From the NCBI GenBank assembly GCA_003660235.1, contig QGON01000066.1, forward strand, positions 62,001-126,000: a DNA stretch of 64,000 bases. Reading direction: 5' to 3'. The notes beneath the pieces are model-generated. The model was not told where the DNA came from, ran no database searches, and worked only from the letters and a program-made list of their open reading frames with translations. Positions 1 through 64,000 of this stretch are shown here, one piece after another; the stretch's first letter is position 1, and every line of letters starts with the position of its first letter. This DNA is from a bacterium endosymbiont of Escarpia laminata (lineage in GTDB: Bacteria > Pseudomonadota > Gammaproteobacteria > Chromatiales > Chromatiaceae). The position numbers and the translations under genes were made by a program.

Positions 1-1
1 G

Positions 2-232
2 GATCAGTTCATAACAGCTGCAGTCGAAGGCCTGCGCGCCCTGAATCTGCGTTTCACGAAAGTACTCAGCGGCAGGCGCTACGCTTTCTCCACACCGGAG
101 GGTGAGATTTCCACGCGCAGCCTGATGGTGGCCGGTCTGCCTCTGGATCACGCGGTGAGGTTACAGGAGAATGGTCTCGGCCCCCTCCGAAATCGCGGAT
201 TCGGCTTGTTCGTCCCCCAAAAGTCTGTTTAA
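2..232 (+). CDS. Cas6/Cmx6-like protein, C-terminal part (5' end outside window)
   Basis: An open frame runs from the left edge to TAA at 230-232 and encodes 76 residues with no start in the window. The tail reads RLQENGLGPLRNRGFGLFVP, preceded by RSLMVAGL. This matches the C-terminal glycine-rich end that I recall for the type I-MYXAN Cas6/Cmx6 family (pattern RLQ-x-x-GLG-x-x-R-x-x-G-x-G-x-F-V-P). Family members are CRISPR repeat endoribonucleases, but orphan copies occur away from arrays. No CRISPR repeats or other cas genes are seen here. The DsrC-like gene follows 80 bp downstream on the same strand. The catalytic part is not visible, so activity cannot be judged; the assignment rests on the tail alone. 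Confidence 0.5.
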   Translation, partial: DQFITAAVEGLRALNLRFTKVLSGRRYAFSTPEGEISTRSLMVAGLPLDHAVRLQENGLGPLRNRGFGLFVPQKSV

Positions 233-312
233 TATATAGTGTTTTAATGATTTTCTTGATTGGCGGGTGTATGCAAATAGATCCGTCACAAATGCACACG
301 AAGGAGAAATCA

Positions 313-657
313 ATGTCGTACGAAGTAAATGGTGCAACCGTCGAGGCCGACGATCACGGTTACCTGGTCAACACAGCCGATTGGAACGAGGATGTCGCCA
401 AAGCCATCGCTGCCGCTGAAGGTGTTGAACTGTCCGAGAAGGGCTGGGATATCGTCAACTACCTGCGTGATGAGTACATCAACAACAACGGCAACCAGCC
501 CAATGAACGTAACATGGTCAAGCACTTCAAGAAAGTCTGGACCGATCTCCCAAAGGTGGACACCAAGGCACTCTACAATGAGTTCCCCACCGGCCCCGCA
601 AAACAGGCGGGTAAAATCGCCGGCACGCCTGAGACCAAACGTAAGGGCGGGTATTAA
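313..657 (+). CDS. DsrC/TusE-family protein lacking both conserved cysteines
   Basis: This 114-residue protein has the typical DsrC/TusE length and fold signature: GYLVNTADWNEDVAKAIA near the N-terminus, an ...ELSEKGWDIVNYLR block, and a C-terminal FPTGPAKQAGKIAGTP segment. Sulfur-carrying DsrC/TusE proteins have one cysteine in the KQAC-K-IAG position and a second next to the C-terminus. Here the first is glycine (KQAGKIAG) and the tail is KRKGGY, so both thiols are gone. It therefore cannot act as a persulfide or trisulfide carrier. It fits the cysteine-less DsrC-like group proposed to be regulatory (sometimes called RspA). The ATG at 313 was chosen over an earlier in-frame ATG at 247 because AAGGAG (301-306) lies just upstream and the family begins here. 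Confidence 0.85.
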   Translation: MSYEVNGATVEADDHGYLVNTADWNEDVAKAIAAAEGVELSEKGWDIVNYLRDEYINNNGNQPNERNMVKHFKKVWTDLPKVDTKALYNEFPTGPAKQAGKIAGTPETKRKGGY

Positions 658-763
658 TCAGGTGAAAGGTTAAAGGCGAAAGGTGGCCGTGCCAATGGAT
701 AGGCCGAACTCCGTCGTTGCTGCCGGTGATGACTGAAAGACTTTAAAGGTTTGATGCATGATC

Positions 764-786
764 CTGGCAAATCTCCGATTTGCCAG
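764..786. terminator. Perfect hairpin between convergent genes
   Basis: CTGGCAAATC (764-773) pairs perfectly with GATTTGCCAG (777-786) around a TCC loop, a 10-bp stem. It lies between the convergent DsrC-like gene (ends 657) and the minus-strand gene ending at 804, so it could stop transcription from either side. The following plus-strand sequence is pyrimidine-rich (CCTTTAACCTTTT) but is not a clean T-run. Confidence 0.45.
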
Positions 787-803
787 CCTTTAACCTTTTG
801 CCT

Positions 804-1187
804 TTAGCCTTCCTTAACCTTCTCCAACAGCGGCTCCAGATCTGATTCCCCAACAGGAAAAGTGCAAACCCCAAACAGCGGATAGCGCTGCTGCACCTTA
901 TCGAGCCGATATTGGTGGTTGGGATCGTATAGGACGATGACCCGGCTATCTGGACTGTATTTCTGCAGGGCCGCCATCAGTGACTCGAGATTACTCATCC
1001 TGTCACGAAATTCTGCATCAAAATTGAACTCAGTGACCACCACTGCAGGCGTGTGTGTTTTCAGCCAGGCCTGCGCCTTTCTCACCGAATTGACTGTCTC
1101 GACCTGATAGCCGTGACGTTGATAAAGCGGCGTGAAATTGGGATAACCACCAAACTCCACCACCGCAAGTAATTCCCGATCTTTCAT
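804..1187 (-). CDS. Hypothetical protein, possibly receiver-like fold
   Basis: This is a 127-residue cytoplasmic protein with no signal peptide or membrane segment. Alternating hydrophobic strands (LLAVVEFG, AVVVTEFNF, SRVIVLYD) and helices resemble the alpha/beta pattern of response-regulator receiver domains. A clear phospho-acceptor Asp followed by the usual Thr/Ser and Lys positions could not be placed with confidence. The gene faces the DsrC-like gene tail to tail and is divergent from the small gene at 1257. The product is not recognised; any signalling role is speculation from the strand pattern. Confidence 0.6.
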   Translation of the reverse strand: MKDRELLAVVEFGGYPNFTPLYQRHGYQVETVNSVRKAQAWLKTHTPAVVVTEFNFDAEFRDRMSNLESLMAALQKYSPDSRVIVLYDPNHQYRLDKVQQRYPLFGVCTFPVGESDLEPLLEKVKEG

Positions 1188-1256
1188 GTGCTTGATTTTG
1201 TCCCGTTAGGAAACGAAGATTCAAACCGAAGTTTAACTGCCAAGGCGAGTTTGTTC

Positions 1257-1574
1257 ATGCGGCTGAATCTGATTATTGGTGAATATTCCTTGGATATGGA
1301 GATCCAGGACGGCTATCTGGAGACGATGACCGATTCTTTCGGCAAAATGGATCAGGACATGAGTCAGGGTGTGCAACTCGGTCAGCAGTGGGTGGAAAAT
1401 CCCTCTCAACTCCAGCGTTGCCAAGTCGCAGCGGACAAACTGCTGTCTGCGATTGAAAACCACAATGAGACTTTGGCGATGTTGACGGGCGGGTATATCG
1501 TCTCCCACCTTTCCAGCATCAAGCAGGTCAAGATCAACACCGAGGGGGAACCGGCGGAGACTGAATTCCACTAG
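1257..1574 (+). CDS. Small conserved-looking hypothetical protein
   Basis: This 105-residue soluble protein begins MRLNLIIGEYSLDMEIQDGY and is acidic and helical, with no transmembrane segment. The open frame reaches up to a GTG at 1188, but that start would abut the divergent gene's ATG (1187) and leave no promoter space. The ATG at 1257 gives a cleaner N-terminus; AAGG at 1242-1245 is a weak ribosome-binding site at long spacing. The function is not recognised. Divergent pairing with the 127-aa gene may mean shared regulation. Confidence 0.55.
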   Translation: MRLNLIIGEYSLDMEIQDGYLETMTDSFGKMDQDMSQGVQLGQQWVENPSQLQRCQVAADKLLSAIENHNETLAMLTGGYIVSHLSSIKQVKINTEGEPAETEFH

Positions 1575-1594
1575 GGATAGCGCATAGTTTAGTT

Positions 1595-1685
1595 CGTAGG
1601 CCTGATCAAGCGTAGCGGATCAGGCACAGGGTTCGGCACAACCAACGGGCTTCGCGCCGGTTCCGCTACGCTTGAACCGACCTAC
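1595..1685. repeat. REP-like composite element with inverted CGCTACGCTT cores
   Basis: The element is bounded by GTAGG (1596-1600) and CCTAC (1681-1685). Inside are two hairpins with mutually inverted loops: CCTGATC-AAGCGTAGCG-GATCAGG (1601-1624) and GGTTC-CGCTACGCTT-GAACC (about 1659-1678). The same core recurs at 15709-15718, and a relative (GCTACGCT) at 34018-34049. This is the architecture of bacterial REP/BIME elements, placed between two genes. Confidence 0.6.
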
Positions 1686-1697
1686 ATCTCTGTTCTC

Positions 1698-2741
1698 TCA
1701 TAGTTTATTCTGCTCGACTAATACCGCCATCGGCTGCGCGGACTCAGTACCATGCTTGTCGAACAGGTTGAGCAGACGCGTTCCCAGATGCGCCCAGTGC
1801 TGTTCCCCGCTGGCGGCTATACGCGTCAATCTTGACAGGTCCCCGGTTGCGACCCATCTATCATAGGCTTTGATCAAGGCGGGAAAGAGGGTCTTGCGCA
1901 TCCCCCCAAGACTGCCGACATAGAAGTGCAGTGAGGCAGCATCCGCCTTTTTCACAAGCGCCGGGAGGGTCACCAGGCAATCGGCCCAATGATCCCGTAC
2001 GGCACGGGCCATCAGCTCTGCCGGGGTGTGGACCACCGACATCACCATCTCATTCCAGGCGTCGCCGACCTCCTTGCCAACCCGATACTCACCCTGCTCA
2101 TGCAGCAGCACAGCGTCCAGCTCATTTTCAACCATGGCATCGAGTGAAACATCCAGAGCATCCTCGAAATCGTAACAGGCAAAGGCCCGCCCCAACGCAT
2201 TATCAGGACGGCGCCAGCGCCAGCCCTCCAGCTTCTCCCACAACAGCCGCCGGAAAGACTCGCGGCGAATATAGATTCGGTCACCCTGAGTCATGGCCGC
2301 CGGCGCCGCCAGGTCCCGGGCCAGTTCCCGGCCCGCCACCAATACGGTGACCGTCCCCGGCTTCTCCCTGCGTTCCAGGTAACCAAGAAAAAACAGCGGC
2401 TTGTTTTTTACCCCATAGCCGGCACTGTAAACCAACCCCAGAGGCTCCAGCTCCTGATTGATCTCCTCCACCGCAAAAGGATCGAAAACCTGCCCACCCA
2501 GGGACAGGTCGGCAAACGCCACATCATCGAGTTCACCCCAGAGGGCCTCCCGCTCACTCAGCCAATCTCCAATATCGGCTTTCGGCAGCGGGACATCGTA
2601 GGCCAACCCCTTCTCCCAACGGTAGAACTCCCGCATCTTCATAAGATAGGTGCAGAGGCCGTACTCCGCACCGTGATGGGCATCGGAGATATGGCAGTTG
2701 TGCTGCACCGCAGCAGTAAACTGTTGCAGAGAATCACGCAT
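1698..2741 (-). CDS. Sfum_1244-like family protein
   Basis: This 347-residue soluble protein begins MRDSLQQFTAAVQHNCHISD and continues with a Cys/Tyr-rich block (YGLCTYLMKMREFYRWEKG). I associate this opening with the Sfum_1244 family, a protein of unknown biochemical function found in sulfur-metabolising proteobacteria. There is no signal peptide or membrane helix. The gene is divergent from the 206-aa gene of the MoxR/VWA unit, and the 105-bp gap holds a promoter-like sequence overlapped by a palindrome, so the two sides may be co-regulated. The family name is from memory of the N-terminal pattern; the function is unknown. Confidence 0.65.
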   Translation of the reverse strand: MRDSLQQFTAAVQHNCHISDAHHGAEYGLCTYLMKMREFYRWEKGLAYDVPLPKADIGDWLSEREALWGELDDVAFADLSLGGQVFDPFAVEEINQELEPLGLVYSAGYGVKNKPLFFLGYLERREKPGTVTVLVAGRELARDLAAPAAMTQGDRIYIRRESFRRLLWEKLEGWRWRRPDNALGRAFACYDFEDALDVSLDAMVENELDAVLLHEQGEYRVGKEVGDAWNEMVMSVVHTPAELMARAVRDHWADCLVTLPALVKKADAASLHFYVGSLGGMRKTLFPALIKAYDRWVATGDLSRLTRIAASGEQHWAHLGTRLLNLFDKHGTESAQPMAVLVEQNKL

Positions 2742-2752
2742 AAATATGACCG

Positions 2753-2783
2753 TTGAAATTCACTATTTTCCTAGTAAAATAGT
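2753..2783 (+). promoter_or_regulatory. Sigma-70-like promoter overlapped by a palindrome
   Basis: TTGAAA (2753-2758), a 16-bp spacer and TAAAAT (2775-2780) form a good sigma-70-type promoter reading toward the gene at 2847. A perfect 8-bp inverted repeat, ACTATTTT (2762-2769) and AAAATAGT (2776-2783) with a 6-nt gap, covers the spacer and the -10 box. That is a plausible operator position. It lies in the only gap between the divergent Sfum_1244-like gene and the MoxR/VWA unit. Confidence 0.5.
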
Positions 2784-2846
2784 TGGGTATTCGTTGAAGG
2801 TAGCACGCCCACCGAACGCATCCAAGTCGGAATATCCCGCGAAAAA

Positions 2847-3467
2847 GTGCCTGAACTCACCGCCACTCAGGCAGTTGAGATGTGGACGCGTGCAGTTACA
2901 GGAGAGACCAACTTGGGTATCCGCATCAAAAGCCACTGGCACCGCGAGGAGAGCGACCGTTCACCCAAGGAGATCGGTGGCGCCATCGCATTCATTGCCT
3001 GGAGGATCGCCCTCGACAAAGCGATCACCCTCCACGGTGAAGACTATGTTTACAACAATGACCAGCAGCGCCTCGGCGTCATCGCAGAGTACCTGGCATT
3101 TGAGACACAGATAGCCGACCGCATCGTTTACGAACAGATGAAACCAGAGGAACGCCAGGAACTGGTGACCGAACTGGTGCTGAAACTGGCAAACCATTAT
3201 CAGGACAATGCCAGAGAGATGGTCGGACCAGGCGATCACGCCGACCAGTTCATCAAGCTGTTCAACCAGCGTTCCGGCGAATATGCCGAGTTCAAACTCA
3301 CCGACGACGGTCCCAGCTATCCCTTCTTCCGCCATCTCGGCTTCGAGATCCAGCAGATCATGGGCGGGGAGAGGGAGAATCACTGGGTCATAGACCAAGT
3401 GATGGATAGAGACGCGCCTGACGTCTACAAACAGTTGACCCGCGCGGTCAAAAACCTCTTTTACTAG
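2847..3467 (+). CDS. Hypothetical protein, first gene of MoxR/VWA unit
   Basis: This 206-residue soluble, mostly helical protein is rich in charged residues and has no signal peptide or membrane helix. It begins at GTG (PELTATQAVEMW...); an ATG 33 bp further in is an alternative, and the ribosome-binding site is weak for either. The product is not recognised. It sits between a promoter-like site and the moxR gene (65 bp downstream), and its stop codon lies inside the left arm of a hairpin that hides the moxR ribosome-binding site. Its expression may therefore be coupled to moxR. A partner or adaptor role for the ATPase is inferred from position only. Confidence 0.7.
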   Translation: MPELTATQAVEMWTRAVTGETNLGIRIKSHWHREESDRSPKEIGGAIAFIAWRIALDKAITLHGEDYVYNNDQQRLGVIAEYLAFETQIADRIVYEQMKPEERQELVTELVLKLANHYQDNAREMVGPGDHADQFIKLFNQRSGEYAEFKLTDDGPSYPFFRHLGFEIQQIMGGERENHWVIDQVMDRDAPDVYKQLTRAVKNLFY

Positions 3468-3529
3468 TACTCCAACATGGTTATATTTATGAACTCAGAG
3501 CCCCCCAATACAACCTTGTTGGAGTACTA
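3465..3529 (+). promoter_or_regulatory. Long hairpin sequestering the moxR ribosome-binding site
   Basis: TAGTACTCCAACATGGTT (3465-3482) pairs with AACCTTGTTGGAGTACTA (3512-3529) at 17 of 18 positions around a 29-nt loop. The right arm contains GGAG (3521-3524), the Shine-Dalgarno sequence of the ATG at 3533. The left arm contains the stop codon of the preceding gene (3465-3467). A ribosome terminating upstream would open the stem, so translational coupling is a likely role. An attenuator or RNA-processing site is an alternative. Confidence 0.6.
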
Positions 3530-3532
3530 AGA

Positions 3533-4576
3533 ATGCGCCCCACACAGTTGTTGACCATTCTTGAGCAGGAGTTCGCCAGCACCCGCTTCGGGCACCACAC
3601 CCCGGTCATGCTCTGGGGACCACCCGGCGTCGGCAAATCCGATATGGTGCGGCAGGTGGGCGAAAACCACGCCGTGCCGGTGATCGATATCCGCCTCTCC
3701 CAGATGGAACCCAGCGATCTGCGCGGCATCCCATTCCGGGTGGAGGACCGGGTCGATTGGGCGATCCCCTCGATCCTGCCGGATGCAGCGCGTCACGGAG
3801 AAGCGGGCATTCTCTTCCTGGACGAGATCACCTCAGCCCCGCCCACCGTCTCCGCCGCCGCCTACCAGCTGATCCTCGACCGCCGGTTGGGGGAGTATCA
3901 GGTACCCAAAGGCTGGGCCATCTTCGCTGCCGGCAACCGCCAGGGCGACCGTGGCGTCACCTATAGCATGCCCGCGCCATTGGCCAACCGCTTCTCTCAC
4001 TTCGAGGTGGAGGTAAACCTCGACGACTGGGTCGCCTGGGCCTATCGCAACAACATCGATGAGCGGGTCATCGCCTTCCTGCGCTTTCGCCCGGAACTGT
4101 TGTTCGACTTTGATCCGGCCCACAACCCGGTGGCCTTCCCCTCCCCCCGTTCCTGGGAGTTCGCCCATCGGGGACTGCACAAATTCGACAGCCACCCCAG
4201 CCTCATGCAGGGGGCGCTGCAGGCCTGTATCGGCCCCGCTGCAGGTATAGAGTTAAAGGCCTTCGTGGACAGTCTCGACAAGATGCCCGACCTCGATGCA
4301 ATCCTTGCCGGTGAGGATGTCCCGGTACCCACCGAGATCGACCTGCAGTACGCCGTCGCTGCCGCCTTGGTGGGACGTGCCATCCGTGCCCAAGAGGGAG
4401 ACGACCGCAAGGAGATTCATGGCCGCATTCTCGACTACGCCGGACGTTTCCCACAGCGCGAGATGGGGGTGATGCTGGTCTCAGACATGCATCGCGCCAT
4501 CGGCAACGAACTCTTCGAGGTGCCCCAGTTTTCAACCTGGGCGCAGGCAATCTCGGACGTGATGTTGTTTGAATGA
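3533..4576 (+). CDS. MoxR-family AAA+ ATPase
   Basis: This 347-residue AAA+ protein has Walker A GPPGVGKS at residues 29-36 and Walker B ILFLDE ending near residue 98. A sensor-1 region (FAAGNRQGD) is followed by PAPLANRF, which holds the arginine-finger/sensor area typical of MoxR proteins. MoxR ATPases act as chaperones, usually beside VWA-domain proteins, for cofactor insertion or complex maturation. The next gene, 25 bp downstream, encodes such a VWA protein. Translation is probably controlled by the hairpin over its ribosome-binding site. The substrate is unknown; CbbQ/CbbO-like Rubisco activation uses the same pairing, but no rubisco genes are in view. Confidence 0.9.
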   Translation: MRPTQLLTILEQEFASTRFGHHTPVMLWGPPGVGKSDMVRQVGENHAVPVIDIRLSQMEPSDLRGIPFRVEDRVDWAIPSILPDAARHGEAGILFLDEITSAPPTVSAAAYQLILDRRLGEYQVPKGWAIFAAGNRQGDRGVTYSMPAPLANRFSHFEVEVNLDDWVAWAYRNNIDERVIAFLRFRPELLFDFDPAHNPVAFPSPRSWEFAHRGLHKFDSHPSLMQGALQACIGPAAGIELKAFVDSLDKMPDLDAILAGEDVPVPTEIDLQYAVAAALVGRAIRAQEGDDRKEIHGRILDYAGRFPQREMGVMLVSDMHRAIGNELFEVPQFSTWAQAISDVMLFE

Positions 4577-4601
4577 GTCCGCAAATGGACGCTGATAAAC
4601 A

Positions 4602-5831
4602 ATGGACATAGAACATATCGAAACCAAACTGGCCGCAGCCCGCACCAAGCTGATCCTGGACAAGCCGTTCCTGGGTGCGCTGGTCCTGCGCCTGCCCATG
4701 GAAGAGGCCGATGAAGCGTGGTGCCCCACCACCGCCACTGATGCCCGCAAGTTCTACTACAACCCTGAATACATCGACCGGCTGACCCTGGACGAAACCC
4801 AGTTCATGCTGGCCCATGAGGCACTGCACTGCGCCCTCTCCCACTTCGCCCGCCGCCAGCACCGCCACAAACTGCACTGGGATATGGCCTGTGACTATGC
4901 CATCAATCCACTGCTGATCGGCGAAGATCTGAAACCGCCGCCCGGCTCCCTCATCATGCCCATGTTCAAGGACATGACCGCAGAGGAGATCTACCCCTGC
5001 CTGGATGAGAAGGACGACGACGAGCCGCTGGACAACCACGTCTATGACCAGGAGAACACCAAGGGATCCGGCAGCAGCAAGACCGAAAGAGATCTCTCCT
5101 CCAGCGAGCCGGATACAGAGACCCCGGAATCGGGGGATAGCGGCCAGGACGACCGTGACGGCAGCGGCGGCGCCACCCAGCCTCCGCCCCTGTCGGCAGA
5201 GGAACAGGAGACCCTCAACATCCAGTGGCAGCAGCGCCTGGCGGGAGCCGCCCAGCAGGCGATGCAGGCCGGCAAACTGGATGGTGCCATGGCCCGCATG
5301 GTGGACCATCTGCTGCAGCCCCAGCTCCCCTGGCGGGTTCTGCTGGCCTACTACATGACCGCCGCCGCACGGGACGATTTCAGCTACATGCGCCCCTCCC
5401 GCCGCGAGGGGGAGTTCATCCTGCCCAGCCTGCGCAGCTATCAGGTGGAACTGGTGGTGGCGCTGGACACCAGCGGCTCCATTCAGGAGCAGGAGATGGG
5501 AGAGTTTCTGGCCGAGATCAACGCCCTCAAAGGTCAGATACGCGCCCGGGTCACTCTGCTCGCCTGTGACTCGCAACTGGCGGATGAGGCCCCCTGGGTC
5601 TACGAGACCTGGGACGAATTCAAGCTTCCGGAGGCCATCTCCGGCGGTGGCGGCACCAGTTTCCGCCCCGTGTTCGAGTGGGTAAACAAGCAGGGTCTGC
5701 GTCCCGATCTGCTGGTCTACTTCACCGATGCAGAAGGGGCCTTCCCAGAACACGAGCCGCCCTATCCCGTGATCTGGCTGGTCAAAGGCAAGGAGAAAAC
5801 CCCTTGGGGGCAGCGCATCCAGCTAAATTGA
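4602..5831 (+). CDS. Metallopeptidase-like/VWA-like protein, MoxR partner
   Basis: The 409-residue protein has an N-terminal putative metallopeptidase domain with HEALH at residues 72-76 (QFMLAHEALHCAL). An acidic, Ser/Asp/Gly-rich linker covers about residues 145-200. The C-terminal VWA-like domain carries ALDTSGS near residue 290, a metal-ion-dependent adhesion motif, and a downstream YFTDAEG. This matches the DUF2201 architecture (metallopeptidase-like plus VWA-like). It follows moxR directly and very likely works with it as the substrate-recruiting partner. Whether the HExxH site is catalytic or structural cannot be told. The low-complexity linker looks flexible. Confidence 0.88.
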   Translation: MDIEHIETKLAAARTKLILDKPFLGALVLRLPMEEADEAWCPTTATDARKFYYNPEYIDRLTLDETQFMLAHEALHCALSHFARRQHRHKLHWDMACDYAINPLLIGEDLKPPPGSLIMPMFKDMTAEEIYPCLDEKDDDEPLDNHVYDQENTKGSGSSKTERDLSSSEPDTETPESGDSGQDDRDGSGGATQPPPLSAEEQETLNIQWQQRLAGAAQQAMQAGKLDGAMARMVDHLLQPQLPWRVLLAYYMTAAARDDFSYMRPSRREGEFILPSLRSYQVELVVALDTSGSIQEQEMGEFLAEINALKGQIRARVTLLACDSQLADEAPWVYETWDEFKLPEAISGGGGTSFRPVFEWVNKQGLRPDLLVYFTDAEGAFPEHEPPYPVIWLVKGKEKTPWGQRIQLN

Positions 5832-5902
5832 CCATCAACCTGGCATCATCGCCAGGCAGACGATATTATCAAGGGAACTCCAGCCGCCAAATACAATCCA
5901 TT

Positions 5903-7414
5903 ATGGGTATGGATAGACGCAGCAGTACCCCGACTTTTCCACTCTTCGCCCTCCTCATCTCCCTCTGCATCGGCTTCACTGCTACCGCATTCGGTGCAGT
6001 GCCTGGCAATGGGACAAGCGAGGAGAAGATCCGCCTGCCCGAACTGGGATCACCATCAGATCAATATCTGACCCCCGCTGACGAGGCCCGCCTCGGACGC
6101 GCCTTCATGCAAAGCATCCTGGAAACGCAGCCGGTCCTTGATGACCCGCTGATCACGGAATATATCCAGGCGCTGGGCAACCGGCTGCTCAATAAAAGTG
6201 AAGCTGCTGGTCAGGAATACCGCTTTTTTGTCATCGAAGAGCCGATGATCAATGCATTCGCCGGACCCGGCGGACATATCGGTATCTACACCGGCCTCAT
6301 ACTGGCCACCCAGAGTGAAAGTGAGCTGGCTTCTGTCATCGCCCACGAAATCGCTCATGTCACACAGAAGCATCTACTGCGCGCCTTCGATGCCGCCAAC
6401 CGCATGAGCGGCAAGACCGCTGTACTCATGCTGGCTGCCATCCTGGTGGGCATCGCCGGTTCCACCGACGCCGGTATCGCCTTGGCTTCGGGCGTCCAGG
6501 CCGGAGCACTACAGGAGCAGATCAATTTCACCCGCAGCAACGAGCAGGAGGCTGATCACGTCGGTATCAAGATCCTGGCGGATGCCGAACTGGACCCCCG
6601 TTCCATGCCGGTCTTCTTCGAGCGCCTGACCCACGCCAACCGGCTCTTCGACAGCGGCATCCCGGAGATACTGCGCACCCATCCGGTCACCACCAATCGT
6701 ATTGCGGACGCCTTGGGACGCGCCGAGACCTATTCCTACAAACAGTACAGCAGCGACCTGCGCTACTTTCTCACCCGTGAGACCCTGCGCATGCGGCAGT
6801 TCAAAAAGTCTGACGATGCAGTGGACCATTTCCGTAGTGGCCTCGAAGAGGGACGTTATCTGAACAAGGAAGCGCACCAGTTTGGCTATGCCCTGGCACT
6901 TGCCAGGGACCGCAACTTCCCGGCTGCAAATAAACTGATCACCGAACTGCTGAAAAAACGGCCTGACCAAGTCGAATATATCCTTGCGGAAGCTAATATC
7001 GCCAAGGAGAATGGGGGGCGACAGAAGGCCCTGAGATCACTCGAAACGGCCCACATGCTGCTTCCCGACAGCTATCCCGTCACAATCGCCTACAGTGAAA
7101 TCCTCCTGGAAGCAGGCGCAGCGGAAGAGGCGAAAAAGACCATTGATCAGGCCCGCACATTTCGCCCGAATGACCCCCGTCTCTTTCGCCTGCTTGCAAA
7201 AGCAGAGGAAAACCTGAAAAACAGCGCCCAATCACACCGACTGCTTGCGGAAGCCTACGTCGCTGAAGGCAAACTGGCTGCCGCAATTCAGCAGTTGGAT
7301 ATCGCCCTGAAACAGAAGAAGACGCAGGATTTTTATCAGGCTTCGCAAATTGAGGCCAGACTCAGGGAACTCAAGGCACTGAAAAAGCTCGAAGATACAA
7401 AGCAGAAGAAGTGA
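5903..7414 (+). CDS. bepA: BepA-like M48 metalloprotease with TPR repeats
   Basis: This 503-residue periplasmic protein has a signal peptide (residues 8-32, LFALLISLCIGFTATAFGA) and an M48 protease domain with HEIAH at 148-152 and the third zinc ligand in NEQEADH (Glu about 216). A helical tetratricopeptide-like region fills about residues 285-500. BepA degrades or assists misassembled outer-membrane proteins at the BAM/Lpt machinery. ATG 5903 was chosen because it places the signal peptide at the N-terminus; the open frame continues upstream into the VWA gene but without leader character. No strong Shine-Dalgarno is visible. The 71-bp gap leaves open co-transcription with the MoxR/VWA unit. 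Confidence 0.88.
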   Translation: MGMDRRSSTPTFPLFALLISLCIGFTATAFGAVPGNGTSEEKIRLPELGSPSDQYLTPADEARLGRAFMQSILETQPVLDDPLITEYIQALGNRLLNKSEAAGQEYRFFVIEEPMINAFAGPGGHIGIYTGLILATQSESELASVIAHEIAHVTQKHLLRAFDAANRMSGKTAVLMLAAILVGIAGSTDAGIALASGVQAGALQEQINFTRSNEQEADHVGIKILADAELDPRSMPVFFERLTHANRLFDSGIPEILRTHPVTTNRIADALGRAETYSYKQYSSDLRYFLTRETLRMRQFKKSDDAVDHFRSGLEEGRYLNKEAHQFGYALALARDRNFPAANKLITELLKKRPDQVEYILAEANIAKENGGRQKALRSLETAHMLLPDSYPVTIAYSEILLEAGAAEEAKKTIDQARTFRPNDPRLFRLLAKAEENLKNSAQSHRLLAEAYVAEGKLAAAIQQLDIALKQKKTQDFYQASQIEARLRELKALKKLEDTKQKK

Positions 7415-7537
7415 CGTTTTTTAACCTAACAAAAAAGCAGGGATTACGGTTTACCCCAAGGAGAGATCAACTAAACCCAAGCTACCGACACAAGGAAACC
7501 CAAGCAGCGATAGGCGAAGTAGCGCCAGAAACATTAT

Positions 7538-7564
7538 AAATTGCTAATAGATAGGCAATTTTTG
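7538..7564 (+). terminator. Weak hairpin followed by T-run after bepA
   Basis: AAATTGC (7538-7544) pairs with GCAATTT (7555-7561) across a 10-nt loop, followed by further T residues. The stem is short and AT-rich, so termination would be weak. It separates bepA from the sox promoter region. Confidence 0.3.
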
Positions 7565-7565
7565 C

Positions 7566-7593
7566 TTGCCATAGCCCGGCTTTTCGGTATTCT
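7566..7593 (+). promoter_or_regulatory. Candidate promoter of the sox remnant
   Basis: TTGCCA (7566-7571), a 16-bp spacer and TATTCT (7588-7593) form a moderate sigma-70-like match, 90 bp upstream of the soxX start. It would drive soxX(pseudo)-soxY-soxZ. Confidence 0.35.
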
Positions 7594-7682
7594 AACGGCC
7601 TACCTGTTAAGGGTATAAGTAAGCGCACCGATATAGACATTAATAATGAGCGCTGCTTTGTGTGTGGAACCAGGAGGATTGA

Positions 7683-8053
7683 ATGCGGGCAACCGCAGCT
7701 CAAACAGCCTTTGCTGTCTCCTACTTTGTATTGCTTAGCGGACTTACTGCAATTTCGTCTGTCCATGCAACGGATATTTCAAATATTGTCGAAGGCAAGA
7801 AGATTGCCTTCGACAGAGAGCGAAGTAACTGTCTTGCCTGCCATATGATTGATGATGGGTTCAGCCCGGGTGACATAGGTCCCCTCTGATCGCCATCAAA
7901 GACCGCTAACCCGGATAAAAAAGAGCTTCGAGTTCAAATCCGGGATGCAACAAAAAAATAAACCCGGCAGTCGGATGCCACAATTGTGGCATCCACAAAA
8001 TATTGTCGGAAAGTGATATCGATAAAGTAGTCGATTTTATTTACACCCTCTGA
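7683..8053 (+). pseudogene. soxX: soxX, disrupted by several frameshifts
   Basis: A strong AGGAGG (7672-7677) precedes ATG 7683. The first 68 residues encode a signal peptide and the class I heme site SNCLACH, followed by DDGFSPGDIGPL as in SoxX. The frame then meets TGA at 7887-7889. Conserved SoxX sequence continues in other frames: PLIAIKDR in frame +2 (from 7883), PDKKELRVQIRDATKK back in the original frame (from 7911), and HKILSESDIDKVVDFIYTL in frame +2 up to TGA 8051-8053. At least three small indels are needed. SoxX is the monoheme subunit of the SoxAX cytochrome that attaches thiosulfate to SoxY. The position just before soxY matches the usual soxXYZA order. Loss of SoxX here, or long-read indel errors, could explain this; the first is favoured because other window genes are intact. 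Confidence 0.85.
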
Positions 8054-8084
8054 GACAACCTATTCTCAATCTGGAGAGTATTTG

Positions 8085-8561
8085 ATGAGTACTGACATGA
8101 AACGCAGGATTTTCCTTAAAGGATCTCTGGCCGCAGGTGCGGTCAGTGTTGCTGCAGGCGCCGGTCTGCTGATGCCCCAGCAGGTGCTGGCTGCATGGCC
8201 TAAAGCCGCTTTCGAAGCCAAATCGATTCCCGATGCGCTAAATGCACTGATGGGTTCTGGCGATACCACCACTTCCGACAAAATCAAGATAAAGGCCCCG
8301 GATATTGCGGAAAACGGTGCAGTTGTACCGATCACCGTCGAGTCTTCCATGGAAGGCATCGAATCGATAGCCATTATCGCCTCTGCAAATCCGGTTCCCC
8401 TGATTGCTTCTTTCAACCTAAAAGGTAGCGCGATGGGCTTCGTCTCCACCCGCATCAAGATGGGCAAGACCGGTGATGTCATCGGTGTCGTCAAGGCTGG
8501 CGGCAAACTCTACAGTGCCAGCAAGGGCGTAAAAGTCACCATCGGCGGTTGCGGCGGTTAA
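8085..8561 (+). CDS. soxY: Thiosulfate oxidation carrier protein SoxY
   Basis: This 158-residue protein has a twin-arginine leader (KRRIFLKGSLAAGAVSVAAG, cleaved near AWP) and ends with the diagnostic GGCGG, whose cysteine covalently carries thiosulfate-derived sulfur. The ATG at 8085 is preceded by GGAG (8073-8076). SoxY folds with SoxZ and is exported as a Tat-dependent heterodimer. soxZ follows 48 bp downstream. The gene is intact although soxX upstream is broken, so the carrier has been kept while the loading cytochrome has been lost from this locus. Confidence 0.96.
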   Translation: MSTDMKRRIFLKGSLAAGAVSVAAGAGLLMPQQVLAAWPKAAFEAKSIPDALNALMGSGDTTTSDKIKIKAPDIAENGAVVPITVESSMEGIESIAIIASANPVPLIASFNLKGSAMGFVSTRIKMGKTGDVIGVVKAGGKLYSASKGVKVTIGGCGG

Positions 8562-8609
8562 TCAACCCCCGGACAAAAACGACCCGAATATTCTAGAGGT
8601 AAACTGAAC

Positions 8610-8927
8610 ATGGCAAAATCTAGCATTAAGATCCGCGCCAAGACCAAGAAAGACGTCACCACCGTAAAGGCATTGATGACCCATCCTATGGAGACTGGCG
8701 GCCGCAAGGACAAGAAAACCGGCAAGTTGATCCCAGCCCACTACATCCAGGAAATCGTCTGCAAGCACAACGGTGCAACTGTGCTGACCGCAGACTGGAG
8801 CGGCGGTGTTTCCAAAAACCCCTATGTGTCATTCAAGTTCGCAGGTGGCACCAAAGGTGACTCCATCGAGATCTCCTGGAGCGACAATAAGGGCGGCAGC
8901 GGCACTCAGAGTGCGAAAATCAAATAA
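8610..8927 (+). CDS. soxZ: Thiosulfate oxidation carrier complex protein SoxZ
   Basis: This 105-residue protein has no signal peptide, as expected for the partner co-exported with SoxY. It begins MAKSSIKIRAKTKKDVTTVK and carries the typical LMTHPMETG-x-R-x-D-x-x-TG-x-L-IPAHYIQE segment and an Ig-like beta pattern. It heterodimerises with SoxY and positions the carrier cysteine for SoxAX, SoxB and others. It forms an evident operon with soxY and is followed by a perfect hairpin. Confidence 0.96.
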   Translation: MAKSSIKIRAKTKKDVTTVKALMTHPMETGGRKDKKTGKLIPAHYIQEIVCKHNGATVLTADWSGGVSKNPYVSFKFAGGTKGDSIEISWSDNKGGSGTQSAKIK

Positions 8928-8973
8928 GGCACGCCTGAAAGGCGCTCAATCAAACCTGCTTTGATGAAACGCC

Positions 8974-9003
8974 GATCCGGGACACCACAAGGTGTCCCGG
9001 ATC
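8974..9003 (+). terminator. Perfect 13-bp hairpin after soxZ
   Basis: GATCCGGGACACC (8974-8986) pairs perfectly with GGTGTCCCGGATC (8991-9003) around an ACAA loop. It lies 46 bp past the soxZ stop. No T-run follows, so it may protect the 3' end or pause transcription rather than act as a classical intrinsic terminator. Confidence 0.55.
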
Positions 9004-9022
9004 CCAACACCCCAGATCTCCC

Positions 9023-9109
9023 CTGAGGAAACGCCTGTTATCCTCCCTGGTCCTTTCGATGCTGGCCAGTCCGTACACTGCTGCGGTAAGCTCCCCTGCA
9101 AACGACTAA
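9023..9109 (+). pseudogene. Signal-peptide relic after soxZ, possibly soxA
   Basis: Reading from CTG 9023, the frame gives RKRLLSSLVLSMLASPYTAA and VSSPAND before TAA at 9107-9109. This is a clean Sec signal peptide (basic start, hydrophobic core, AxA-like end) with its start codon apparently changed from ATG to CTG and the mature protein missing. SoxA is exported by a Sec leader and is the gene normally found after soxZ, so a deleted soxA is the natural reading. The mature-region evidence is too short to prove that. Confidence 0.4.
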
Positions 9110-9172
9110 TGCTTTGATCCAGAGCTTCTTTCTCAAACGTTTTATGGATGCGCAAGTAACCCGGATCCCACT

Positions 9173-10465
9173 ATGATGCAGCAGGAACAATTGATCGCAC
9201 TGGATCGCGAGATCGTCTGGCATCCCTACAGCGCCATCGGTGCCGACCTGCCCATCTATGCCGTCGAATCAGCTCAGGGTGTACGACTGCGTCTGTGCGA
9301 CGGCCGGGAACTGATCGACGGTATGTCATCCTGGTGGTGTGCTATCCACGGCTACAACCACCCACAGATTAACGCCGCACTGCAACGGCAGATGGCATCC
9401 ATGTCCCATGTCATGTTCGGCGGTCTTACCCACCAACCTGCGGTCGAACTGGCGGAAAAACTGGTGGCGATCACACCTGAGCCACTCTATTCGGTCTTCT
9501 TCGCCGATTCGGGTTCCGTCTCCGTCGAAGTCGCCATGAAGATGGCAATCCAGTACTGGCATGCCAAGGGCAAGAGAGAAAAACAGCATTTTCTGGCCCT
9601 GCGCCACGGCTATCACGGTGATACTTTTGGCGCCATGTCGGTCTGCGACCCGGTTACCGGCATGCACAGCCTCTTCAGTGAAACACTGGCACAGCAGTTT
9701 TTCGTGGAGCGTCCAGCATGTCATTTTGGCAAGCCCTGCACCGACGAGGATATCGCACCACTGGCCAACAGTCTCAAGCAAAATCATGAAAAGATCGCAG
9801 CGCTGATTTTGGAGCCGATCGTGCAGGGCGCCGGCGGCATGCATTTCTACTCCGCCGGCTATTTACGCCAGGCAAAGGCGTTGTGTGACCAATATGGCGT
9901 ACTGCTCATCCTCGATGAGATCGCCACCGGTTTCGGGCGCACCGGTAAACTGTTCGCCTGTGAGCATGCAGGTATCTCGCCGGATATCCTCTGTCTCGGC
10001 AAATCACTGACCGGTGGTTATATGACTCTGGCGGCAACCCTGACCACCAGGGAAGTCAGCGGCACCATCAGCCGGGGAGATCCCGGACTCTTTATGCACG
10101 GCCCGACCTTCATGGCCAACCCCCTCGCCTGCTCCGCCGCGCTCGCCAGCCTGCAACTGCTGCTCGAATCGCCCTGGCAAGAAAACATTGCCCGACTGGA
10201 ACAGGGGCTGAAACAGGGATTAATGCCCTGCCGTGCGTTCAAACATGTCGCAGAAGTCAGGGTACTGGGTGCAATCGGTGTAGTGGAAATGAAGGAGCCG
10301 ATAGATATGAAAGTGATCCAGCCCAGGTTTGTGGAGGCTGGCGTTTGGGTTCGCCCCTTCGGAAAACTCATCTACCTGATGCCGCCCTTTGTGATGGAAT
10401 CCGAAGACTTGGAGATACTGACCAAGGCTGTGGTTGAAGTGGTGGCCAGTACCAAGCCATCTTAA
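9173..10465 (+). CDS. bioA: Adenosylmethionine-8-amino-7-oxononanoate aminotransferase
   Basis: This 430-residue fold-type I PLP aminotransferase is the BioA enzyme of biotin synthesis, converting 7-keto-8-aminopelargonate to 7,8-diaminopelargonate with SAM as amino donor. Visible signatures are IVWHPYSAIG at the N-terminus, the substrate-pocket SSWWCAIHGYNHP, ILDEIATGFGRTG containing the PLP-contacting Asp, and LGKSLTGGYM with the Schiff-base lysine near residue 277. ATG ATG at 9173/9176 are both possible starts. It is alone here, without other bio genes, and follows the sox remnant by chance or by deletion of soxA. Confidence 0.95.
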   Translation: MMQQEQLIALDREIVWHPYSAIGADLPIYAVESAQGVRLRLCDGRELIDGMSSWWCAIHGYNHPQINAALQRQMASMSHVMFGGLTHQPAVELAEKLVAITPEPLYSVFFADSGSVSVEVAMKMAIQYWHAKGKREKQHFLALRHGYHGDTFGAMSVCDPVTGMHSLFSETLAQQFFVERPACHFGKPCTDEDIAPLANSLKQNHEKIAALILEPIVQGAGGMHFYSAGYLRQAKALCDQYGVLLILDEIATGFGRTGKLFACEHAGISPDILCLGKSLTGGYMTLAATLTTREVSGTISRGDPGLFMHGPTFMANPLACSAALASLQLLLESPWQENIARLEQGLKQGLMPCRAFKHVAEVRVLGAIGVVEMKEPIDMKVIQPRFVEAGVWVRPFGKLIYLMPPFVMESEDLEILTKAVVEVVASTKPS

Positions 10466-10633
10466 GCAAAGGCGTTTCAACCGTAACTTTACTTCTACTG
10501 TCAGGCGATGCCAAAAGCTGTCTTGATCAAGTCGAACAAAATTGACCCCGTTTTGTTTGCATGGTAAAAAGTACTTATATTCCCCAGGCGGGGATCTTGA
10601 TTCTGCCTGTCAGTAAAAAGCATGGAGATATTT

Positions 10634-11131
10634 ATGAAAGGACGCAGTATTAACCCCGGAATCTGGCTAGCCTTGGTCACGGCAGTTGGGCTATTGCAGG
10701 GGTGTGCGACCCTAGGCCCTGCCTATAAAGAAGTCAGTGAAACACCAAGCGACAAATCAACAGTCTATATCTATCGCCCAAGTAACTTTGTTGGAGGCGG
10801 CGTTTCTTACTATTTGTATGCAAATGATAAAATCGTAACCAAACTTTATAATGGCAGTTATTATCCTTACATTACTGAGCCAGGGACTGTTGAATTTTGG
10901 GCACAAACAGAGTCTAAGTCCGAGGTTGAATTGAACCTGGATGCTGGAAAAACATATTATCTAAGAGGAACTGTGGGCATGGGTATTATGGTAGGGAGAC
11001 CACATCTCACAATAGTTCCCGAAGATACAGCAAAACTTGAAATAACTGAGTGCAATCTCATACCTGACTCTAATTGGGAAGAAGAAAAGATAAAAGAGGA
11101 GAATGAGCGAAGGGAGATGCTAGGTATATAG
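10634..11131 (+). CDS. DUF2846-type lipoprotein
   Basis: This 165-residue outer-membrane-type lipoprotein has a lipobox LLQGC ending at the cysteine near residue 25. The mature part contains TVYIYRPSNFVGGGVSYYLY and a Gly/Tyr-rich strand pattern characteristic of DUF2846 domains. ATG 10634 is preceded by GGAGA (10624-10628); an in-frame ATG at 10622 overlaps that site and is less likely. Its base composition is more AT-rich than neighbouring genes, which may indicate acquisition. The C-terminal residues form a charged helix (EEEKIKEENERREM). The function of the family is unknown. Confidence 0.8.
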   Translation: MKGRSINPGIWLALVTAVGLLQGCATLGPAYKEVSETPSDKSTVYIYRPSNFVGGGVSYYLYANDKIVTKLYNGSYYPYITEPGTVEFWAQTESKSEVELNLDAGKTYYLRGTVGMGIMVGRPHLTIVPEDTAKLEITECNLIPDSNWEEEKIKEENERREMLGI

Positions 11132-11298
11132 CAGCAAGCACATCCAGTATTTCTAACCTGTTTTGACCTGATGAATACCAGATAGAATCAAAAGACAGCC
11201 GCCCTGTTTCAGGGCAGGTCAACGCATTTTGGCGACTGGATTTGTAAGGGGCACAGATCTCAATAAAGGAAAGTCCGGCTCAAGCGCTATTTGAGTAA

Positions 11299-12234
11299 TT
11301 ATTTCTTATCGCCGACCTCTTCATCATCCAGCAAGACGGCATCCGCCTCTTCTTCGAGCAACTTTGCCCACTCATCTTCCAGAGAGCCCGCCTCGGCGAC
11401 ACTCTCTTCAACCTCCAGATCAGTGACATCCGGGATCTCTATATCAACGGGATCAAGTCCATCAACCAGGGCTTCGTCATCATCAGCTAGCACCAATACA
11501 TCTTCCAGTTCTGGTTCGGGTCCGGCTTCCAACTCATCTACATCGACAATCAGCTCATCTTCAGATATTTCCACCTCTGCCACGTCTTCAATTACAACAT
11601 CCAGCTCATCTTCAGTTTTGTCTTCTTCTTTTTCTTCCACACTTTCTCGCTGAAACTTGCCGAGAATATGTCCTTTGTCTATATTGTTATCCGAGCTACC
11701 GGCATACATGGATGAGTATTCATTGAGCATGCGCCCCATGGTGTCCATGGTCACCCTAAGCTCATCAGAGAGTCGTTCATTCTCCGCCTTCAGACGTTCT
11801 GTCTCGCCGTCCTCGGCTCCATCCGTTCCTGAAACTGCGCCACCCGTTGCACCTGCACCCTCCGGCAGTTCCAAAGCCTGGTAGCCAACAACCAGATTCT
11901 CCATATCTATGTCGATCTGCTCGAATGCCACCACATCCCGTTTGAGAAAACCGTTGATGATGTTCTGATAGAGTTTCATCTCCGCTTGAGTCAGGTCGTG
12001 TACCGCCTGATTCAGTGTCTCTCCTTCATACCTGAAATCATTCGAGAGCCGTTGTTGCAACCGCTCCTTGCGCATTATTTTATCTGTCTGAATCTTAGCC
12101 ACCAGGATCTGTGCGGCCTTTCTCTCCTTGCCCTTTTTGATCATTCCCAACGCAATGAGGACGCCACTGAGCAATAGCAGCCCCAGCATCAATTCACCCA
12201 ATAACAGGAGAGTCAGACGACTTAGTTCGATCAT
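11299..12234 (-). CDS. Membrane-anchored acidic coiled-coil protein, partner of VWA protein
   Basis: The 311-residue protein has one N-terminal transmembrane helix (about residues 8-30, LLLLGELMLGLLLLSGVLIAL). A coiled-coil follows, then a linker, a second short coil (ERLKAENERLSDELR) and a very acidic C-terminal third rich in Glu, Asp and Val. Its ATG overlaps the stop of the upstream VWA gene by 4 bp (ATGA at 12231-12234), so the two are translationally coupled. The product is not recognised. A scaffold or tether role with the VWA protein in the inner membrane is inferred from the pairing. Confidence 0.75.
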   Translation of the reverse strand: MIELSRLTLLLLGELMLGLLLLSGVLIALGMIKKGKERKAAQILVAKIQTDKIMRKERLQQRLSNDFRYEGETLNQAVHDLTQAEMKLYQNIINGFLKRDVVAFEQIDIDMENLVVGYQALELPEGAGATGGAVSGTDGAEDGETERLKAENERLSDELRVTMDTMGRMLNEYSSMYAGSSDNNIDKGHILGKFQRESVEEKEEDKTEDELDVVIEDVAEVEISEDELIVDVDELEAGPEPELEDVLVLADDDEALVDGLDPVDIEIPDVTDLEVEESVAEAGSLEDEWAKLLEEEADAVLLDDEEVGDKK

Positions 12235-14105
12235 GCCGCCTCCTTCACTTCTGCAGCTGGTTTGTTTTCTGGCAGTTCCTCATCCAGCAAACTCACCAGG
12301 CCTTGCTGGCTGCGACGGCGCATCCACCAAAAACCTCCACCCAGGGCCAGCAACAGGAGCAGGTTGCCTCCGCCAAGCCAAACAGCGGTCATCAGCCAGC
12401 TCTCCTCCTCTTCCTCAATAGCCGGTTCAGGTTCTTCTGCACGCTTTTTCTCTACCGCTTCAGCAGGCGATTCCGCCACTGGCATGGGTGCAGGCTCAGC
12501 TACCTGTTCAGGTTTCGGCTCAACCACAGCAGGTTGCGGCATGATGCCTTCCACCTCAACCGGCGCATCGAGATACTCGATGGACTCTCCCGCAACAGTT
12601 TTGGCATCCACACTGACGACGACTTTTCGCACACCGGAAAAGGTTGTGATGTCCAGACTTCCCTGGCTGACACCGCCTGCATCTTGTTTCAAGTCGAGAG
12701 GTATCTGATCACCCTCCACCGTTTCAAGCCAGACTTGGCTCTTCACACTGGCAGGGTCGACAAGATCCGCTACGGGCGTCAGGGTCAACAACAGCTGATT
12801 GGGAATCTCTCCGGGTTTTACTTCCAGCGTCACCGGCGGAACCACTTCATAACTCATGCGCTTTTCTCGTACGAAGGTTCTGCCTTTGGCGCTGATGATC
12901 AATTCACCGTTACCACTACTGAGGGACTCTCCGCCGAACCGCATGGAGAAAAAGCCGTCCCCTGCCTTGGGATCGGGATCCTTGCCGTCATCTAGCAGGG
13001 GTCTTGGCTCCGATTCACCATTATCATCACGCTGTTGAGCCGTCGCCTCGACCACATTGAGGAAGGCCTTTTTCCTGATGCGTTTACCGTGATCGGTAAA
13101 GCTCACCAGGAACGGTAGCGACTGTCCGTGGATCAGTCGATTGGGCAGATCCGTGGTATTCATCTTGAGATCGGTGACCACCATCACCCGGTTGTCCGGA
13201 TCGACCTCGGCCCGAATACGCCACTCACCGGATTTAGGATCACTGATGGTCAGCATGTCGTAACCTTCATCACGATGCCAACTGATTGAATCCGGCACTG
13301 ACTCCGCATCGATGGGTTTGCCGCCCGGTGGGATAAGCTGTGTGGGCTTGGCGCCTGGCCTGTGGAACACCAGCACCGTGGCCTCGGTGATGCTGTCGTC
13401 GATAGTGAATTTGTTGTCTTTCAGAGGCACTGCATCTGGTTTGCCCACCTTCTCGAAGATACGCAGAAAGACTCTCTGCAGCCGATTGGCATCTTTGACC
13501 TGCTCGTACCAGCCCCCTGTGGCCTCCGCCAGTTTTCGCATCAGTTCATGATCGGCATTTTCAGAGAGGGCAATGGTGTGGATGGCGACCCCCATTTTTT
13601 TCAACCGTGGGAGAATCTTGTTCAAAATCTGTTGGCGGGACGCCTTGTTCTTCGCTTTGTTACGCGAGACATCGACCATGCCGTCGGTAAGTAGAATCAG
13701 ACTGCGACGATAGAGTGTGGGTGGCCCTTCCCAATCCTCACTGGCCCGTTGCAGGGCCATCTCGATATTGGTTCGTTGACCTGGGGAGCCGATCTTTTTC
13801 GACTCATTCCTCGCCCTCCGCTTCCACGCCACATCGACCCGTCCCAGTGGGATCTGCATGTTGACGTACTGGCCAAATGTCCAGACTCCGGCACGCGTGT
13901 CGGTGGGCAGTAATCCCACCAGTAGCCGCAAGGCGGGACGACGCAGATTCCCGGGATCGTTTTTCTTCATACTCCCGGAGATATCGATCAGGATACGGAC
14001 ATCCGCCTTCTCTCCCGTCGCCGGTTTTGCCTGTGTGGATGGTACTCCCAGCCCCAACACCACCAATATCAAAACTGGAAATCTCCAGCCACCGCGCATC
14101 TTCAT
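12231..14105 (-). CDS. TIGR03503-like VWA-domain membrane protein
   Basis: This 624-residue protein has a signal peptide (FPVLILVVLGLGVPSTQA) followed directly by a VWA domain whose metal site begins ILIDISGSM (about residues 37-45) and has LLTDGMVD further on. Beta-rich extracytoplasmic domains follow, then a Pro/Glu-rich linker (about 500-550) and one transmembrane helix (LGGGNLLLLLALGGGFWWM) with a basic stop and a short cytoplasmic tail. This order matches the TIGR03503 family of unknown function. It is a type I membrane protein facing the periplasm. It is translationally coupled to the acidic coiled-coil gene downstream. No MoxR ATPase is next to it. Confidence 0.8.
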   Translation of the reverse strand: MKMRGGWRFPVLILVVLGLGVPSTQAKPATGEKADVRILIDISGSMKKNDPGNLRRPALRLLVGLLPTDTRAGVWTFGQYVNMQIPLGRVDVAWKRRARNESKKIGSPGQRTNIEMALQRASEDWEGPPTLYRRSLILLTDGMVDVSRNKAKNKASRQQILNKILPRLKKMGVAIHTIALSENADHELMRKLAEATGGWYEQVKDANRLQRVFLRIFEKVGKPDAVPLKDNKFTIDDSITEATVLVFHRPGAKPTQLIPPGGKPIDAESVPDSISWHRDEGYDMLTISDPKSGEWRIRAEVDPDNRVMVVTDLKMNTTDLPNRLIHGQSLPFLVSFTDHGKRIRKKAFLNVVEATAQQRDDNGESEPRPLLDDGKDPDPKAGDGFFSMRFGGESLSSGNGELIISAKGRTFVREKRMSYEVVPPVTLEVKPGEIPNQLLLTLTPVADLVDPASVKSQVWLETVEGDQIPLDLKQDAGGVSQGSLDITTFSGVRKVVVSVDAKTVAGESIEYLDAPVEVEGIMPQPAVVEPKPEQVAEPAPMPVAESPAEAVEKKRAEEPEPAIEEEEESWLMTAVWLGGGNLLLLLALGGGFWWMRRRSQQGLVSLLDEELPENKPAAEVKEAA

Positions 14106-14240
14106 GCCTGTTCTCTCTTACCGTGAAAGTCTGTCTACTCCCTGTAGTAGCGGCAGAATCCGTTAACACTTTAATTCTTTGGGGTGAACAGGCGCGATAG
14201 TAGTCAATCAGTATGAGGTGTGACGGTTCGACTCCGACAC

Positions 14241-15131
14241 CTACGAAGGTAGTTGATTATAGGGAGAAGATTTGCCCTCCGGCTGCATGTCAAAACGTTT
14301 GTAGGACCAGAGGTACTGCTCAGGACTGATCCGCACACAAGCCTCGACACCTTGATTCAAGGCGGCCACGGCTGTCTCCGGGTCCGAGGAATCGATCCCT
14401 TCCGGAACCGGAATGATATGTATGTGGTAACCCCCGCCTTTCGGCAGGCGCTCGGCAAAACCCAAAACCACGTTGGCACCACTCTTTCTCGCCAATCGGG
14501 AAACCAGCAAAATAGTCAGCGCCGGCACACCAAAAAACGGGGCAAAAGCTGCGCCTTTGAGCGACTTTGGCTGCTGATCCGGCAAGATGCCGACAATATT
14601 TCCCGCCTGCAGGGTCTGATAGAGACGTTTGATCCCATTGGGGGTCGTCGGCACCAGTTCCGCACCCGTACGCGAGCGGGCCTGCGTAATCAACAACTCC
14701 AATGCCTGATTTCTGGGTGGACGGTAAAGCGTGGTCACCTGCCCATAGGTCGCCAGGTAGAGTCCGGAAATCTCCCAGGAACCCAGATGTGGGGTGAGCA
14801 CGATCAAACCCCGTCCCGGCTCACACTTTACATATTCCATCCCGGAGACCTCTTTCACCAGTCCCAGCACCCGCTCTTTGGGCCAGAACCAGAGGGGTGA
14901 CATCTCGGCAAATACTTTTCCCGTCTCCTCCAGCGAGCGATTACGCAAGACCAGACGCTCCGTTTCACTAAGGTCGGGAAAACAGAGCTGCAGATTGATA
15001 TCCGCATTTCGGCGTTCCCGGTTGGGCAACAGGATGAAGAGTCGGCCCAGCAGCCGACCAAGTCCATGCACCCTGCGTAACGGCAGGAAGGTCAGCAGAC
15101 GTAACAACGCGATGATGATTTTCGTACCCAT
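14241..15131 (-). CDS. LpxL/HtrB-type lysophospholipid acyltransferase
   Basis: This 296-residue inner-membrane protein has an N-terminal hydrophobic stretch and the acyltransferase catalytic motif HLGSWE (His115, Glu120, the H-x4-D/E motif). A downstream GILPDQQPKSLKGAAFAPFFG matches block III of LpxL/LpxM-like enzymes. These add secondary acyl chains to lipid A using acyl-ACP. The exact chain or substrate cannot be read from sequence, so no gene symbol is given. A 6-bp stem hairpin abuts the stop codon (14216-14242). The start is divergent from the rhodanese gene. Confidence 0.85.
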   Translation of the reverse strand: MGTKIIIALLRLLTFLPLRRVHGLGRLLGRLFILLPNRERRNADINLQLCFPDLSETERLVLRNRSLEETGKVFAEMSPLWFWPKERVLGLVKEVSGMEYVKCEPGRGLIVLTPHLGSWEISGLYLATYGQVTTLYRPPRNQALELLITQARSRTGAELVPTTPNGIKRLYQTLQAGNIVGILPDQQPKSLKGAAFAPFFGVPALTILLVSRLARKSGANVVLGFAERLPKGGGYHIHIIPVPEGIDSSDPETAVAALNQGVEACVRISPEQYLWSYKRFDMQPEGKSSPYNQLPS

Positions 15132-15257
15132 GTCGGGAATTCTACACTGAATGATTTTGTGCGGTAATTGTCTTTCCAGGAGAGAGTGTTGTTTTCGTCT
15201 GAAAACCCTCTACCATGAAGGAAAATCGCCACCTTTCACAAAAGACGGAAGCCGAAA

Positions 15258-15686
15258 ATGACTGAGACTCGACCCCACGGAATGACGCCCCAGCAGGCAT
15301 GGCAGATGATGCAGGATGATCCTCGCACTGTATTGGTGGATATCCGTTCCAGCATGGAGTTTCTTTTTGTCGGCCATCCCAAGAGCTCGGTGCATATCCC
15401 CTGGATCGATGAGCCGGACTGGACTATCAATACCAATTTCGTCACTGACATTCGTAAATTGTTGCTGGGCGGCAGTATCTGCACCACCGAAGAAGGCTGC
15501 GCCCCAGTCATCCTGATCTGCCGCAGCGGCAAACGGTCGCTGGAAGCGGGCAAGGCCCTGCTGGAGGCAGACTTCACCCGCGTCTTCCATATCGACGAGG
15601 GGTTCGAAGGAGACCTGGATGATGACCACCATCGCAGTTCTATCGGCGGATGGCGGTTCCGTGGACTGCCTTGGGAGCAGTGTTAG
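15258..15686 (+). CDS. Rhodanese-like sulfurtransferase
   Basis: This 142-residue single-domain rhodanese has the active-site loop CRSGKRS with cysteine at residue 88 and the conserved LVDIRSSMEF entry strand. An unusual insert (DWTINTNFVTDIRKLLLGG) precedes the catalytic region. The absence of a signal peptide points to the cytoplasm. Rhodaneses move sulfane sulfur between thiols, which suits a sulfur oxidiser, but no sulfur genes flank it. It ends 103 bp before the convergent PKD giant. Confidence 0.9.
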   Translation: MTETRPHGMTPQQAWQMMQDDPRTVLVDIRSSMEFLFVGHPKSSVHIPWIDEPDWTINTNFVTDIRKLLLGGSICTTEEGCAPVILICRSGKRSLEAGKALLEADFTRVFHIDEGFEGDLDDDHHRSSIGGWRFRGLPWEQC

Positions 15687-15703
15687 GAAGTTTGAAAAAC
15701 GCC

Positions 15704-15731
15704 CGATCCGCTACGCTTGATCGTGCCTACG
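15704..15731. repeat. REP-like element, single hairpin
   Basis: CGATC (15704-15708) and GATCG (15719-15723) flank the core CGCTACGCTT (15709-15718), the same core as in the element at 1595-1685. It is followed by TGCCTACG. It lies between convergent genes and could also help terminate transcription. Confidence 0.55.
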
Positions 15732-15788
15732 CCTTGAGCAGTAGCAAGCCCGTCTTCACAATTGAACTGAATAGAAACCAGCACCCTG

Positions 15789-18700
15789 TCAGCGCCTGCT
15801 TCTGGAACTCCTGGCTTGCGGCGTGGCACTTGCTTCGTTCGAGGAGAGGGACTCGGAGCCGCCACTGACCGAAGTGACCACATAGTAGTAGGTCACGCCG
15901 TTGATCAGACCCGGATTGTAGTAGGCGCAATAGTCGCAGACATGCCCGCTTGCGATCTGTGCATAAGGGCCACCGGGCGTGGTGCTGCGATAGACGTTGT
16001 AGCTGTCAGCCCCTGCCACAGGCGTCCAGGTCAAGAAGACTTCATTCGACTTGGGACGGGCCGACAGGTTGAAGATCGTCTGCACCGCTCCAGCCTGCAC
16101 GGTCACCGTCAAGGTGTCACTGCCGACACCACCGTCTTTGTCCGTGATTATCAGAGTCACTGTATAGACGCCGGCTGTCGGATAGGTGTGGCTTGGGGTC
16201 AGACTGCCGTTCACGGTTGCGCTGCCGTCACCGAAGTTCCACTCGATGGTATGAGTATCAACCGATCCAGGATCAGTGAAGCTGCCGCTGAAGTTCGCGG
16301 TATCCCCTTCGTTGAACATCTGATCCGCTCCGGCATCCACGCTCGGTGCCACGTTGTTTACCGTCACGGTCAGGATGTCGCTACCAATTCCACCGTCCTT
16401 GTCAGTCACGATCAGGGTGACCGTGTAGACGCCGTTGTCGGCGTATACGTGGCTCAGGGTCAGGCTACCGCTCACCGGTGCGCTGCCGTCACCGAAGTTC
16501 CACTCGATGGTATGAGTGTCCACCGATCCAGGATCAGTGAAACTGCCGCTGAAGTTCGCGGTGTCGCCTTCGTTGATCGTCTGGTCAGGACCGGCATTTG
16601 CGCTCGGTGCCACGTTGTTGACCGTCACCGTGGCTGTGTCGGTGGCCGTGAGCAGACCGTCACTGACTTCGAGCCCAACGGTGAAGCTGGCGTCGTCTGG
16701 CTGGATCGGCAGGGTGACGGTAACACCGCTGGCGTCATCATACTGGCCGTCACCGTCCAGATCCCAGGCGTAGCTGAGTGGGCTCGGACCACTATCCGGA
16801 TCGTTGGAACCACTGCCGTCCAGGGTGACACCTTCTCCTTCGTTGATCGTGTAGGGACCAGCCGCCTCGGCGGTGGGTCCGACGTTGGCGGTGCTGAGGT
16901 TCACCTGGAGGCTGTCGCTGGCTGATGCCCCCTCATCATCGGTAACCGTGACCGTTACGGTGTAGTTGCCATCTGCTGCATAGACATGGCTGCCTGCCAC
17001 GCTGCCGCTGCCTGCACCCTGGGTCACTGTGCCGGGTTCAATAGTGCCGTCACCCCAGTCGATGGTGGCTGTGTGGGTGTCCTCTACACCGGCATCGGTG
17101 AAAGTGGCCGGGGCCAGAGCGATGGTATCGCCAGGCGCACCCGTCTGGTCCGGGCCGGCCTCGACTACTGGTGCTGCATTGTTCACCGTGATGGTGAGGC
17201 TGTTGCTGCCTGCTGCGCCGTCATCGTCGGTCACGCTGACCGTGACAGTATAGCTGCCGTCCTCTGCATAGGTGTGGCTGCCCAGTGCAACGCTGCCGCT
17301 GCCTGCGCCCTGAGTCACTGTACCGGGATCGGTGAAACTACCGGCAAAGTTGATCGTGTCACCTTCGCTGCTGGTTTGATCAGGACCGGCATCCACAAGC
17401 GGTGCTGCATTGTTGACCGTTACCGTTAAGGTATCGGTTCCTGCACCACCATCATCATCGGTCACCGTGATAGTTACCGTGTAGGTGCCGTCCTCTGTAT
17501 AGGAATGGCTTGGTGTCAGGCTGCCGCTGGCACTGTTGCCGTCACCAAAGTCCCACTCGATGGTGTGGGTGTCTGCGGTGCCGGGGTCGGTGAAGCTGCC
17601 GACGAAGTTGACGCTATCGCCTTCGTTGACGGTCTGATCCGCACCGGCATCAGCCATCGGCGCCACATTGTTGACCGTTACCGTGGTGCCTGCCGTATCG
17701 TCCAGCAGGCTGTCGCTTACCTGCAGGTGGATCGAATAGACGCCGTCATCCAGTCCGTTGAAGTTGGAAATCTGGCCGGTGGCATCGTCGAAGCCACCGT
17801 CATCATCCAGATCCCAGAGATAGACCAGCGGGTCGCCGTTGGGATCTGTGCCGTTGCCGTTCAATACAACAGCATCACCCTCATCGACGGTATAGGGACC
17901 ACCCACTGCTGCCGACGGCCCGAGGTTCTCCACCACGGTGGCCCGGGTGAACTCCTGGTCAGTCTTGCGCTCGTTCTCGTCTACCTCGCCGTCAGCGTCG
18001 ATATCGTTGAGGAAACCGTTGCCCCAAACCTTGAGTCCGATATCAAAGGTACCCAGGTCGATAAAAGTATGTTGCGCAGTTGCTCCGGTCGCGTCGTCAA
18101 AGTCCCTCGGTACCTCAGCCAGGTCGAGCTCCCATCCGAAACGGACGATGAAGTCATGTGGCTCGTCCAAATCGAACGAGGCAGATCCATCAAGTTGGCA
18201 GGGAATGCCCTGGGTACAGGTATAGGGACCACCTACATCGGCTACCGGCGGACGGGGCGGAATGCTGATGGTGATCTCGGTGGTGTCCGAAGAGGTCAGC
18301 GCCGGAACATTATTGTCGGTGACGCGTAGGGTTACGGTGAACGTCTGCGGCAGACTCGATTCTGGGTAGTCGGCCGAGCTGTAGGTATGTTCAGTCGTGG
18401 AACTGCTGCTGACATGGTCGAACTCACCATCCCCGTTGAAATCCCACTCGTACTTGATGATGCTCCGGAAAGAATCAAGATGGAAAGAACCCGAACCGTC
18501 GAAGGTCAGCGGACGATCCACCGCCCAGGTGCGATCTCTGCCCGCATCCGCCACCGGCGGTTGTACGAACAGGGTACGACTGAGAATGATCACGCCCCAG
18601 GCACTGCGTAGCTGAGCGGTAATCCATGCACTGCCCGGGAACTGGCCGTTGTCCGACTGATCATCCAGCAGGGTACGGGCGATACCGGTATCCGGATCGT

Positions 18701-21700
18701 TGAACCAATCAAAATCGTTCAACCGAAACTTCACCACAGAACCAGGCTGCGCCAGGCGCATCGCCTTGGTCAGTGCATAGTAGGCGTAGTAGGGACGGTT
18801 GTCCGGATTCTTGATGTATTCCGTCTCCCACCCCTCAGCAAGCCAACTCTCGGTTGCGCGCCACATGGGATTGGCGGTCTCTTTGCCGCTGAAGATAAGT
18901 TGGACCAGACCAGAGGGTGCGCCAGCACTGGTTGTGCCACCTGTCGTATAACCGAATCCCGTACCGTTGAAACTCCTACCCAGCCAGACCAAATTTCGAT
19001 CCTTCACCCACTGAGGTGTTGGAATGCCGAAGATATCCTGCGCTGCCAGCAGACCGATAGCGCCCCACTGTGCCGCCGAATTGTCAATGGAGTTGTTCCA
19101 GGAATAACGCCAGCCGCCACCGCTACCCTGCTCGGTCTGGCCCCAGGCGAACTGGTCGGACATGTCGGTAAGGATGTCGAAATAGGCGCGGCGTTTTACA
19201 TTGGTACCGCCGGTGATGCTCCGGGCCAGCGGTGTTCCCGAACTGGCGATAGCGTCCATGACCTGGCCGCCCTGGTAGATTGGCTGGCCACCAGAACTGC
19301 TGCTCCTGCCATTGATGATGCTGCTCTGGCCGGTCTGCAGACCAATGCCGTTGCCGTTGGTGTCGGGTTCACCATAGGTCTGGACGGCGATATCCACCGA
19401 ACCCAGATCACGGAACAGTTGGCGAAAACCACGCATCACGGTTTCCGCGTAGGGATCTTCGTGGTGACTGGAGGTCTCCAGGTGACCGTTGACCAGGAAT
19501 GCCTGCAGGGCGGAAGCGGTGGCGCTGGCCCGTGCGTTACTGGTCCAGTAACCGACATCGTAACCATCCTCGACCCGGCGGCTCTGGGTCTGGTGCAGGT
19601 ACCAGAGCCCCTCGTCGATGGCGACGTTGATCTCGGTGTTCATCACCTGAGGCTTGACCACGATGTTGTAGTTGTCCTGCCCCATCTGTCCGGCGCTGTC
19701 CCAGACCTTGAGGGTCGCCACGAACGGGGTATCGTTCGGCACATCGGGATAGGTGTGCTCGATGGAGAGATCATAGCGGTTAGCTACCGGGGTAACGGCC
19801 GAGGAAGTACCGTCGCCAAAGTCCCACTGGTAGTCGACTGGATCGGCATCGCGCACTATGCCCTTCAAATGGATCGACTTGCCGTTGTAGGTCTCATGGG
19901 GCGCCAGTGGATCATGGGCCACCCAGGGAACGGTGATGACATTCGGCGGCAGATTGGGAGCAACCGGCACCGTGACCTGGGCAGTGCTGGTCTGGCCGGC
20001 GCCGTCTTCTACCGTCAACAGTGCCACATATCCGCCAAGCGACTCGACCTTGAAATCATCGAATGTTGCCGTGCTATGGCTCACCGTAGCGGCAATCTTG
20101 AGCGGCGCTATACTCTGGTTGCGGGAACTGTATGAAGTTAGCGCAGTCCAGGTGGCCGCACCCTCTTCCCGGATGTAGTAATCAGCACCCTGCGTCTTGA
20201 TATCAACACGCACCTCATAGGTCGTTCCACGAACATAGCTGCCTACAGTGCCGCGGCCGGAACCATTTTCATAAATAGCCAGACTACCACTGTCGAAATA
20301 GATGGCATGAGCCATCACATTGTAATGCCCGCTGGCACCGCTGTCTTTGACGCCCCACATGATGCGTTGGGTACCACCATCCGCGGCGGGTTGCACCTTA
20401 CCGGTAAAGCTGACACGTTCACGGTCAAAATTGTCGGTACTATAGACATAGCGCTGCCCCCAAATACCACTTCCAGTGATTGACAAAACACCACCGCTCT
20501 GAGTGGCGCCGGCCGAAATCCATTTGACCGCATCGAGAGAAGCGCCTGCGAAGTCATCCGAAAGCAGCGTCCCGTTAGACCCGGTTGTCAGATTGTAAGT
20601 ATGGAAGGGTCGCGGTCCCACTGCATCGATATCGTTGGTGGGATCTCCGTCACCGTCACTGTCGGCCTGGTCATCGAAATCCCAACGGTATTCGATGATG
20701 CCGTAGTCATCGCTCGATTGTGAAGCATCGAAATAGGCCGGAGGCCCACCTGCACCCGCTTGAGACGGCGGTGTTACCAGCGCGACAGGCATATCGCCGG
20801 TCACCACTGTGACCACCACCGTATCCACGCTGGTCTGGCCTGTGTTGTCTGTCACGGTCAGGGTGACGGAATAATCCCCGGCTGCACGGTAGAAATGGTC
20901 AGGATTTGGCCCCTTGCCGGTATACGGAAGATCCGCATCACCAGGACCGCCAGTACTATCACCAAAATCCCAATGGTAGCTGGCAATCGCAGTATCGTCA
21001 CTGGAACCACTACCATTGAAGCGGATGAAACTGCCAACTTCTGCGGTATAGGGACCACCGGCAACGGCAACAGGCGGGGCACCCTGCTCCACGCTTACCG
21101 TCATGGTCTGGGAGGAGGACTGCAGCGCCTGGTCACGCACTGTCAGCTTGACCTCATGATCGCCTGTGGTCGCAAAACCGTGCTCCACCACATCGCCATA
21201 GATAACCTGTGCGCCGAATGATGGGTTGTCGAATTCAAAGACACCCGCATTCACCACGCCACCGATTTTTAACGGCGTTTCGGTACGGGTGCTGGTCTCA
21301 TACAGAAGACCCCAGGCGACTTCGTTAGCCGGCTTCATCTCATAGATGGCGCCTTCGGTTTTCAGGGTGATGCGAACATCATAGCGCTGGCCACGGGTAT
21401 AACCCCCTTTGTTCCCAAGGTCGCTACCATTCTCGTAGATGCGAATTAATCCGTTCCTGAAGTAGACGGCATGGGGCATCTGATTGTAGTGGAAGTTGCT
21501 GGTACTGCTGTTTTTGAGTCCCCACATACCATACTGGTTACCCGCCAGATTTACCGGCCGGATCTGGAACTGGAAGACCTTGCCATCTGTTCTGTCGTGA
21601 TTGTCCACGCTGGACAGATAACGATTGCTCCAGCTGCCGGCACCGGTCATGACGATCCTATCTTCCTGATAGACGCCAGTGGATGCGATCCACCGAGAGG

Positions 21701-24700
21701 CATCCAGGGTGTCTCCTGCAAAGTCGTCGATCAGCAGGGAGGGATCGAAGACCCATTCGTATTCGTAGATGCCAAAGTCATCGGTAGAGCCGCTACCGTC
21801 GAAGGTATCGTTCCAGAGACCGTTGCTCGCGTGGCTCTCATCCAGCAGTATCGGACCGGCGATGACCGGTTCGGGCGGCGCGCCCAGACTGACAGTTACC
21901 GTGGATAGAGCCGTGTCGGTCTGGCCCGCTCTATCGGTGGCCGCCACGATCAGATCGTAGGTGCCGGGAGAGGTATAACGGTGACGCGTGGAGACGCCGC
22001 CCAACCATGTACCCAGATCATTGTAGGCATTCGCCTCGCCCAGCGTCTGGATAACAACCGGTTGGCTGGTCGTGATTCGGTGATGCGGCGCACTGCCGCT
22101 GAAATCGGTCTGATTCAGGCGCAGGAATCCATCCCGCTTCAGGGTGCCGACAAGAAGGCCGTCCATCCGTACCTCGGTCCCGTCGTGCGGTGCGAATACG
22201 ATGACGCCCTCTCCCAGTTGATGGAGGAGGAAATCGGTGCCGCCGCGACCGGTGGTCATGGAGGTATCGTCACCCAGGTCGGTCAGCGTGTCGCCGCCCT
22301 CGGTGTCACCGGCCCAGACTTCCACATTGCCATTACTTACCAGGCGCAGTCGACGGGTTCCGAGGCCATTCTGATACCACATCTGCCCGGCGCTGACCGA
22401 CTGGATGTGGAGAGAGACACCGGAATCCATGTCGATGAGTTCAAGATCGGCATCTTCATGGGCGAAGACGGCGACCGCGCCGGTGGTGTGCTCATATACT
22501 GCGAACTGGAACTCCCGCCCAACCGGCGAACCGTTGGATGAAGGCACCGTGGTATAGCCGTTCCATCCGGTGGTCTGCATCGAGATAGGACCACTGGAGA
22601 CCACCCGGTAGCGGGTGGTACCGAGGAGCGTCGGCCGCCAATAGGTGTCTGCGGACATCGCCCGTTCAGCAATCAGGTTGTCACCGGTATCAAAAACCCT
22701 GACCAGACTGTCGGCATAGGCGAACAGATAAAAACCGTCATTGGGATCACGATGGAAGATGAACTCGTTACCCACCGGTTCCAGGTCGAGGGAGGGAACA
22801 AAGGCTGAATGGCGATCGAAATCAGTTTCGTAGACGACAACCGGCTTGTTCGCCTCAACCTTGAAGTAGACGCCGTCACCCGGTGAATAGTCCCACTGGC
22901 CGAAGCGATTCAGGCTGTTTCTGCCCAGTTCCCGGCCGGTTTCCAGGTCGATGACCCGCAACGCCGTGTCATCCTCAACGGCGATGATACGCAGAGAGGC
23001 CTGCGACAGATCGTAACCATAGAGATCAGTACCGGCGGTGAAATAACCCGTGCGCAGGCTACTGGCCTGGGCCGTGGTATAGGTGGTGCCATCGCCAAAA
23101 TCGACGGTGAAACGCTGGATGGCCAGATCATCCGTAGAGGCCGTCAGATCAGGTTCCAGCAGCCAACGCCCGGCCTGGGCATCCGCCTCGGTGAGCTCAT
23201 AAGGGCCACCATTGTTGGCGATCGGAGCCGCACCCGCTTCCACCACAACCTGCTGTGATGAAGTGGCGCTCTGGCCTGCGTGGTCGGTAGTGGTGAGCTG
23301 AATATCATAGACACCGGCTGCTGCATAGCGGTGAGGCACGGAACGTCCGTCGCTGCTGAGCCGGGTGATCCGTACATTGTCATAGACAAGGCTCTGGGCG
23401 TAGGACATTAGTCCAATGCCGCCCTTGCTATGCCTTGGATCGTCTGCTTCGAGCTGCAGGGTCTCAGTGCCACCATCCGGGGTCACATAGAGTTTCATGT
23501 TACCGCCGACGACCCGCAGGCGCAGGTGGTACCAGTAACCGGGATCCCAGCCGGAACCGTCGTCGACCAGGGTTTCATCGCTGCTCCAATCACGCAGGCG
23601 CCAGAAGTCCCAACTGTCACGGGAGTACATCATGAAGCCATTGCTGGTGCCTGGCTGATTATCACTGCGGAAGAGGATAGCTAAATAGCCGTCACCGGTA
23701 CTCACGCCGCGGAAGTCAAGTTCCAGCTCAAAGTCCCGATAGTCACCGGAGAGTTCCTGGAGATATCGCCAGGCGTTGCTGGTATTGGTCTGGTGCAGAC
23801 GGCCGTTCTCCACCAGCCAGGTGCCACCGGAAGTGGTCCAGGCTGGGTTGGCAGTGAAATCACCGTCGTCAAAATCATCACGCAGGGTGGCAACGATCTC
23901 TTCACTGCTACCATCACCCCAGTCGATCTGGTAGCTGGCTAGGGCACTGTCATCGCTGGAAGCGCCGATATCGAACCAACCCGTCCACTCACCGAGCGAG
24001 GCGTGACTTTCGTTCAATACTGCAGGACCGTTTAACACAGGCACAGGCGTTGTCCCTGTCCCCACGGTAACCGTGGCGGTGGCGGTAGCAGGCTGGCCCG
24101 CCCCGTTGTAGACGGTCAGGGTCGCCAGGTAGGTGCCAGATGTGCTGTAACCATGCTCGGGTGCTGCACCAGTCGCATCCACGCCGATGCCGTCCGCATC
24201 ATCGAAGTCCCACTCGTAGCGGGCGATACCGCTCTCGGGATCGCTGGAGCCCTTGCCGTCAAACACTGCACGCCAGGTTCCATTCAGGGCAACGTCTTCA
24301 CCAAAGTGATAGGGACCACCCGCATCAGCCACAGGAGGCGTGCCGCTGACAGTGACCTTGACACTGCTGCGATCCCGCTTGCCGTCACCGAAATCCCAGG
24401 CGTAGTGGATGATGGCGCCGTCATCGGTGGAAGCACTGGCGTCGAAGTCCACCGTTCCACCGGTTCCGGTGACATCGGTACTGGCTATGAGCTGACTGTA
24501 GGGCTGGCCGAAGACACGACCAGCGGGGGCGGCCACACCCAGGGTATTGGACGGGGTAGTGCCAATCTGAAGCCGATCACCAAAACTGGAGTCGCCGTTA
24601 CCCGGGTGGTACCAAATCTTGCGCCCGTTGTAATCGACGGAGACGATATCCTGGTTGCCGTCATTGTCGAAGTCGTAGACGCCGTAGGCGGCATGACGGT

Positions 24701-27149
24701 TGAAATCCAGGCTCGGCACATAGACGCCTTCCTGGAAGGTGCCGTCACCGTTGCCACGGAAAAAGGCAACATCTCCCCAGTCGCCGGAGACCGCAATGAC
24801 GTCAGGAATGCCATCGCTATCGAAGTCCGCCGTGACCACGCCATAGGGGTCGTTGTTGCTCGGCTTGGGATTGCCGATATATGAGCGGGTGAATTCGCCG
24901 GTTCCGTCACCGCGGTAGAGATGGATATCTCCGTTAGAATAGTTGCCCCGAACGAAGTCCATGTTGCCGTCATGGTCGACGTCCGCCGCATCGGTACCCC
25001 GGCCAGACCCCGGATTGTTCTCCAGCAGGCTGATGTCGAACCCGGATTCGTAGATGCGACGCGTCACACGGAAATCATCGAACCAGAACTGGTCGCCGCT
25101 GACGGTATTGTTGGCGGTGTACCACTCGAATTCGCTGAGGTACCAGGCATCCGACCAATGTTTTTTGACTGCAGCGCTGACGTCGAAACTAATGGTGTGC
25201 CAATTGCCATCGTCGATCAATGAGACCTTGGGCACATCAGGATAGTCGTAGGCACCACCATCGGCCGCGGGACTGCCGCCGAGAAAGACCCAACCCAGAT
25301 CCTGGCTATACATATTTCGTACGCGGAACAGCAAGCCCGCCGATACGCCCGTTGGAATCCGGTAGGCAAAAGATACGGTGGATCCATTGCGGAAATACCA
25401 GCTCGCAGGATTGATATCGTTGGACAGGCAGGAGCCGTCCGCAGTGGCGGTCAGGCGCATGCTCCAGGAACCGGTCGCAGCGGTTGTGTCGTCCCGCGCC
25501 ATGGCGGTGCTGCACTGCGCGCCACCCCAGCTGTCGTTGCCCGTCTCGAAACCGGACTCGAAGAAGGTCTCTTCGCCAAAGTTAATCTGGCCCTGGTTGG
25601 TCAACAGCCACATGTTGCCGCTGTTGCCATTGACCACGAAGTCCATGTGGCCGTCGCCGTTGAAGTCCTCGGCGGCCATGTCCATCACCCAACTGCCAGC
25701 GGGATTGAGCTGATCCCCCAGATCACCCATGTGGACAGGGGCTTTGAAGCCGTCACCCTCTTTCTCGTAGTAGTAGAGGTGCATGACGGGATCGCTGTTG
25801 CCGTGGCCGGTGACGAAATCAAAATCGCCGTCTTTGTCGAAATCAGCAATCGCAACGCCGCGGGTATAACGGCCGGTATCATCGATGAAACGTATCGACT
25901 GGAAGGTGCCGTCGCCATTACTGCGAGCATAGTAGACGCGGCTCTCGTCGTCCGTCGCCACCATGTAGATATCGGCACCGACACTGACCTCATAAGACTG
26001 GGTATCACTCAGGCCGTTGGAATCCTCGACCCTTACGCTCACCGGCAGACTGAGATTGGCGCCGGTGGGCGGCGTCCAACTGATCAAACCGCTTGCCGCG
26101 TCGATGGACATGCCGGCAGGGGCGTCTGTGAGTGAATAGGCCAGCACATCGCCGAAAGCCACTTCCGGATCCTGCACGGTCACCTGGTAGTTGTATTCGA
26201 TGCCTTCCGCAGCCGAGAGCACCGGTGATGAGACGATGGTCGGACCGAGATCACCCACCACGATCTGCAAGGTATCAGTACCCTGGTTGCCGTTATCGTC
26301 GGTAACGGTCAGGGTGACCTGGTAGATGCCGTCCTGACTGTATGAATAGAAAGGTGTGGGCCCGACAAGGGTATCGCCGTTGCCCATCTCCCATTCGTAG
26401 CTGACGATGGTACCGTCATCGCTGGAACCGGCAGCATTGAGAGGAAAGACATCGTCGGGATCTGCGGTAAAATAGTCAATTCCGGCCGCCGCATGGGGAT
26501 CATCTGCATCGGCAAAGTGGAGGTTGTCGAGGAACACCGCGCTGTCCAACCGGCCATCACCATCATCCGCCAGTTCGATCTCCAGGGTAAGCAGATCGAC
26601 GACGCCTGCGTGGGCGGAGACATCCGCCCGCATCATACGAAAGCCGGTCTGGCGTTCATAACCGGTCCAGACAGAAGGGAATACCGGCTCGAAGGTATCC
26701 TCCTGCAGCAGGATCTCCTCTCCACCCGCAGTCAACAGACGCACGGTGAAACGGTCATTCATATAGGAGGGGTTGGGCTCGTTGCTCAAGAAATTGTAGT
26801 CGAGCCGCAGTTCGGTAGTGCCGGCAGGGATGGTGAAATCCTCGATGCGGATGCGGCTGACATCGGTATCCAGCAGCGCCGGACCGTCGTCGGGCTGACT
26901 GGTGAGCAGCGCTGCCTGGCCGCCCTGAGTGGGCAGCAGTGGGCCGTGGCCGGTGACGACCTGGGCATCACCCTCGGTCAGCATGCCGGCAAAACCACTC
27001 TCGAAACTGCCGTCGGCAGCGCCGATATTATGGTCAACCGCATAGGCGATCAGGGATGAAAACAGACCCAGGCAGGCAACTGCTACCGTTCTGCGCACAG
27101 CAGAATAGCGCTGTTTTTCCGATTGTCCTTTTTTCATCCGCCTGAACAT
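15789..27149 (-). CDS. Giant secreted PKD/FG-GAP protein with terpenoid-toroid-like domain and FN3 tail
   Basis: 3786 residues. Order seen: signal peptide (about 15-37); choice-of-anchor-like domain (40-215); PKD (225-300); cadherin-like (300-390); FG-GAP/VCBS Ca-binding repeats such as DFNGDGHMDF (390-880); PKD repeats; a concanavalin-like domain (about 1100-1270); a region resembling IgGFc-binding domains (about 1365-1715); two related jelly-roll-like domains (about 1800-1985, 2195-2375); a helical region with GWRYSW and WLGRSFNGTGFGY resembling prenyltransferase/squalene-cyclase toroids (2500-2865); about nine PKD units (2865-3690); and a C-terminal FN3 with CDYC and tail RSSRSRR. It starts 12 bp after the RHS gene and is probably co-transcribed. 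It is extracellular; the function is unknown. Several boundaries are approximate. Confidence 0.85.
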   Translation of the reverse strand: MFRRMKKGQSEKQRYSAVRRTVAVACLGLFSSLIAYAVDHNIGAADGSFESGFAGMLTEGDAQVVTGHGPLLPTQGGQAALLTSQPDDGPALLDTDVSRIRIEDFTIPAGTTELRLDYNFLSNEPNPSYMNDRFTVRLLTAGGEEILLQEDTFEPVFPSVWTGYERQTGFRMMRADVSAHAGVVDLLTLEIELADDGDGRLDSAVFLDNLHFADADDPHAAAGIDYFTADPDDVFPLNAAGSSDDGTIVSYEWEMGNGDTLVGPTPFYSYSQDGIYQVTLTVTDDNGNQGTDTLQIVVGDLGPTIVSSPVLSAAEGIEYNYQVTVQDPEVAFGDVLAYSLTDAPAGMSIDAASGLISWTPPTGANLSLPVSVRVEDSNGLSDTQSYEVSVGADIYMVATDDESRVYYARSNGDGTFQSIRFIDDTGRYTRGVAIADFDKDGDFDFVTGHGNSDPVMHLYYYEKEGDGFKAPVHMGDLGDQLNPAGSWVMDMAAEDFNGDGHMDFVVNGNSGNMWLLTNQGQINFGEETFFESGFETGNDSWGGAQCSTAMARDDTTAATGSWSMRLTATADGSCLSNDINPASWYFRNGSTVSFAYRIPTGVSAGLLFRVRNMYSQDLGWVFLGGSPAADGGAYDYPDVPKVSLIDDGNWHTISFDVSAAVKKHWSDAWYLSEFEWYTANNTVSGDQFWFDDFRVTRRIYESGFDISLLENNPGSGRGTDAADVDHDGNMDFVRGNYSNGDIHLYRGDGTGEFTRSYIGNPKPSNNDPYGVVTADFDSDGIPDVIAVSGDWGDVAFFRGNGDGTFQEGVYVPSLDFNRHAAYGVYDFDNDGNQDIVSVDYNGRKIWYHPGNGDSSFGDRLQIGTTPSNTLGVAAPAGRVFGQPYSQLIASTDVTGTGGTVDFDASASTDDGAIIHYAWDFGDGKRDRSSVKVTVSGTPPVADAGGPYHFGEDVALNGTWRAVFDGKGSSDPESGIARYEWDFDDADGIGVDATGAAPEHGYSTSGTYLATLTVYNGAGQPATATATVTVGTGTTPVPVLNGPAVLNESHASLGEWTGWFDIGASSDDSALASYQIDWGDGSSEEIVATLRDDFDDGDFTANPAWTTSGGTWLVENGRLHQTNTSNAWRYLQELSGDYRDFELELDFRGVSTGDGYLAILFRSDNQPGTSNGFMMYSRDSWDFWRLRDWSSDETLVDDGSGWDPGYWYHLRLRVVGGNMKLYVTPDGGTETLQLEADDPRHSKGGIGLMSYAQSLVYDNVRITRLSSDGRSVPHRYAAAGVYDIQLTTTDHAGQSATSSQQVVVEAGAAPIANNGGPYELTEADAQAGRWLLEPDLTASTDDLAIQRFTVDFGDGTTYTTAQASSLRTGYFTAGTDLYGYDLSQASLRIIAVEDDTALRVIDLETGRELGRNSLNRFGQWDYSPGDGVYFKVEANKPVVVYETDFDRHSAFVPSLDLEPVGNEFIFHRDPNDGFYLFAYADSLVRVFDTGDNLIAERAMSADTYWRPTLLGTTRYRVVSSGPISMQTTGWNGYTTVPSSNGSPVGREFQFAVYEHTTGAVAVFAHEDADLELIDMDSGVSLHIQSVSAGQMWYQNGLGTRRLRLVSNGNVEVWAGDTEGGDTLTDLGDDTSMTTGRGGTDFLLHQLGEGVIVFAPHDGTEVRMDGLLVGTLKRDGFLRLNQTDFSGSAPHHRITTSQPVVIQTLGEANAYNDLGTWLGGVSTRHRYTSPGTYDLIVAATDRAGQTDTALSTVTVSLGAPPEPVIAGPILLDESHASNGLWNDTFDGSGSTDDFGIYEYEWVFDPSLLIDDFAGDTLDASRWIASTGVYQEDRIVMTGAGSWSNRYLSSVDNHDRTDGKVFQFQIRPVNLAGNQYGMWGLKNSSTSNFHYNQMPHAVYFRNGLIRIYENGSDLGNKGGYTRGQRYDVRITLKTEGAIYEMKPANEVAWGLLYETSTRTETPLKIGGVVNAGVFEFDNPSFGAQVIYGDVVEHGFATTGDHEVKLTVRDQALQSSSQTMTVSVEQGAPPVAVAGGPYTAEVGSFIRFNGSGSSDDTAIASYHWDFGDSTGGPGDADLPYTGKGPNPDHFYRAAGDYSVTLTVTDNTGQTSVDTVVVTVVTGDMPVALVTPPSQAGAGGPPAYFDASQSSDDYGIIEYRWDFDDQADSDGDGDPTNDIDAVGPRPFHTYNLTTGSNGTLLSDDFAGASLDAVKWISAGATQSGGVLSITGSGIWGQRYVYSTDNFDRERVSFTGKVQPAADGGTQRIMWGVKDSGASGHYNVMAHAIYFDSGSLAIYENGSGRGTVGSYVRGTTYEVRVDIKTQGADYYIREEGAATWTALTSYSSRNQSIAPLKIAATVSHSTATFDDFKVESLGGYVALLTVEDGAGQTSTAQVTVPVAPNLPPNVITVPWVAHDPLAPHETYNGKSIHLKGIVRDADPVDYQWDFGDGTSSAVTPVANRYDLSIEHTYPDVPNDTPFVATLKVWDSAGQMGQDNYNIVVKPQVMNTEINVAIDEGLWYLHQTQSRRVEDGYDVGYWTSNARASATASALQAFLVNGHLETSSHHEDPYAETVMRGFRQLFRDLGSVDIAVQTYGEPDTNGNGIGLQTGQSSIINGRSSSSGGQPIYQGGQVMDAIASSGTPLARSITGGTNVKRRAYFDILTDMSDQFAWGQTEQGSGGGWRYSWNNSIDNSAAQWGAIGLLAAQDIFGIPTPQWVKDRNLVWLGRSFNGTGFGYTTGGTTSAGAPSGLVQLIFSGKETANPMWRATESWLAEGWETEYIKNPDNRPYYAYYALTKAMRLAQPGSVVKFRLNDFDWFNDPDTGIARTLLDDQSDNGQFPGSAWITAQLRSAWGVIILSRTLFVQPPVADAGRDRTWAVDRPLTFDGSGSFHLDSFRSIIKYEWDFNGDGEFDHVSSSSTTEHTYSSADYPESSLPQTFTVTLRVTDNNVPALTSSDTTEITISIPPRPPVADVGGPYTCTQGIPCQLDGSASFDLDEPHDFIVRFGWELDLAEVPRDFDDATGATAQHTFIDLGTFDIGLKVWGNGFLNDIDADGEVDENERKTDQEFTRATVVENLGPSAAVGGPYTVDEGDAVVLNGNGTDPNGDPLVYLWDLDDDGGFDDATGQISNFNGLDDGVYSIHLQVSDSLLDDTAGTTVTVNNVAPMADAGADQTVNEGDSVNFVGSFTDPGTADTHTIEWDFGDGNSASGSLTPSHSYTEDGTYTVTITVTDDDGGAGTDTLTVTVNNAAPLVDAGPDQTSSEGDTINFAGSFTDPGTVTQGAGSGSVALGSHTYAEDGSYTVTVSVTDDDGAAGSNSLTITVNNAAPVVEAGPDQTGAPGDTIALAPATFTDAGVEDTHTATIDWGDGTIEPGTVTQGAGSGSVAGSHVYAADGNYTVTVTVTDDEGASASDSLQVNLSTANVGPTAEAAGPYTINEGEGVTLDGSGSNDPDSGPSPLSYAWDLDGDGQYDDASGVTVTLPIQPDDASFTVGLEVSDGLLTATDTATVTVNNVAPSANAGPDQTINEGDTANFSGSFTDPGSVDTHTIEWNFGDGSAPVSGSLTLSHVYADNGVYTVTLIVTDKDGGIGSDILTVTVNNVAPSVDAGADQMFNEGDTANFSGSFTDPGSVDTHTIEWNFGDGSATVNGSLTPSHTYPTAGVYTVTLIITDKDGGVGSDTLTVTVQAGAVQTIFNLSARPKSNEVFLTWTPVAGADSYNVYRSTTPGGPYAQIASGHVCDYCAYYNPGLINGVTYYYVVTSVSGGSESLSSNEASATPQARSSRSRR
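16090..17660 (-). repeat. DNA-level tandem PKD repeats in the 3786-aa gene
   Basis: Units of about 258-261 bp recur with strong nucleotide identity; for example the TTGTT(T/G)ACCGTCACxGT motif recurs at 16354 and 16615. Each encodes one PKD domain with WxFGDG and the closing YTVTLxVTDKDGG. The unit around 17250-17400 is a chimera of two PKD types. Confidence 0.75.
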
Positions 27150-27161
27150 ATCCTTTCGTCT

Positions 27162-30100
27162 CTACTTCGGCGCCAATGAGCCGATATATGCAAATCCCGC
27201 AGCGACGCCGTTGCTGAACCCACCACCCTCAGCTTTTATGCTGGCCTTGCCGAGGGAATCGCCAGTGAACAGTGTGATCTCAATGCCTATTTCAAAGCTG
27301 ACACCGCCGGCAAAAGCCCCCGGTATCCCGGCGACACCTGCCAGCTCTGCGCCCTGTCCGGCCCAGTCCAATGCGCTCTTGGCGCCTTCCATAATCGCTT
27401 TGGTGCTTTCCGTCGCCGCCGCCCAGATGGCGCCGATATCTCCTGGATATATGGTCGACATCCCGATGACTTCACCGATGAAGGCGATACTGGTAAGGCC
27501 GTAGCCCTGCAACCAGCCAATCGCCGCCGCCACGACTTCCCGCCCGTTGGGGTAGGAGAGCAGATACGCGTACTGGACCAGAGCGATCCTTCCCGTCGGG
27601 TCAGTGAAGCTGAGCGGGTTGTTGAGCGCATAGGCATAGGCGTGCAGGGACTGCGGATTCCTGCGCAGGCCCTGATCCGAATCCTTCTGCAGGAAGCGGC
27701 CGAGCGTCGGATCGTAGGCCCGTGCGCGGTAGTGGTAGAGTCCGCTCTCCGCGTCATACTCACGTCCGGTGTAGGTGCGTGTGTTGACCTGACTGCCGCT
27801 GCCGCTGAAGGCGAAGGGACCGTCACTGAGAATGACATTGCCCCAGGCATCGTAGCCGTATCGCTGCACCAGGTTGCCGGCGACATCGGTGATGGCGACC
27901 ACACTGCCGAGACCGTCGGTATGGTAGAACCAGGTCTGACCGTCCCGCTCCATCATCAGCAACTGATCCATGCCGGGGGCATAGGTGTAGCTGACGAGAC
28001 GGTTGCCGAGATCGTCGTATTCCGCCAACACGTCCTGGTCATGGTAGAGGTACTGAGTGGTATCGCCGTTCACCGTCCGCTCGATGCGGCGACCGAGATA
28101 GTCGTAGGCGTAGCTTGCGGTATTGGTGCCGTCGTTATAACCGGTCAACCGCTGGCTGGAGTCATAGGTATAACTCTCGCTGCCCCGCCCGGTGACGTTG
28201 CCGTTGGCATCATGGGTATAGGCCGCACCACCATGGGTGAGCAGACGGCTGTCGGCGCCAAAGGTGGCCCCGCTGTCCAGGCGGTTGCCCACTGCGTCAT
28301 AGGCATAGTTGTTGGTGAAGGTGCCGAGACTCGCTGTATCCACATCCTCGCGGATCAGACGATAGAGCGCATCGTAGTCGTAGCTGATGCTACCGTCCGC
28401 GGTGGTGACGGCGATGCGTTGGTTGTTACCGTCAAGACCATAGCCGTAGGAGGAGATGACACTGCCCCCACCATCCCGGATTACCAGACCGGTAAGCTCG
28501 CCCAAGGTATCGTAGCCATACTCGGCAGCGGTGCCGTTGCTGTAGTCAATGCGGCTGCGCCGTCCGGCGCCGTCGTAGCTGTATTCCGCCCAGTGAGCAC
28601 CGCTGGTGACCCGTTTGACACGGCTCGCATCGTCATAAGTGTAGGTCGTATTCAGCCCGTCGTTGCTGGTAAGGCCGGTGATGTCGCCGCGGCTATTCCA
28701 ACCGTAGTCGATGCGGCGGCCATTGCGGTCGGTTACCTCGGTAACCAGACCGTTGCCATCGTAACTGTAGCTGGTGACATGATCCGTACCGCCGGTATGC
28801 TCGGTCACCGAGGTTATCCGGCTGTTGTCATCCAGGATGAAGTCAACGGTGCGCTCGGGTTCGGTACGACGCACCATCCGATCCATGTTATCCAGATCGT
28901 GTGCGATCGCGCTTGCGTCGGGATAGCTGAAGCTATCCAGCAGGCCATTCGGTGAATAGCCATAACCCCAGGTGCCGCCGTCGGGTCCGGTACGCCCGGT
29001 CATGCGGTTGCTGCCGTCGAAGTCCATCTGAACCTGATTGCCGTCAGGCAGGGTGATATCGCTCAGATTGCCTGCGGCGTCGAAGCCGAAGTCGGTAATT
29101 TGACCATGGGCATCAACCACCTGGGCCATCTTGCCCATGCAGTCGTAGTTGTAGGTGGTGACATCGCCGTTTGCGTCGGTAAGCGTCTCCACTTCAGCCT
29201 CGGCCGTGTAGGAGATGAGATACCTTGGCAAGGCCTCCCCGGCATGGGTCATGCTGGTAGACTTGTTCAGGCCATTGAAGGTGAACTCACTGCGGTTACC
29301 CAGACCGTCGATCAAGGCCGTCCGATTGCCGTTGGCATCGTATTCCAGGGTCGTCGTCACACCCGTCGGGTCGGAAACAGTCGTCTGGTTGCCGAAGGCA
29401 TCGTAGGTGTAACTGGTGGTCTTGCCGCCGGCGTCGATCCAACTCAGGCGGTTGCCGTTGGCATCATAGGTAAAGGTTTCCACGCCGATCGAAACACCCG
29501 CCGCATTGAACAGTTCCCTGCGTACCAGGTTACCGTCTGCATCATACGCCTTGTCGGTGCGGTCACCTTCCGGGTTGATGTAACGGGTGACCTGACCGTA
29601 GGTGTTGTACTCGGTGGTGAAGGTCACCGGCATGCCGGACTCCGGCTCAAAGCTCCGTGTCAGCGCGTTGCCATCGGCATCGTAGGTATAGCTCGTCACC
29701 TTGCCGGAAGGATCAGTCACCCTGATCTTATTGCCGTTCTCGTTGTACTCGTTGCGCGTAGTGGTACTCAGCGGATCATCAACCCGCACCACCTGACCTG
29801 CCCTGTCGTAGTAGTAGGTGGTGGCAAAACCCCGCGCATCGGTGACCGTCTCTGTGCTCGCGGCCGTGTCGTAGGCGTAGGTGGTGCTGTTGCCTGCCGC
29901 ATCCTGGCGTTCAACCAGGTTTCCGTCGACATCATAGATATTCTTGAGCGGGAAACACCCGCCAGGGGTCATCACATCGTCGAGCAGGTGACTCGAACCC
30001 TGATAGGTAAAGTCGGTCTCGTTGCCCTGCTGATCGACGGCCTGAACCAAGCGGCCGTCGCCATCATAGAGATAGTTGAAGGCATGACCCAGAGGATCGA

Positions 30101-33100
30101 CCACCGAGGTGATGCGCCCCTCTGCATTGCGGTTGAAGACCACCTGTTTCACCAAGGCACCAGCGCTGTCACGACTGACGATACCGGCGTCGCCGATCTC
30201 CAGGGTGTTGCCGCTACGATCCTCGATCCGAGTCACACCACGGGTCTGGTTGATATCGTAGACCATGCCTTCCTTGGTGGTGATACGGTAGTTTTCAGGA
30301 TTGAACAGGCTACCGCCTAAATCGCAATACCACTGCCCTCCAGAGTAGACCAGGGAGGCACAATCGGTGGTCTCCAGTTTGTCGTAGATGCCCGGCGGCG
30401 CCTGGTATTCCGGCAGGAAGATCGGGAAGAACGGCGACGGCTGTCTCGGACGGAAGACAAAAGCGGTGCGGCGGCCATCCGGCAGGGTGACGAAGACATT
30501 GCCCTGGGCATCCTCGCGCAGATCGCTGTCGAGCAGGGAGAGTTTCCAACCGGGACCGAAATCACCCACCTGATCGGAGGCGCTGTCATAGCTGCGTTGC
30601 ACGTTGATTGCTATGCCCATGGAGGGAATAGACAGGTCCTGGTAATCCAGGGTGAAGCGGCCCAACTGGATACCATCGATATAGATGAAGTATCTGGAGG
30701 TCGATGCGGTCACGCCGTTGCCGTCCTGGGCAGTGAGCCGTACCTCGTAGAGTCCCTCGCTGAAACCGCTGGTATCCAGGGTACCCAGCAGACTGCCAAG
30801 CACCTCGACATTGCCACTGGCGAACTCGGTGAAGCTGCCGCCCACCGGCGCATACTCCATCCGATAGGAGACCAGGGTCTCATCGGTGACCGTGCCCAGG
30901 ATATCCACCTGCCCGACGATCTCTGCATTTTCCAGAGGCGTATCGATCTCCACGGTGGGTGGCGTGACATCGTCGGCCAGATCCACAGCCTTCAGGGTAT
31001 CGGTCGCACTGCCTTCATTGCCCCAGTCGTCCAGGGCGCGGGCAACCACGCTGTAGGTACCTGCCGCAGGTGGCGTGAATAGCGCATTGCCGTCCCCGTC
31101 GAGCACCTTCGGCGAACCGTTGATCTCAAGGATGGTGGCGGTAACACCTATGTTATCGCTGGCAGAGACATGGATGTCGATAGAGCCGCCGGTAGCCACC
31201 GAGTGAGGCACAATGGTCAGTGTAACCACAGGCGTTTCGCTATCGGGAATGCCGACCGCTTCGAAGGTGGTTGATGCGGTACTCTCGTTACCCGAGGGAT
31301 CCCGGGCAGTGACTTCGATGATATAGGTTCCGGGCTGCATCGGCCGGTAATTGCCGTTGCCGGTACGGTTTGCGGGATCACCGCCCAGCACCAGTGAGAC
31401 ATCCACTCCAGCGGGCGGTGTATCCGGTCCGGTGACCCTGGCACTCAGTTGATCGACCGAGACGTTGTCACTGGCAGCAACAGAGATGGCCGCCAGGGTG
31501 TTGAGGGCAACCGGGTTCGGTGTCACGCCGACTGCCACTGCGGTGGGGGCCTCCGTGTCAGGCTGGACATCGAACTGTACGGGAGCACTCAAACCCGCAT
31601 TGCCTGCCCTGTCGGTGACAGTTGCCGATACCGTGTGCACACCGAGCGCAGTAGCCGGGTAATCCGCATGACCGCTATTGTCGACCGGTATCACAACCCC
31701 ATTAACGGTCAACTCAATACTGTCGATACCGCTCTCCGCGTCGCTGGCGCTGACATCGATGCCGACTGATTCACCCACCATGGGGACAGTGGTGCTGATC
31801 GCGATGGTTACTCCGGGCGAGGTTACATCGATCGGAGCGACCGTGAATGACTGGCTGCGGCTGTAGCTGCTGCCACCGTTGTCCTCTACCTGCACGATGA
31901 CGCTGTGCAGACCGGCCATGTCGGTAACATAACTGGCAGTGTCGCCCACCAGGGGAACGGTTACATCGGAGGTATCGGGCTTGTGTACCGTCACCGTGGT
32001 GTCGGCGATACCCTCTTCATCGAATACCTGAACACCGAAGTCGACAGTGTCGCCCACCTCTATATAGTCTGGCGAAACAGTCAGTAGAATGCGCGGCAAC
32101 TCTGTCTCATTTTCAAGCAGACGGTTTTGCATGCCGGGTACGGCAAGCAGGATATCCTGATCCAGATCGGTATCGAGATCGAGCGTCAGCGCACCGAAGA
32201 CGCGATCACTGTTCACCGGCATCAGACTGTCTGTCTGATCGGAGAAAACGCCGGTACCGTCGTTCACAAACAATCGGGTGCTATCACCAAAAACGGCCAG
32301 GATATCGGGTGCGCCATCCGGCTCGACATCGATAATGCCCACTTTCACACTGAAACCGGCATAGGCAGGCAGTTTGCCTGCCGTTGCATCGGTAAAGACC
32401 CCTGCGCCTCCATTCTGCAAAAGCTGCAGGCCACCAGCGCCATTTGCAACCAGCAGATCCTGATCCCCGTCACCATCGAGATCCGAGAAGATGGCACTAT
32501 TGCTCTGTCCGCTTTCGATCGGCAGACGCGCGATGGATTCGTCGCTAAAGTGGCCAAGGCCATTATTGATCAGAAGGCGGTTCGCAGCCCCCCGATTGGC
32601 GAAGAAGAGATCGTCCGATCCGTCACCATCCACATCCGCCAGGACTGCGCCAAATGTAGGATTCGATCCGGTCAGACCCCGGACTTCCGCCTCATCGGCA
32701 AAGACACCGGAACCGTCATTGATGAGAAGCTGATTCAGACCACCACGATTGGCCACGATGACATCCAGGTCACCGTCAAAATCGATATCCGAAATGGCCA
32801 GCGCCATGCTCTTGCGGATATCCGCAGGCAGGCGCCCGGCAGGCGCTTCCGTGAAACTACCTGTTCCGTCATTCAGCCACAGGCTATTTGCTGTTGGCGA
32901 GTTCGCCAGCAGGAGATCCTGATCGCCATCACCATCCACATCCGCAAAGCGGGCATCCACCGTGATCGCAGCAGCCGTCGGCAGGCGTAAAGCGGACTCA
33001 TCAAGAAAGAGACCAGTGCCGTCGTTGATCAGCAGAAAGTTCTGACCCCGATTGGCGACAAAAATATCGGGCGCGCCGTCGCCGTTTATATCGCTGCTCG

Positions 33101-33326
33101 ATATATTGTAACTGACGGCGGATTCGGTGGGCAGATTTGAAAAGGAACGGTCGGTAAACGCGGATTCGGCTGTCGGCGCAAACAGGAGGAAGGGAATAAG
33201 CGATCGGGACAATAGATGGAGCAAAGCAAAACGCCGGGAGTTCCGCCATTTGCTCCAGCAAGAGGCAGAAGAAGTCTCCTGAACCAATCCGCTTTGTCTT
33301 CTTGTCTGACCTTCATCCTTAGTCAA
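27162..33326 (-). CDS. RHS/YD-repeat protein with FG-GAP propeller and Ig-like domains
   Basis: 2054 residues. TTG start at 33326 is supported by GGAGA (33334-33338). A signal peptide (about 30-57) is followed by seven Ca-binding FG-GAP blades (DINGDGAPD, DVDGDGDQD and so on; about 60-400), Ig-like domains (about 410-895), then YD/RHS repeats (about 895-1830). The RHS core ends YHYRARAYDPTLGRFLQ ... NNPLSFTDPTG near residue 1912. The last ~142 residues form a Gly/Ala-rich, hydrophobic tip (e.g. AGIPGAFAGGVSFEIGIEIT). RHS proteins encapsulate a C-terminal effector. No small immunity gene follows; the PKD giant begins 12 bp downstream. The tip is not recognised, so a toxin role is possible but unproven. 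Confidence 0.9.
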   Translation of the reverse strand: MTKDEGQTRRQSGLVQETSSASCWSKWRNSRRFALLHLLSRSLIPFLLFAPTAESAFTDRSFSNLPTESAVSYNISSSDINGDGAPDIFVANRGQNFLLINDGTGLFLDESALRLPTAAAITVDARFADVDGDGDQDLLLANSPTANSLWLNDGTGSFTEAPAGRLPADIRKSMALAISDIDFDGDLDVIVANRGGLNQLLINDGSGVFADEAEVRGLTGSNPTFGAVLADVDGDGSDDLFFANRGAANRLLINNGLGHFSDESIARLPIESGQSNSAIFSDLDGDGDQDLLVANGAGGLQLLQNGGAGVFTDATAGKLPAYAGFSVKVGIIDVEPDGAPDILAVFGDSTRLFVNDGTGVFSDQTDSLMPVNSDRVFGALTLDLDTDLDQDILLAVPGMQNRLLENETELPRILLTVSPDYIEVGDTVDFGVQVFDEEGIADTTVTVHKPDTSDVTVPLVGDTASYVTDMAGLHSVIVQVEDNGGSSYSRSQSFTVAPIDVTSPGVTIAISTTVPMVGESVGIDVSASDAESGIDSIELTVNGVVIPVDNSGHADYPATALGVHTVSATVTDRAGNAGLSAPVQFDVQPDTEAPTAVAVGVTPNPVALNTLAAISVAASDNVSVDQLSARVTGPDTPPAGVDVSLVLGGDPANRTGNGNYRPMQPGTYIIEVTARDPSGNESTASTTFEAVGIPDSETPVVTLTIVPHSVATGGSIDIHVSASDNIGVTATILEINGSPKVLDGDGNALFTPPAAGTYSVVARALDDWGNEGSATDTLKAVDLADDVTPPTVEIDTPLENAEIVGQVDILGTVTDETLVSYRMEYAPVGGSFTEFASGNVEVLGSLLGTLDTSGFSEGLYEVRLTAQDGNGVTASTSRYFIYIDGIQLGRFTLDYQDLSIPSMGIAINVQRSYDSASDQVGDFGPGWKLSLLDSDLREDAQGNVFVTLPDGRRTAFVFRPRQPSPFFPIFLPEYQAPPGIYDKLETTDCASLVYSGGQWYCDLGGSLFNPENYRITTKEGMVYDINQTRGVTRIEDRSGNTLEIGDAGIVSRDSAGALVKQVVFNRNAEGRITSVVDPLGHAFNYLYDGDGRLVQAVDQQGNETDFTYQGSSHLLDDVMTPGGCFPLKNIYDVDGNLVERQDAAGNSTTYAYDTAASTETVTDARGFATTYYYDRAGQVVRVDDPLSTTTRNEYNENGNKIRVTDPSGKVTSYTYDADGNALTRSFEPESGMPVTFTTEYNTYGQVTRYINPEGDRTDKAYDADGNLVRRELFNAAGVSIGVETFTYDANGNRLSWIDAGGKTTSYTYDAFGNQTTVSDPTGVTTTLEYDANGNRTALIDGLGNRSEFTFNGLNKSTSMTHAGEALPRYLISYTAEAEVETLTDANGDVTTYNYDCMGKMAQVVDAHGQITDFGFDAAGNLSDITLPDGNQVQMDFDGSNRMTGRTGPDGGTWGYGYSPNGLLDSFSYPDASAIAHDLDNMDRMVRRTEPERTVDFILDDNSRITSVTEHTGGTDHVTSYSYDGNGLVTEVTDRNGRRIDYGWNSRGDITGLTSNDGLNTTYTYDDASRVKRVTSGAHWAEYSYDGAGRRSRIDYSNGTAAEYGYDTLGELTGLVIRDGGGSVISSYGYGLDGNNQRIAVTTADGSISYDYDALYRLIREDVDTASLGTFTNNYAYDAVGNRLDSGATFGADSRLLTHGGAAYTHDANGNVTGRGSESYTYDSSQRLTGYNDGTNTASYAYDYLGRRIERTVNGDTTQYLYHDQDVLAEYDDLGNRLVSYTYAPGMDQLLMMERDGQTWFYHTDGLGSVVAITDVAGNLVQRYGYDAWGNVILSDGPFAFSGSGSQVNTRTYTGREYDAESGLYHYRARAYDPTLGRFLQKDSDQGLRRNPQSLHAYAYALNNPLSFTDPTGRIALVQYAYLLSYPNGREVVAAAIGWLQGYGLTSIAFIGEVIGMSTIYPGDIGAIWAAATESTKAIMEGAKSALDWAGQGAELAGVAGIPGAFAGGVSFEIGIEITLFTGDSLGKASIKAEGGGFSNGVAAGFAYIGSLAPK

Positions 33327-34132
33327 GACAGATTCTCCATTTCACACAAGCTAGCCTGTGATTTTGCCGAGTTCATCCCGGTCACCGCCCCTGCAGTCAG
33401 ACGAAAACCAGAACCGCTGGATCTGAGAAACAAAACACCCCGGCAACCGCCGAGGGTAAATCATCTCCAGACATCAAGCGTTAACAAGGCATATTTCGCA
33501 CCAGAAACCTTATCTCATTGTATTTATTAGGAATCACTGACCATGTACCGACTGGAGCAGCGGTGTATGTAAACAATACCGACAGAATAGGCGTCTTTTA
33601 TTTCTGATTTCTGTGGAAAATCGCCTTACTTCCCTTATTTTTCCAATGTTTTTTCGTGCGCTTCACTGAACAACTGCTTGTAAGCTTTTGTAACTGCAAT
33701 ATTTTGTTAAATCCAAAGAATGATTTCCAGATTATTTTCTTGTTGTAAATATTTTCGACACCGCGAAACGTGTGCACTGCCCCACGACAATAACTCTCGC
33801 TACGCAGCAAGATACTGGGAATATAATCCAATGGGATTGAAGGACACGAACGGCCCTGTGGATTTTGAACCCCCAAGCCGTGTATTAACCATATGGGTAT
33901 ATATTCAGCGCATGGTAACCACTGAAGTAACGTATGTGGTGACGACTGCATGGATGCAGGAGGTAGAGCAACGCATGGAGCAGTTGCCGAGTAAAGCGAA
34001 CCGCATCAATCGCGACAGATGCGCTTTGCTACGCTCAGCACATCCTACGATTCCGTGTTTTGCACTCTTTCATGGGTAGCTGAAATACTTACCCGTATGG
34101 CAACTTACGGCTTGCGGATGAGGCTCCTTCAA
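33327..34132. other. 806-bp AT-rich gap upstream of the RHS gene
   Basis: No convincing gene is present. The last part (34018-34049) carries a REP-like hairpin. The stretch 33327-33420 is the leader of the RHS gene with its GGAGA site; the promoter is not clear. Short ORFs here lack ribosome-binding sites. Confidence 0.5.
34018..34049. repeat. REP-like hairpin
   Basis: GATGCGC (34018-34024) pairs with GCACATC (34038-34044) at 6 of 7 positions around TTTGCTACGCTCA, then CTACG follows. The GCTACGCT core is shared with the elements near 1.6 kb and 15.7 kb. Confidence 0.45.
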
Positions 34133-35266
34133 TTAGCGTCTTCTTCTGGTCCTTTCTATCTGCGGTGTGGCAAAGGCCTCATTCGAAGGCAGTGACTCAG
34201 CACCGCCGCTCACCGAGGTGACAACGTAGTAGTAGGTCACGCCATTGGTAAGTCCCTGGTCCCAGTAGCTACAGTAGTCACAGACATAACCGATCTGCGT
34301 GTAGGGTCCGCCAGCGGTGGTACTGCGGTAGACGTTGTAGCTGTCGGCACCGGTCACCGGTGTCCAGATCACGAACACTTCCGTCGGCTTCGCACGGGCC
34401 GTCACATCGAAGACCGTCTGTACTGCTGTGGCCTGCACGGTCACAGTCAACGTAGCTAGATCCATGCTACCGTCGTCGTCGGCAACCCGGACCGCAACCG
34501 TGTAACTGTCTGTGCTGTTCCAGGTATGGCTCTGTGTAACACCGGTATCACCTGAACGCGTGAACGTCACTCCGTCATAGCGCCAATCCCACTCGTAGGA
34601 GACGATGGCATCCGGGCTCGATATTGAGCCACCGGCATCGTAACTGCCCGCCTGCCCTTCATTCAGCCGCGTATCACCGGTCAACGCTGCGGTCGGAGCG
34701 AGATCGCTTACCGTCACCGTGGTGGTATCGGTATTCTCCAGCAGACCGTCGCTGACCTTCAGGCTCGCGCTGAAGATGGTGTCGTCGGCCTGTACCGGCA
34801 GGGTCACCTGAGCGCCAGTCGCATCGTCATACTGACCGTCGCCGTCCAGATCCCAGGCATAGCTCATCGGTTGCGGACCACTGTCCGGGTCGTTCGATGC
34901 GCTGCCGTCCAATGTGATGCCGTTGCCCTCGTTGATGACATAAGGTCCACCTGCATCGGCAGTCGGCCCGACGTTGGCCGCATCGACTCCGATTTGCAGG
35001 GTATCACTGCCCGATGCACCTTCATCATCGGTCACAGTGTAGATACCATCCTCTGCGTAGGTGTGGGTCTGGCTAAGGCCTCCGCTGGCGCTTGGGCCGT
35101 CACCAAAGTTCCACTCGACAGTGTGGGTGTCCGCACTGCCAGGATCGGTGAAGCTGCCGTTGAAGCTGGCCGTGTCGCCTTCGTTGATGGTCTGATCCGG
35201 TCCGGCATCCACAACCGGCGCCACGTTGTTCCAGTCTGCTTTCTTCGCAGCTATTTCAATCTGCAA
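34133..35266 (-). pseudogene. 5'-truncated PKD/FN3 gene copy
   Basis: An open frame of 377 residues contains three to four PKD domains and the FN3 module with GYVCDYCSYWDQG and tail RTRRRR, as in the genes ending at 15789 and 62487. It has no signal peptide; the only start is a TTG with no ribosome-binding site, and homology begins abruptly at NNVAPVVDAGPDQTINEG (junction near 35231) after an unrelated AAKKADW. One PKD has lost part of a strand (YTVTDDEGASG instead of YTVTVTVTDDEGA), an in-frame 12-bp loss. It is most likely a recombination remnant of a giant gene rather than a working gene. Confidence 0.75.
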
Positions 35267-35535
35267 GACCTACCCGCAGTACGAGTACGGCTGAGACCTT
35301 TGCCCCGTAATTCCTTAACTTTCTATAAATCGATGGTTTTTTACTTCCTATTCGCTAAAAGTGATATTTCCATTCGCATTGAATTACCATGATTTTAGTC
35401 AGGTTAATTGCTCATTCCAGTTTTCCCCTTGGAAACTTGCGTTAATAATTTTTGGAAAGGCTTCAAATTGTCATCAGTTGGTGCCCATTTTTCAATTTAG
35501 CGCATTTTCGCGGCTGAAAGCCTTCTTCAACTGAA
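35267..35535. other. AT-rich gap between PKD remnants
   Basis: No gene is supported. The sequence is AT-rich and lies between the truncated PKD copy and the decayed FN3 copy. It probably represents non-coding sequence downstream of a lost giant gene. Confidence 0.4.
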
Positions 35536-35757
35536 TCAGCGTCTAGAACGTCTCTCCTGCGGCGTGGCGCTGGCTTCGTTCGACGAGAGTGACTCGGCAC
35601 CACCTATCGCTCCCGTTATCTTCTCCCCCCTGCTGGACCGAGCAACAGGGGTTGCGCTCGCTTCATTCGAGGAGAGGGCCGAAGTGACTACAGCGTAGTA
35701 GGTCATGTCATTTGTCAGACCTTGATCCCAGTAACTGCAGTAGTCACAGACATACTT
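35536..35757 (-). pseudogene. Decayed FN3 C-terminal module with duplicated tail
   Basis: Read on the minus strand, this gives YVCDYCSYWDQGLTN ... VVTSALSSNEASATPVARSSRG, then a second, partial copy AESLSSNEASATPQERRSRR and a stop (TCA at 35536-35538). It is the FN3/Arg-tail module without upstream coding sequence, with two tails fused head to tail. It cannot be expressed as a secreted protein. It documents a third event of loss or duplication at this spot. Confidence 0.7.
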
Positions 35758-35876
35758 CTGTCATAACATCCTGCGGGCACACACACCAATCTGTTTCAAG
35801 GCAACTTCCTTATTTTTCCACCAAACGGCACTCCACATACCGACCGAATCTAGCGGACTATCTGCCCAACTGGTAG

Positions 35877-37205
35877 CTAGGGTGCCTGGAAAGTCGCCTG
35901 GGCTTCAATAACATATCTACCCGCTGCCAGGTTTACAGACACCTGAGCAGTACAACCTCCAAAGCCATCACAATTCCCAAGGGTCGCCGTTTCAGTAAAG
36001 GGGAGACCTCCGGGACTCGGTTTGACGACCACGTCGACCGTGGTGCCCTCCGGCACCTCACTGGATGCCACATCGACTGCAACGATCCCGGGAGCTGGTA
36101 ACAGAATATCCACCTCTCCCATCCACCCTTGGGGCAGTTCTGAAAGCAGTTCACCATTGACCTGCGAAACCACCTCACCAGCAACGCTCGTGATCGCCAC
36201 GCTGGACGTAATCGGATTAGCCAATGGGCCGGGAGCAGGCACACGCGTGGCAATAGGCGTGGTATTGCTGCCTGGCAAGGTATTGGTAAAGGCCTCCAGA
36301 CGAACGGCGCCATAGGATGCGACGGTACTTCCTCTCAGGGCATTGACCCTTCCCGTTCCGGTGATGGTATCGGCAATGACACGTACGGATCCTCCACTGC
36401 CTGCTGCGCCATTACTCGCGCAGGTTGATAACCAATACGCCCCCCCGGCAGCACCATTGGCATTGAGGGTGCCATTAATCTCGACAGTACCGTTGGCGGC
36501 AACGAGTAGTGCACCGCCACCGCCACCACCGCCACCACCGGAGCAACCCAGATCTATGCTTTCAGAACGGCCACCGCCACCACCTGAACCGCCGATCATG
36601 GGCAGGAGTTCGGGGATACCCACAAACTGGCCTGGCTGAGCAGCGACAACAGGATCGAGGGTCGAGCCATCTCCACCTGCCGGACCAAGTCCGGCGCCAC
36701 CATCACTCTGGAAGTTCACCAGCAGGTAGCCACCATCACCGCCACGGAACCCCCCTGGGCCGCCCAGACCGCCAATGCCATTTATCGCGTTAGAGCCTCG
36801 TGTACCCACCACACCGTTAAGATCGATTCGGTTACCAGCCGCTATAGTCAGATCACCGTTGATGAGCAACGTAACATCCGTATTGGCAGGATTGCGCTGA
36901 AAGTTGATCACGGCATTAGTGGTGGTGCCAGGAAGATCAAAGACCGTGAAGCTGTCGAAGATGAACACCCCGTCATCCGGTAGCGGGATAGTGATGGAAG
37001 ATCCCACGCGCACCGTCCCCGCAGGCCAGGTCGCCTCAACGGCGCTATCGAAATCCCCCAGGCTGTTAGGATTACCCACGCATCCGCAGATATCGAGCGC
37101 AAGGGCGGTTGCTGACCATGTCAGAAGTCCCAGAGCGATAGACATCATCAGCAAAGGCTGCCTCGTCCGGTTCTTGATGGGTGAGATAAAGTCTGTTGAT
37201 TTCAT
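35877..37205 (-). CDS. Gly-rich secreted protein, last gene of the right-hand giant unit
   Basis: This 442-residue protein has a signal peptide (QPLLMMSIALGLLTWSATALA) followed by a cysteine pair (ICGC). Beta-rich sequence, a Gly-rich central part (about 130-290, including poly-Gly runs such as CSGGGGGGGGGALL) and a C-terminal Ig-like domain with two cysteines (NCDGFGGC) follow. ATG 37205 is preceded by GGAG at 8-nt spacing; the ATG three codons earlier would be too close to it. The start lies 72 bp after the 3728-aa gene and is probably co-transcribed. The function is not recognised. Gly-rich repeats of this type occur in surface polymers and adhesins. Confidence 0.75.
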   Translation of the reverse strand: MKSTDFISPIKNRTRQPLLMMSIALGLLTWSATALALDICGCVGNPNSLGDFDSAVEATWPAGTVRVGSSITIPLPDDGVFIFDSFTVFDLPGTTTNAVINFQRNPANTDVTLLINGDLTIAAGNRIDLNGVVGTRGSNAINGIGGLGGPGGFRGGDGGYLLVNFQSDGGAGLGPAGGDGSTLDPVVAAQPGQFVGIPELLPMIGGSGGGGGRSESIDLGCSGGGGGGGGGALLVAANGTVEINGTLNANGAAGGAYWLSTCASNGAAGSGGSVRVIADTITGTGRVNALRGSTVASYGAVRLEAFTNTLPGSNTTPIATRVPAPGPLANPITSSVAITSVAGEVVSQVNGELLSELPQGWMGEVDILLPAPGIVAVDVASSEVPEGTTVDVVVKPSPGGLPFTETATLGNCDGFGGCTAQVSVNLAAGRYVIEAQATFQAP

Positions 37206-37277
37206 GACATGCACTCCCGAATTTTTCTCTTCTCTCTCAGAAAGAGGGTTGGTGTGAGCGGATTGAATAACAACATC

Positions 37278-38600
37278 TCACTGCACCTCCACACCGACAG
37301 ATGGGGCCACCGTTGGCGGTAATTCCCCTGTTGTAAAATCGCCGACCTGTACTTCGAGTTCGCGACTCTCATCACCAAAGTCAAGCCTGATGATCGTCTC
37401 GCCGGTAATTCCGCTGATCAGGGTAAACGCTGCTGAAACCTCGCCGATGGGGATGGTGATCTGCGACTCCAGCACATCCGCGACATTGAAGTCACCGCTG
37501 GCGAAGGTCACGGTGACTTCGGAAACCGCAGGTTGCTCGAGCAGGCGCACCTCCACTAGGGCCTGATCCGCTACCGGCAGGTTCACTTGACCGACTGATG
37601 GCAACGACAGCAACCGTATTCCGACCGGACGTGCGACCGTTGGCGGCGCCGTCCCCACTGAAGGCAACCCGACGAACACCGTAAGCTCACGCACCAGGCC
37701 ATCGGTTGTCAGGGTTAGAACGGCCGTTCCCTCAGCGCCGGTCACCAGCGACAGGATAGCCGACTGGCCTCCGGATGGGATGACCACCGGTCCAGCGACA
37801 CCTGCAACAACAGGATTATCGCTGGTTACCACCACATTCATTTCCACCACCGCTGGATTATCCAGCAGCAACAGGGTGATATCCCGCGCACTGCCGGCGG
37901 ACAGCATGACTTGACCAACGGAGGGCGCCTCAGGAATCACCACACCTATAGGTGCGGCTACCAACGGAGGTTCGGTGCCGATGAGTGGTATACCGACGGT
38001 CACTGTCAGCCTTCTCACCTCTTCCCCGGCCCTGAGGATCAACTCTGCCGTCCCCTCTGCGCCCGTATCGATGGTAAGCACGACAGTCAACTCGTTTTGC
38101 GGCACCATCGGGCTACCCGGAATATCGGCGACAGCCGGGTGGCTGCTGCTGACGATCAGGGAGGTATCGGCAGTCGCCGGCGAACCAAGTACTGTCAGGA
38201 CCAGAGTCCGCTGGCTGTTTTCCGGCAGAATCACACGACCCAGGTGTGGCGGACTCAGCACCATCGTCCCCACTGCCTGAGCCAGTGGCTGCAGCTCCTG
38301 GCCACTCAGCGGCGTGCTGACCGAAACCACGACAGCCTCAGTACCGAGAATTGAATTCACCAGCACGCTGGTACTCCCTTCGGCCAAGCCGTTCACCGGC
38401 ACATCGATAGCCTGCGAACCTGCCGGCAAGACAACAGGCGTGCCCGGCACTGCGGCCACACTCGGGTCCACGGCATTCAGGTCGATGGTCAGATCCTCAC
38501 CCAGCGTCGTCGAGACAGACAGCTTCAGATCCGCCGTGCCACCCAACGGAACACCCAACAGTTGCGGCGTCACCCTGAGACCTACGCCCACATTCACCGT
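37278..38600 (-). repeat. C-terminal ~320-bp (107-aa) repeats of the 3728-aa gene
   Basis: Each unit runs P-x-G-V ... PSVGQV-x-L ... LL-x-x-PAV ... VAxV ... IPxGxxSA ... EGTAxLxL ... REL-x-V-x-VG-x-P-x-x-GT-x-PP-x-VA. Three clear copies and one divergent copy are present. The array ends within a new unit. Confidence 0.65.
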
Positions 38601-41600
38601 CACGGCATCCTGTGCAATCTCCACACCGCTGCTGTTGCGTGCCGATGCGGTGATATTCAACACTGGGACATCTGCTGCGGCCGGAGTATTAAAGGCCACT
38701 ACGAAGGGTGGACCCGTGACAGGCGCCAGCTCAACGCCGTTCACCGCGAACAGCACACTGGCTACGCCGAGTCCCGCACTGGCGCGAGCATCCAGATCGA
38801 TCTCCGTGAGTTCCGGCACGGTCTCTCCACCCGCCGGGAAGGCGATGGAAAAGGCACCGGTAGTGAAGCTGAAGCTTAGTGTCCCGGCCAGGGGATTACC
38901 GGCCAGATCGGTGATTCCGTCGGTCAGGTCGGTAACCACCAAGGTATCCAGCGGCAAGGGTTCGTCCGGCAGGAAGCTGGCCAGCGTATCGCCGCCTTGC
39001 AGTTCAAGCGTACCTGCCAACGGATTACCGCCGGCACTGACCTGGAAGGTCGTGCCGTTGACAGAGGCGGGCGCTACGGGCTCACTGAAGATCACCTGAA
39101 TCCTGGTAGCGATAGAGACCCCCGTAGCACCGTCCAGCGGCGAGATGGCAGCCACCTGGGGAGGTATAACATCTGGTGAGGCAGTGGTGAAGCCGGAAGT
39201 GAAGAGTGCCGTCAATGCGTTGCCCGCAGAGTCGGTTACCGCCGTATCCACCGTAAGCATATAGTCCGCACCCGGCTCCAGGAGGCCGTCACTGGGCGTC
39301 AGTGTCACCAGGGTATTTTCGGCGCTGAAGGCGAAGCCCACCGGCTCCACGCCGCCGTCGGCAAGGGTCAGGCTCGCGGCCGTTACCGAGGCGGGATCGA
39401 TGGCTTCGCTGAACCGCACGACGACCGTAGCTGTCAGATCGACTTCAGACGCACCATCGGCCGGAGTCACCTCGATGACCTCAGGTCCGACCACATCGAG
39501 AATATTCACGGTCACCGCTGTGGCGTTGACCAGGTTGCCACCCAGATCGCGCGCCGTCGCATTCAGGGTCACACTGCCACCGGTGGGCGGCGGGGTGGCG
39601 ATATTGATGTTGAAGACCTCGCTGACATCAGCACTGACAGGCGCAATGACTCGGCTTTCCGAGGCCGTTGCCGCACCGCTGGCGCTCAGGGAGATCTCTG
39701 TGATGCCGGCGTTATCGGTAGCGTCGATGGTCACCACCAACGGAATACCAGGGTCATGATCGCTGCCCGCCGTGGGACTGCCGATTGTGACAATGGGCGC
39801 AATGGCGTCAGCCACGGTCATCGTGACCGTCTGCACCACACTGGTATTGCCGGCGGCATCGATTGCGGTCACGCTCAAGCTCAGGTCACCGGGCTGGGTC
39901 GCCGCCGGAACCGGAATATTGAAACTAACCTCTACCGGTGTCGCTGGATCGGGCAGCACCTCTGTCCCACTAAGATCACTGCGTACGCCGCTGGAGACAT
40001 AGCGAACCTCCTGCACTCCGACATCGTCTTCGGCCTGTACCGTCAGGGTGAGAGTTGCCCCTGTGTCGACCGTCGTACCCGGTTGCGGTGCCAGGATGGA
40101 CGCCACAGGCGGCTCCACGTCACCGACATCGAGGGTCAGGATAGTGTCGCTGCTGCGGTTACCCACACCGTCGATGGCCACCCCAACCACCTGGATCGTA
40201 CTGTCATTGGCGGCCTCCGCCGGGACTGTGAAAGAGAAGTCCACGGTCACGCCGGCTCCGACAGGAACCGCCGGCACCAGGTTGGGACCGAGATCGAGCC
40301 CATCGCCTGTGGCGCGGAACTCCACCCCGGACACTTCGACATTGTCACTGGCCGTGGCCCGAACCGTCACTGCCTGACCCTGCAATACCCGGATGGCACC
40401 GCTGGATGTTGCCAGCGAATCCACCGCAGGCGGAACGGTATCGGCAATCTGCAGGATACGGACAGGCGACACTTTCGAGTTGCCCGCAGCATCGGCGGCA
40501 TTCGCTGCAATCTGAATCGTACCCGGCGCCTCGAAGCTAGCCGGGATGTTCAGGGTGAAGACCTCGGTAGCCATTGGTCGTGGTGGGTTCAGGATTCGCT
40601 CTGCGCACTCGGCGAGCGCTGGTGTGCAGTTCAGGCTCAGGCTGGTAACGGCCAGGTCATCGCTGGCCGATACCTGCACATTCACACTCGTGCCCGCAAC
40701 CACCTGTGCCTGATTCACCGGACTGTCGATGGCCACTTGCGGCGCAACTATGTCTTCCACTGGCAGGATCAACCTCGCAGACGGGCTGATCTGGGCCAGG
40801 GAATCGGTTGCAACTGCCTGCACAGTCAGGGTCTGTCCAGACGGGGCATCGGCGGGCACCGTGATCTCAAAGTCCGTTGTGAACTGGGTCAGGCCGGGAG
40901 ACGGTGCGACCGTCTGCGAGTCATTGAGCACACCGATGGCGGAAAATGAAACCGGACCGACCTCGAGGTCGTCGCTTGCCGTGACCTGAAAACTGCAGGT
41001 CTCACCGGCCCCGACGCTGTTCCCGCAGGTTAGGCTGGTCAACGCCACCGACGGTGGCTGGTTTGGCAGCACGTCGATGTCCAGCAGTGCAGGCACTGAA
41101 CGGTTACCGCTCTCATCCACGGCAGTGGCCGTAATCTCGACGCGCGGGACGCCGACCGGCAGGGCTACATCCACAAGGAACGGTGCCGCATCGACAACGG
41201 CCGGAGCCTGCCCGTCGATGACATATTCCATGCGCGCCAGATCCGTACCCGTCACGTCGGGTATGACGCTGACACTGGTCCCTTCAATGCGTGTGGGCGT
41301 TCCCTGCAGGGCGAGAAAATTCAACACCGGCGCCAATGTGTCGACCGTGCTGAACTGGGCGGTAAACGGGAGATTCTCCAACGCATTCCCGGCCAGATCC
41401 TGGATACTGTCTGCGATGATCGTATAGATCCCGTTGGGCTGGAGGAAATCGTCCGGTGTGAAGATCGCCACGCTATCGCCGAGGGTCAGGGCCACCTGAC
41501 CAGCAACCGGTTGGCCGCCATCATCCAGCAGTGACAGGTCGATGGACGCCTGGACCGACTCGGAAAATGTCAGACGCACCACCTCTTGCGGAATCACCCC

Positions 41601-44600
41601 GGTCTCACCCGCCTGCGGGCTGCTGGAGGAGACTGTCGGCGGGATGATGTCCGCAGTGCGGAAGATGCTGACAAAGGGGTCGAGTAGTTGCAGTCCGACC
41701 AGATCCTGTGGACCGGCCGGTGCGCCATCGACCGTGAGGCTATAGATCCGGTCACTCTCCAGTGGATCATTTGGGGTAAACAGGACCCTCGTATCCCCAT
41801 CCAGGAGAGTGGTCGTGCCCGTCACCTGGGCACCACCATCCATCAGACGGACACTCCCGAGTGAGCCCTCCTGCATCGGTTCGTTGAAAAGGATCTCGAC
41901 AGAGGCATCCACTGCCACACCGCTCTCTCCATCTTGAGGCGTAACCATCAATACCCGAGGCGCGCTGTTGTCGAGGGTGAGGTCAGCAAAATCCAGATCG
42001 GGATCGGCGACAGTCAAAGTACCGGTGGCCTGACGAACGCCTGCGCTCTCCGGCTCGAAGGCATCCAGGGTGACTGGCCCCAGCGGAATACCCAGGAACT
42101 CGAATTCTCCAGTCAGATCCGTGGTGATCTGCAGAATGCCAGATTGGAGTGAACTCTGAGGCTGGAAGCGTAAAGTCACGTAGGTATTGGCCGCAGCCGT
42201 GAAACCATCCGCCAGCAGCATGCGCCCATGCACTGAACCCGTAACACCCAGCTCAACGGTAATGGGTACACTCTGGTCCGGGGTATCAATGACGCCGGTG
42301 CTCACGCCTCTCACTGGACCCGATTCTGCGGAGACAAAGAACTCACCCACCGGTACACCAGGGAAGCTCACCTGACCGCTGACATCGGTGAAAGCAGTGA
42401 AAGAGCCGCTAAAGGGGTGTCGACCCGTTTCACCAGGCAGTCTGGCGCTGGCTTCCAAATTCACCCTGGCACTCGGTTCCGGAACACTGTTCGCGTTCAC
42501 CACAACCACTGTCACCTCACCGATCCCACGCAACGTCAAGGTCACCGCAGCCGTCTCGCCGACCTGCCCGATGGTGGTCTCGCCGGCCCCGCCATTGAGT
42601 TCATTGGCCAGTGAATGCGCCTGGAGTCTGTAATTGCCCAGTTTCAGAAACTCAAAGGTAAACTCACCATTGGTATCAACTGCGGCTGTGCGTGAACCCT
42701 CAGATCCACTTAGGGTGACCTCCACGTTGTCCACCGGATTGCCGTCGGTGCCCAGCACCTGGACCTGCACTGCACCGAAGCCCTCCAGAATGATATTCTG
42801 CACCACCAGGTCGCCTTCGAAACCGATCGAGCCATCGGCGTCGCCGCTGAATCCAGTGGATACATCCTTGGCCGACAGGGAGAAATTACCTACGGCGACG
42901 CCGTCAAAACGGAAGCTGCCGTCTGTTCTGGTGGTGGACTGGAGCCGCACCGCCGCCGCGCCCGAACCCGAGAGTGAGACGTGCGCCCCGGCGACTGGGG
43001 TTACGCCGTCAGCCTGGGTCACAAAACCCTCCACGCTGCCGTGGCCGAACTGGATGACGGTGATGTCCACCAAGTCACCCTGCACGAACAGTTCCCCACT
43101 GGCCCTGCCGAGGCGACCGGTAAGGGGATCGCTGGCCTCCACCGTGAACCGGCCTACGGGTATGGCATCCAGGAAGAAACGCCCGTCCGAATCCGTGTTG
43201 GCGTAGGCCTGGATGCCACCGTTGAGGATTACGTTCGCGTTGGCCACCGGAGTGATGCCATCGGCCGCCAGGTAGGTGCCGGTGACCGTGCCCGCCCCAA
43301 GCAGTGTGAGCACCAGGGTCGTCTCGCCGTCGCGGTCGATGGCGCCGCTGGCCCGGCCCTTGAGACCGGTGCCCTGCTCCTCGGCCATGACGCCGAACTT
43401 TCCCTCGGTGACGTTGAAAAATTGCACCTCACCTGCCCCATTGGTGACACCATCCAACTCGTCACCCGGGAAACCTGAACGCTTGAGCGAAACATTGGCG
43501 TCAGGCACCAGCGACCCATCCGGACGCTTGACGATGACCCGGGTGTCTCCCAAGCCGAGCAGGCGGATCTCTAAATCAGTATTTTCGCCGGCCAGCACTG
43601 CCGCCCTGGCTTGGCCAGTGAGACCGCTGATGGGATCGAGCGCCGTGACCGTGTAAGCGAATTGGGGAATCGGGAAACTGCTGACGAATCGCCCGTCGGG
43701 ATCAGTACGAACTGTGATTCCATCACCATAGTCAATGGTCACATCCACGTTGGCCGGTGCCGGGGTCACGCCATCGGGCAAAAACACAATACCGCTGAGG
43801 GTGCCGCTGGTCTCGACCATCAGCGGGAACTGCAGGACGATATTGTCCCAATTCGGCGTATTGACGCTGAGTTCACCGGTAAAAGTCGGACGGCCTGACT
43901 CCAGGGTGCTGGCTGCTTCCAGCTTGAAGGTTCCGGAACGAATGCCGGTATTCTGGAAGGTATCCAGATCGAACAGGGCGATACCACCGTAAGCAAACTC
44001 GCCTGTATCCAGGTCGGTATCCATTCGACCGTGTTCCTTGAACTGGGCCGCCCCATTATCCGCCACCCCGAGGGCTGATATGCGGGTGCTGGCGGCCGCT
44101 GGCAGACCATTGCCCGCCAGCGTTACACCGGAAACATTGCCCAGCGGCAGGTAATCGATGTCGGCGAAGAGCGTGGTGCTGTCCTGGAACAGGTCGACCT
44201 TGGTCCAACCGAAACCGTGGGAGAGATCGGCCGCCGGCGGTCCGCTGAGGAGGGTTTCGCTAATGTTAAAAGCAGTTTCCAGGGCATTCTGGTAGGCGGC
44301 CAGCGCCGCATTGTCATCACTGTAATTCGGTGCCTGAGCCTGACAGTTCAGATCCGGTGGTGGATCGGGTGGTATGGCGGTAAAGGCCGAACAGGCCGGG
44401 ATGCCACGTTTTTTCATGAATTCAATGAGCCCCTGCTGGCCGGGACCCGGCGCCTGCAGGAGATAACCACCCAACGGCCGGTCGTGAAAGCGGAACTGGC
44501 CAGCGTCATTGGCAAAGACAAACTCGTATCCGCCGGAACGGACGATGCGCACAGTGGCGCGTGGCACCGGGTTGCCGTTGGCATCGCGCACCGTACCCTG

Positions 44601-47600
44601 AATCGTGGCGCGGGCCTCCAGGGTGATGGCGATATTCACCGTCTGATTGGAGAGCACGGTGACGCTCTGGCTGCCACGCCGCTTGGTCAGCGGATTACCG
44701 GCCTCGATGGTGCGTTTGCCCGGCGGCACGCCTTCGATGCGGAAGAAACCATTGGCATCGGTCACCCCAAGGGAGATACCTCCAGCGACCAGCGCACCCT
44801 CCACCGGGACACCCTGGGCATTGTAAACCACCCCTTCGACCGCACCGTTCTCTTCCAGCACCACCACTGCCGAGCTGGTGATCCCGGCCACAACCTGCAC
44901 ATCACCCGCCACACCAAGTTGTGCGCCGGTGGGATCCAGGGCGACCACATCGTAATTGCCGGGTATCAGGTTCTCGAAGTCAAAAGAACCTGCCTCGTCG
45001 CTCTCGGTCTGGTCCACCGCGCTGATGGTATTGGTGAGTCGGTCATAACTGCCCACGTAGACGGAAAAACCCTCCCCCGGCGTACTCCCATCGGCAAGAA
45101 ATACCCGTCCGGTCAGGCTGCCAAGTTCGCTGGTCTGCAGGATCAACTGGATATCGGTAACCGCCTCCTCACCAGCCGACTCGACGACGCCGGAAGCCAG
45201 ACCGAAGGCCCCCGTCCCATCGAAGGAGCGAACGGTATAGGTGCCTACCGGCACATCCGGGATAATGTACACACCCAGAGCATCGGCATTGACAGCAAGC
45301 CCACTGCGGGGCATCTGTGGAGTGGAGAGCATTACTGGTGCGCCAGCAACCGGCAGTCCGGCAGCATCCGTTACCTGTCCGCGAACCAAGCCCTTACCGC
45401 GGAAGGTCGGGAACAACAGCATCTCTTCAGCCGGCGCCCGCACTTTTGCGGTCAGTGAAGTGAAATCCAGTGTCTCGGGGTGTTGCCCCTTGAGTACGAA
45501 GTAGCGGCCGATGCGGCGCACGAAATCGAAATCGAAGTTGCCCTCACTGTCGGTGTGAATGCGAGAGACATCGAACACGAAAAAGGGGCTGATCACGACG
45601 GTGAGATCGAGCAGGGCATCTGGCACCGGCTCCCCGGCGGCGGTGCGTAATTGACCGAAAACATGGGCGCCGTCGGCAAGCACCGTCTCGATAGTATGGG
45701 TATCCGACGCCAGCAGGTTGCCGCGCTCGTCGGCGATAGCTGAAATCGTGATCCCGCGATCGATCAGGGTGCCGATCGGCCGCTCCAGATAGAGATAGGC
45801 AAGGCGCCCGCTAGGCTGCAGCACGGCCCCCAGGGCACTGTTGGACTCGATGGCGTAGTTGGCGGTTTCAGTAGCTGTCGCTTCCGTGACCGGCTTGTCG
45901 AACAACACACCGACCAGCAGACCGTAGGTGGCGGGATCGAAGATGTTTCCGGGGCTGCCCAGATTGTAGGATTCGAGCTGGCGCACCACCAGAACCTGCG
46001 GAGGTGCTTCGACTATCAGGACTGTCGCCGCTGCTACAGCGGCATCGGTAAGCCCGTCACCATTGCTATCCACAACGAGATCGAAGCTGTTGGCCTGACC
46101 GGGTCGGATCGTGATCCGGGCCGTACCACCGGACTCGATGGCCACGCCGCTGTAGCTCAATAGCGTCACCTCTCCCGCACCTGTCGGCACACTTACGGTG
46201 AGATCGAACAGGCCCGATCCGGTCCCGGTTACCTCGACAGTGTATTCCAGGGCATCGAGGCGCGAAACCAAGGCGAGATCAGCCCGTCCACCGTTGGTGC
46301 TGATGGGAACGACTTCGGCGTAGGGCAGCGTCTGGTTACTGCCATCCGGCCCCGAACCCGCGGCATTGCCCGCCCCGTCCAGGATGCGAAGCTCCACAGG
46401 TGCCGGGCCGTTGCCCGAGCCTGCGACTGCGATCAAATGCCCGTCCCGGGTTACCGTCTGGCGGGAGAAAGCATCGAGGAAATCGAGCACGCTGGAGGCG
46501 GTTACTTCAGGCTTGAACAGGATGCCGAACTCGGCAGCCAGGGCTGCGCCGGCGTTGCTTTGACGCAGCAACTGATCGAAACCGTCATCCAAGGCGCGGC
46601 CCCCCAACCAGTCGAGCAGCAGATCCTGCAGCACACCGGTCAACGATTCGCCGAAGGCCACTCGTTGCCCCGCCTCACCCAGCTCACGGCCACGGTCGAT
46701 GACGGTCTGGCGGCGCACGAAGGCTACATCCGCAGGCAGAGCACCAGAAGGCGCGGTCGCGATACTGTAGGCCTGCCCCAGTACCCTGAGCGCAGCACTG
46801 ATCAGCCCATCCGGCAGGAAGCGGGTGGTATCCGGCAGCACGATGGCATTGGGTGAAAGCGGTATACCCCGCTCACCCACCCCGGTGGTGATCTGGAAGC
46901 GGCCGGTCACACCCGGCTCCGAATTGAAGGAGGCAGCGGTGACCTGCCCTGTTTTCTGTGCAATCAGCGTGAATTTCTGGGTGAAGGAGTCCCCCGGCAG
47001 CAGGGTGTCGATGACAATCGTCGGCTCGGTGTTGGGATCCAGAACAGCCCCGGACACACCACGTTCGTCGAGATTGACGGTCACCAGGTTTGCAACCGTG
47101 GTCGATGTGTTGGTGATAGTGGCATAGAGGTCGTAAGGCTCGCCGGAGCGGATAGTGCGCGGGTGGGCCAGGGTGATATCGAAGGTTGGATCACGCACCA
47201 GCACAGCGCCGATAGCTGCGCCCTGGATCTCCACCGGCCCGGAGGGCAGGCCTTCCAGGATGCCGGTAAGTGCGATATCGACAGCATGGAACCCCTCTCG
47301 CAGACCTTCGACCAGGAACTCGCCCGCCCCTTGATTCTGGGGCGGGATAGTCCCCACATCATCCGCCGTTCCCAGCTCTCCATCCGGACCTGGCTGCACG
47401 ACATCAATGACAGGTTGCACGCCGATCCCTTCAGTGCGGGCCAGGCGCAGCGGATCGTCACCGGGCTGTTCAAAAGTACCCGGAACAAGGTCTTCCCCTG
47501 CCGGCAAGGTGATCTCAGCAGTGAGATCACGCACCGAGAGCAGCGAACCGTCCGGTGCGACGTTCGCGACCGTCACCATCACCGAGAAGAACTGGTTCAG

Positions 47601-48464
47601 AAAGGCGATATTTCCAGGGATCACCACCAGGCCGGTAATGGGCGGGGCGCCGAAGGGTCTGGGGTCTCCATCACCGGCCCCGGCCTCCATAAAGGGGATG
47701 GCGACAATCGAAAAATTGAGTCCGGGCCGATCGAAATCATCGGGCAGCTCAACCACCTGCCGCTCATTCAGTTCGGCATTGACCCGACTCAATAGAGCGA
47801 TCAGCTCCGGAGTGGTTTGTTGGAATGCCAACAGCTCCCGGGTCGGCAATGCCACTGGAAGTCTGATCTTGAACGTATTTCCATCGACGTTGAGAGCAAG
47901 TTGGAACTCACGTATATCGAAGTTATTCTCGTCGATGACGATCCCCTTTTCGCGGATCTCGTCCAGGGTCAACGGGCGGGAGGTGACGCTGGTCACCAGG
48001 ATCTCGCTGATCACCTTGATGGGCACCAGGCCCGGAGCGCCGTCGAGCAATGCCTCACCGTCTTTCACCAACCGGATCTGGTCCAGAAAATAGTCGCCAG
48101 GCAGCGCGAAGGGCGGGATGGGGATGGGATCTCCGGGGCGCACCTCGATATCGATAGCGGGGAGCGAGGGACCGCGCAACTGGGCCTGCACTCTTGTTTC
48201 GCTGCGCAGACGATCCAGCGCCGCCTGGGCCTCGGGCCCGGCCCCTGGGGGCAGGGTCAACTCGGTGTTGACGATAGTCGGGATGTCCTTGGGGACAGTC
48301 AGGGCCGGTGGATCAACGGTGAGTTGGACGCCGATGATGTCGAACTGGAGTTCTGCGAATGATTGAGCACCTGCCGTCCCGTTCGACAGCAGCAACAAGA
48401 CCATACCAAGCAAGGAGATCATGCTCGGAGTCAGTCTCAGCCATTGGTACTTGTGACTTTTCAT
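37278..48464 (-). CDS. Giant secreted protein with carboxypeptidase-regulatory, Big_5 and Ig-like repeats
   Basis: 3728 residues from ATG 48464 (AGGA seven bases upstream; the frame extends to 48545 but without a leader). Signal peptide MISLLGMVLLLLSNGTAGAQ (about 16-35). An unrecognised N-terminal region (35-900) is followed by about twelve carboxypeptidase-regulatory-like units of the form G-x-V-x-G-x-V-x-x-A-x-G-x-P-V-x-x-A (about 925-2158). Two Big_5 domains (about 2168-2365), several Ig-like domains (2368-2995), two more Big_5 (2995-3205) and three to four C-terminal ~107-aa repeats (3288-3728) come next. The protein stops just after the first strand of a further repeat (PPTVAPSVGVEVQ). 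The start is 28 bp from the stop of the S8 giant. It is extracellular; the role is unknown. Confidence 0.85.
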   Translation of the reverse strand: MKSHKYQWLRLTPSMISLLGMVLLLLSNGTAGAQSFAELQFDIIGVQLTVDPPALTVPKDIPTIVNTELTLPPGAGPEAQAALDRLRSETRVQAQLRGPSLPAIDIEVRPGDPIPIPPFALPGDYFLDQIRLVKDGEALLDGAPGLVPIKVISEILVTSVTSRPLTLDEIREKGIVIDENNFDIREFQLALNVDGNTFKIRLPVALPTRELLAFQQTTPELIALLSRVNAELNERQVVELPDDFDRPGLNFSIVAIPFMEAGAGDGDPRPFGAPPITGLVVIPGNIAFLNQFFSVMVTVANVAPDGSLLSVRDLTAEITLPAGEDLVPGTFEQPGDDPLRLARTEGIGVQPVIDVVQPGPDGELGTADDVGTIPPQNQGAGEFLVEGLREGFHAVDIALTGILEGLPSGPVEIQGAAIGAVLVRDPTFDITLAHPRTIRSGEPYDLYATITNTSTTVANLVTVNLDERGVSGAVLDPNTEPTIVIDTLLPGDSFTQKFTLIAQKTGQVTAASFNSEPGVTGRFQITTGVGERGIPLSPNAIVLPDTTRFLPDGLISAALRVLGQAYSIATAPSGALPADVAFVRRQTVIDRGRELGEAGQRVAFGESLTGVLQDLLLDWLGGRALDDGFDQLLRQSNAGAALAAEFGILFKPEVTASSVLDFLDAFSRQTVTRDGHLIAVAGSGNGPAPVELRILDGAGNAAGSGPDGSNQTLPYAEVVPISTNGGRADLALVSRLDALEYTVEVTGTGSGLFDLTVSVPTGAGEVTLLSYSGVAIESGGTARITIRPGQANSFDLVVDSNGDGLTDAAVAAATVLIVEAPPQVLVVRQLESYNLGSPGNIFDPATYGLLVGVLFDKPVTEATATETANYAIESNSALGAVLQPSGRLAYLYLERPIGTLIDRGITISAIADERGNLLASDTHTIETVLADGAHVFGQLRTAAGEPVPDALLDLTVVISPFFVFDVSRIHTDSEGNFDFDFVRRIGRYFVLKGQHPETLDFTSLTAKVRAPAEEMLLFPTFRGKGLVRGQVTDAAGLPVAGAPVMLSTPQMPRSGLAVNADALGVYIIPDVPVGTYTVRSFDGTGAFGLASGVVESAGEEAVTDIQLILQTSELGSLTGRVFLADGSTPGEGFSVYVGSYDRLTNTISAVDQTESDEAGSFDFENLIPGNYDVVALDPTGAQLGVAGDVQVVAGITSSAVVVLEENGAVEGVVYNAQGVPVEGALVAGGISLGVTDANGFFRIEGVPPGKRTIEAGNPLTKRRGSQSVTVLSNQTVNIAITLEARATIQGTVRDANGNPVPRATVRIVRSGGYEFVFANDAGQFRFHDRPLGGYLLQAPGPGQQGLIEFMKKRGIPACSAFTAIPPDPPPDLNCQAQAPNYSDDNAALAAYQNALETAFNISETLLSGPPAADLSHGFGWTKVDLFQDSTTLFADIDYLPLGNVSGVTLAGNGLPAAASTRISALGVADNGAAQFKEHGRMDTDLDTGEFAYGGIALFDLDTFQNTGIRSGTFKLEAASTLESGRPTFTGELSVNTPNWDNIVLQFPLMVETSGTLSGIVFLPDGVTPAPANVDVTIDYGDGITVRTDPDGRFVSSFPIPQFAYTVTALDPISGLTGQARAAVLAGENTDLEIRLLGLGDTRVIVKRPDGSLVPDANVSLKRSGFPGDELDGVTNGAGEVQFFNVTEGKFGVMAEEQGTGLKGRASGAIDRDGETTLVLTLLGAGTVTGTYLAADGITPVANANVILNGGIQAYANTDSDGRFFLDAIPVGRFTVEASDPLTGRLGRASGELFVQGDLVDITVIQFGHGSVEGFVTQADGVTPVAGAHVSLSGSGAAAVRLQSTTRTDGSFRFDGVAVGNFSLSAKDVSTGFSGDADGSIGFEGDLVVQNIILEGFGAVQVQVLGTDGNPVDNVEVTLSGSEGSRTAAVDTNGEFTFEFLKLGNYRLQAHSLANELNGGAGETTIGQVGETAAVTLTLRGIGEVTVVVVNANSVPEPSARVNLEASARLPGETGRHPFSGSFTAFTDVSGQVSFPGVPVGEFFVSAESGPVRGVSTGVIDTPDQSVPITVELGVTGSVHGRMLLADGFTAAANTYVTLRFQPQSSLQSGILQITTDLTGEFEFLGIPLGPVTLDAFEPESAGVRQATGTLTVADPDLDFADLTLDNSAPRVLMVTPQDGESGVAVDASVEILFNEPMQEGSLGSVRLMDGGAQVTGTTTLLDGDTRVLFTPNDPLESDRIYSLTVDGAPAGPQDLVGLQLLDPFVSIFRTADIIPPTVSSSSPQAGETGVIPQEVVRLTFSESVQASIDLSLLDDGGQPVAGQVALTLGDSVAIFTPDDFLQPNGIYTIIADSIQDLAGNALENLPFTAQFSTVDTLAPVLNFLALQGTPTRIEGTSVSVIPDVTGTDLARMEYVIDGQAPAVVDAAPFLVDVALPVGVPRVEITATAVDESGNRSVPALLDIDVLPNQPPSVALTSLTCGNSVGAGETCSFQVTASDDLEVGPVSFSAIGVLNDSQTVAPSPGLTQFTTDFEITVPADAPSGQTLTVQAVATDSLAQISPSARLILPVEDIVAPQVAIDSPVNQAQVVAGTSVNVQVSASDDLAVTSLSLNCTPALAECAERILNPPRPMATEVFTLNIPASFEAPGTIQIAANAADAAGNSKVSPVRILQIADTVPPAVDSLATSSGAIRVLQGQAVTVRATASDNVEVSGVEFRATGDGLDLGPNLVPAVPVGAGVTVDFSFTVPAEAANDSTIQVVGVAIDGVGNRSSDTILTLDVGDVEPPVASILAPQPGTTVDTGATLTLTVQAEDDVGVQEVRYVSSGVRSDLSGTEVLPDPATPVEVSFNIPVPAATQPGDLSLSVTAIDAAGNTSVVQTVTMTVADAIAPIVTIGSPTAGSDHDPGIPLVVTIDATDNAGITEISLSASGAATASESRVIAPVSADVSEVFNINIATPPPTGGSVTLNATARDLGGNLVNATAVTVNILDVVGPEVIEVTPADGASEVDLTATVVVRFSEAIDPASVTAASLTLADGGVEPVGFAFSAENTLVTLTPSDGLLEPGADYMLTVDTAVTDSAGNALTALFTSGFTTASPDVIPPQVAAISPLDGATGVSIATRIQVIFSEPVAPASVNGTTFQVSAGGNPLAGTLELQGGDTLASFLPDEPLPLDTLVVTDLTDGITDLAGNPLAGTLSFSFTTGAFSIAFPAGGETVPELTEIDLDARASAGLGVASVLFAVNGVELAPVTGPPFVVAFNTPAAADVPVLNITASARNSSGVEIAQDAVTVNVGVGLRVTPQLLGVPLGGTADLKLSVSTTLGEDLTIDLNAVDPSVAAVPGTPVVLPAGSQAIDVPVNGLAEGSTSVLVNSILGTEAVVVSVSTPLSGQELQPLAQAVGTMVLSPPHLGRVILPENSQRTLVLTVLGSPATADTSLIVSSSHPAVADIPGSPMVPQNELTVVLTIDTGAEGTAELILRAGEEVRRLTVTVGIPLIGTEPPLVAAPIGVVIPEAPSVGQVMLSAGSARDITLLLLDNPAVVEMNVVVTSDNPVVAGVAGPVVIPSGGQSAILSLVTGAEGTAVLTLTTDGLVRELTVFVGLPSVGTAPPTVARPVGIRLLSLPSVGQVNLPVADQALVEVRLLEQPAVSEVTVTFASGDFNVADVLESQITIPIGEVSAAFTLISGITGETIIRLDFGDESRELEVQVGDFTTGELPPTVAPSVGVEVQ

Positions 48465-48492
48465 CGCATTTTCCTGGGTGTTACATCGCCTC

Positions 48493-51400
48493 TTATGGTT
48501 CGTCGTAAGTGACATCCACGTGGGTAAACAGATATTGTCCTCCAATAACAGGAGTGTCTAAGAGCAGTCGGACTTTTATACGGTATCGTTGAAGGTGCTC
48601 GAGTGGTGAATCAATCAGCGATGTGAGATCGCGTCTTAAACGCCGAATATCCTTCTCATCTGTTGTCACATTGAACGTCTTACTGCTGACCAGTTGCGGG
48701 ATTCCGTTGAAGTCCGTATCGTCCAGGTCGTAGACGTAGAATTCGGCCTTCTTGACCCGCGGATCGCGCCATTCGACGGTGAAATCGTCATCGGCACCTA
48801 TGTGACGACCGAAACGCGGCAAGGAGATATAAACGAACTGATCGATAGCGATACCACGTGGTCGATGAAAACGTTCCTTTTCGGGGGAATCCGGGGTGCG
48901 ATAATCGTAAACCCGCGTCGTTACCTCTTCCTCACAGGCCGGCGACAGAGGCCCACTGGTACCTCCCGATACTTTCTTGCACACTGGGATGACCGAAAAG
49001 TAGGCCCTATCGGAACCTTCGCTGAATTCACTTACAGTAGTATCAAAATGTTCGATGAAGTCGTCTGAGATCGGTTCGTCATGGATAATGCTGATAGCCC
49101 CACCGCCGCGCCGGAAGTCGGCAAAACCATTCTGTATAAACTGAACCCCTTCATCGAGCGTACCTGCCGCGCCGGTCGCCGTCGTACCGCTGATGGTGAA
49201 GCCGAGATCCTCCAGACGGGCCCTGACCAGTTCTGAGTCCAAAAAGTCATCCACCACGACGTCCTCGTACGTTATGGGCGAACCAAAACCGGCATGGCTC
49301 GCTACAGCGAACCTCCCGCTCTGGGCATACACCAGGTCATTGGTAAATAACAGTGCTTCATCCGGGCTGGGAAGGAGCGGTGAGGTAAATGTTGGACCTG
49401 ATGACTGTAGCGGCAGGAGCCCTCTCCTTGGCCAAAGATGCGCATCCAGCGGTATCGCAGGGGTCACGCCAACAACACCCTGGAACATATCAGGCGGTAA
49501 CTGGGCAAAGTCTGGATGGGGGCCGACGCCTTCCGACTCAGAACCGCTGGGTGGTGCTTGCTGGAACTCCTTCTGTGTGATTAGATCCAGGACGCCGAAG
49601 TTACCCGTTTGATGAAAGGCGACAAGCGCTCTTGAAGATGAAAAAGGATTACTTACCGGTCCGGGTGTCGGCCTGAACGACATGGCGAACGGACGCTTGG
49701 CGAATACCTGTGGTTGATAGGACTGATCGAGAAGGAGACTGTTATCGCTCGTACTCACGTTCCACCCAAAAAGAACCTCGGGAGGGAAAAACCAAATCCG
49801 ATCGCCCTGAAGGTAGGTTCCACCAGTCACCTGGTGGGTTTTTGCGGCAAACGTCCCGGTATACCCCGGGGCACTCAGCAGGGTCTTGCCTTTTTTCAGA
49901 TCCTCCAGAAGATCGTGCAGGAGATCCGCATATACACCCGAGATCTGTGTCACAAGATTGCTTAACCCCTGAAGCAGACCATCAATACCACCGGTGGTTG
50001 CGCTTGAAGCCGCGCCGATTGCCTGACCACCTGCCAGGGCCTCGTAATATTCAGGCGGAAACTTGCCGTCGAGAATACCCTGGTACTCAAAGACACCACC
50101 ATTCAGGAGATACAGGTACTTGCCATCCGCGCCGACCGCTACATCCGAGGGTTCATCGCCGCCCGCAGTGGATCCGGGATTCTTCATGAGCATCATGAGC
50201 TTCTCAACCCCATCCTGTGGATTAGTTGATGGCCAGTCCTGAAAATTCATGGACAGCGATAGATAATCGGAAAAATCTGTTTGAAGCCCCTGTTCGGGTT
50301 TGGCGTCCTTATAGAGATCCACATTGATTGGCAGTACGGCACCGGGTTGAGAGCCCTTCCCCCTACCGGTGGAGAGACAGGCATAGAGTGTCTTCCCATC
50401 GGGGGAGAGTTCAAGGCAGGAAACCATGGTCACTTTTTTATACCCATTGAGAGTGGGAATGCCGATATCGAACAACTGCCCCAGATTCACCCGCCTCTCA
50501 TCAAAGGCAGTGATATCAGCTGGTGTTATATTGGCCGTGTCCGGGAGATCGGACAGTCTCTGGACCAGTTTGCGTTCCACGATATTGATGATGGTGATTC
50601 CTCTGGTACCTCCCACATAGAGGAGTGTGCGGTCTTTGGAACAGACCATGCCAGGCCTGTTGGTCATCAGCTTCACTTTTTGCTGAGAATTGCCTGCAGC
50701 CGGGACTGGGAATTTGGCGCCGGAGAACGGGTAGAAGGCCATCGGCTGCATAAGAGGCGTATAAAACTGCATCACGCCGTCTCCCAGGTTGCCGGACGAA
50801 TCCTCGACTACGACAAACAGGAAGGGGCCGCAGGTTTCAAGGGCCGTCGGCCGAGTCCCGGTCAGGGTCTGAGAATCAACATCGAGTTTGAGCGGCACGA
50901 CCTGGCTCAGCCCCGGCTCACCTGTCACCGGATCCACATCCATGGCAATCAATCGTCCCAGCGGATTCCCGGGCCCATTGAATGCATCCTGGTCTGCGAC
51001 GTATATCGCCTGTCTGTCCAACCTCGGCAACACTTCATGCACCGCACCCAGGGCGTTCAGGCGCTTCATGTCGCCCTGATCCCAAGATGAGGAGTTATCC
51101 TTTGCGGTCTCCAGCAGGATCTTCTTCAGCTCGGCTGGCTTAAACCGGGGCACCGGCGGATCCGGACAGACGTCGGCGCCGGCGGCAGAGCAGTCGTGTA
51201 TGGCTTGAAGCATGCCGGCAACTCCGGCGACCATCGCGGCTGCATAGGATGTGCCGGTTCGATTCATATAAGGCGTATCGGGATTGAAAGCCCATGAGGA
51301 ATTCACGGCCAGGATATCCTCTGCAGGAGCAGCGAGGGTGATGGTGGGTCCATAGTTGCTGCCCGGCAGACGTCTGCCCCGGTTACCGGGATGCACGGTT

Positions 51401-54400
51401 ATGCCACCGACTGTCATGACGTTTCCAAGGGCTGGGTCGACCGACAGGCTGCCTGGACAGTCGTACTGGTCGCTCCTGTCAGCATTCCCGGCCGGCACGA
51501 TGACCAGTGTCCTATCAAGCATGTTCGCCAGCACTGGGGTAAAGAAACTGATGCAGCGTTGTTGATGCATCCCGGGCGAACCAAAGCCCCAACCCCAGCC
51601 CAACACGACGACATCTGCCTTATGGGGATTGTTCGCTATCAACAGGAGTGCCTGGGCGGCCTGAAAATAGGTTTCCGGGACGGCGTAGATGGAGAAAGTA
51701 TTATTGTTTTTATTCCTTTGTTGTTCAACCAAGTCTGGTTGGTAGATCCCGCTGAGTATGCCGTTCACCACTGTGTTGTCGTTATCCATGCCGACTATAC
51801 TCACCATAGCGGTGCCATGGCCCGATGGGTCGGGAGCATTTGGAACTACTGCAGTTGTACAGGGAGTTGGGTGTACACCGGGACAATCAAGCTCGTGTAC
51901 TTGTGTATCGGCAAAATCGAACTCTTGCAAAACGACTGGACTGAACCCCTTGTCAATGAACGCAATATGCACCTTCTCAAAATTCGATGGGTCGTCGAAA
52001 GGAGGGGTCCTGCGGATCCGTTCTGTGGCCTCGAAGATCCCTGCCAGACGGTAGGCATCACTATGGTGATTTGCTACGCCATCGCGGGTATCCAAACGCC
52101 CGCGCGAATCGCCAAGCGCATTGTGGGAGGCAAAAAGCACACGTGGTTCCGCGTCCAGGGTCTGCTCAAGGGCATGCAGCCCCTTGATGGTTTCTATCGC
52201 CGGAAACTCGAGCAGGTAGGTATTGGACAAGGGAAGATAACCGACCACCTGGCCATCGAGACCCAACGCCAGATCTTCAACCTCGGTCCCTTCGACGATG
52301 GGCCGGAAGCGAACGATCAGCTGGTTGACGACGATCTCCAGACCAGTCACCGGATCGCGCCTGACGCTGTCCGGATCGAGCCGTGAGCCGGTGGGTGTGG
52401 GGGGCGGACCGGTATTGCCGGTCAGAAACTCGGGTCCACTGACCCTCTGGGAGCCGACTATCACCTCTACCGGTCCGTCTGTGGCGTTTGCAGGCACCAG
52501 CACCTGCAATTGGGTAGACGTCACTGAGACCATCTCGCCCATGATGCCGCCAAACTGCACCATATTTGCCGAAGGCAGGGTGCTGAATCCGGAGCCGGCT
52601 ATCGTGACCAGGGTGGCGGTTCCACCAGCGGCAGGACTCACGGAGAGCACTTCCAGTGGTCCCGCCTCTACTGAGGTCCTCAGACTGTAGTCGAGAAGAC
52701 CCGTGCCGTTACCGACCTCCAGATAACTGTCGCCGGCTAAAATATCGAACTCGAAGCTACTGAACTCGGCTTCGGGAGTGAATACCGCCAGCACGCTGCC
52801 GTCTGAGGAGAGGAGGCGCACCGTCACGTCACTCAGCGCCGTGCCCTCCGCAAGTTCGAGGATGAGCGTCAGGGTGCCGCCTGTCGACGAAGTCATCCTG
52901 AAGTTGTCTATGGCATCCGTACTCCCGTCGAGTCCACCATTGATGGGCAGATCCTGATCGATGATCGACGCAGAGTCCAGGGTATCGTTCGGCTCGATAT
53001 CCCCGCTCGCTGCTGTGACAACCAGCGACTCCGCATCTATCAGGACATCGCCGGAGGCGGGGTCGATGATGGAAGCTTCAACCGTATAGGAACCGGCGCC
53101 CAAGGATTCCACGATTCCCGCCAGTGCGACCCCGGAGTAATCAGTCACTGCGGTCATCGGGGCCAATCCGGAGTTCAAGATCGAGAAACTGATCGTAAGC
53201 CCTTCCAGCGAACCTGTACCACTGATCCCGGCCTGCATCAGCACTTGTCCCCGGTCGGTGCGCACTGGGCCGGTGAATGGAGCCAGATCGATTGCCGCCA
53301 CATCCGGAGGCGTTCGAAACTCCACCGCGATTCGAACAGAATCCGTAAAGGCCCCGTTGGAGACAGACACGACTCCGAGACCCTCACCAGTGGCGCTGAT
53401 CAGACCGTTTGAGTCCACAGTGACGACATTGGTGGCGTCCGAGCCGTACTGGATTCCCGAATCGAGAGTGAGGTCGGCGTCCGACTGATCTGACATCAGG
53501 CCCGTCACCTGGAGTTGCACCTGGGCGCCGGGGGCCACCAGGGTGAGGGATGTCTGATCGAGCCGAATCCCTGTCAAGGCAGGAGGCTGTTGTACGTCGA
53601 TGCCGACATCGGCGCCACGCCCTGCGTTGGAAACCTGGACCGTGGTCCTGCCACCCGCTACCGCCGTCACCAGGCCCTCGACATTGACGGTGGCGACGGC
53701 TGTGCCCAATGGGCTGTACTGGGTCCCGCTGGAGGAGCCGGTCAAGTTGAGTGAGAGTCCGTTCGAGAACTGCCCCCCCACCGAGATCTGCGCCGTTTGT
53801 CCATCCGCGGGGATCGTCATCTCTTCAGGTGCGACGAACAGGGATACAAGCTCTGCATCACCGATATCCGGGAGCGACAATTCCAGATCGAACCGGTCCA
53901 GCAACCGACCACCCTGATCCTGAATCTTGAGTGAGACAAGGCTGCCGGTGGATGGAAGGTCACCGATCCGGGCGACCAATAGGTTGCTCCCACTGCTCAA
54001 TGGCGCCGAAGTCGTGCCATCAGGAAACCTTACGACGGCCGCCCCTCCGGCGTTCGGGACCTCTTCAATGGCAAGATAGAGGCCAGAGCGGGGAGGAATC
54101 ACTGCACTGATTGTGATCTCAAGTTCGTCATCCGTCAGGAAGGCTGCGCGGGAATCGAGAATCGATTGTTCCTCACCGGTAATGGCTGCTACCGGGTCGC
54201 GCCGAATCTGGGTGAACACCGTACGCGGGGGTAGCAGTTGCACCACGGTGAGTCCACTGGCTCCGTCTGCGACATAACCCACACCGCGCGCAAGATCCAG
54301 TGCAACAGACCCCGCCGATCCCGATGTGGACACTTGGCCGAGCACGCGGTCGTCCAGGGTATCGAAATCGAGATCGATGGGCTGGATGCTGATGGGTCCG

Positions 54401-57400
54401 GACAGATCCACCAAGGCTACACCGTTGGTTCCGCAACCAATAAATGCCAGGCCCTCATTTCGGGAGAGCGCCACGCTGTTGACCGTGTGATTTACCCGCA
54501 CTGCACTGATCAAGGTCGGGGTTGCGGGAATCCTCAGATCGAAGAACTGGATGGTGCCATCGGCGCCGTTGGCAACCACGGCCAGATCGAAAACCTCGGT
54601 ATCGGGATCGACGGATCCATCACCGTTGACATCCATTTCGAAGTCGGCGATGCCCGCAACACCCTGGGCATTACCGGTGGTCGATGCATTGCCGATGAAC
54701 GCCAGGGAGGCGGCATCGAGAACGGTCAGACCATTGATCCCGGCAACCAGCAGCTTGTCACCGAGAACAACGACATCATTTGCCGTCTCCAGTGCACTGG
54801 CCGGGAACCTTGGGCCGAGGGCGCCACCGGGATTGGCGGGGTCGTCAGGAATAGCCTGGCCGGTATCGACGCTTTCGACACCAATGGTCTGAACTGCAAC
54901 CAGGGCTTGTTGACCAGGTCCCACGGCTACCGCCGCCGGTATACCGGGGGAGTCAGGCACGCCAGCCGGAGGGGTCTGACCAGCGGGGGTACTGAGCTGG
55001 GAGCTGCCGATCATCAGTGGAGTGTCTGCAGTGTTGAGATCGAAAACCTGCAGCAAGCCGGCATCCGCACCACTGACTGCAAAACCCAGTGTGCCTGCGA
55101 CCGAATTGCCGTCGCGATCGATCAGGTTTGCACTTTCCAACAGCGCCACACCGGACACGCCGCCAGCCACCGGGATCTCATGGAGCACAACCGGCGCATC
55201 AACCACGCTGATATCGACGATGGATAGACCGGCATCCCCACCGACAAGGGCAAGATCGCCGGACACTGCCACATCGCGTGCAACACCAAGCGTAGTTCCA
55301 TCGAGGAGGCGCGGCATGAAGGTGGTGAACCCGTCCCCGAAAGGCTGCGCCAGTCGCGCACCTGAGAGCGCCAATAACCGGGTGGAGATCCCATAGCGAT
55401 AACTCCGGCCAAAACCCCAGCGCCGCATCGGAGTAAAAGTGACGCGAGTGGCATCATCTGTAACAGTGGTACGCCCGAAGACACGATTGCCTGCAAAATC
55501 GGTGACGACGATATTTCCACTCAAGGTCGTTGTATCGATGGACTCGGAGAATTCAAATTTGAGCGAGTCGCCAATATCGACCAGCGCATCTGCTCCGGGC
55601 CTTGCTTCTACATAGAGGGTGCCGGCTACTGCCCCCATCGGCTCACCTATGTCCAGACTACCGATAACCGGTGCCTGTCCCGAGGCCATGCCGTTTACCG
55701 CACCGGTGACTGGATCGTTGAACGAGAGTAAAAATACCGTGGCGGAAACAACCGGCAGATTAAACGCTGCATTCGGCCCTTCCGTCTCAAATACGAAGGG
55801 TGTTCCGTCCAGCGCGATGGTCGCCGCGGGTCCGGTATTCTGTCCGGTTACCGACACCAGCGGCTGGTCGGATGCCATGACTGCGTAAGTGGCGCCTGAC
55901 GTGGCACCAGGCAGCTCGCGGCCCGATGTCATCAGCATGGGCGTTCCGTCCACATCGACGATCTCCAGCCGGTCGACCAGGGCCAGCTTTGGCTCGCCTG
56001 CAAGTTCCGTGAGGCGCATCAACAGCAGGTCTGGCGTACCTACCAAAGCAGGCGGCACCGGCAGTTCGAGGTCGACCCGCGCCGCCGGGGCGATGGCTGA
56101 AGCGGAAAGCTGCTGGTTGGGCAGTCCTTCGGTCGGTGCCTCGAGGTAGAGGGTCGGGAAGCGGGAGACGAATCCCTGCTCGAGCAGATTTGTATTTGGA
56201 GCGCCGCCGACGATGAGGGTTGTAGTATCGAGGTTGTGGCGCTCACCGTTTTCATCCTCGGCCCTGGCATTGAACTTCACCGTGCCGTTGACCAGGAAAT
56301 CCACTGGCACGATCAGCGATCCGCTGCCCGTAAAAGGCGCGCTGCTTACAGTCACCGGCGCAAAGCGATCCTGGCTCTCTTCCAGCACCAGACTGGAAAG
56401 GCGTTTGAAACGTCCGCCGTCGAGTGACAGGTCGAACTGATCAATGTAACTGAAGCCAAACGGTAATGCGGGAAGACCCGAGGCATCGGCCAGCGGTTTG
56501 ATTCGTAGTTGAGTTGGTTCGGCCAGGGCGTCGGGAAGGATCGAGGCGGTACGCCCCTGACCGTCGTCGGCGGAACCCCCGGCAGCGCCAAATCCCACTG
56601 TGCCATCCTCACCCTCAAACTCCGTTATACGGAGTGTGAGTTCCTGGCCGGCAGCATTGCGGAAGGTCAGTCCCAGCTCATCGCCGATTGCGGCCCCGAT
56701 GCGCAAGCGGAATGACCCGTCATCCTGGGCCAGTGTCGAGAAGGTCTCCTGACTTACCAGATTGGTGATGGTGACCCCACTGCCCGCCTCGGCGGAACCC
56801 TGGCTGGCGATGATCTGCACCCTACCCTCCTCATCAGGCAGGGTGGCGAGGATCTGACCCGCTTCCGGCTGCGGCGGCTTGGAGGTGTCTATGGCGGTAA
56901 ATCCGACGGGCGCGAACGGCAGCAGGGCATTGCCAGCCAGATCGGCAACGGTATCTGTCAGTGTGAGGACATAAGCCGTAGCGGAACTCAGACCGCCGGC
57001 CGCTATGATGCTCAAGGAACTGCCATCGGCAGACAGTACCCGGCTTACCGTGACCGGCGTGCCATCGTCGAGCGTCAGGGCCACACTGGTATCGGTAAGC
57101 GTCGTCTCGTCTATCGGCTCGGAGAAATTGACGGCTATGGGCTGATTGAGCAGGACATCGAGCGCTCCACCCGCGGGATCGGTACTGACCACGCTGGGCG
57201 CGATCAGGTTTAGTGTGATGTCGAGCGCGGTCACTGTGGCCACAGTGCCGACTGTGACCTGGGCACTGGCCGCATCGCCGCTGGCCAACTCTGCCGCTGC
57301 CACACTGGTCTGGGTTGCCGCAACACCAGCCACGACGTAGCCGCCACCGATGCCTGTGACATCGGCGAATGGAGTATTGTCGCTGGTCACCAGGGCCTGT

Positions 57401-60400
57401 ACCTGTGGATTCACACCTCCCGGCATGAATACGCTGCCGGCTATCAGCCCAAGGGGATCGATCGAACGGAGAAAGAGGTAATCCCCGCTTCTGGTGATGC
57501 CAGGCAGGGTCAACCCGTTGACCTGTACACGCGTGTGGATACGCGTACCCTGAACCTCGCCCAAAGCGACGATACGTAAGCGGGGAACGCCGGCCGGATC
57601 CGTAAAACGCTGTGCAATAACGATAGAGTCAGCCTCAGTAACTCCGGCAGGTCGTATGATAGAGAGAAGTGCAGTTTCCGGCAGGGTCGTACCGCTGAGA
57701 TCCAGCGCAAGCGCATTGAGCAGTTCGATTCCAGAGGGCAGAGTCAGAGACGCCACCTCGGCAGGGAGCAATTCGATAACTTGATCTGCCGACAGTGCGG
57801 CAACAGGGATCTCCACCAGTGCACCCTGGCCGTCTCCCGTGCCACCCCCGGTCGTACCCATTACAGCGCCACCGAGACCGCCTCCCGGTGCAGTGACATC
57901 GATGAGGACCCGTCCCAGTTGCAGCTCGCGGATACTGAAGTCGCGGGACGGAGTGATGGGGAAATCGGTGGCCAGCGTCAGAGGTTCGGATCCACGAGGT
58001 TGCGCATACAACAGGATGTCTTGTGCAAAGGGTTGCGGTACCACTTGCGCACCATCGAGCAGGTCAAAGACCTCGCTGACACGACCAACGACCAGCGCGC
58101 CACTGGGCAACGCATCGGCTGGTGTGATCGCGATATGACCGACTGCACGCGCTCCCTCGCCCGGTGGTGCCGTGGGCGGTACAACATCGCCTTCGGCAAT
58201 GGCGGCATCGGGCACGGCCAGCGTGTTGACACCCATCAGAGGCTGCCCTGGTTGAGAGGTAGGTGGCGTGTGTGGCGCATCATCGGGCAACAGAAACGCA
58301 ACCTGACCGGTGACATGCAACGACAGATCGATCCTGCCTGCGTCGGTCGATACCTGCGCCGGCGCAAGCGCCACCCACTGGTGCAATCCTCTGTCATATA
58401 TAGCCGCTGAGACCGTGGACGAAGCAGACAGGTTGTATTTGTTGGGCAGGGTCAACACAACTGGCTGGAGGAGTGGGATCCCACCCGGCTCAACGTCGAT
58501 CGCCGAGACAGGTGACCAGCCTGCAGGCAGACGTCCCTGCAACCCCTGGTTACTGATGGGAGTCAGCCGGAGTTCGGCATCCACCGCCAGCGCGCCGGCA
58601 GGCAGCGACAGTTCAAAGAGCGTTGCCGAATCTGTGGCAACGCCACCGGCCGCTGAACTGATGCTATTAAACCGGGCATCCAGGGGCGTGAGGCGTGCAT
58701 CGAGCAGGGTGCGCGCGGTTCCCGATGGCACCCTGCCATGCCGCTCGACACTGGTGAAGCCATCGGCGCTGATCTGTACCAAGGCCTCCCCTTCCATACC
58801 GGGCAGCGCGTATTGCCCGCGTTCATCGGCTGAGTTCTCCAGCGGAGGCACGACAAGACCGCGACCATCTTCAACAAGACTTACCCTGGCTCCAGGTAGT
58901 GGCAACCCTTGGCTATCATCGAACACCTCTCCACGCAGGAATCCACTGCCGCTGCTGATGTCGACAGAGACGGTGCTGTCCACAGCACGGCCCTCATTGA
59001 CGGCAGTCACAATGGCCGATCCATTGGTTTGAGGCGTCAACCTGCCATCCTCATCGACCGAGACAACCCCCACCAGGCTACTTGTGTAGAGCGTGCCGCT
59101 GGCTGCTGCCGAAAGATCCCGACTGCTACCGTCGGAAAAGCTACCGGTCACCATGAGCTGGACTGCATCGCTGGTGGTGCGCAGAGTGACCTGTACCGGC
59201 GACATGTCGAGGCTGTCCAGGGTAATCCCCACCTCGACCACAACCTGAGCCTGATCGCTAAACCCGTTATGCTGGGCAGTGATTGTTGTGGCGCCATTGG
59301 CCAGTGCAGTTAGCCTTCCGTCACTCCCCACCGTTGCAACAAAGGGATTACCGGACTCATAGGTGGTGCCTGTGGCAGCCGCTGTAACGTCCTGGGTGGA
59401 TCGATCGGAGAAATCGGCGGTCACCGTCAAGGGTATCGTGGTACCGATGACGGTCAGACGTGCTCCCGCCGGGGCCAGCCTGATCCCTTCGAGCACCACC
59501 GGCAGCGGCGGCGCCACTGTGAGGGTGAAAGATTGTGAGACGAGCCCCCCCCGTCCATCATCAACACTGACGACTACAGAATGACCACCTGCTTGGGCAG
59601 CATCGGGCAGCCAGGACAACTGGCCACTGACGGGATCTATGCTCATACCCGCAGGGCCTGTGTTGATAGCGAAGGTGAGCGGATCGCCGTTCGGGTCTTC
59701 GGCATCGACATCGTATGCATAGGGTTCGGCAGCAATGGCATCAAGAACCGGTACAGAGGTGATGACAGGAGACTGATTGGGCGGTAGTGCAACGGTGAGT
59801 GTAAATGACTGCTGGGCAATGCCTCCACGCCCGTCTTCCACCTTCACCCTGACCTCCTGGTCGCCACTCTGGAAGAGATCGGGCATCCAATCAATCAAGC
59901 CAGTTTGGGGAGCTATAGCCATGCCGATGGGGGCCTGCTCAAGGGTAAAGATCACGGCATCCGAGTCTGGATCACTGGCCTCGACATCATAGGTGTATGT
60001 CGCACCTACAGCGGCATCCAGGACCGGGGCAGAGGTAAATACGGGTGACTGATTAGACGGTGAAACCAGTATCGAGAATACCTGCTCGGTGCTACCACCC
60101 TGCCCATCATCAACCTGGATCGTCACGGACTGACTACCGGTCTGTGTGGTGTCTGGCGTCCAGTTCACCACTCCGGTGGTTGGAATGATACTCATACCGG
60201 CTGGCGCCTGAACCAGAGCAAAGGTCAGCGGATCAGCCTCAGGGTCGGTGGCTTCAACATCATAGATGTACTCAACGCCTGCCACTGCATTCAACGGAGG
60301 TGTTGAGGTGACCATGGGACTTTGGTTGGGCGGCAGCACCACGACAAGGGTAAAGGACTGTTCGGCAATTCCACCCCGTCCATCATCAACACGAACTTTC

Positions 60401-62241
60401 ACCGCATGACTGCCGACCTGTGAGACGTCGGGTGTCCAAGCCATCAGGCCGGTGGCCGGGTCCAAACTCATTCCCGCCGGTGCCCGTACCAGTACATAGG
60501 TGAGTGGGTCTGCATCTGAATCACTGGCGTCAGCATCATAGGTATATGATTCTCCGGCAACCGCGCTCAATAACGGTGCAGATGTGAATACCGGACTTTG
60601 ATTTGCAAGAGGTGTTACCACAATAGTGAAGGACTGTTCGGCAAAACCTCCCTGCCCGTCCTCTACCCTTATTCTCACAGCCTGATTACCGATCTGTGAT
60701 CCGTCGGGTATCCAGCTCATCTGACCTGTAGCCGGATCGATGCTCATTCCAGCAGGTGAATGAACCACTGAAAAGGCCAGGGGGTCAGCATCAGGATCGT
60801 TGGCATCAGCATCATAGGTATATGCCAGGCCAACAAATGCATTCAATATGGGCGTTGAGGTGAATATCGGACTCTGGTTGGATGGAGCCGTTACGACGAT
60901 AGCAAAGGACTGTTCGGCAATGCCTCCATGTCCGTCATCTGCCTGGATGGTCACCGCCTGGTTACCAACCTGTGAAATATCGGGTGTCCAGCTCACCTGA
61001 CCGGAGACCGGATCTATAACCATGCCGCCGGGTGCCTGAACCAAAGCAAAGGTTAACTGGTCATTATCCGGGTCGCTGGCAGCAGCACCGTAGCTATATG
61101 CCACACCGACCACAGCCTCTAAATCAGGTATGGAGGTAAACGACGGTGAACTATTGAGCAGCGGTAAGTTTTCAACAGTAACCGTAAACGCCTGGGTTAC
61201 ACTTGAACCCTTTCCGTCGTCTACCTGCACTTCAACCGGATAAGATCCGGGGTTCTGAGGTGTCCAACCGATGCGCCCGGTGGCATTGTCAATGGCCATG
61301 CCGGCAGGGGCAGACACGTGACTATAGATCAGGTTGTCCCGATTGGGGTCGGCCGCGTTGACATCATAGTTGAACTCTACGCCAACCGTGCCGTGAGTGA
61401 TGGCAGTCGAATAGATAAGCGGTGCATGGTTCGGTGGAGCAGTGCTGCCTCTACCCCGCCGCCGAACCCGCCGTTCACTCGGATTGATGGCTACTACCTC
61501 TGAATAACACCAGTTACCCTGTAACAGAGCACCTACCACATAGAGATAGCTTTCCCCATTGGTCAGACCCAGATCGAGATAGGTGGAATAGGTCGACGTG
61601 GTTTCCGCAATTTTTATAAAACTCCCGGGACTGCTCTGGTGTGCTCTGTAGACATCATAATGTTCGGTACCCTCCAGGTGGGTCCAGATCAGGCTGACCT
61701 GGCCAGGTTTTGGCCGGGCAGACAGGGCGAAACAGGGAGTGACACTGATTTCTGCAGCATCCGGGACAGAACGCAAGTTGCCGTTGTCCACGATCAGCGT
61801 GACGCTATACCTACCTTCCGGGATGGAGACAGCAGAAACCTGATCGGCACTGGTCGCAAATGGGCCATACCAGTGATAGGAGAGTGGATTACCTTCGGAG
61901 TCTGTACCTGAGCCCTGCAACGTCACCTGTGCGGCGATCGGCTGATCCTTGTCCAGCATGCGGTCGCTGCCTGCATCCGCAACGGGTTGGGCCGCCATGG
62001 CAGCATCCGGGCTGCCCTGCATGAAAATCGTTATAAATAAGAGAACCCTGAAAATTGTCCACAATCCCGCAGGAGCATTAAACAAATGCTTATACCTGTT
62101 AGCCGATCCTGAGATGCGGCACAAGGAGACAAAAAAAGCGCGCAAGTTCCTTAGGCGTTTCCAGGAAACGCTTGCTACCCTGCCTTCCGCAAACCATGAT
62201 GGATAAGTATCCATATATACCCAGGTCTTATGCCTCTTCAA
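48493..62241 (-). CDS. Giant secreted Ig-like protein with embedded subtilisin (S8) protease
   Basis: About 4582 residues; the start is uncertain (TTG 62241 or ATG 62214, neither with a good ribosome-binding site). Signal peptide about 62-82 (IFRVLLFITIFMQG). Then PKD-like (84-165); FN3 with an Arg-rich stretch ERRVRRRGRG (165-270); seven cadherin-like NQSP repeats (270-914); Big_2 (920-1100); carboxypeptidase-regulatory and ZU5-like regions (1100-1330); Big_5 domains near 1700 and 2250; LVIVD-like propeller (2304-2670); Big_2 (2797-2987); PPC (3080-3190); IPT/TIG (3197-3280); I9-like prodomain (3283-3370); S8 domain with AFIDKGF (Asp about 3430), GHGTAM (His about 3474), PAGN (Asn about 3582) and GTSYAAAM (Ser about 3660); a second propeller (3744-4230); and an unassigned C-terminus. 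The catalytic residues are all present. Target unknown. Confidence 0.85.
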   Translation of the reverse strand: MKRHKTWVYMDTYPSWFAEGRVASVSWKRLRNLRAFFVSLCRISGSANRYKHLFNAPAGLWTIFRVLLFITIFMQGSPDAAMAAQPVADAGSDRMLDKDQPIAAQVTLQGSGTDSEGNPLSYHWYGPFATSADQVSAVSIPEGRYSVTLIVDNGNLRSVPDAAEISVTPCFALSARPKPGQVSLIWTHLEGTEHYDVYRAHQSSPGSFIKIAETTSTYSTYLDLGLTNGESYLYVVGALLQGNWCYSEVVAINPSERRVRRRGRGSTAPPNHAPLIYSTAITHGTVGVEFNYDVNAADPNRDNLIYSHVSAPAGMAIDNATGRIGWTPQNPGSYPVEVQVDDGKGSSVTQAFTVTVENLPLLNSSPSFTSIPDLEAVVGVAYSYGAAASDPDNDQLTFALVQAPGGMVIDPVSGQVSWTPDISQVGNQAVTIQADDGHGGIAEQSFAIVVTAPSNQSPIFTSTPILNAFVGLAYTYDADANDPDADPLAFSVVHSPAGMSIDPATGQMSWIPDGSQIGNQAVRIRVEDGQGGFAEQSFTIVVTPLANQSPVFTSAPLLSAVAGESYTYDADASDSDADPLTYVLVRAPAGMSLDPATGLMAWTPDVSQVGSHAVKVRVDDGRGGIAEQSFTLVVVLPPNQSPMVTSTPPLNAVAGVEYIYDVEATDPEADPLTFALVQAPAGMSIIPTTGVVNWTPDTTQTGSQSVTIQVDDGQGGSTEQVFSILVSPSNQSPVFTSAPVLDAAVGATYTYDVEASDPDSDAVIFTLEQAPIGMAIAPQTGLIDWMPDLFQSGDQEVRVKVEDGRGGIAQQSFTLTVALPPNQSPVITSVPVLDAIAAEPYAYDVDAEDPNGDPLTFAINTGPAGMSIDPVSGQLSWLPDAAQAGGHSVVVSVDDGRGGLVSQSFTLTVAPPLPVVLEGIRLAPAGARLTVIGTTIPLTVTADFSDRSTQDVTAAATGTTYESGNPFVATVGSDGRLTALANGATTITAQHNGFSDQAQVVVEVGITLDSLDMSPVQVTLRTTSDAVQLMVTGSFSDGSSRDLSAAASGTLYTSSLVGVVSVDEDGRLTPQTNGSAIVTAVNEGRAVDSTVSVDISSGSGFLRGEVFDDSQGLPLPGARVSLVEDGRGLVVPPLENSADERGQYALPGMEGEALVQISADGFTSVERHGRVPSGTARTLLDARLTPLDARFNSISSAAGGVATDSATLFELSLPAGALAVDAELRLTPISNQGLQGRLPAGWSPVSAIDVEPGGIPLLQPVVLTLPNKYNLSASSTVSAAIYDRGLHQWVALAPAQVSTDAGRIDLSLHVTGQVAFLLPDDAPHTPPTSQPGQPLMGVNTLAVPDAAIAEGDVVPPTAPPGEGARAVGHIAITPADALPSGALVVGRVSEVFDLLDGAQVVPQPFAQDILLYAQPRGSEPLTLATDFPITPSRDFSIRELQLGRVLIDVTAPGGGLGGAVMGTTGGGTGDGQGALVEIPVAALSADQVIELLPAEVASLTLPSGIELLNALALDLSGTTLPETALLSIIRPAGVTEADSIVIAQRFTDPAGVPRLRIVALGEVQGTRIHTRVQVNGLTLPGITRSGDYLFLRSIDPLGLIAGSVFMPGGVNPQVQALVTSDNTPFADVTGIGGGYVVAGVAATQTSVAAAELASGDAASAQVTVGTVATVTALDITLNLIAPSVVSTDPAGGALDVLLNQPIAVNFSEPIDETTLTDTSVALTLDDGTPVTVSRVLSADGSSLSIIAAGGLSSATAYVLTLTDTVADLAGNALLPFAPVGFTAIDTSKPPQPEAGQILATLPDEEGRVQIIASQGSAEAGSGVTITNLVSQETFSTLAQDDGSFRLRIGAAIGDELGLTFRNAAGQELTLRITEFEGEDGTVGFGAAGGSADDGQGRTASILPDALAEPTQLRIKPLADASGLPALPFGFSYIDQFDLSLDGGRFKRLSSLVLEESQDRFAPVTVSSAPFTGSGSLIVPVDFLVNGTVKFNARAEDENGERHNLDTTTLIVGGAPNTNLLEQGFVSRFPTLYLEAPTEGLPNQQLSASAIAPAARVDLELPVPPALVGTPDLLLMRLTELAGEPKLALVDRLEIVDVDGTPMLMTSGRELPGATSGATYAVMASDQPLVSVTGQNTGPAATIALDGTPFVFETEGPNAAFNLPVVSATVFLLSFNDPVTGAVNGMASGQAPVIGSLDIGEPMGAVAGTLYVEARPGADALVDIGDSLKFEFSESIDTTTLSGNIVVTDFAGNRVFGRTTVTDDATRVTFTPMRRWGFGRSYRYGISTRLLALSGARLAQPFGDGFTTFMPRLLDGTTLGVARDVAVSGDLALVGGDAGLSIVDISVVDAPVVLHEIPVAGGVSGVALLESANLIDRDGNSVAGTLGFAVSGADAGLLQVFDLNTADTPLMIGSSQLSTPAGQTPPAGVPDSPGIPAAVAVGPGQQALVAVQTIGVESVDTGQAIPDDPANPGGALGPRFPASALETANDVVVLGDKLLVAGINGLTVLDAASLAFIGNASTTGNAQGVAGIADFEMDVNGDGSVDPDTEVFDLAVVANGADGTIQFFDLRIPATPTLISAVRVNHTVNSVALSRNEGLAFIGCGTNGVALVDLSGPISIQPIDLDFDTLDDRVLGQVSTSGSAGSVALDLARGVGYVADGASGLTVVQLLPPRTVFTQIRRDPVAAITGEEQSILDSRAAFLTDDELEITISAVIPPRSGLYLAIEEVPNAGGAAVVRFPDGTTSAPLSSGSNLLVARIGDLPSTGSLVSLKIQDQGGRLLDRFDLELSLPDIGDAELVSLFVAPEEMTIPADGQTAQISVGGQFSNGLSLNLTGSSSGTQYSPLGTAVATVNVEGLVTAVAGGRTTVQVSNAGRGADVGIDVQQPPALTGIRLDQTSLTLVAPGAQVQLQVTGLMSDQSDADLTLDSGIQYGSDATNVVTVDSNGLISATGEGLGVVSVSNGAFTDSVRIAVEFRTPPDVAAIDLAPFTGPVRTDRGQVLMQAGISGTGSLEGLTISFSILNSGLAPMTAVTDYSGVALAGIVESLGAGSYTVEASIIDPASGDVLIDAESLVVTAASGDIEPNDTLDSASIIDQDLPINGGLDGSTDAIDNFRMTSSTGGTLTLILELAEGTALSDVTVRLLSSDGSVLAVFTPEAEFSSFEFDILAGDSYLEVGNGTGLLDYSLRTSVEAGPLEVLSVSPAAGGTATLVTIAGSGFSTLPSANMVQFGGIMGEMVSVTSTQLQVLVPANATDGPVEVIVGSQRVSGPEFLTGNTGPPPTPTGSRLDPDSVRRDPVTGLEIVVNQLIVRFRPIVEGTEVEDLALGLDGQVVGYLPLSNTYLLEFPAIETIKGLHALEQTLDAEPRVLFASHNALGDSRGRLDTRDGVANHHSDAYRLAGIFEATERIRRTPPFDDPSNFEKVHIAFIDKGFSPVVLQEFDFADTQVHELDCPGVHPTPCTTAVVPNAPDPSGHGTAMVSIVGMDNDNTVVNGILSGIYQPDLVEQQRNKNNNTFSIYAVPETYFQAAQALLLIANNPHKADVVVLGWGWGFGSPGMHQQRCISFFTPVLANMLDRTLVIVPAGNADRSDQYDCPGSLSVDPALGNVMTVGGITVHPGNRGRRLPGSNYGPTITLAAPAEDILAVNSSWAFNPDTPYMNRTGTSYAAAMVAGVAGMLQAIHDCSAAGADVCPDPPVPRFKPAELKKILLETAKDNSSSWDQGDMKRLNALGAVHEVLPRLDRQAIYVADQDAFNGPGNPLGRLIAMDVDPVTGEPGLSQVVPLKLDVDSQTLTGTRPTALETCGPFLFVVVEDSSGNLGDGVMQFYTPLMQPMAFYPFSGAKFPVPAAGNSQQKVKLMTNRPGMVCSKDRTLLYVGGTRGITIINIVERKLVQRLSDLPDTANITPADITAFDERRVNLGQLFDIGIPTLNGYKKVTMVSCLELSPDGKTLYACLSTGRGKGSQPGAVLPINVDLYKDAKPEQGLQTDFSDYLSLSMNFQDWPSTNPQDGVEKLMMLMKNPGSTAGGDEPSDVAVGADGKYLYLLNGGVFEYQGILDGKFPPEYYEALAGGQAIGAASSATTGGIDGLLQGLSNLVTQISGVYADLLHDLLEDLKKGKTLLSAPGYTGTFAAKTHQVTGGTYLQGDRIWFFPPEVLFGWNVSTSDNSLLLDQSYQPQVFAKRPFAMSFRPTPGPVSNPFSSSRALVAFHQTGNFGVLDLITQKEFQQAPPSGSESEGVGPHPDFAQLPPDMFQGVVGVTPAIPLDAHLWPRRGLLPLQSSGPTFTSPLLPSPDEALLFTNDLVYAQSGRFAVASHAGFGSPITYEDVVVDDFLDSELVRARLEDLGFTISGTTATGAAGTLDEGVQFIQNGFADFRRGGGAISIIHDEPISDDFIEHFDTTVSEFSEGSDRAYFSVIPVCKKVSGGTSGPLSPACEEEVTTRVYDYRTPDSPEKERFHRPRGIAIDQFVYISLPRFGRHIGADDDFTVEWRDPRVKKAEFYVYDLDDTDFNGIPQLVSSKTFNVTTDEKDIRRLRRDLTSLIDSPLEHLQRYRIKVRLLLDTPVIGGQYLFTHVDVTYDEP
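59508..61433 (-). repeat. Seven tandem cadherin-like (NQSP) repeats
   Basis: Units of about 273-279 bp each encode NQSPxFTSxPxL ... YxYDVxAxDPDxDxLTF ... PAGMSIDPxTGxxxWTPD ... QSFTxxV. The first copy is divergent. The DxDxDP pattern suggests Ca binding at inter-domain joints. Confidence 0.75.
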
Positions 62242-62486
62242 CCGGATTGACCGATTGCGTCAGCTGGCTCCTGATCTGCTGATACACAATCCTTCTGATT
62301 GCGTGATATCAGCACCCCTGCGTCCCTGCTTTATTTCTCTTTATAAATCGACTTACTATATTGACCTTGGCTCTCTGACATCTATATCAGCTGCTTCTCT
62401 GTTCCAGGCCTAATATCATCGGGCTCCGCAAAAATGTTTCTACTGTTAACGATACTCTATCCAGTTACCGCCCTTTCTGACGGAAA
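62242..62486. other. AT-rich gap between two giant genes
   Basis: No gene is seen. This should contain the promoter of the S8 giant (minus strand), but no convincing minus-strand -35/-10 pair was found. Confidence 0.35.
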
Positions 62487-64000
62487 CTATCTCCTACTTC
62501 TTCTCTCTACTGGCGTGGCGCTGGCCTCGTTCGAAGGCAGTGACTCGGCACCACCGCTGACCGAGGTGACCACGTAGTAGTAGGTCACGCCGTTTGTCAG
62601 ACCCTGATCCCAGTAGCTGCAGTAGTCACAGACATAGCCGTTGGCGATCTGCGTGTAGGATCCACCGGCAGTGGTGCTGCGGTAGACGTTGTAGTTGTCC
62701 GCTCCGCTCACCGGTGTCCACATGACGAACACTTCTGTGGGCTTGGCACGGGCTGCTACGTCGAAGATCGTCTGCACCGCTCCTGCCTGCACGGTCACCA
62801 TCAGGGTGTCACTGCCGACACCACCGTCTTTGTCGGTGACCGTGAGGGTGACCATATAGACACCTGCTGTGGCATAGGTATGGCTCGGGGTCAGACTGCC
62901 GCTTTCGGTAGCACCGTCACCAAAGTTCCACTCGACGGTGTGGGTGTCGACTGTGCCGGGATCGGTGAAGCTACCACTGAAACTGGTGGTGTCACCTTCA
63001 TCGATGGTCTGGTCAGGACCGGCCTCTACCGTCGGTGCAACGTTGTTGACCGTCACGGTCAGGCTATCCGTGCCGACACCGCCATCTTTGTCGGTGACCG
63101 TCAGGGTGACCGTGTAGATGCCGTTGTCTGTGTAGGTATGACTCGGGGTCAGGCTGCCGCTGTCAGTGGTGCCGTCGCCAAAGTTCCACTCGATGGTGTG
63201 GGTATCGACTGCGCCGGGATCAGTGAAGCCACCGTTGAAGCTGGCGGTGTCACCTTCGTTGATCGTCTGATCAGCACCCGCATCCACGGCCGGTACGACA
63301 TTGTTGACCGTCACGGTCAAGGTGTCGCTACCCACACCACCGTCCTTGTCGGTAACTGTCAGGGTGACCGTGTAGACACCGTTGTCTGCGTATACGTGGC
63401 TGGGTGTGTGACTGCCGCTGGTGCTGCTGCCGTCGCCGAAGTTCCATTCGACGGTATGGGTGTCTACCGTTCCCGGATCAGTGAAGCTGCCTGCGAAGTT
63501 GACGGTATCACCTTCATTGGCTGTCTGGTCAGGACCCGCATCCACGCTCGGTGCCACGTTGTTGACCGTCACTGTTGCAGTGTCAGTGGCCGTAAGCAGA
63601 CCGTCACTGACTTGGAGTCCAACGGTGAAGCTGGTGTTATCAGGTTGGATAGGCAGGGTCACGGTGACACCAGTGGCGTCATCGTACTGGCCGTCGTTAT
63701 CCAGATCCCAGGCGTAGCTGAGTGGGCTCGGGCCGTTGTCCGGGTCGTTGGAGCCGCTGCCGTCAAGGGTGACACCTTCGCCTTCGTTGATGGTGTAGGG
63801 TCCACCCGCGTTGGCGGTGGGAGCTGCGTTGCCGCTGGCAAGGATCACCTGGAAGCTGTCGCTGCCGAAGAGACCGTCATCATCGGTGACTGTCACCATG
63901 ACCGTATAACTGCCGTCTGCCGCGTAGGCATGGCTACCTGCCACGCTGCCACTGCCAGCGCCCTGAGTTAGCGTACCGGGTTCAACCGTGCCGTCGCCCC
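62487..64000 (-). CDS. PKD-repeat protein with FN3 tail (5' end outside window)
   Basis: The open frame continues past the right edge, so only the last ~504 residues are visible. They comprise the end of one PKD, a PKD with SYAWDLDNDGQYDDATG, three PKD units closely related to each other (WNFGDG, YTVTLTVTDKDGGVG) and a C-terminal FN3 with YVCDYCSYWDQG, ending SNEASATPVERRSRR. The order and sequence match the C-terminal end of the 3786-aa protein, so the two are paralogues. Its stop lies 245 bp upstream of the S8 giant's start on the same strand. It is probably secreted, but the leader is not visible. Confidence 0.85.
   Translation of the reverse strand, partial: GDGTVEPGTLTQGAGSGSVAGSHAYAADGSYTVMVTVTDDDGLFGSDSFQVILASGNAAPTANAGGPYTINEGEGVTLDGSGSNDPDNGPSPLSYAWDLDNDGQYDDATGVTVTLPIQPDNTSFTVGLQVSDGLLTATDTATVTVNNVAPSVDAGPDQTANEGDTVNFAGSFTDPGTVDTHTVEWNFGDGSSTSGSHTPSHVYADNGVYTVTLTVTDKDGGVGSDTLTVTVNNVVPAVDAGADQTINEGDTASFNGGFTDPGAVDTHTIEWNFGDGTTDSGSLTPSHTYTDNGIYTVTLTVTDKDGGVGTDSLTVTVNNVAPTVEAGPDQTIDEGDTTSFSGSFTDPGTVDTHTVEWNFGDGATESGSLTPSHTYATAGVYMVTLTVTDKDGGVGSDTLMVTVQAGAVQTIFDVAARAKPTEVFVMWTPVSGADNYNVYRSTTAGGSYTQIANGYVCDYCSYWDQGLTNGVTYYYVVTSVSGGAESLPSNEASATPVERRSRR
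62800..63560 (-). repeat. 258-bp tandem DNA repeats (three PKD units)
   Basis: The motif TTGTTGACCGTCAC recurs at 63043, 63301 and 63559, exactly 258 bp apart, with near-identical flanks such as TTCCACTCGAxGGTxTGGGT. This high nucleotide identity suggests recent duplication or gene conversion. Confidence 0.8.

What the first reader, a model, noticed from the sequence alone, without database searches (positions are those of the whole stretch)
15789..64000. 48-kb island of giant secreted repeat proteins in two apparent operons
Four intact ORFs (3786, 2054, 3728, ~4582 aa), a Gly-rich partner and a fifth partial giant lie on one strand with 12-72 bp gaps inside units. All with visible N-termini carry signal peptides. 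Mixed PKD, FG-GAP, Ig, RHS, protease and propeller domains suggest a cell-surface or matrix assembly that I cannot match to a named system. Keeping about 14,000 codons free of stops implies selection.
Basis: partly seen in the sequence, partly recalled or inferred. Interest (0 to 1): 0.8.

Follow-up and report, generated by a model that had tools for sequence, protein, structure and literature searches.

The report
Recombining giant Rhs surface-protein gene array
A stretch of very large genes for secreted proteins in a gammaproteobacterium is really two separable gene sets, a three-gene cassette and repeated pairs that include a toxin-like Rhs shell protein, which are shuffled between related species and may serve contact or competition with other cells.

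Summary
In detail: four giant ORFs (3786, 2054, 3728, ~4573 aa), a Gly-rich partner and a fifth giant (4163 aa in full, preceded by a 2294-aa RHS gene outside the window) on one strand, all under purifying selection (dN/dS 0.13-0.22).

A single 48-kb assembly is not supported. (i) RHS->PKD giant pairs are the genus element: RHS C is in 6 of 6 genomes of the genus; the window lacks pair B, which G005 has, and keeps PKD debris at 34133-35754. (ii) A trio, T1 (Ig/subtilase), T2, T3 (Gly-rich), is in 2 of 6 and, without RHS nearby, in another genus. T3 is rare; elsewhere it often follows a secreted TIG protein carrying a short YD repeat and sometimes precedes an RHS giant.

PKD 3' ends look homogenised between paralogs. 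The window's RHS C differs most from its relatives at the plug region and the tail. Best reading: a hypervariable Rhs-type surface/effector array with no recognised immunity gene. Function, export route and partnership are inferred.

The parts
62487..64000 (-). 3' part of PKD giant C (4163 aa, continues to contig position equal to window 74978); ends in fn3 domain + Arg-rich tail; its RHS partner lies outside at 75038-81922
48493..62214 (-). T1: giant with fn3/He_PIG/cadherin-like Ig repeats, Big_5, Big_2, LVIVD, TIG and a Peptidase_S8 domain (residues 3468-3716 of the TTG frame) with Asp, His and Ser motifs
   Evidence: 88% identical to the G005 protein
37278..48464 (-). T2: giant with CarboxypepD_reg, Big_5 and Big_7 arrays; its C-terminal part shares one Ig-like domain with the YD-TIG proteins that precede T3 elsewhere
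35877..37214 (-). T3: 445-aa Gly-rich protein, beta-rich low-confidence model; found after T2-type or YD-TIG proteins
34133..35754 (-). Decayed remnants of PKD-giant 3' ends where relative G005 has a complete RHS->PKD pair B (about 20.9 kb); includes the 377-aa ORF 34133-35266
27162..33326 (-). RHS giant A (2054 aa): signal peptide by eye, FG-GAP repeats, Ig-type matches, DUF6531, YD/RHS repeats, RHS core with PxxxxDPxG and 142-aa tail
15789..27149 (-). PKD giant A (3786 aa): FG-GAP, PKD array, 3keto-disac_hyd-like insert, two domains without Pfam match (residues 1366-1718 and 2504-2865), fn3 + Arg-rich tail
11299..15131 (-). Conserved flank, not part of the array: lipid A acyltransferase family gene (14241-15131), VWA gene (12231-14105), 311-aa gene (11299-12234)

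Best explanation
The locus is a hypervariable Rhs-type surface/effector array, exported by Sec (signal peptides by eye). Its repeating unit is an RHS giant followed at once by a dedicated PKD giant. The RHS protein is expected to fold into a YD cocoon with a 142-182-aa C-terminal tail behind an aspartyl self-cleavage motif (shown: repeats, core motif, both aspartates; inferred: cocoon, cleavage, tail function). The PKD giant, with Ig-type, FG-GAP and lectin-like modules, is inferred to be the surface carrier or adhesin of its RHS partner. A separable trio (T1-T2-T3) is present in some species; T3 is related to proteins of a small cassette in which a TIG protein with a short YD repeat, T3 and, in some genomes, an RHS giant follow one another. 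Units are gained, lost and homogenised by recombination between repeated PKD 3' ends (debris shown; mechanism inferred). Likely role: contact with, or antagonism of, neighbouring cells.
For: RHS A matches solved Rhs and teneurin-like shells: 7q97 E=4.5e-46, 9pt5 E=1e-35. PxxxxDPxG and a second, upstream Asp in 5 of 5 RHS proteins compared (motif from passages of PMC8765631). Tails are the most divergent part: 9-24% between paralogs against 29-64% in the other segments after the signal region. Tail dS is 1.37-1.44 against about 0.2 in two flank genes, consistent with allele replacement. In RHS C the window differs from the four genomes compared by windows at the plug region (~aa 897-1040, 43-71%) and the tail (~aa 2165-2294, 52-71%); other windows are 77-97%, except 71-75% at ~aa 747. 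PKD paralogs are mostly 45-63% identical in the first ~2250 aa and 63-95% (mostly 69-88%) from ~aa 3030 on, where orthologs have 79-94% apart from one 44-column window of 52%. RHS->PKD adjacency in 10 of 11 readable cases at this locus, gaps 12-84 bp. T3 next to YD-TIG proteins in 9 genomes. GspD in 10 of 10 genomes searched, T6SS VipA in 4 of 10, not in G002 and G004, which carry RHS C.
Against: No immunity-like gene seen: the slot after RHS holds a PKD giant. Tails A and C matched no Pfam family above cut-off (only weak, sub-threshold matches). The RHS C tail is 91-97% identical among five of the six genomes, not typical swapping. The plug/tail pattern is one case: RHS A differs from its ortholog in tail (73%) and FG-GAP part (71%) but not in the plug-region segment (89%). 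The other two RHS giants of the genome that I looked at (C5, C65) are not followed by PKD giants. In G016, L019 and L020 the T2-T3 block has no RHS neighbour in the stretch examined. Nothing was measured at the protein level.
Confidence: 0.5

Rival explanations
1. Pure adhesin/matrix array: giant secreted Ig/PKD/RHS proteins build a cell-surface coat or biofilm matrix, the RHS shell being a structural or adhesive module (as in metazoan teneurins) with no toxic cargo; recombination gives antigenic or binding diversity.
For: The Pfam-named domains are mostly beta-sandwich and propeller types plus one protease; no immunity gene seen; purifying selection including on tails, omega 0.14-0.17; tails without toxin match; teneurins show that YD shells can serve adhesion (abstract of PMC13018210).
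Against: The Rhs core keeps PxxxxDPxG and both aspartates in 5 of 5, and the window's RHS C diverges most at the two ends of the presumed shell, which a purely structural shell does not predict.
Confidence: 0.33
2. Genomic relic or selfish expansion: paralogous giant genes kept by recurrent duplication, mostly without function.
For: Debris of a lost pair, broken frames in G001 and G002.
Against: dN/dS 0.126-0.215 for the seven genes compared; RHS C retained in 6 of 6 genomes of the genus.
Confidence: 0.06
3. Extracellular degradative complex: the subtilase and 3keto-disaccharide-hydrolase-like modules digest polymers, the rest being binding scaffolds.
For: Peptidase_S8 with Asp/His/Ser motifs in window and G005; 3keto-disac_hyd match E=2.8e-8.
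Against: One protease domain in the ~15,500 residues scanned; its motif patterns were not found in the G016 homolog; the ten flank ORFs scanned include no glycosidase.
Confidence: 0.08

Closest known systems
Rhs polymorphic toxins (T6SS RhsA-type and secreted forms)
   Same: YD/RHS repeats, RHS core, PxxxxDPxG with two aspartates, divergent C-terminal tail
   Different: Signal peptide (by eye) and no PAAR match in Pfam; no adjacent immunity gene seen; PKD giant partner; R or E instead of W/L/F after DPxG
Bacterial teneurin-like proteins (PMC13018210)
   Same: Large YD-shell protein with N-terminal adhesion-type domains and a short C-terminal domain; sequence match to solved TLPs
   Different: No NHL match in the Pfam scan of RHS A, FG-GAP repeats instead; no downstream immunity gene seen
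Tc toxin BC components
   Same: FG-GAP-type repeats plus YD shell and tail in the RHS part
   Different: No SpvB match in Pfam for RHS A, single chain, PKD giant partner; a TcA partner was not searched for
Large Ig-repeat adhesins (general kind, recalled)
   Same: Signal peptide by eye, long PKD/Ig arrays
   Different: Paired with an RHS protein; fn3 + Arg-rich end

Membership tests
Rhs polymorphic toxin | YD/RHS repeats and RHS-associated core | tested here: met
   RHS_repeat E=2e-70; Rhs_assc_core E=7e-20; 7q97 E=4.5e-46
Rhs polymorphic toxin | Aspartyl autoprotease motif PxxxxDPxG(W/L/F) with Asp dyad | tested here: inconclusive
   PxxxxDPxG and an upstream Asp in 5 of 5, but R or E follows; cleavage itself not testable
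Rhs polymorphic toxin | Hypervariable C-terminal domain | tested here: inconclusive
   9-24% between paralogs, raised dS, but 91-97% among five of six genomes for unit C
Rhs polymorphic toxin | Adjacent cognate immunity gene | tested here: not met
   12-59 bp to a PKD gene of 3786-4364 aa in the window genome and G005; overlapping frames were not examined
Rhs polymorphic toxin | Recognised toxin fold in tail | tested here: not met
   No Pfam family above cut-off for tails A and C at E up to 5; weak: Lactamase_B 0.083, DUF6918 0.011, LPD11 0.11; tail B not scanned; no fold prediction of tails made
T6SS Rhs effector | PAAR or similar T6SS N-terminal domain | tested here: not met
   None among Pfam matches of RHS A
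T6SS Rhs effector | T6SS in the genome | tested here: inconclusive
   VipA is present in the window's own genome and G001, G003, G005, but not in G002 and G004, which carry RHS C
Teneurin-like protein | FN-plug, NHL and YD-shell superfold | tested here: not met
   No NHL in the Pfam scan of RHS A; FN-plug not tested; RHS C not scanned; definition from section 6 of PMC13018210
Teneurin-like protein | Downstream immunity gene | tested here: not met
   feature from passages of PMC13018210
Tc toxin BC | SpvB domain | tested here: not met
   No SpvB among Pfam hits of RHS A
Tc toxin BC | TcA partner | not tested
   not searched

The most novel reading that the evidence does not exclude
A new multi-component Rhs system: a Sec-exported Rhs cocoon works only with a giant PKD partner encoded where an immunity gene would sit, and a family of secreted TIG proteins carrying one stray YD repeat docks into Rhs shells by donating that repeat, with T3 as a third structural part; plug and tail are swapped as a matched set.
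Probability: 0.15. Interest if true: 0.8.

Novelty: new variant of a known kind. Interest (0 to 1): 0.5.

Why it matters
The Rhs proteins in the papers I saw are mainly T6SS effectors, polymorphic toxins or relatives of teneurins. An Rhs array with giant dedicated partners, no visible immunity gene and unit loss and gain between congeners is a natural case for asking how YD shells moved between toxin and adhesion roles. The recurring TIG(YD)-T3(-RHS) cassette is a concrete, testable gene module that my searches did not show as described.

Tried and rejected
T3 structure: the AlphaFold model of A4 reached mean pLDDT 67.5, pTM 0.61; Foldseek against PDB gave no match at E<=0.001: fold unassigned. 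The conserved 362-aa domain of the PKD giants, which I took by eye for an alpha/alpha toroid, failed as a single-sequence model (pLDDT 33.4, pTM 0.22), had no significant PDB profile match (best E=1.4) and no Pfam match: unproven. The domain at residues 1366-1718 (IgGFc-binding-like by recall) likewise (best E=0.97; no Pfam). A hidden immunity gene in the 657-bp gap after PKD A was looked for by eye in three frames: no clear one; the other strand looks rhodanese-like to me, recalled and not searched. Rfam and tRNA scans of the window were empty. Mobile-island idea: no integrase among Pfam matches of ten flank ORFs; not tested further. Literature searches; no listed title or abstract start deals with this gene order, but only open-licence papers are held. 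Papers: PMC13018210 (abstract, outline, passages, section 6), PMC8765631 and PMC3482391 (passages only); all others seen only as search listings.
Full report
OBSERVATION. The window is G000:C57:62001-126000 of a 4.25-Mb genome in 71 contigs. Reading on along the contig, the partial fifth giant is 4163 aa (62487-74978 in continued window coordinates) and is preceded by an RHS ORF of 2294 aa at 75038-81922. Pfam gives, among others, PKD, FG-GAP, He_PIG, REJ and 3keto-disac_hyd for PKD A; RHS_repeat, FG-GAP_3 and DUF6531 for RHS A; CarboxypepD_reg, Big_5 and Big_7 for T2; He_PIG, Cadherin_5, Big_5, Big_2, TIG, LVIVD and Peptidase_S8 for T1; none for T3. Signal peptides were judged by eye. Nei-Gojobori dN/dS against the congener G005: PKD A 0.126, RHS A 0.140, T3 0.157, T2 0.150, T1 0.215, PKD C 0.141, RHS C 0.159; two flank genes 0.105 and 0.169.

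COMPARISON WITHIN THE GENUS. G005 is a one-contig genome of the same genus. Between the same flanks it holds, in order of transcription, RHS C-PKD C, T1-T2-T3, RHS B-PKD B, RHS A-PKD A. RHS-to-PKD gaps are 12 bp for A and B, 51 bp for C in G005, 59 bp for C in the window, 66-73 bp for C in G001-G003 and 84 bp for 'D' in G003 and G004. The window lacks pair B; where about 20.9 kb stand in G005 (26172-47048 of the joined stretch) it has 2.4 kb (33327-35769) with several PKD 3'-end fragments, one of them the 377-aa ORF at 34133-35266. RHS C is found in 6 of 6 genomes of the genus, the window's included; in G004 it lies on another contig than its presumed PKD partner, and in G001 the PKD gene is in several frames. 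RHS A has a close match only in G005 (82%). T3 has a match in 2 of 6 (G000, G005). G002 has RHS C and PKD C followed at once by 1863 aa of a B/A-type PKD C-terminus in another, overlapping frame, as expected of a deletion by recombination between PKD repeats (inferred). G003 and G004 carry another RHS ('D', 2062 aa in G004, fragmentary in G003) with its own PKD partner; its leader partly resembles that of T1, then differs. G001 is rearranged and holds a 746-aa ORF whose first 687 aa match the T1 N-terminus (79% to G005), and a truncated RHS not followed by a PKD gene. G003 and G004 are drafts that break inside PKD repeats, so their arrangement is incomplete; absence of T3 there rests on whole-genome searches.

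RECOMBINATION SIGNS. In 200-column windows PKD paralogs are mostly 45-63% identical over the first ~2250 aa of PKD A and 63-95%, mostly 69-88%, from ~aa 3030 on; orthologs have 79-98% in all windows but two (73%, and 52% over 44 columns) among those with letters. dS is about 0.2 in flank genes, 0.27-0.33 in T1/T2, 0.51-0.56 in PKD, 0.59-0.78 in RHS and 1.37-1.44 in RHS tails, with omega 0.14-0.17 in tails. For RHS C, 75-column windows were printed for the window allele against four of the five other genomes (G004 not printed): strongest divergence at ~897-1040 (43-71%) and ~2165-2294 (52-71%), a smaller dip at ~747 (71-75%), 77-97% elsewhere; G003 has its own dip at ~447-597. Averages for all 15 pairs are: tails 66-67% for pairs with the window, 91-97% among the others; plug-region segment 72-74% against 86-99%. 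RHS A does not repeat the pattern: plug-region segment 89% to G005, tail 73%, FG-GAP part 71%. The plug/tail coupling is thus a single case.

RHS PROTEINS. phmmer against PDB: 21 distinct sequences at E<=0.001, best an Rhs family protein (7q97, 4.5e-46), also teneurin-like proteins (9pt5, 9ifo) and Rhs effectors. PxxxxDPxG and an earlier Asp occur in 5 of 5 proteins inspected; the next residue is R (A, B) or E (C), where PMC8765631 gives W/L/F (passages). Tails A and C have only sub-threshold Pfam matches. No 19-residue stretch of the four tails computed passes 1.6 in mean hydropathy.

T3 AND ITS NEIGHBOURS. T3 matches, own genome counted: 5 of 55 relatives; 8 of 369 genomes of the class; 9 of 210 of the order, of which 4 cover most of the profile; 4 of 398 of the phylum, of which only the window's own covers most of it. 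I inspected neighbourhoods for 17 stretches, the window included, and G518 and G419 later (the G419 stretch showed no clear T3 gene). Of the 40 loci I inspected 7 (L019-L022, L033, L039, L045). A protein with one or two YD repeats near its N-terminus and TIG-type domains precedes T3 in G043, G052, G152 (twice), G165, G176, G230, L022, L045 and G518; seven of these ten proteins were caught by a motif pattern, the YD of G165, G176 and G518 by eye. In L033 and L039 no YD motif was found in the preceding protein; in G000, G005, G016, L019 and L020 it is T2 or a T2 relative (in L020 T3 was seen by tblastn, not as a clean ORF); in G272 a 1764-aa protein with a T2-profile match; L021 is cut before it. 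An RHS gene follows T3 directly in G052, G165 and G230 by profile, and in L022 by YD motifs only (no profile hit); after one intervening ORF in G176 and L039; in L045 it lies upstream. In G005 RHS B follows T3, in the window RHS A follows after the debris. It does not follow in G016 (rest of the 80 kb), L019 (a protein kinase), L020, L021 or G272 (a protein with an FG-GAP-part match only); G043, G152, L033 and G518 end too soon to tell. T2's C-terminal part and the YD-TIG profile share one domain (hhalign probability 92-94%). The T2-T3-RHS order of G005 thus resembles a recurring cassette, but the link is not universal.

PKD PARTNERS. The 362-aa domain at residues 2504-2865 of PKD A is found at full strength in 6 of 6 genomes of the genus and in one other of 369 class genomes (G126), weakly in others such as G010; G126's contig is too short to show an RHS neighbour. 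The two other RHS giants of the window's genome that I looked at (L107, L108) are not followed by PKD giants.

EXPORT. GspD-type secretins occur in 10 of 10 genomes searched, T6SS VipA in 4 of 10, the window's own included. RHS C persists in G002 and G004 without a VipA match, which suggests that a T6SS is not required. Export through Sec followed by T2SS or another route is inference.

MECHANISM, graded. Shown: genes, order, selection, a missing unit with debris, similar 3' ends, Rhs-type core. Inferred: cocoon, self-cleavage, surface display, PKD giant as carrier, role in contact or antagonism. Unknown: the target, tail activity, the function of T1-T3. I give 0.5 to the Rhs effector/contact array, 0.33 to a purely adhesive or matrix role.

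NOVELTY. Rhs proteins with signal peptides and Ig domains are known (passages of PMC3482391), and YD-shell teneurin-like proteins with immunity genes are described (PMC13018210). What differs here is the giant PKD partner in place of an immunity gene and the array dynamics. I therefore rate it a new variant of a known kind.

Noticed in passing
continued contig, 83263-84093 (L008 19263-20000 and start of L009): A protein ending in a PEP-CTERM-like sorting signal (recalled motif) and two pentapeptide-like ORFs (by eye) lie between RHS C and an AcrB-like gene (by eye); the block recurs in congeners.
   Followed up: no
L107 8602-18567; L108 5890-12900: The window's genome has two further RHS giants (3321 and 2336 aa) elsewhere, with matches in congeners; a 200-aa ORF overlaps the end of the second (12848-13450).
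   Followed up: partly
L140 9760-15126: Two tandem proteins (843 and 820 aa) carry a distant copy of the unassigned PKD-giant domain plus PKD-like repeats; a further match is on contig C66.
   Followed up: partly
L076 3455-4450 (G052): A stand-alone RHS core fragment with its own tail lies after the full RHS gene, like orphan rhs tips.
   Followed up: no
L074 (G152) and L039: T3 is duplicated in tandem; in G152 each copy has its own YD-TIG protein upstream.
   Followed up: no
L155 (G680): A weak T3 match lies in an open frame of 12,772 codons.
   Followed up: no
window 2847-7414: AAA_5 ATPase, DUF2201 metallopeptidase/VWA and M48 peptidase genes in a row on the + strand.
   Followed up: no
3' ends of PKD genes, e.g. 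window 15792-16079 and 62490-62777: The five PKD giants compared end in an fn3-like domain with a CDYC motif and an Arg-rich tail; a similar fn3 + Arg stretch lies inside the T1 N-terminus.
   Followed up: partly
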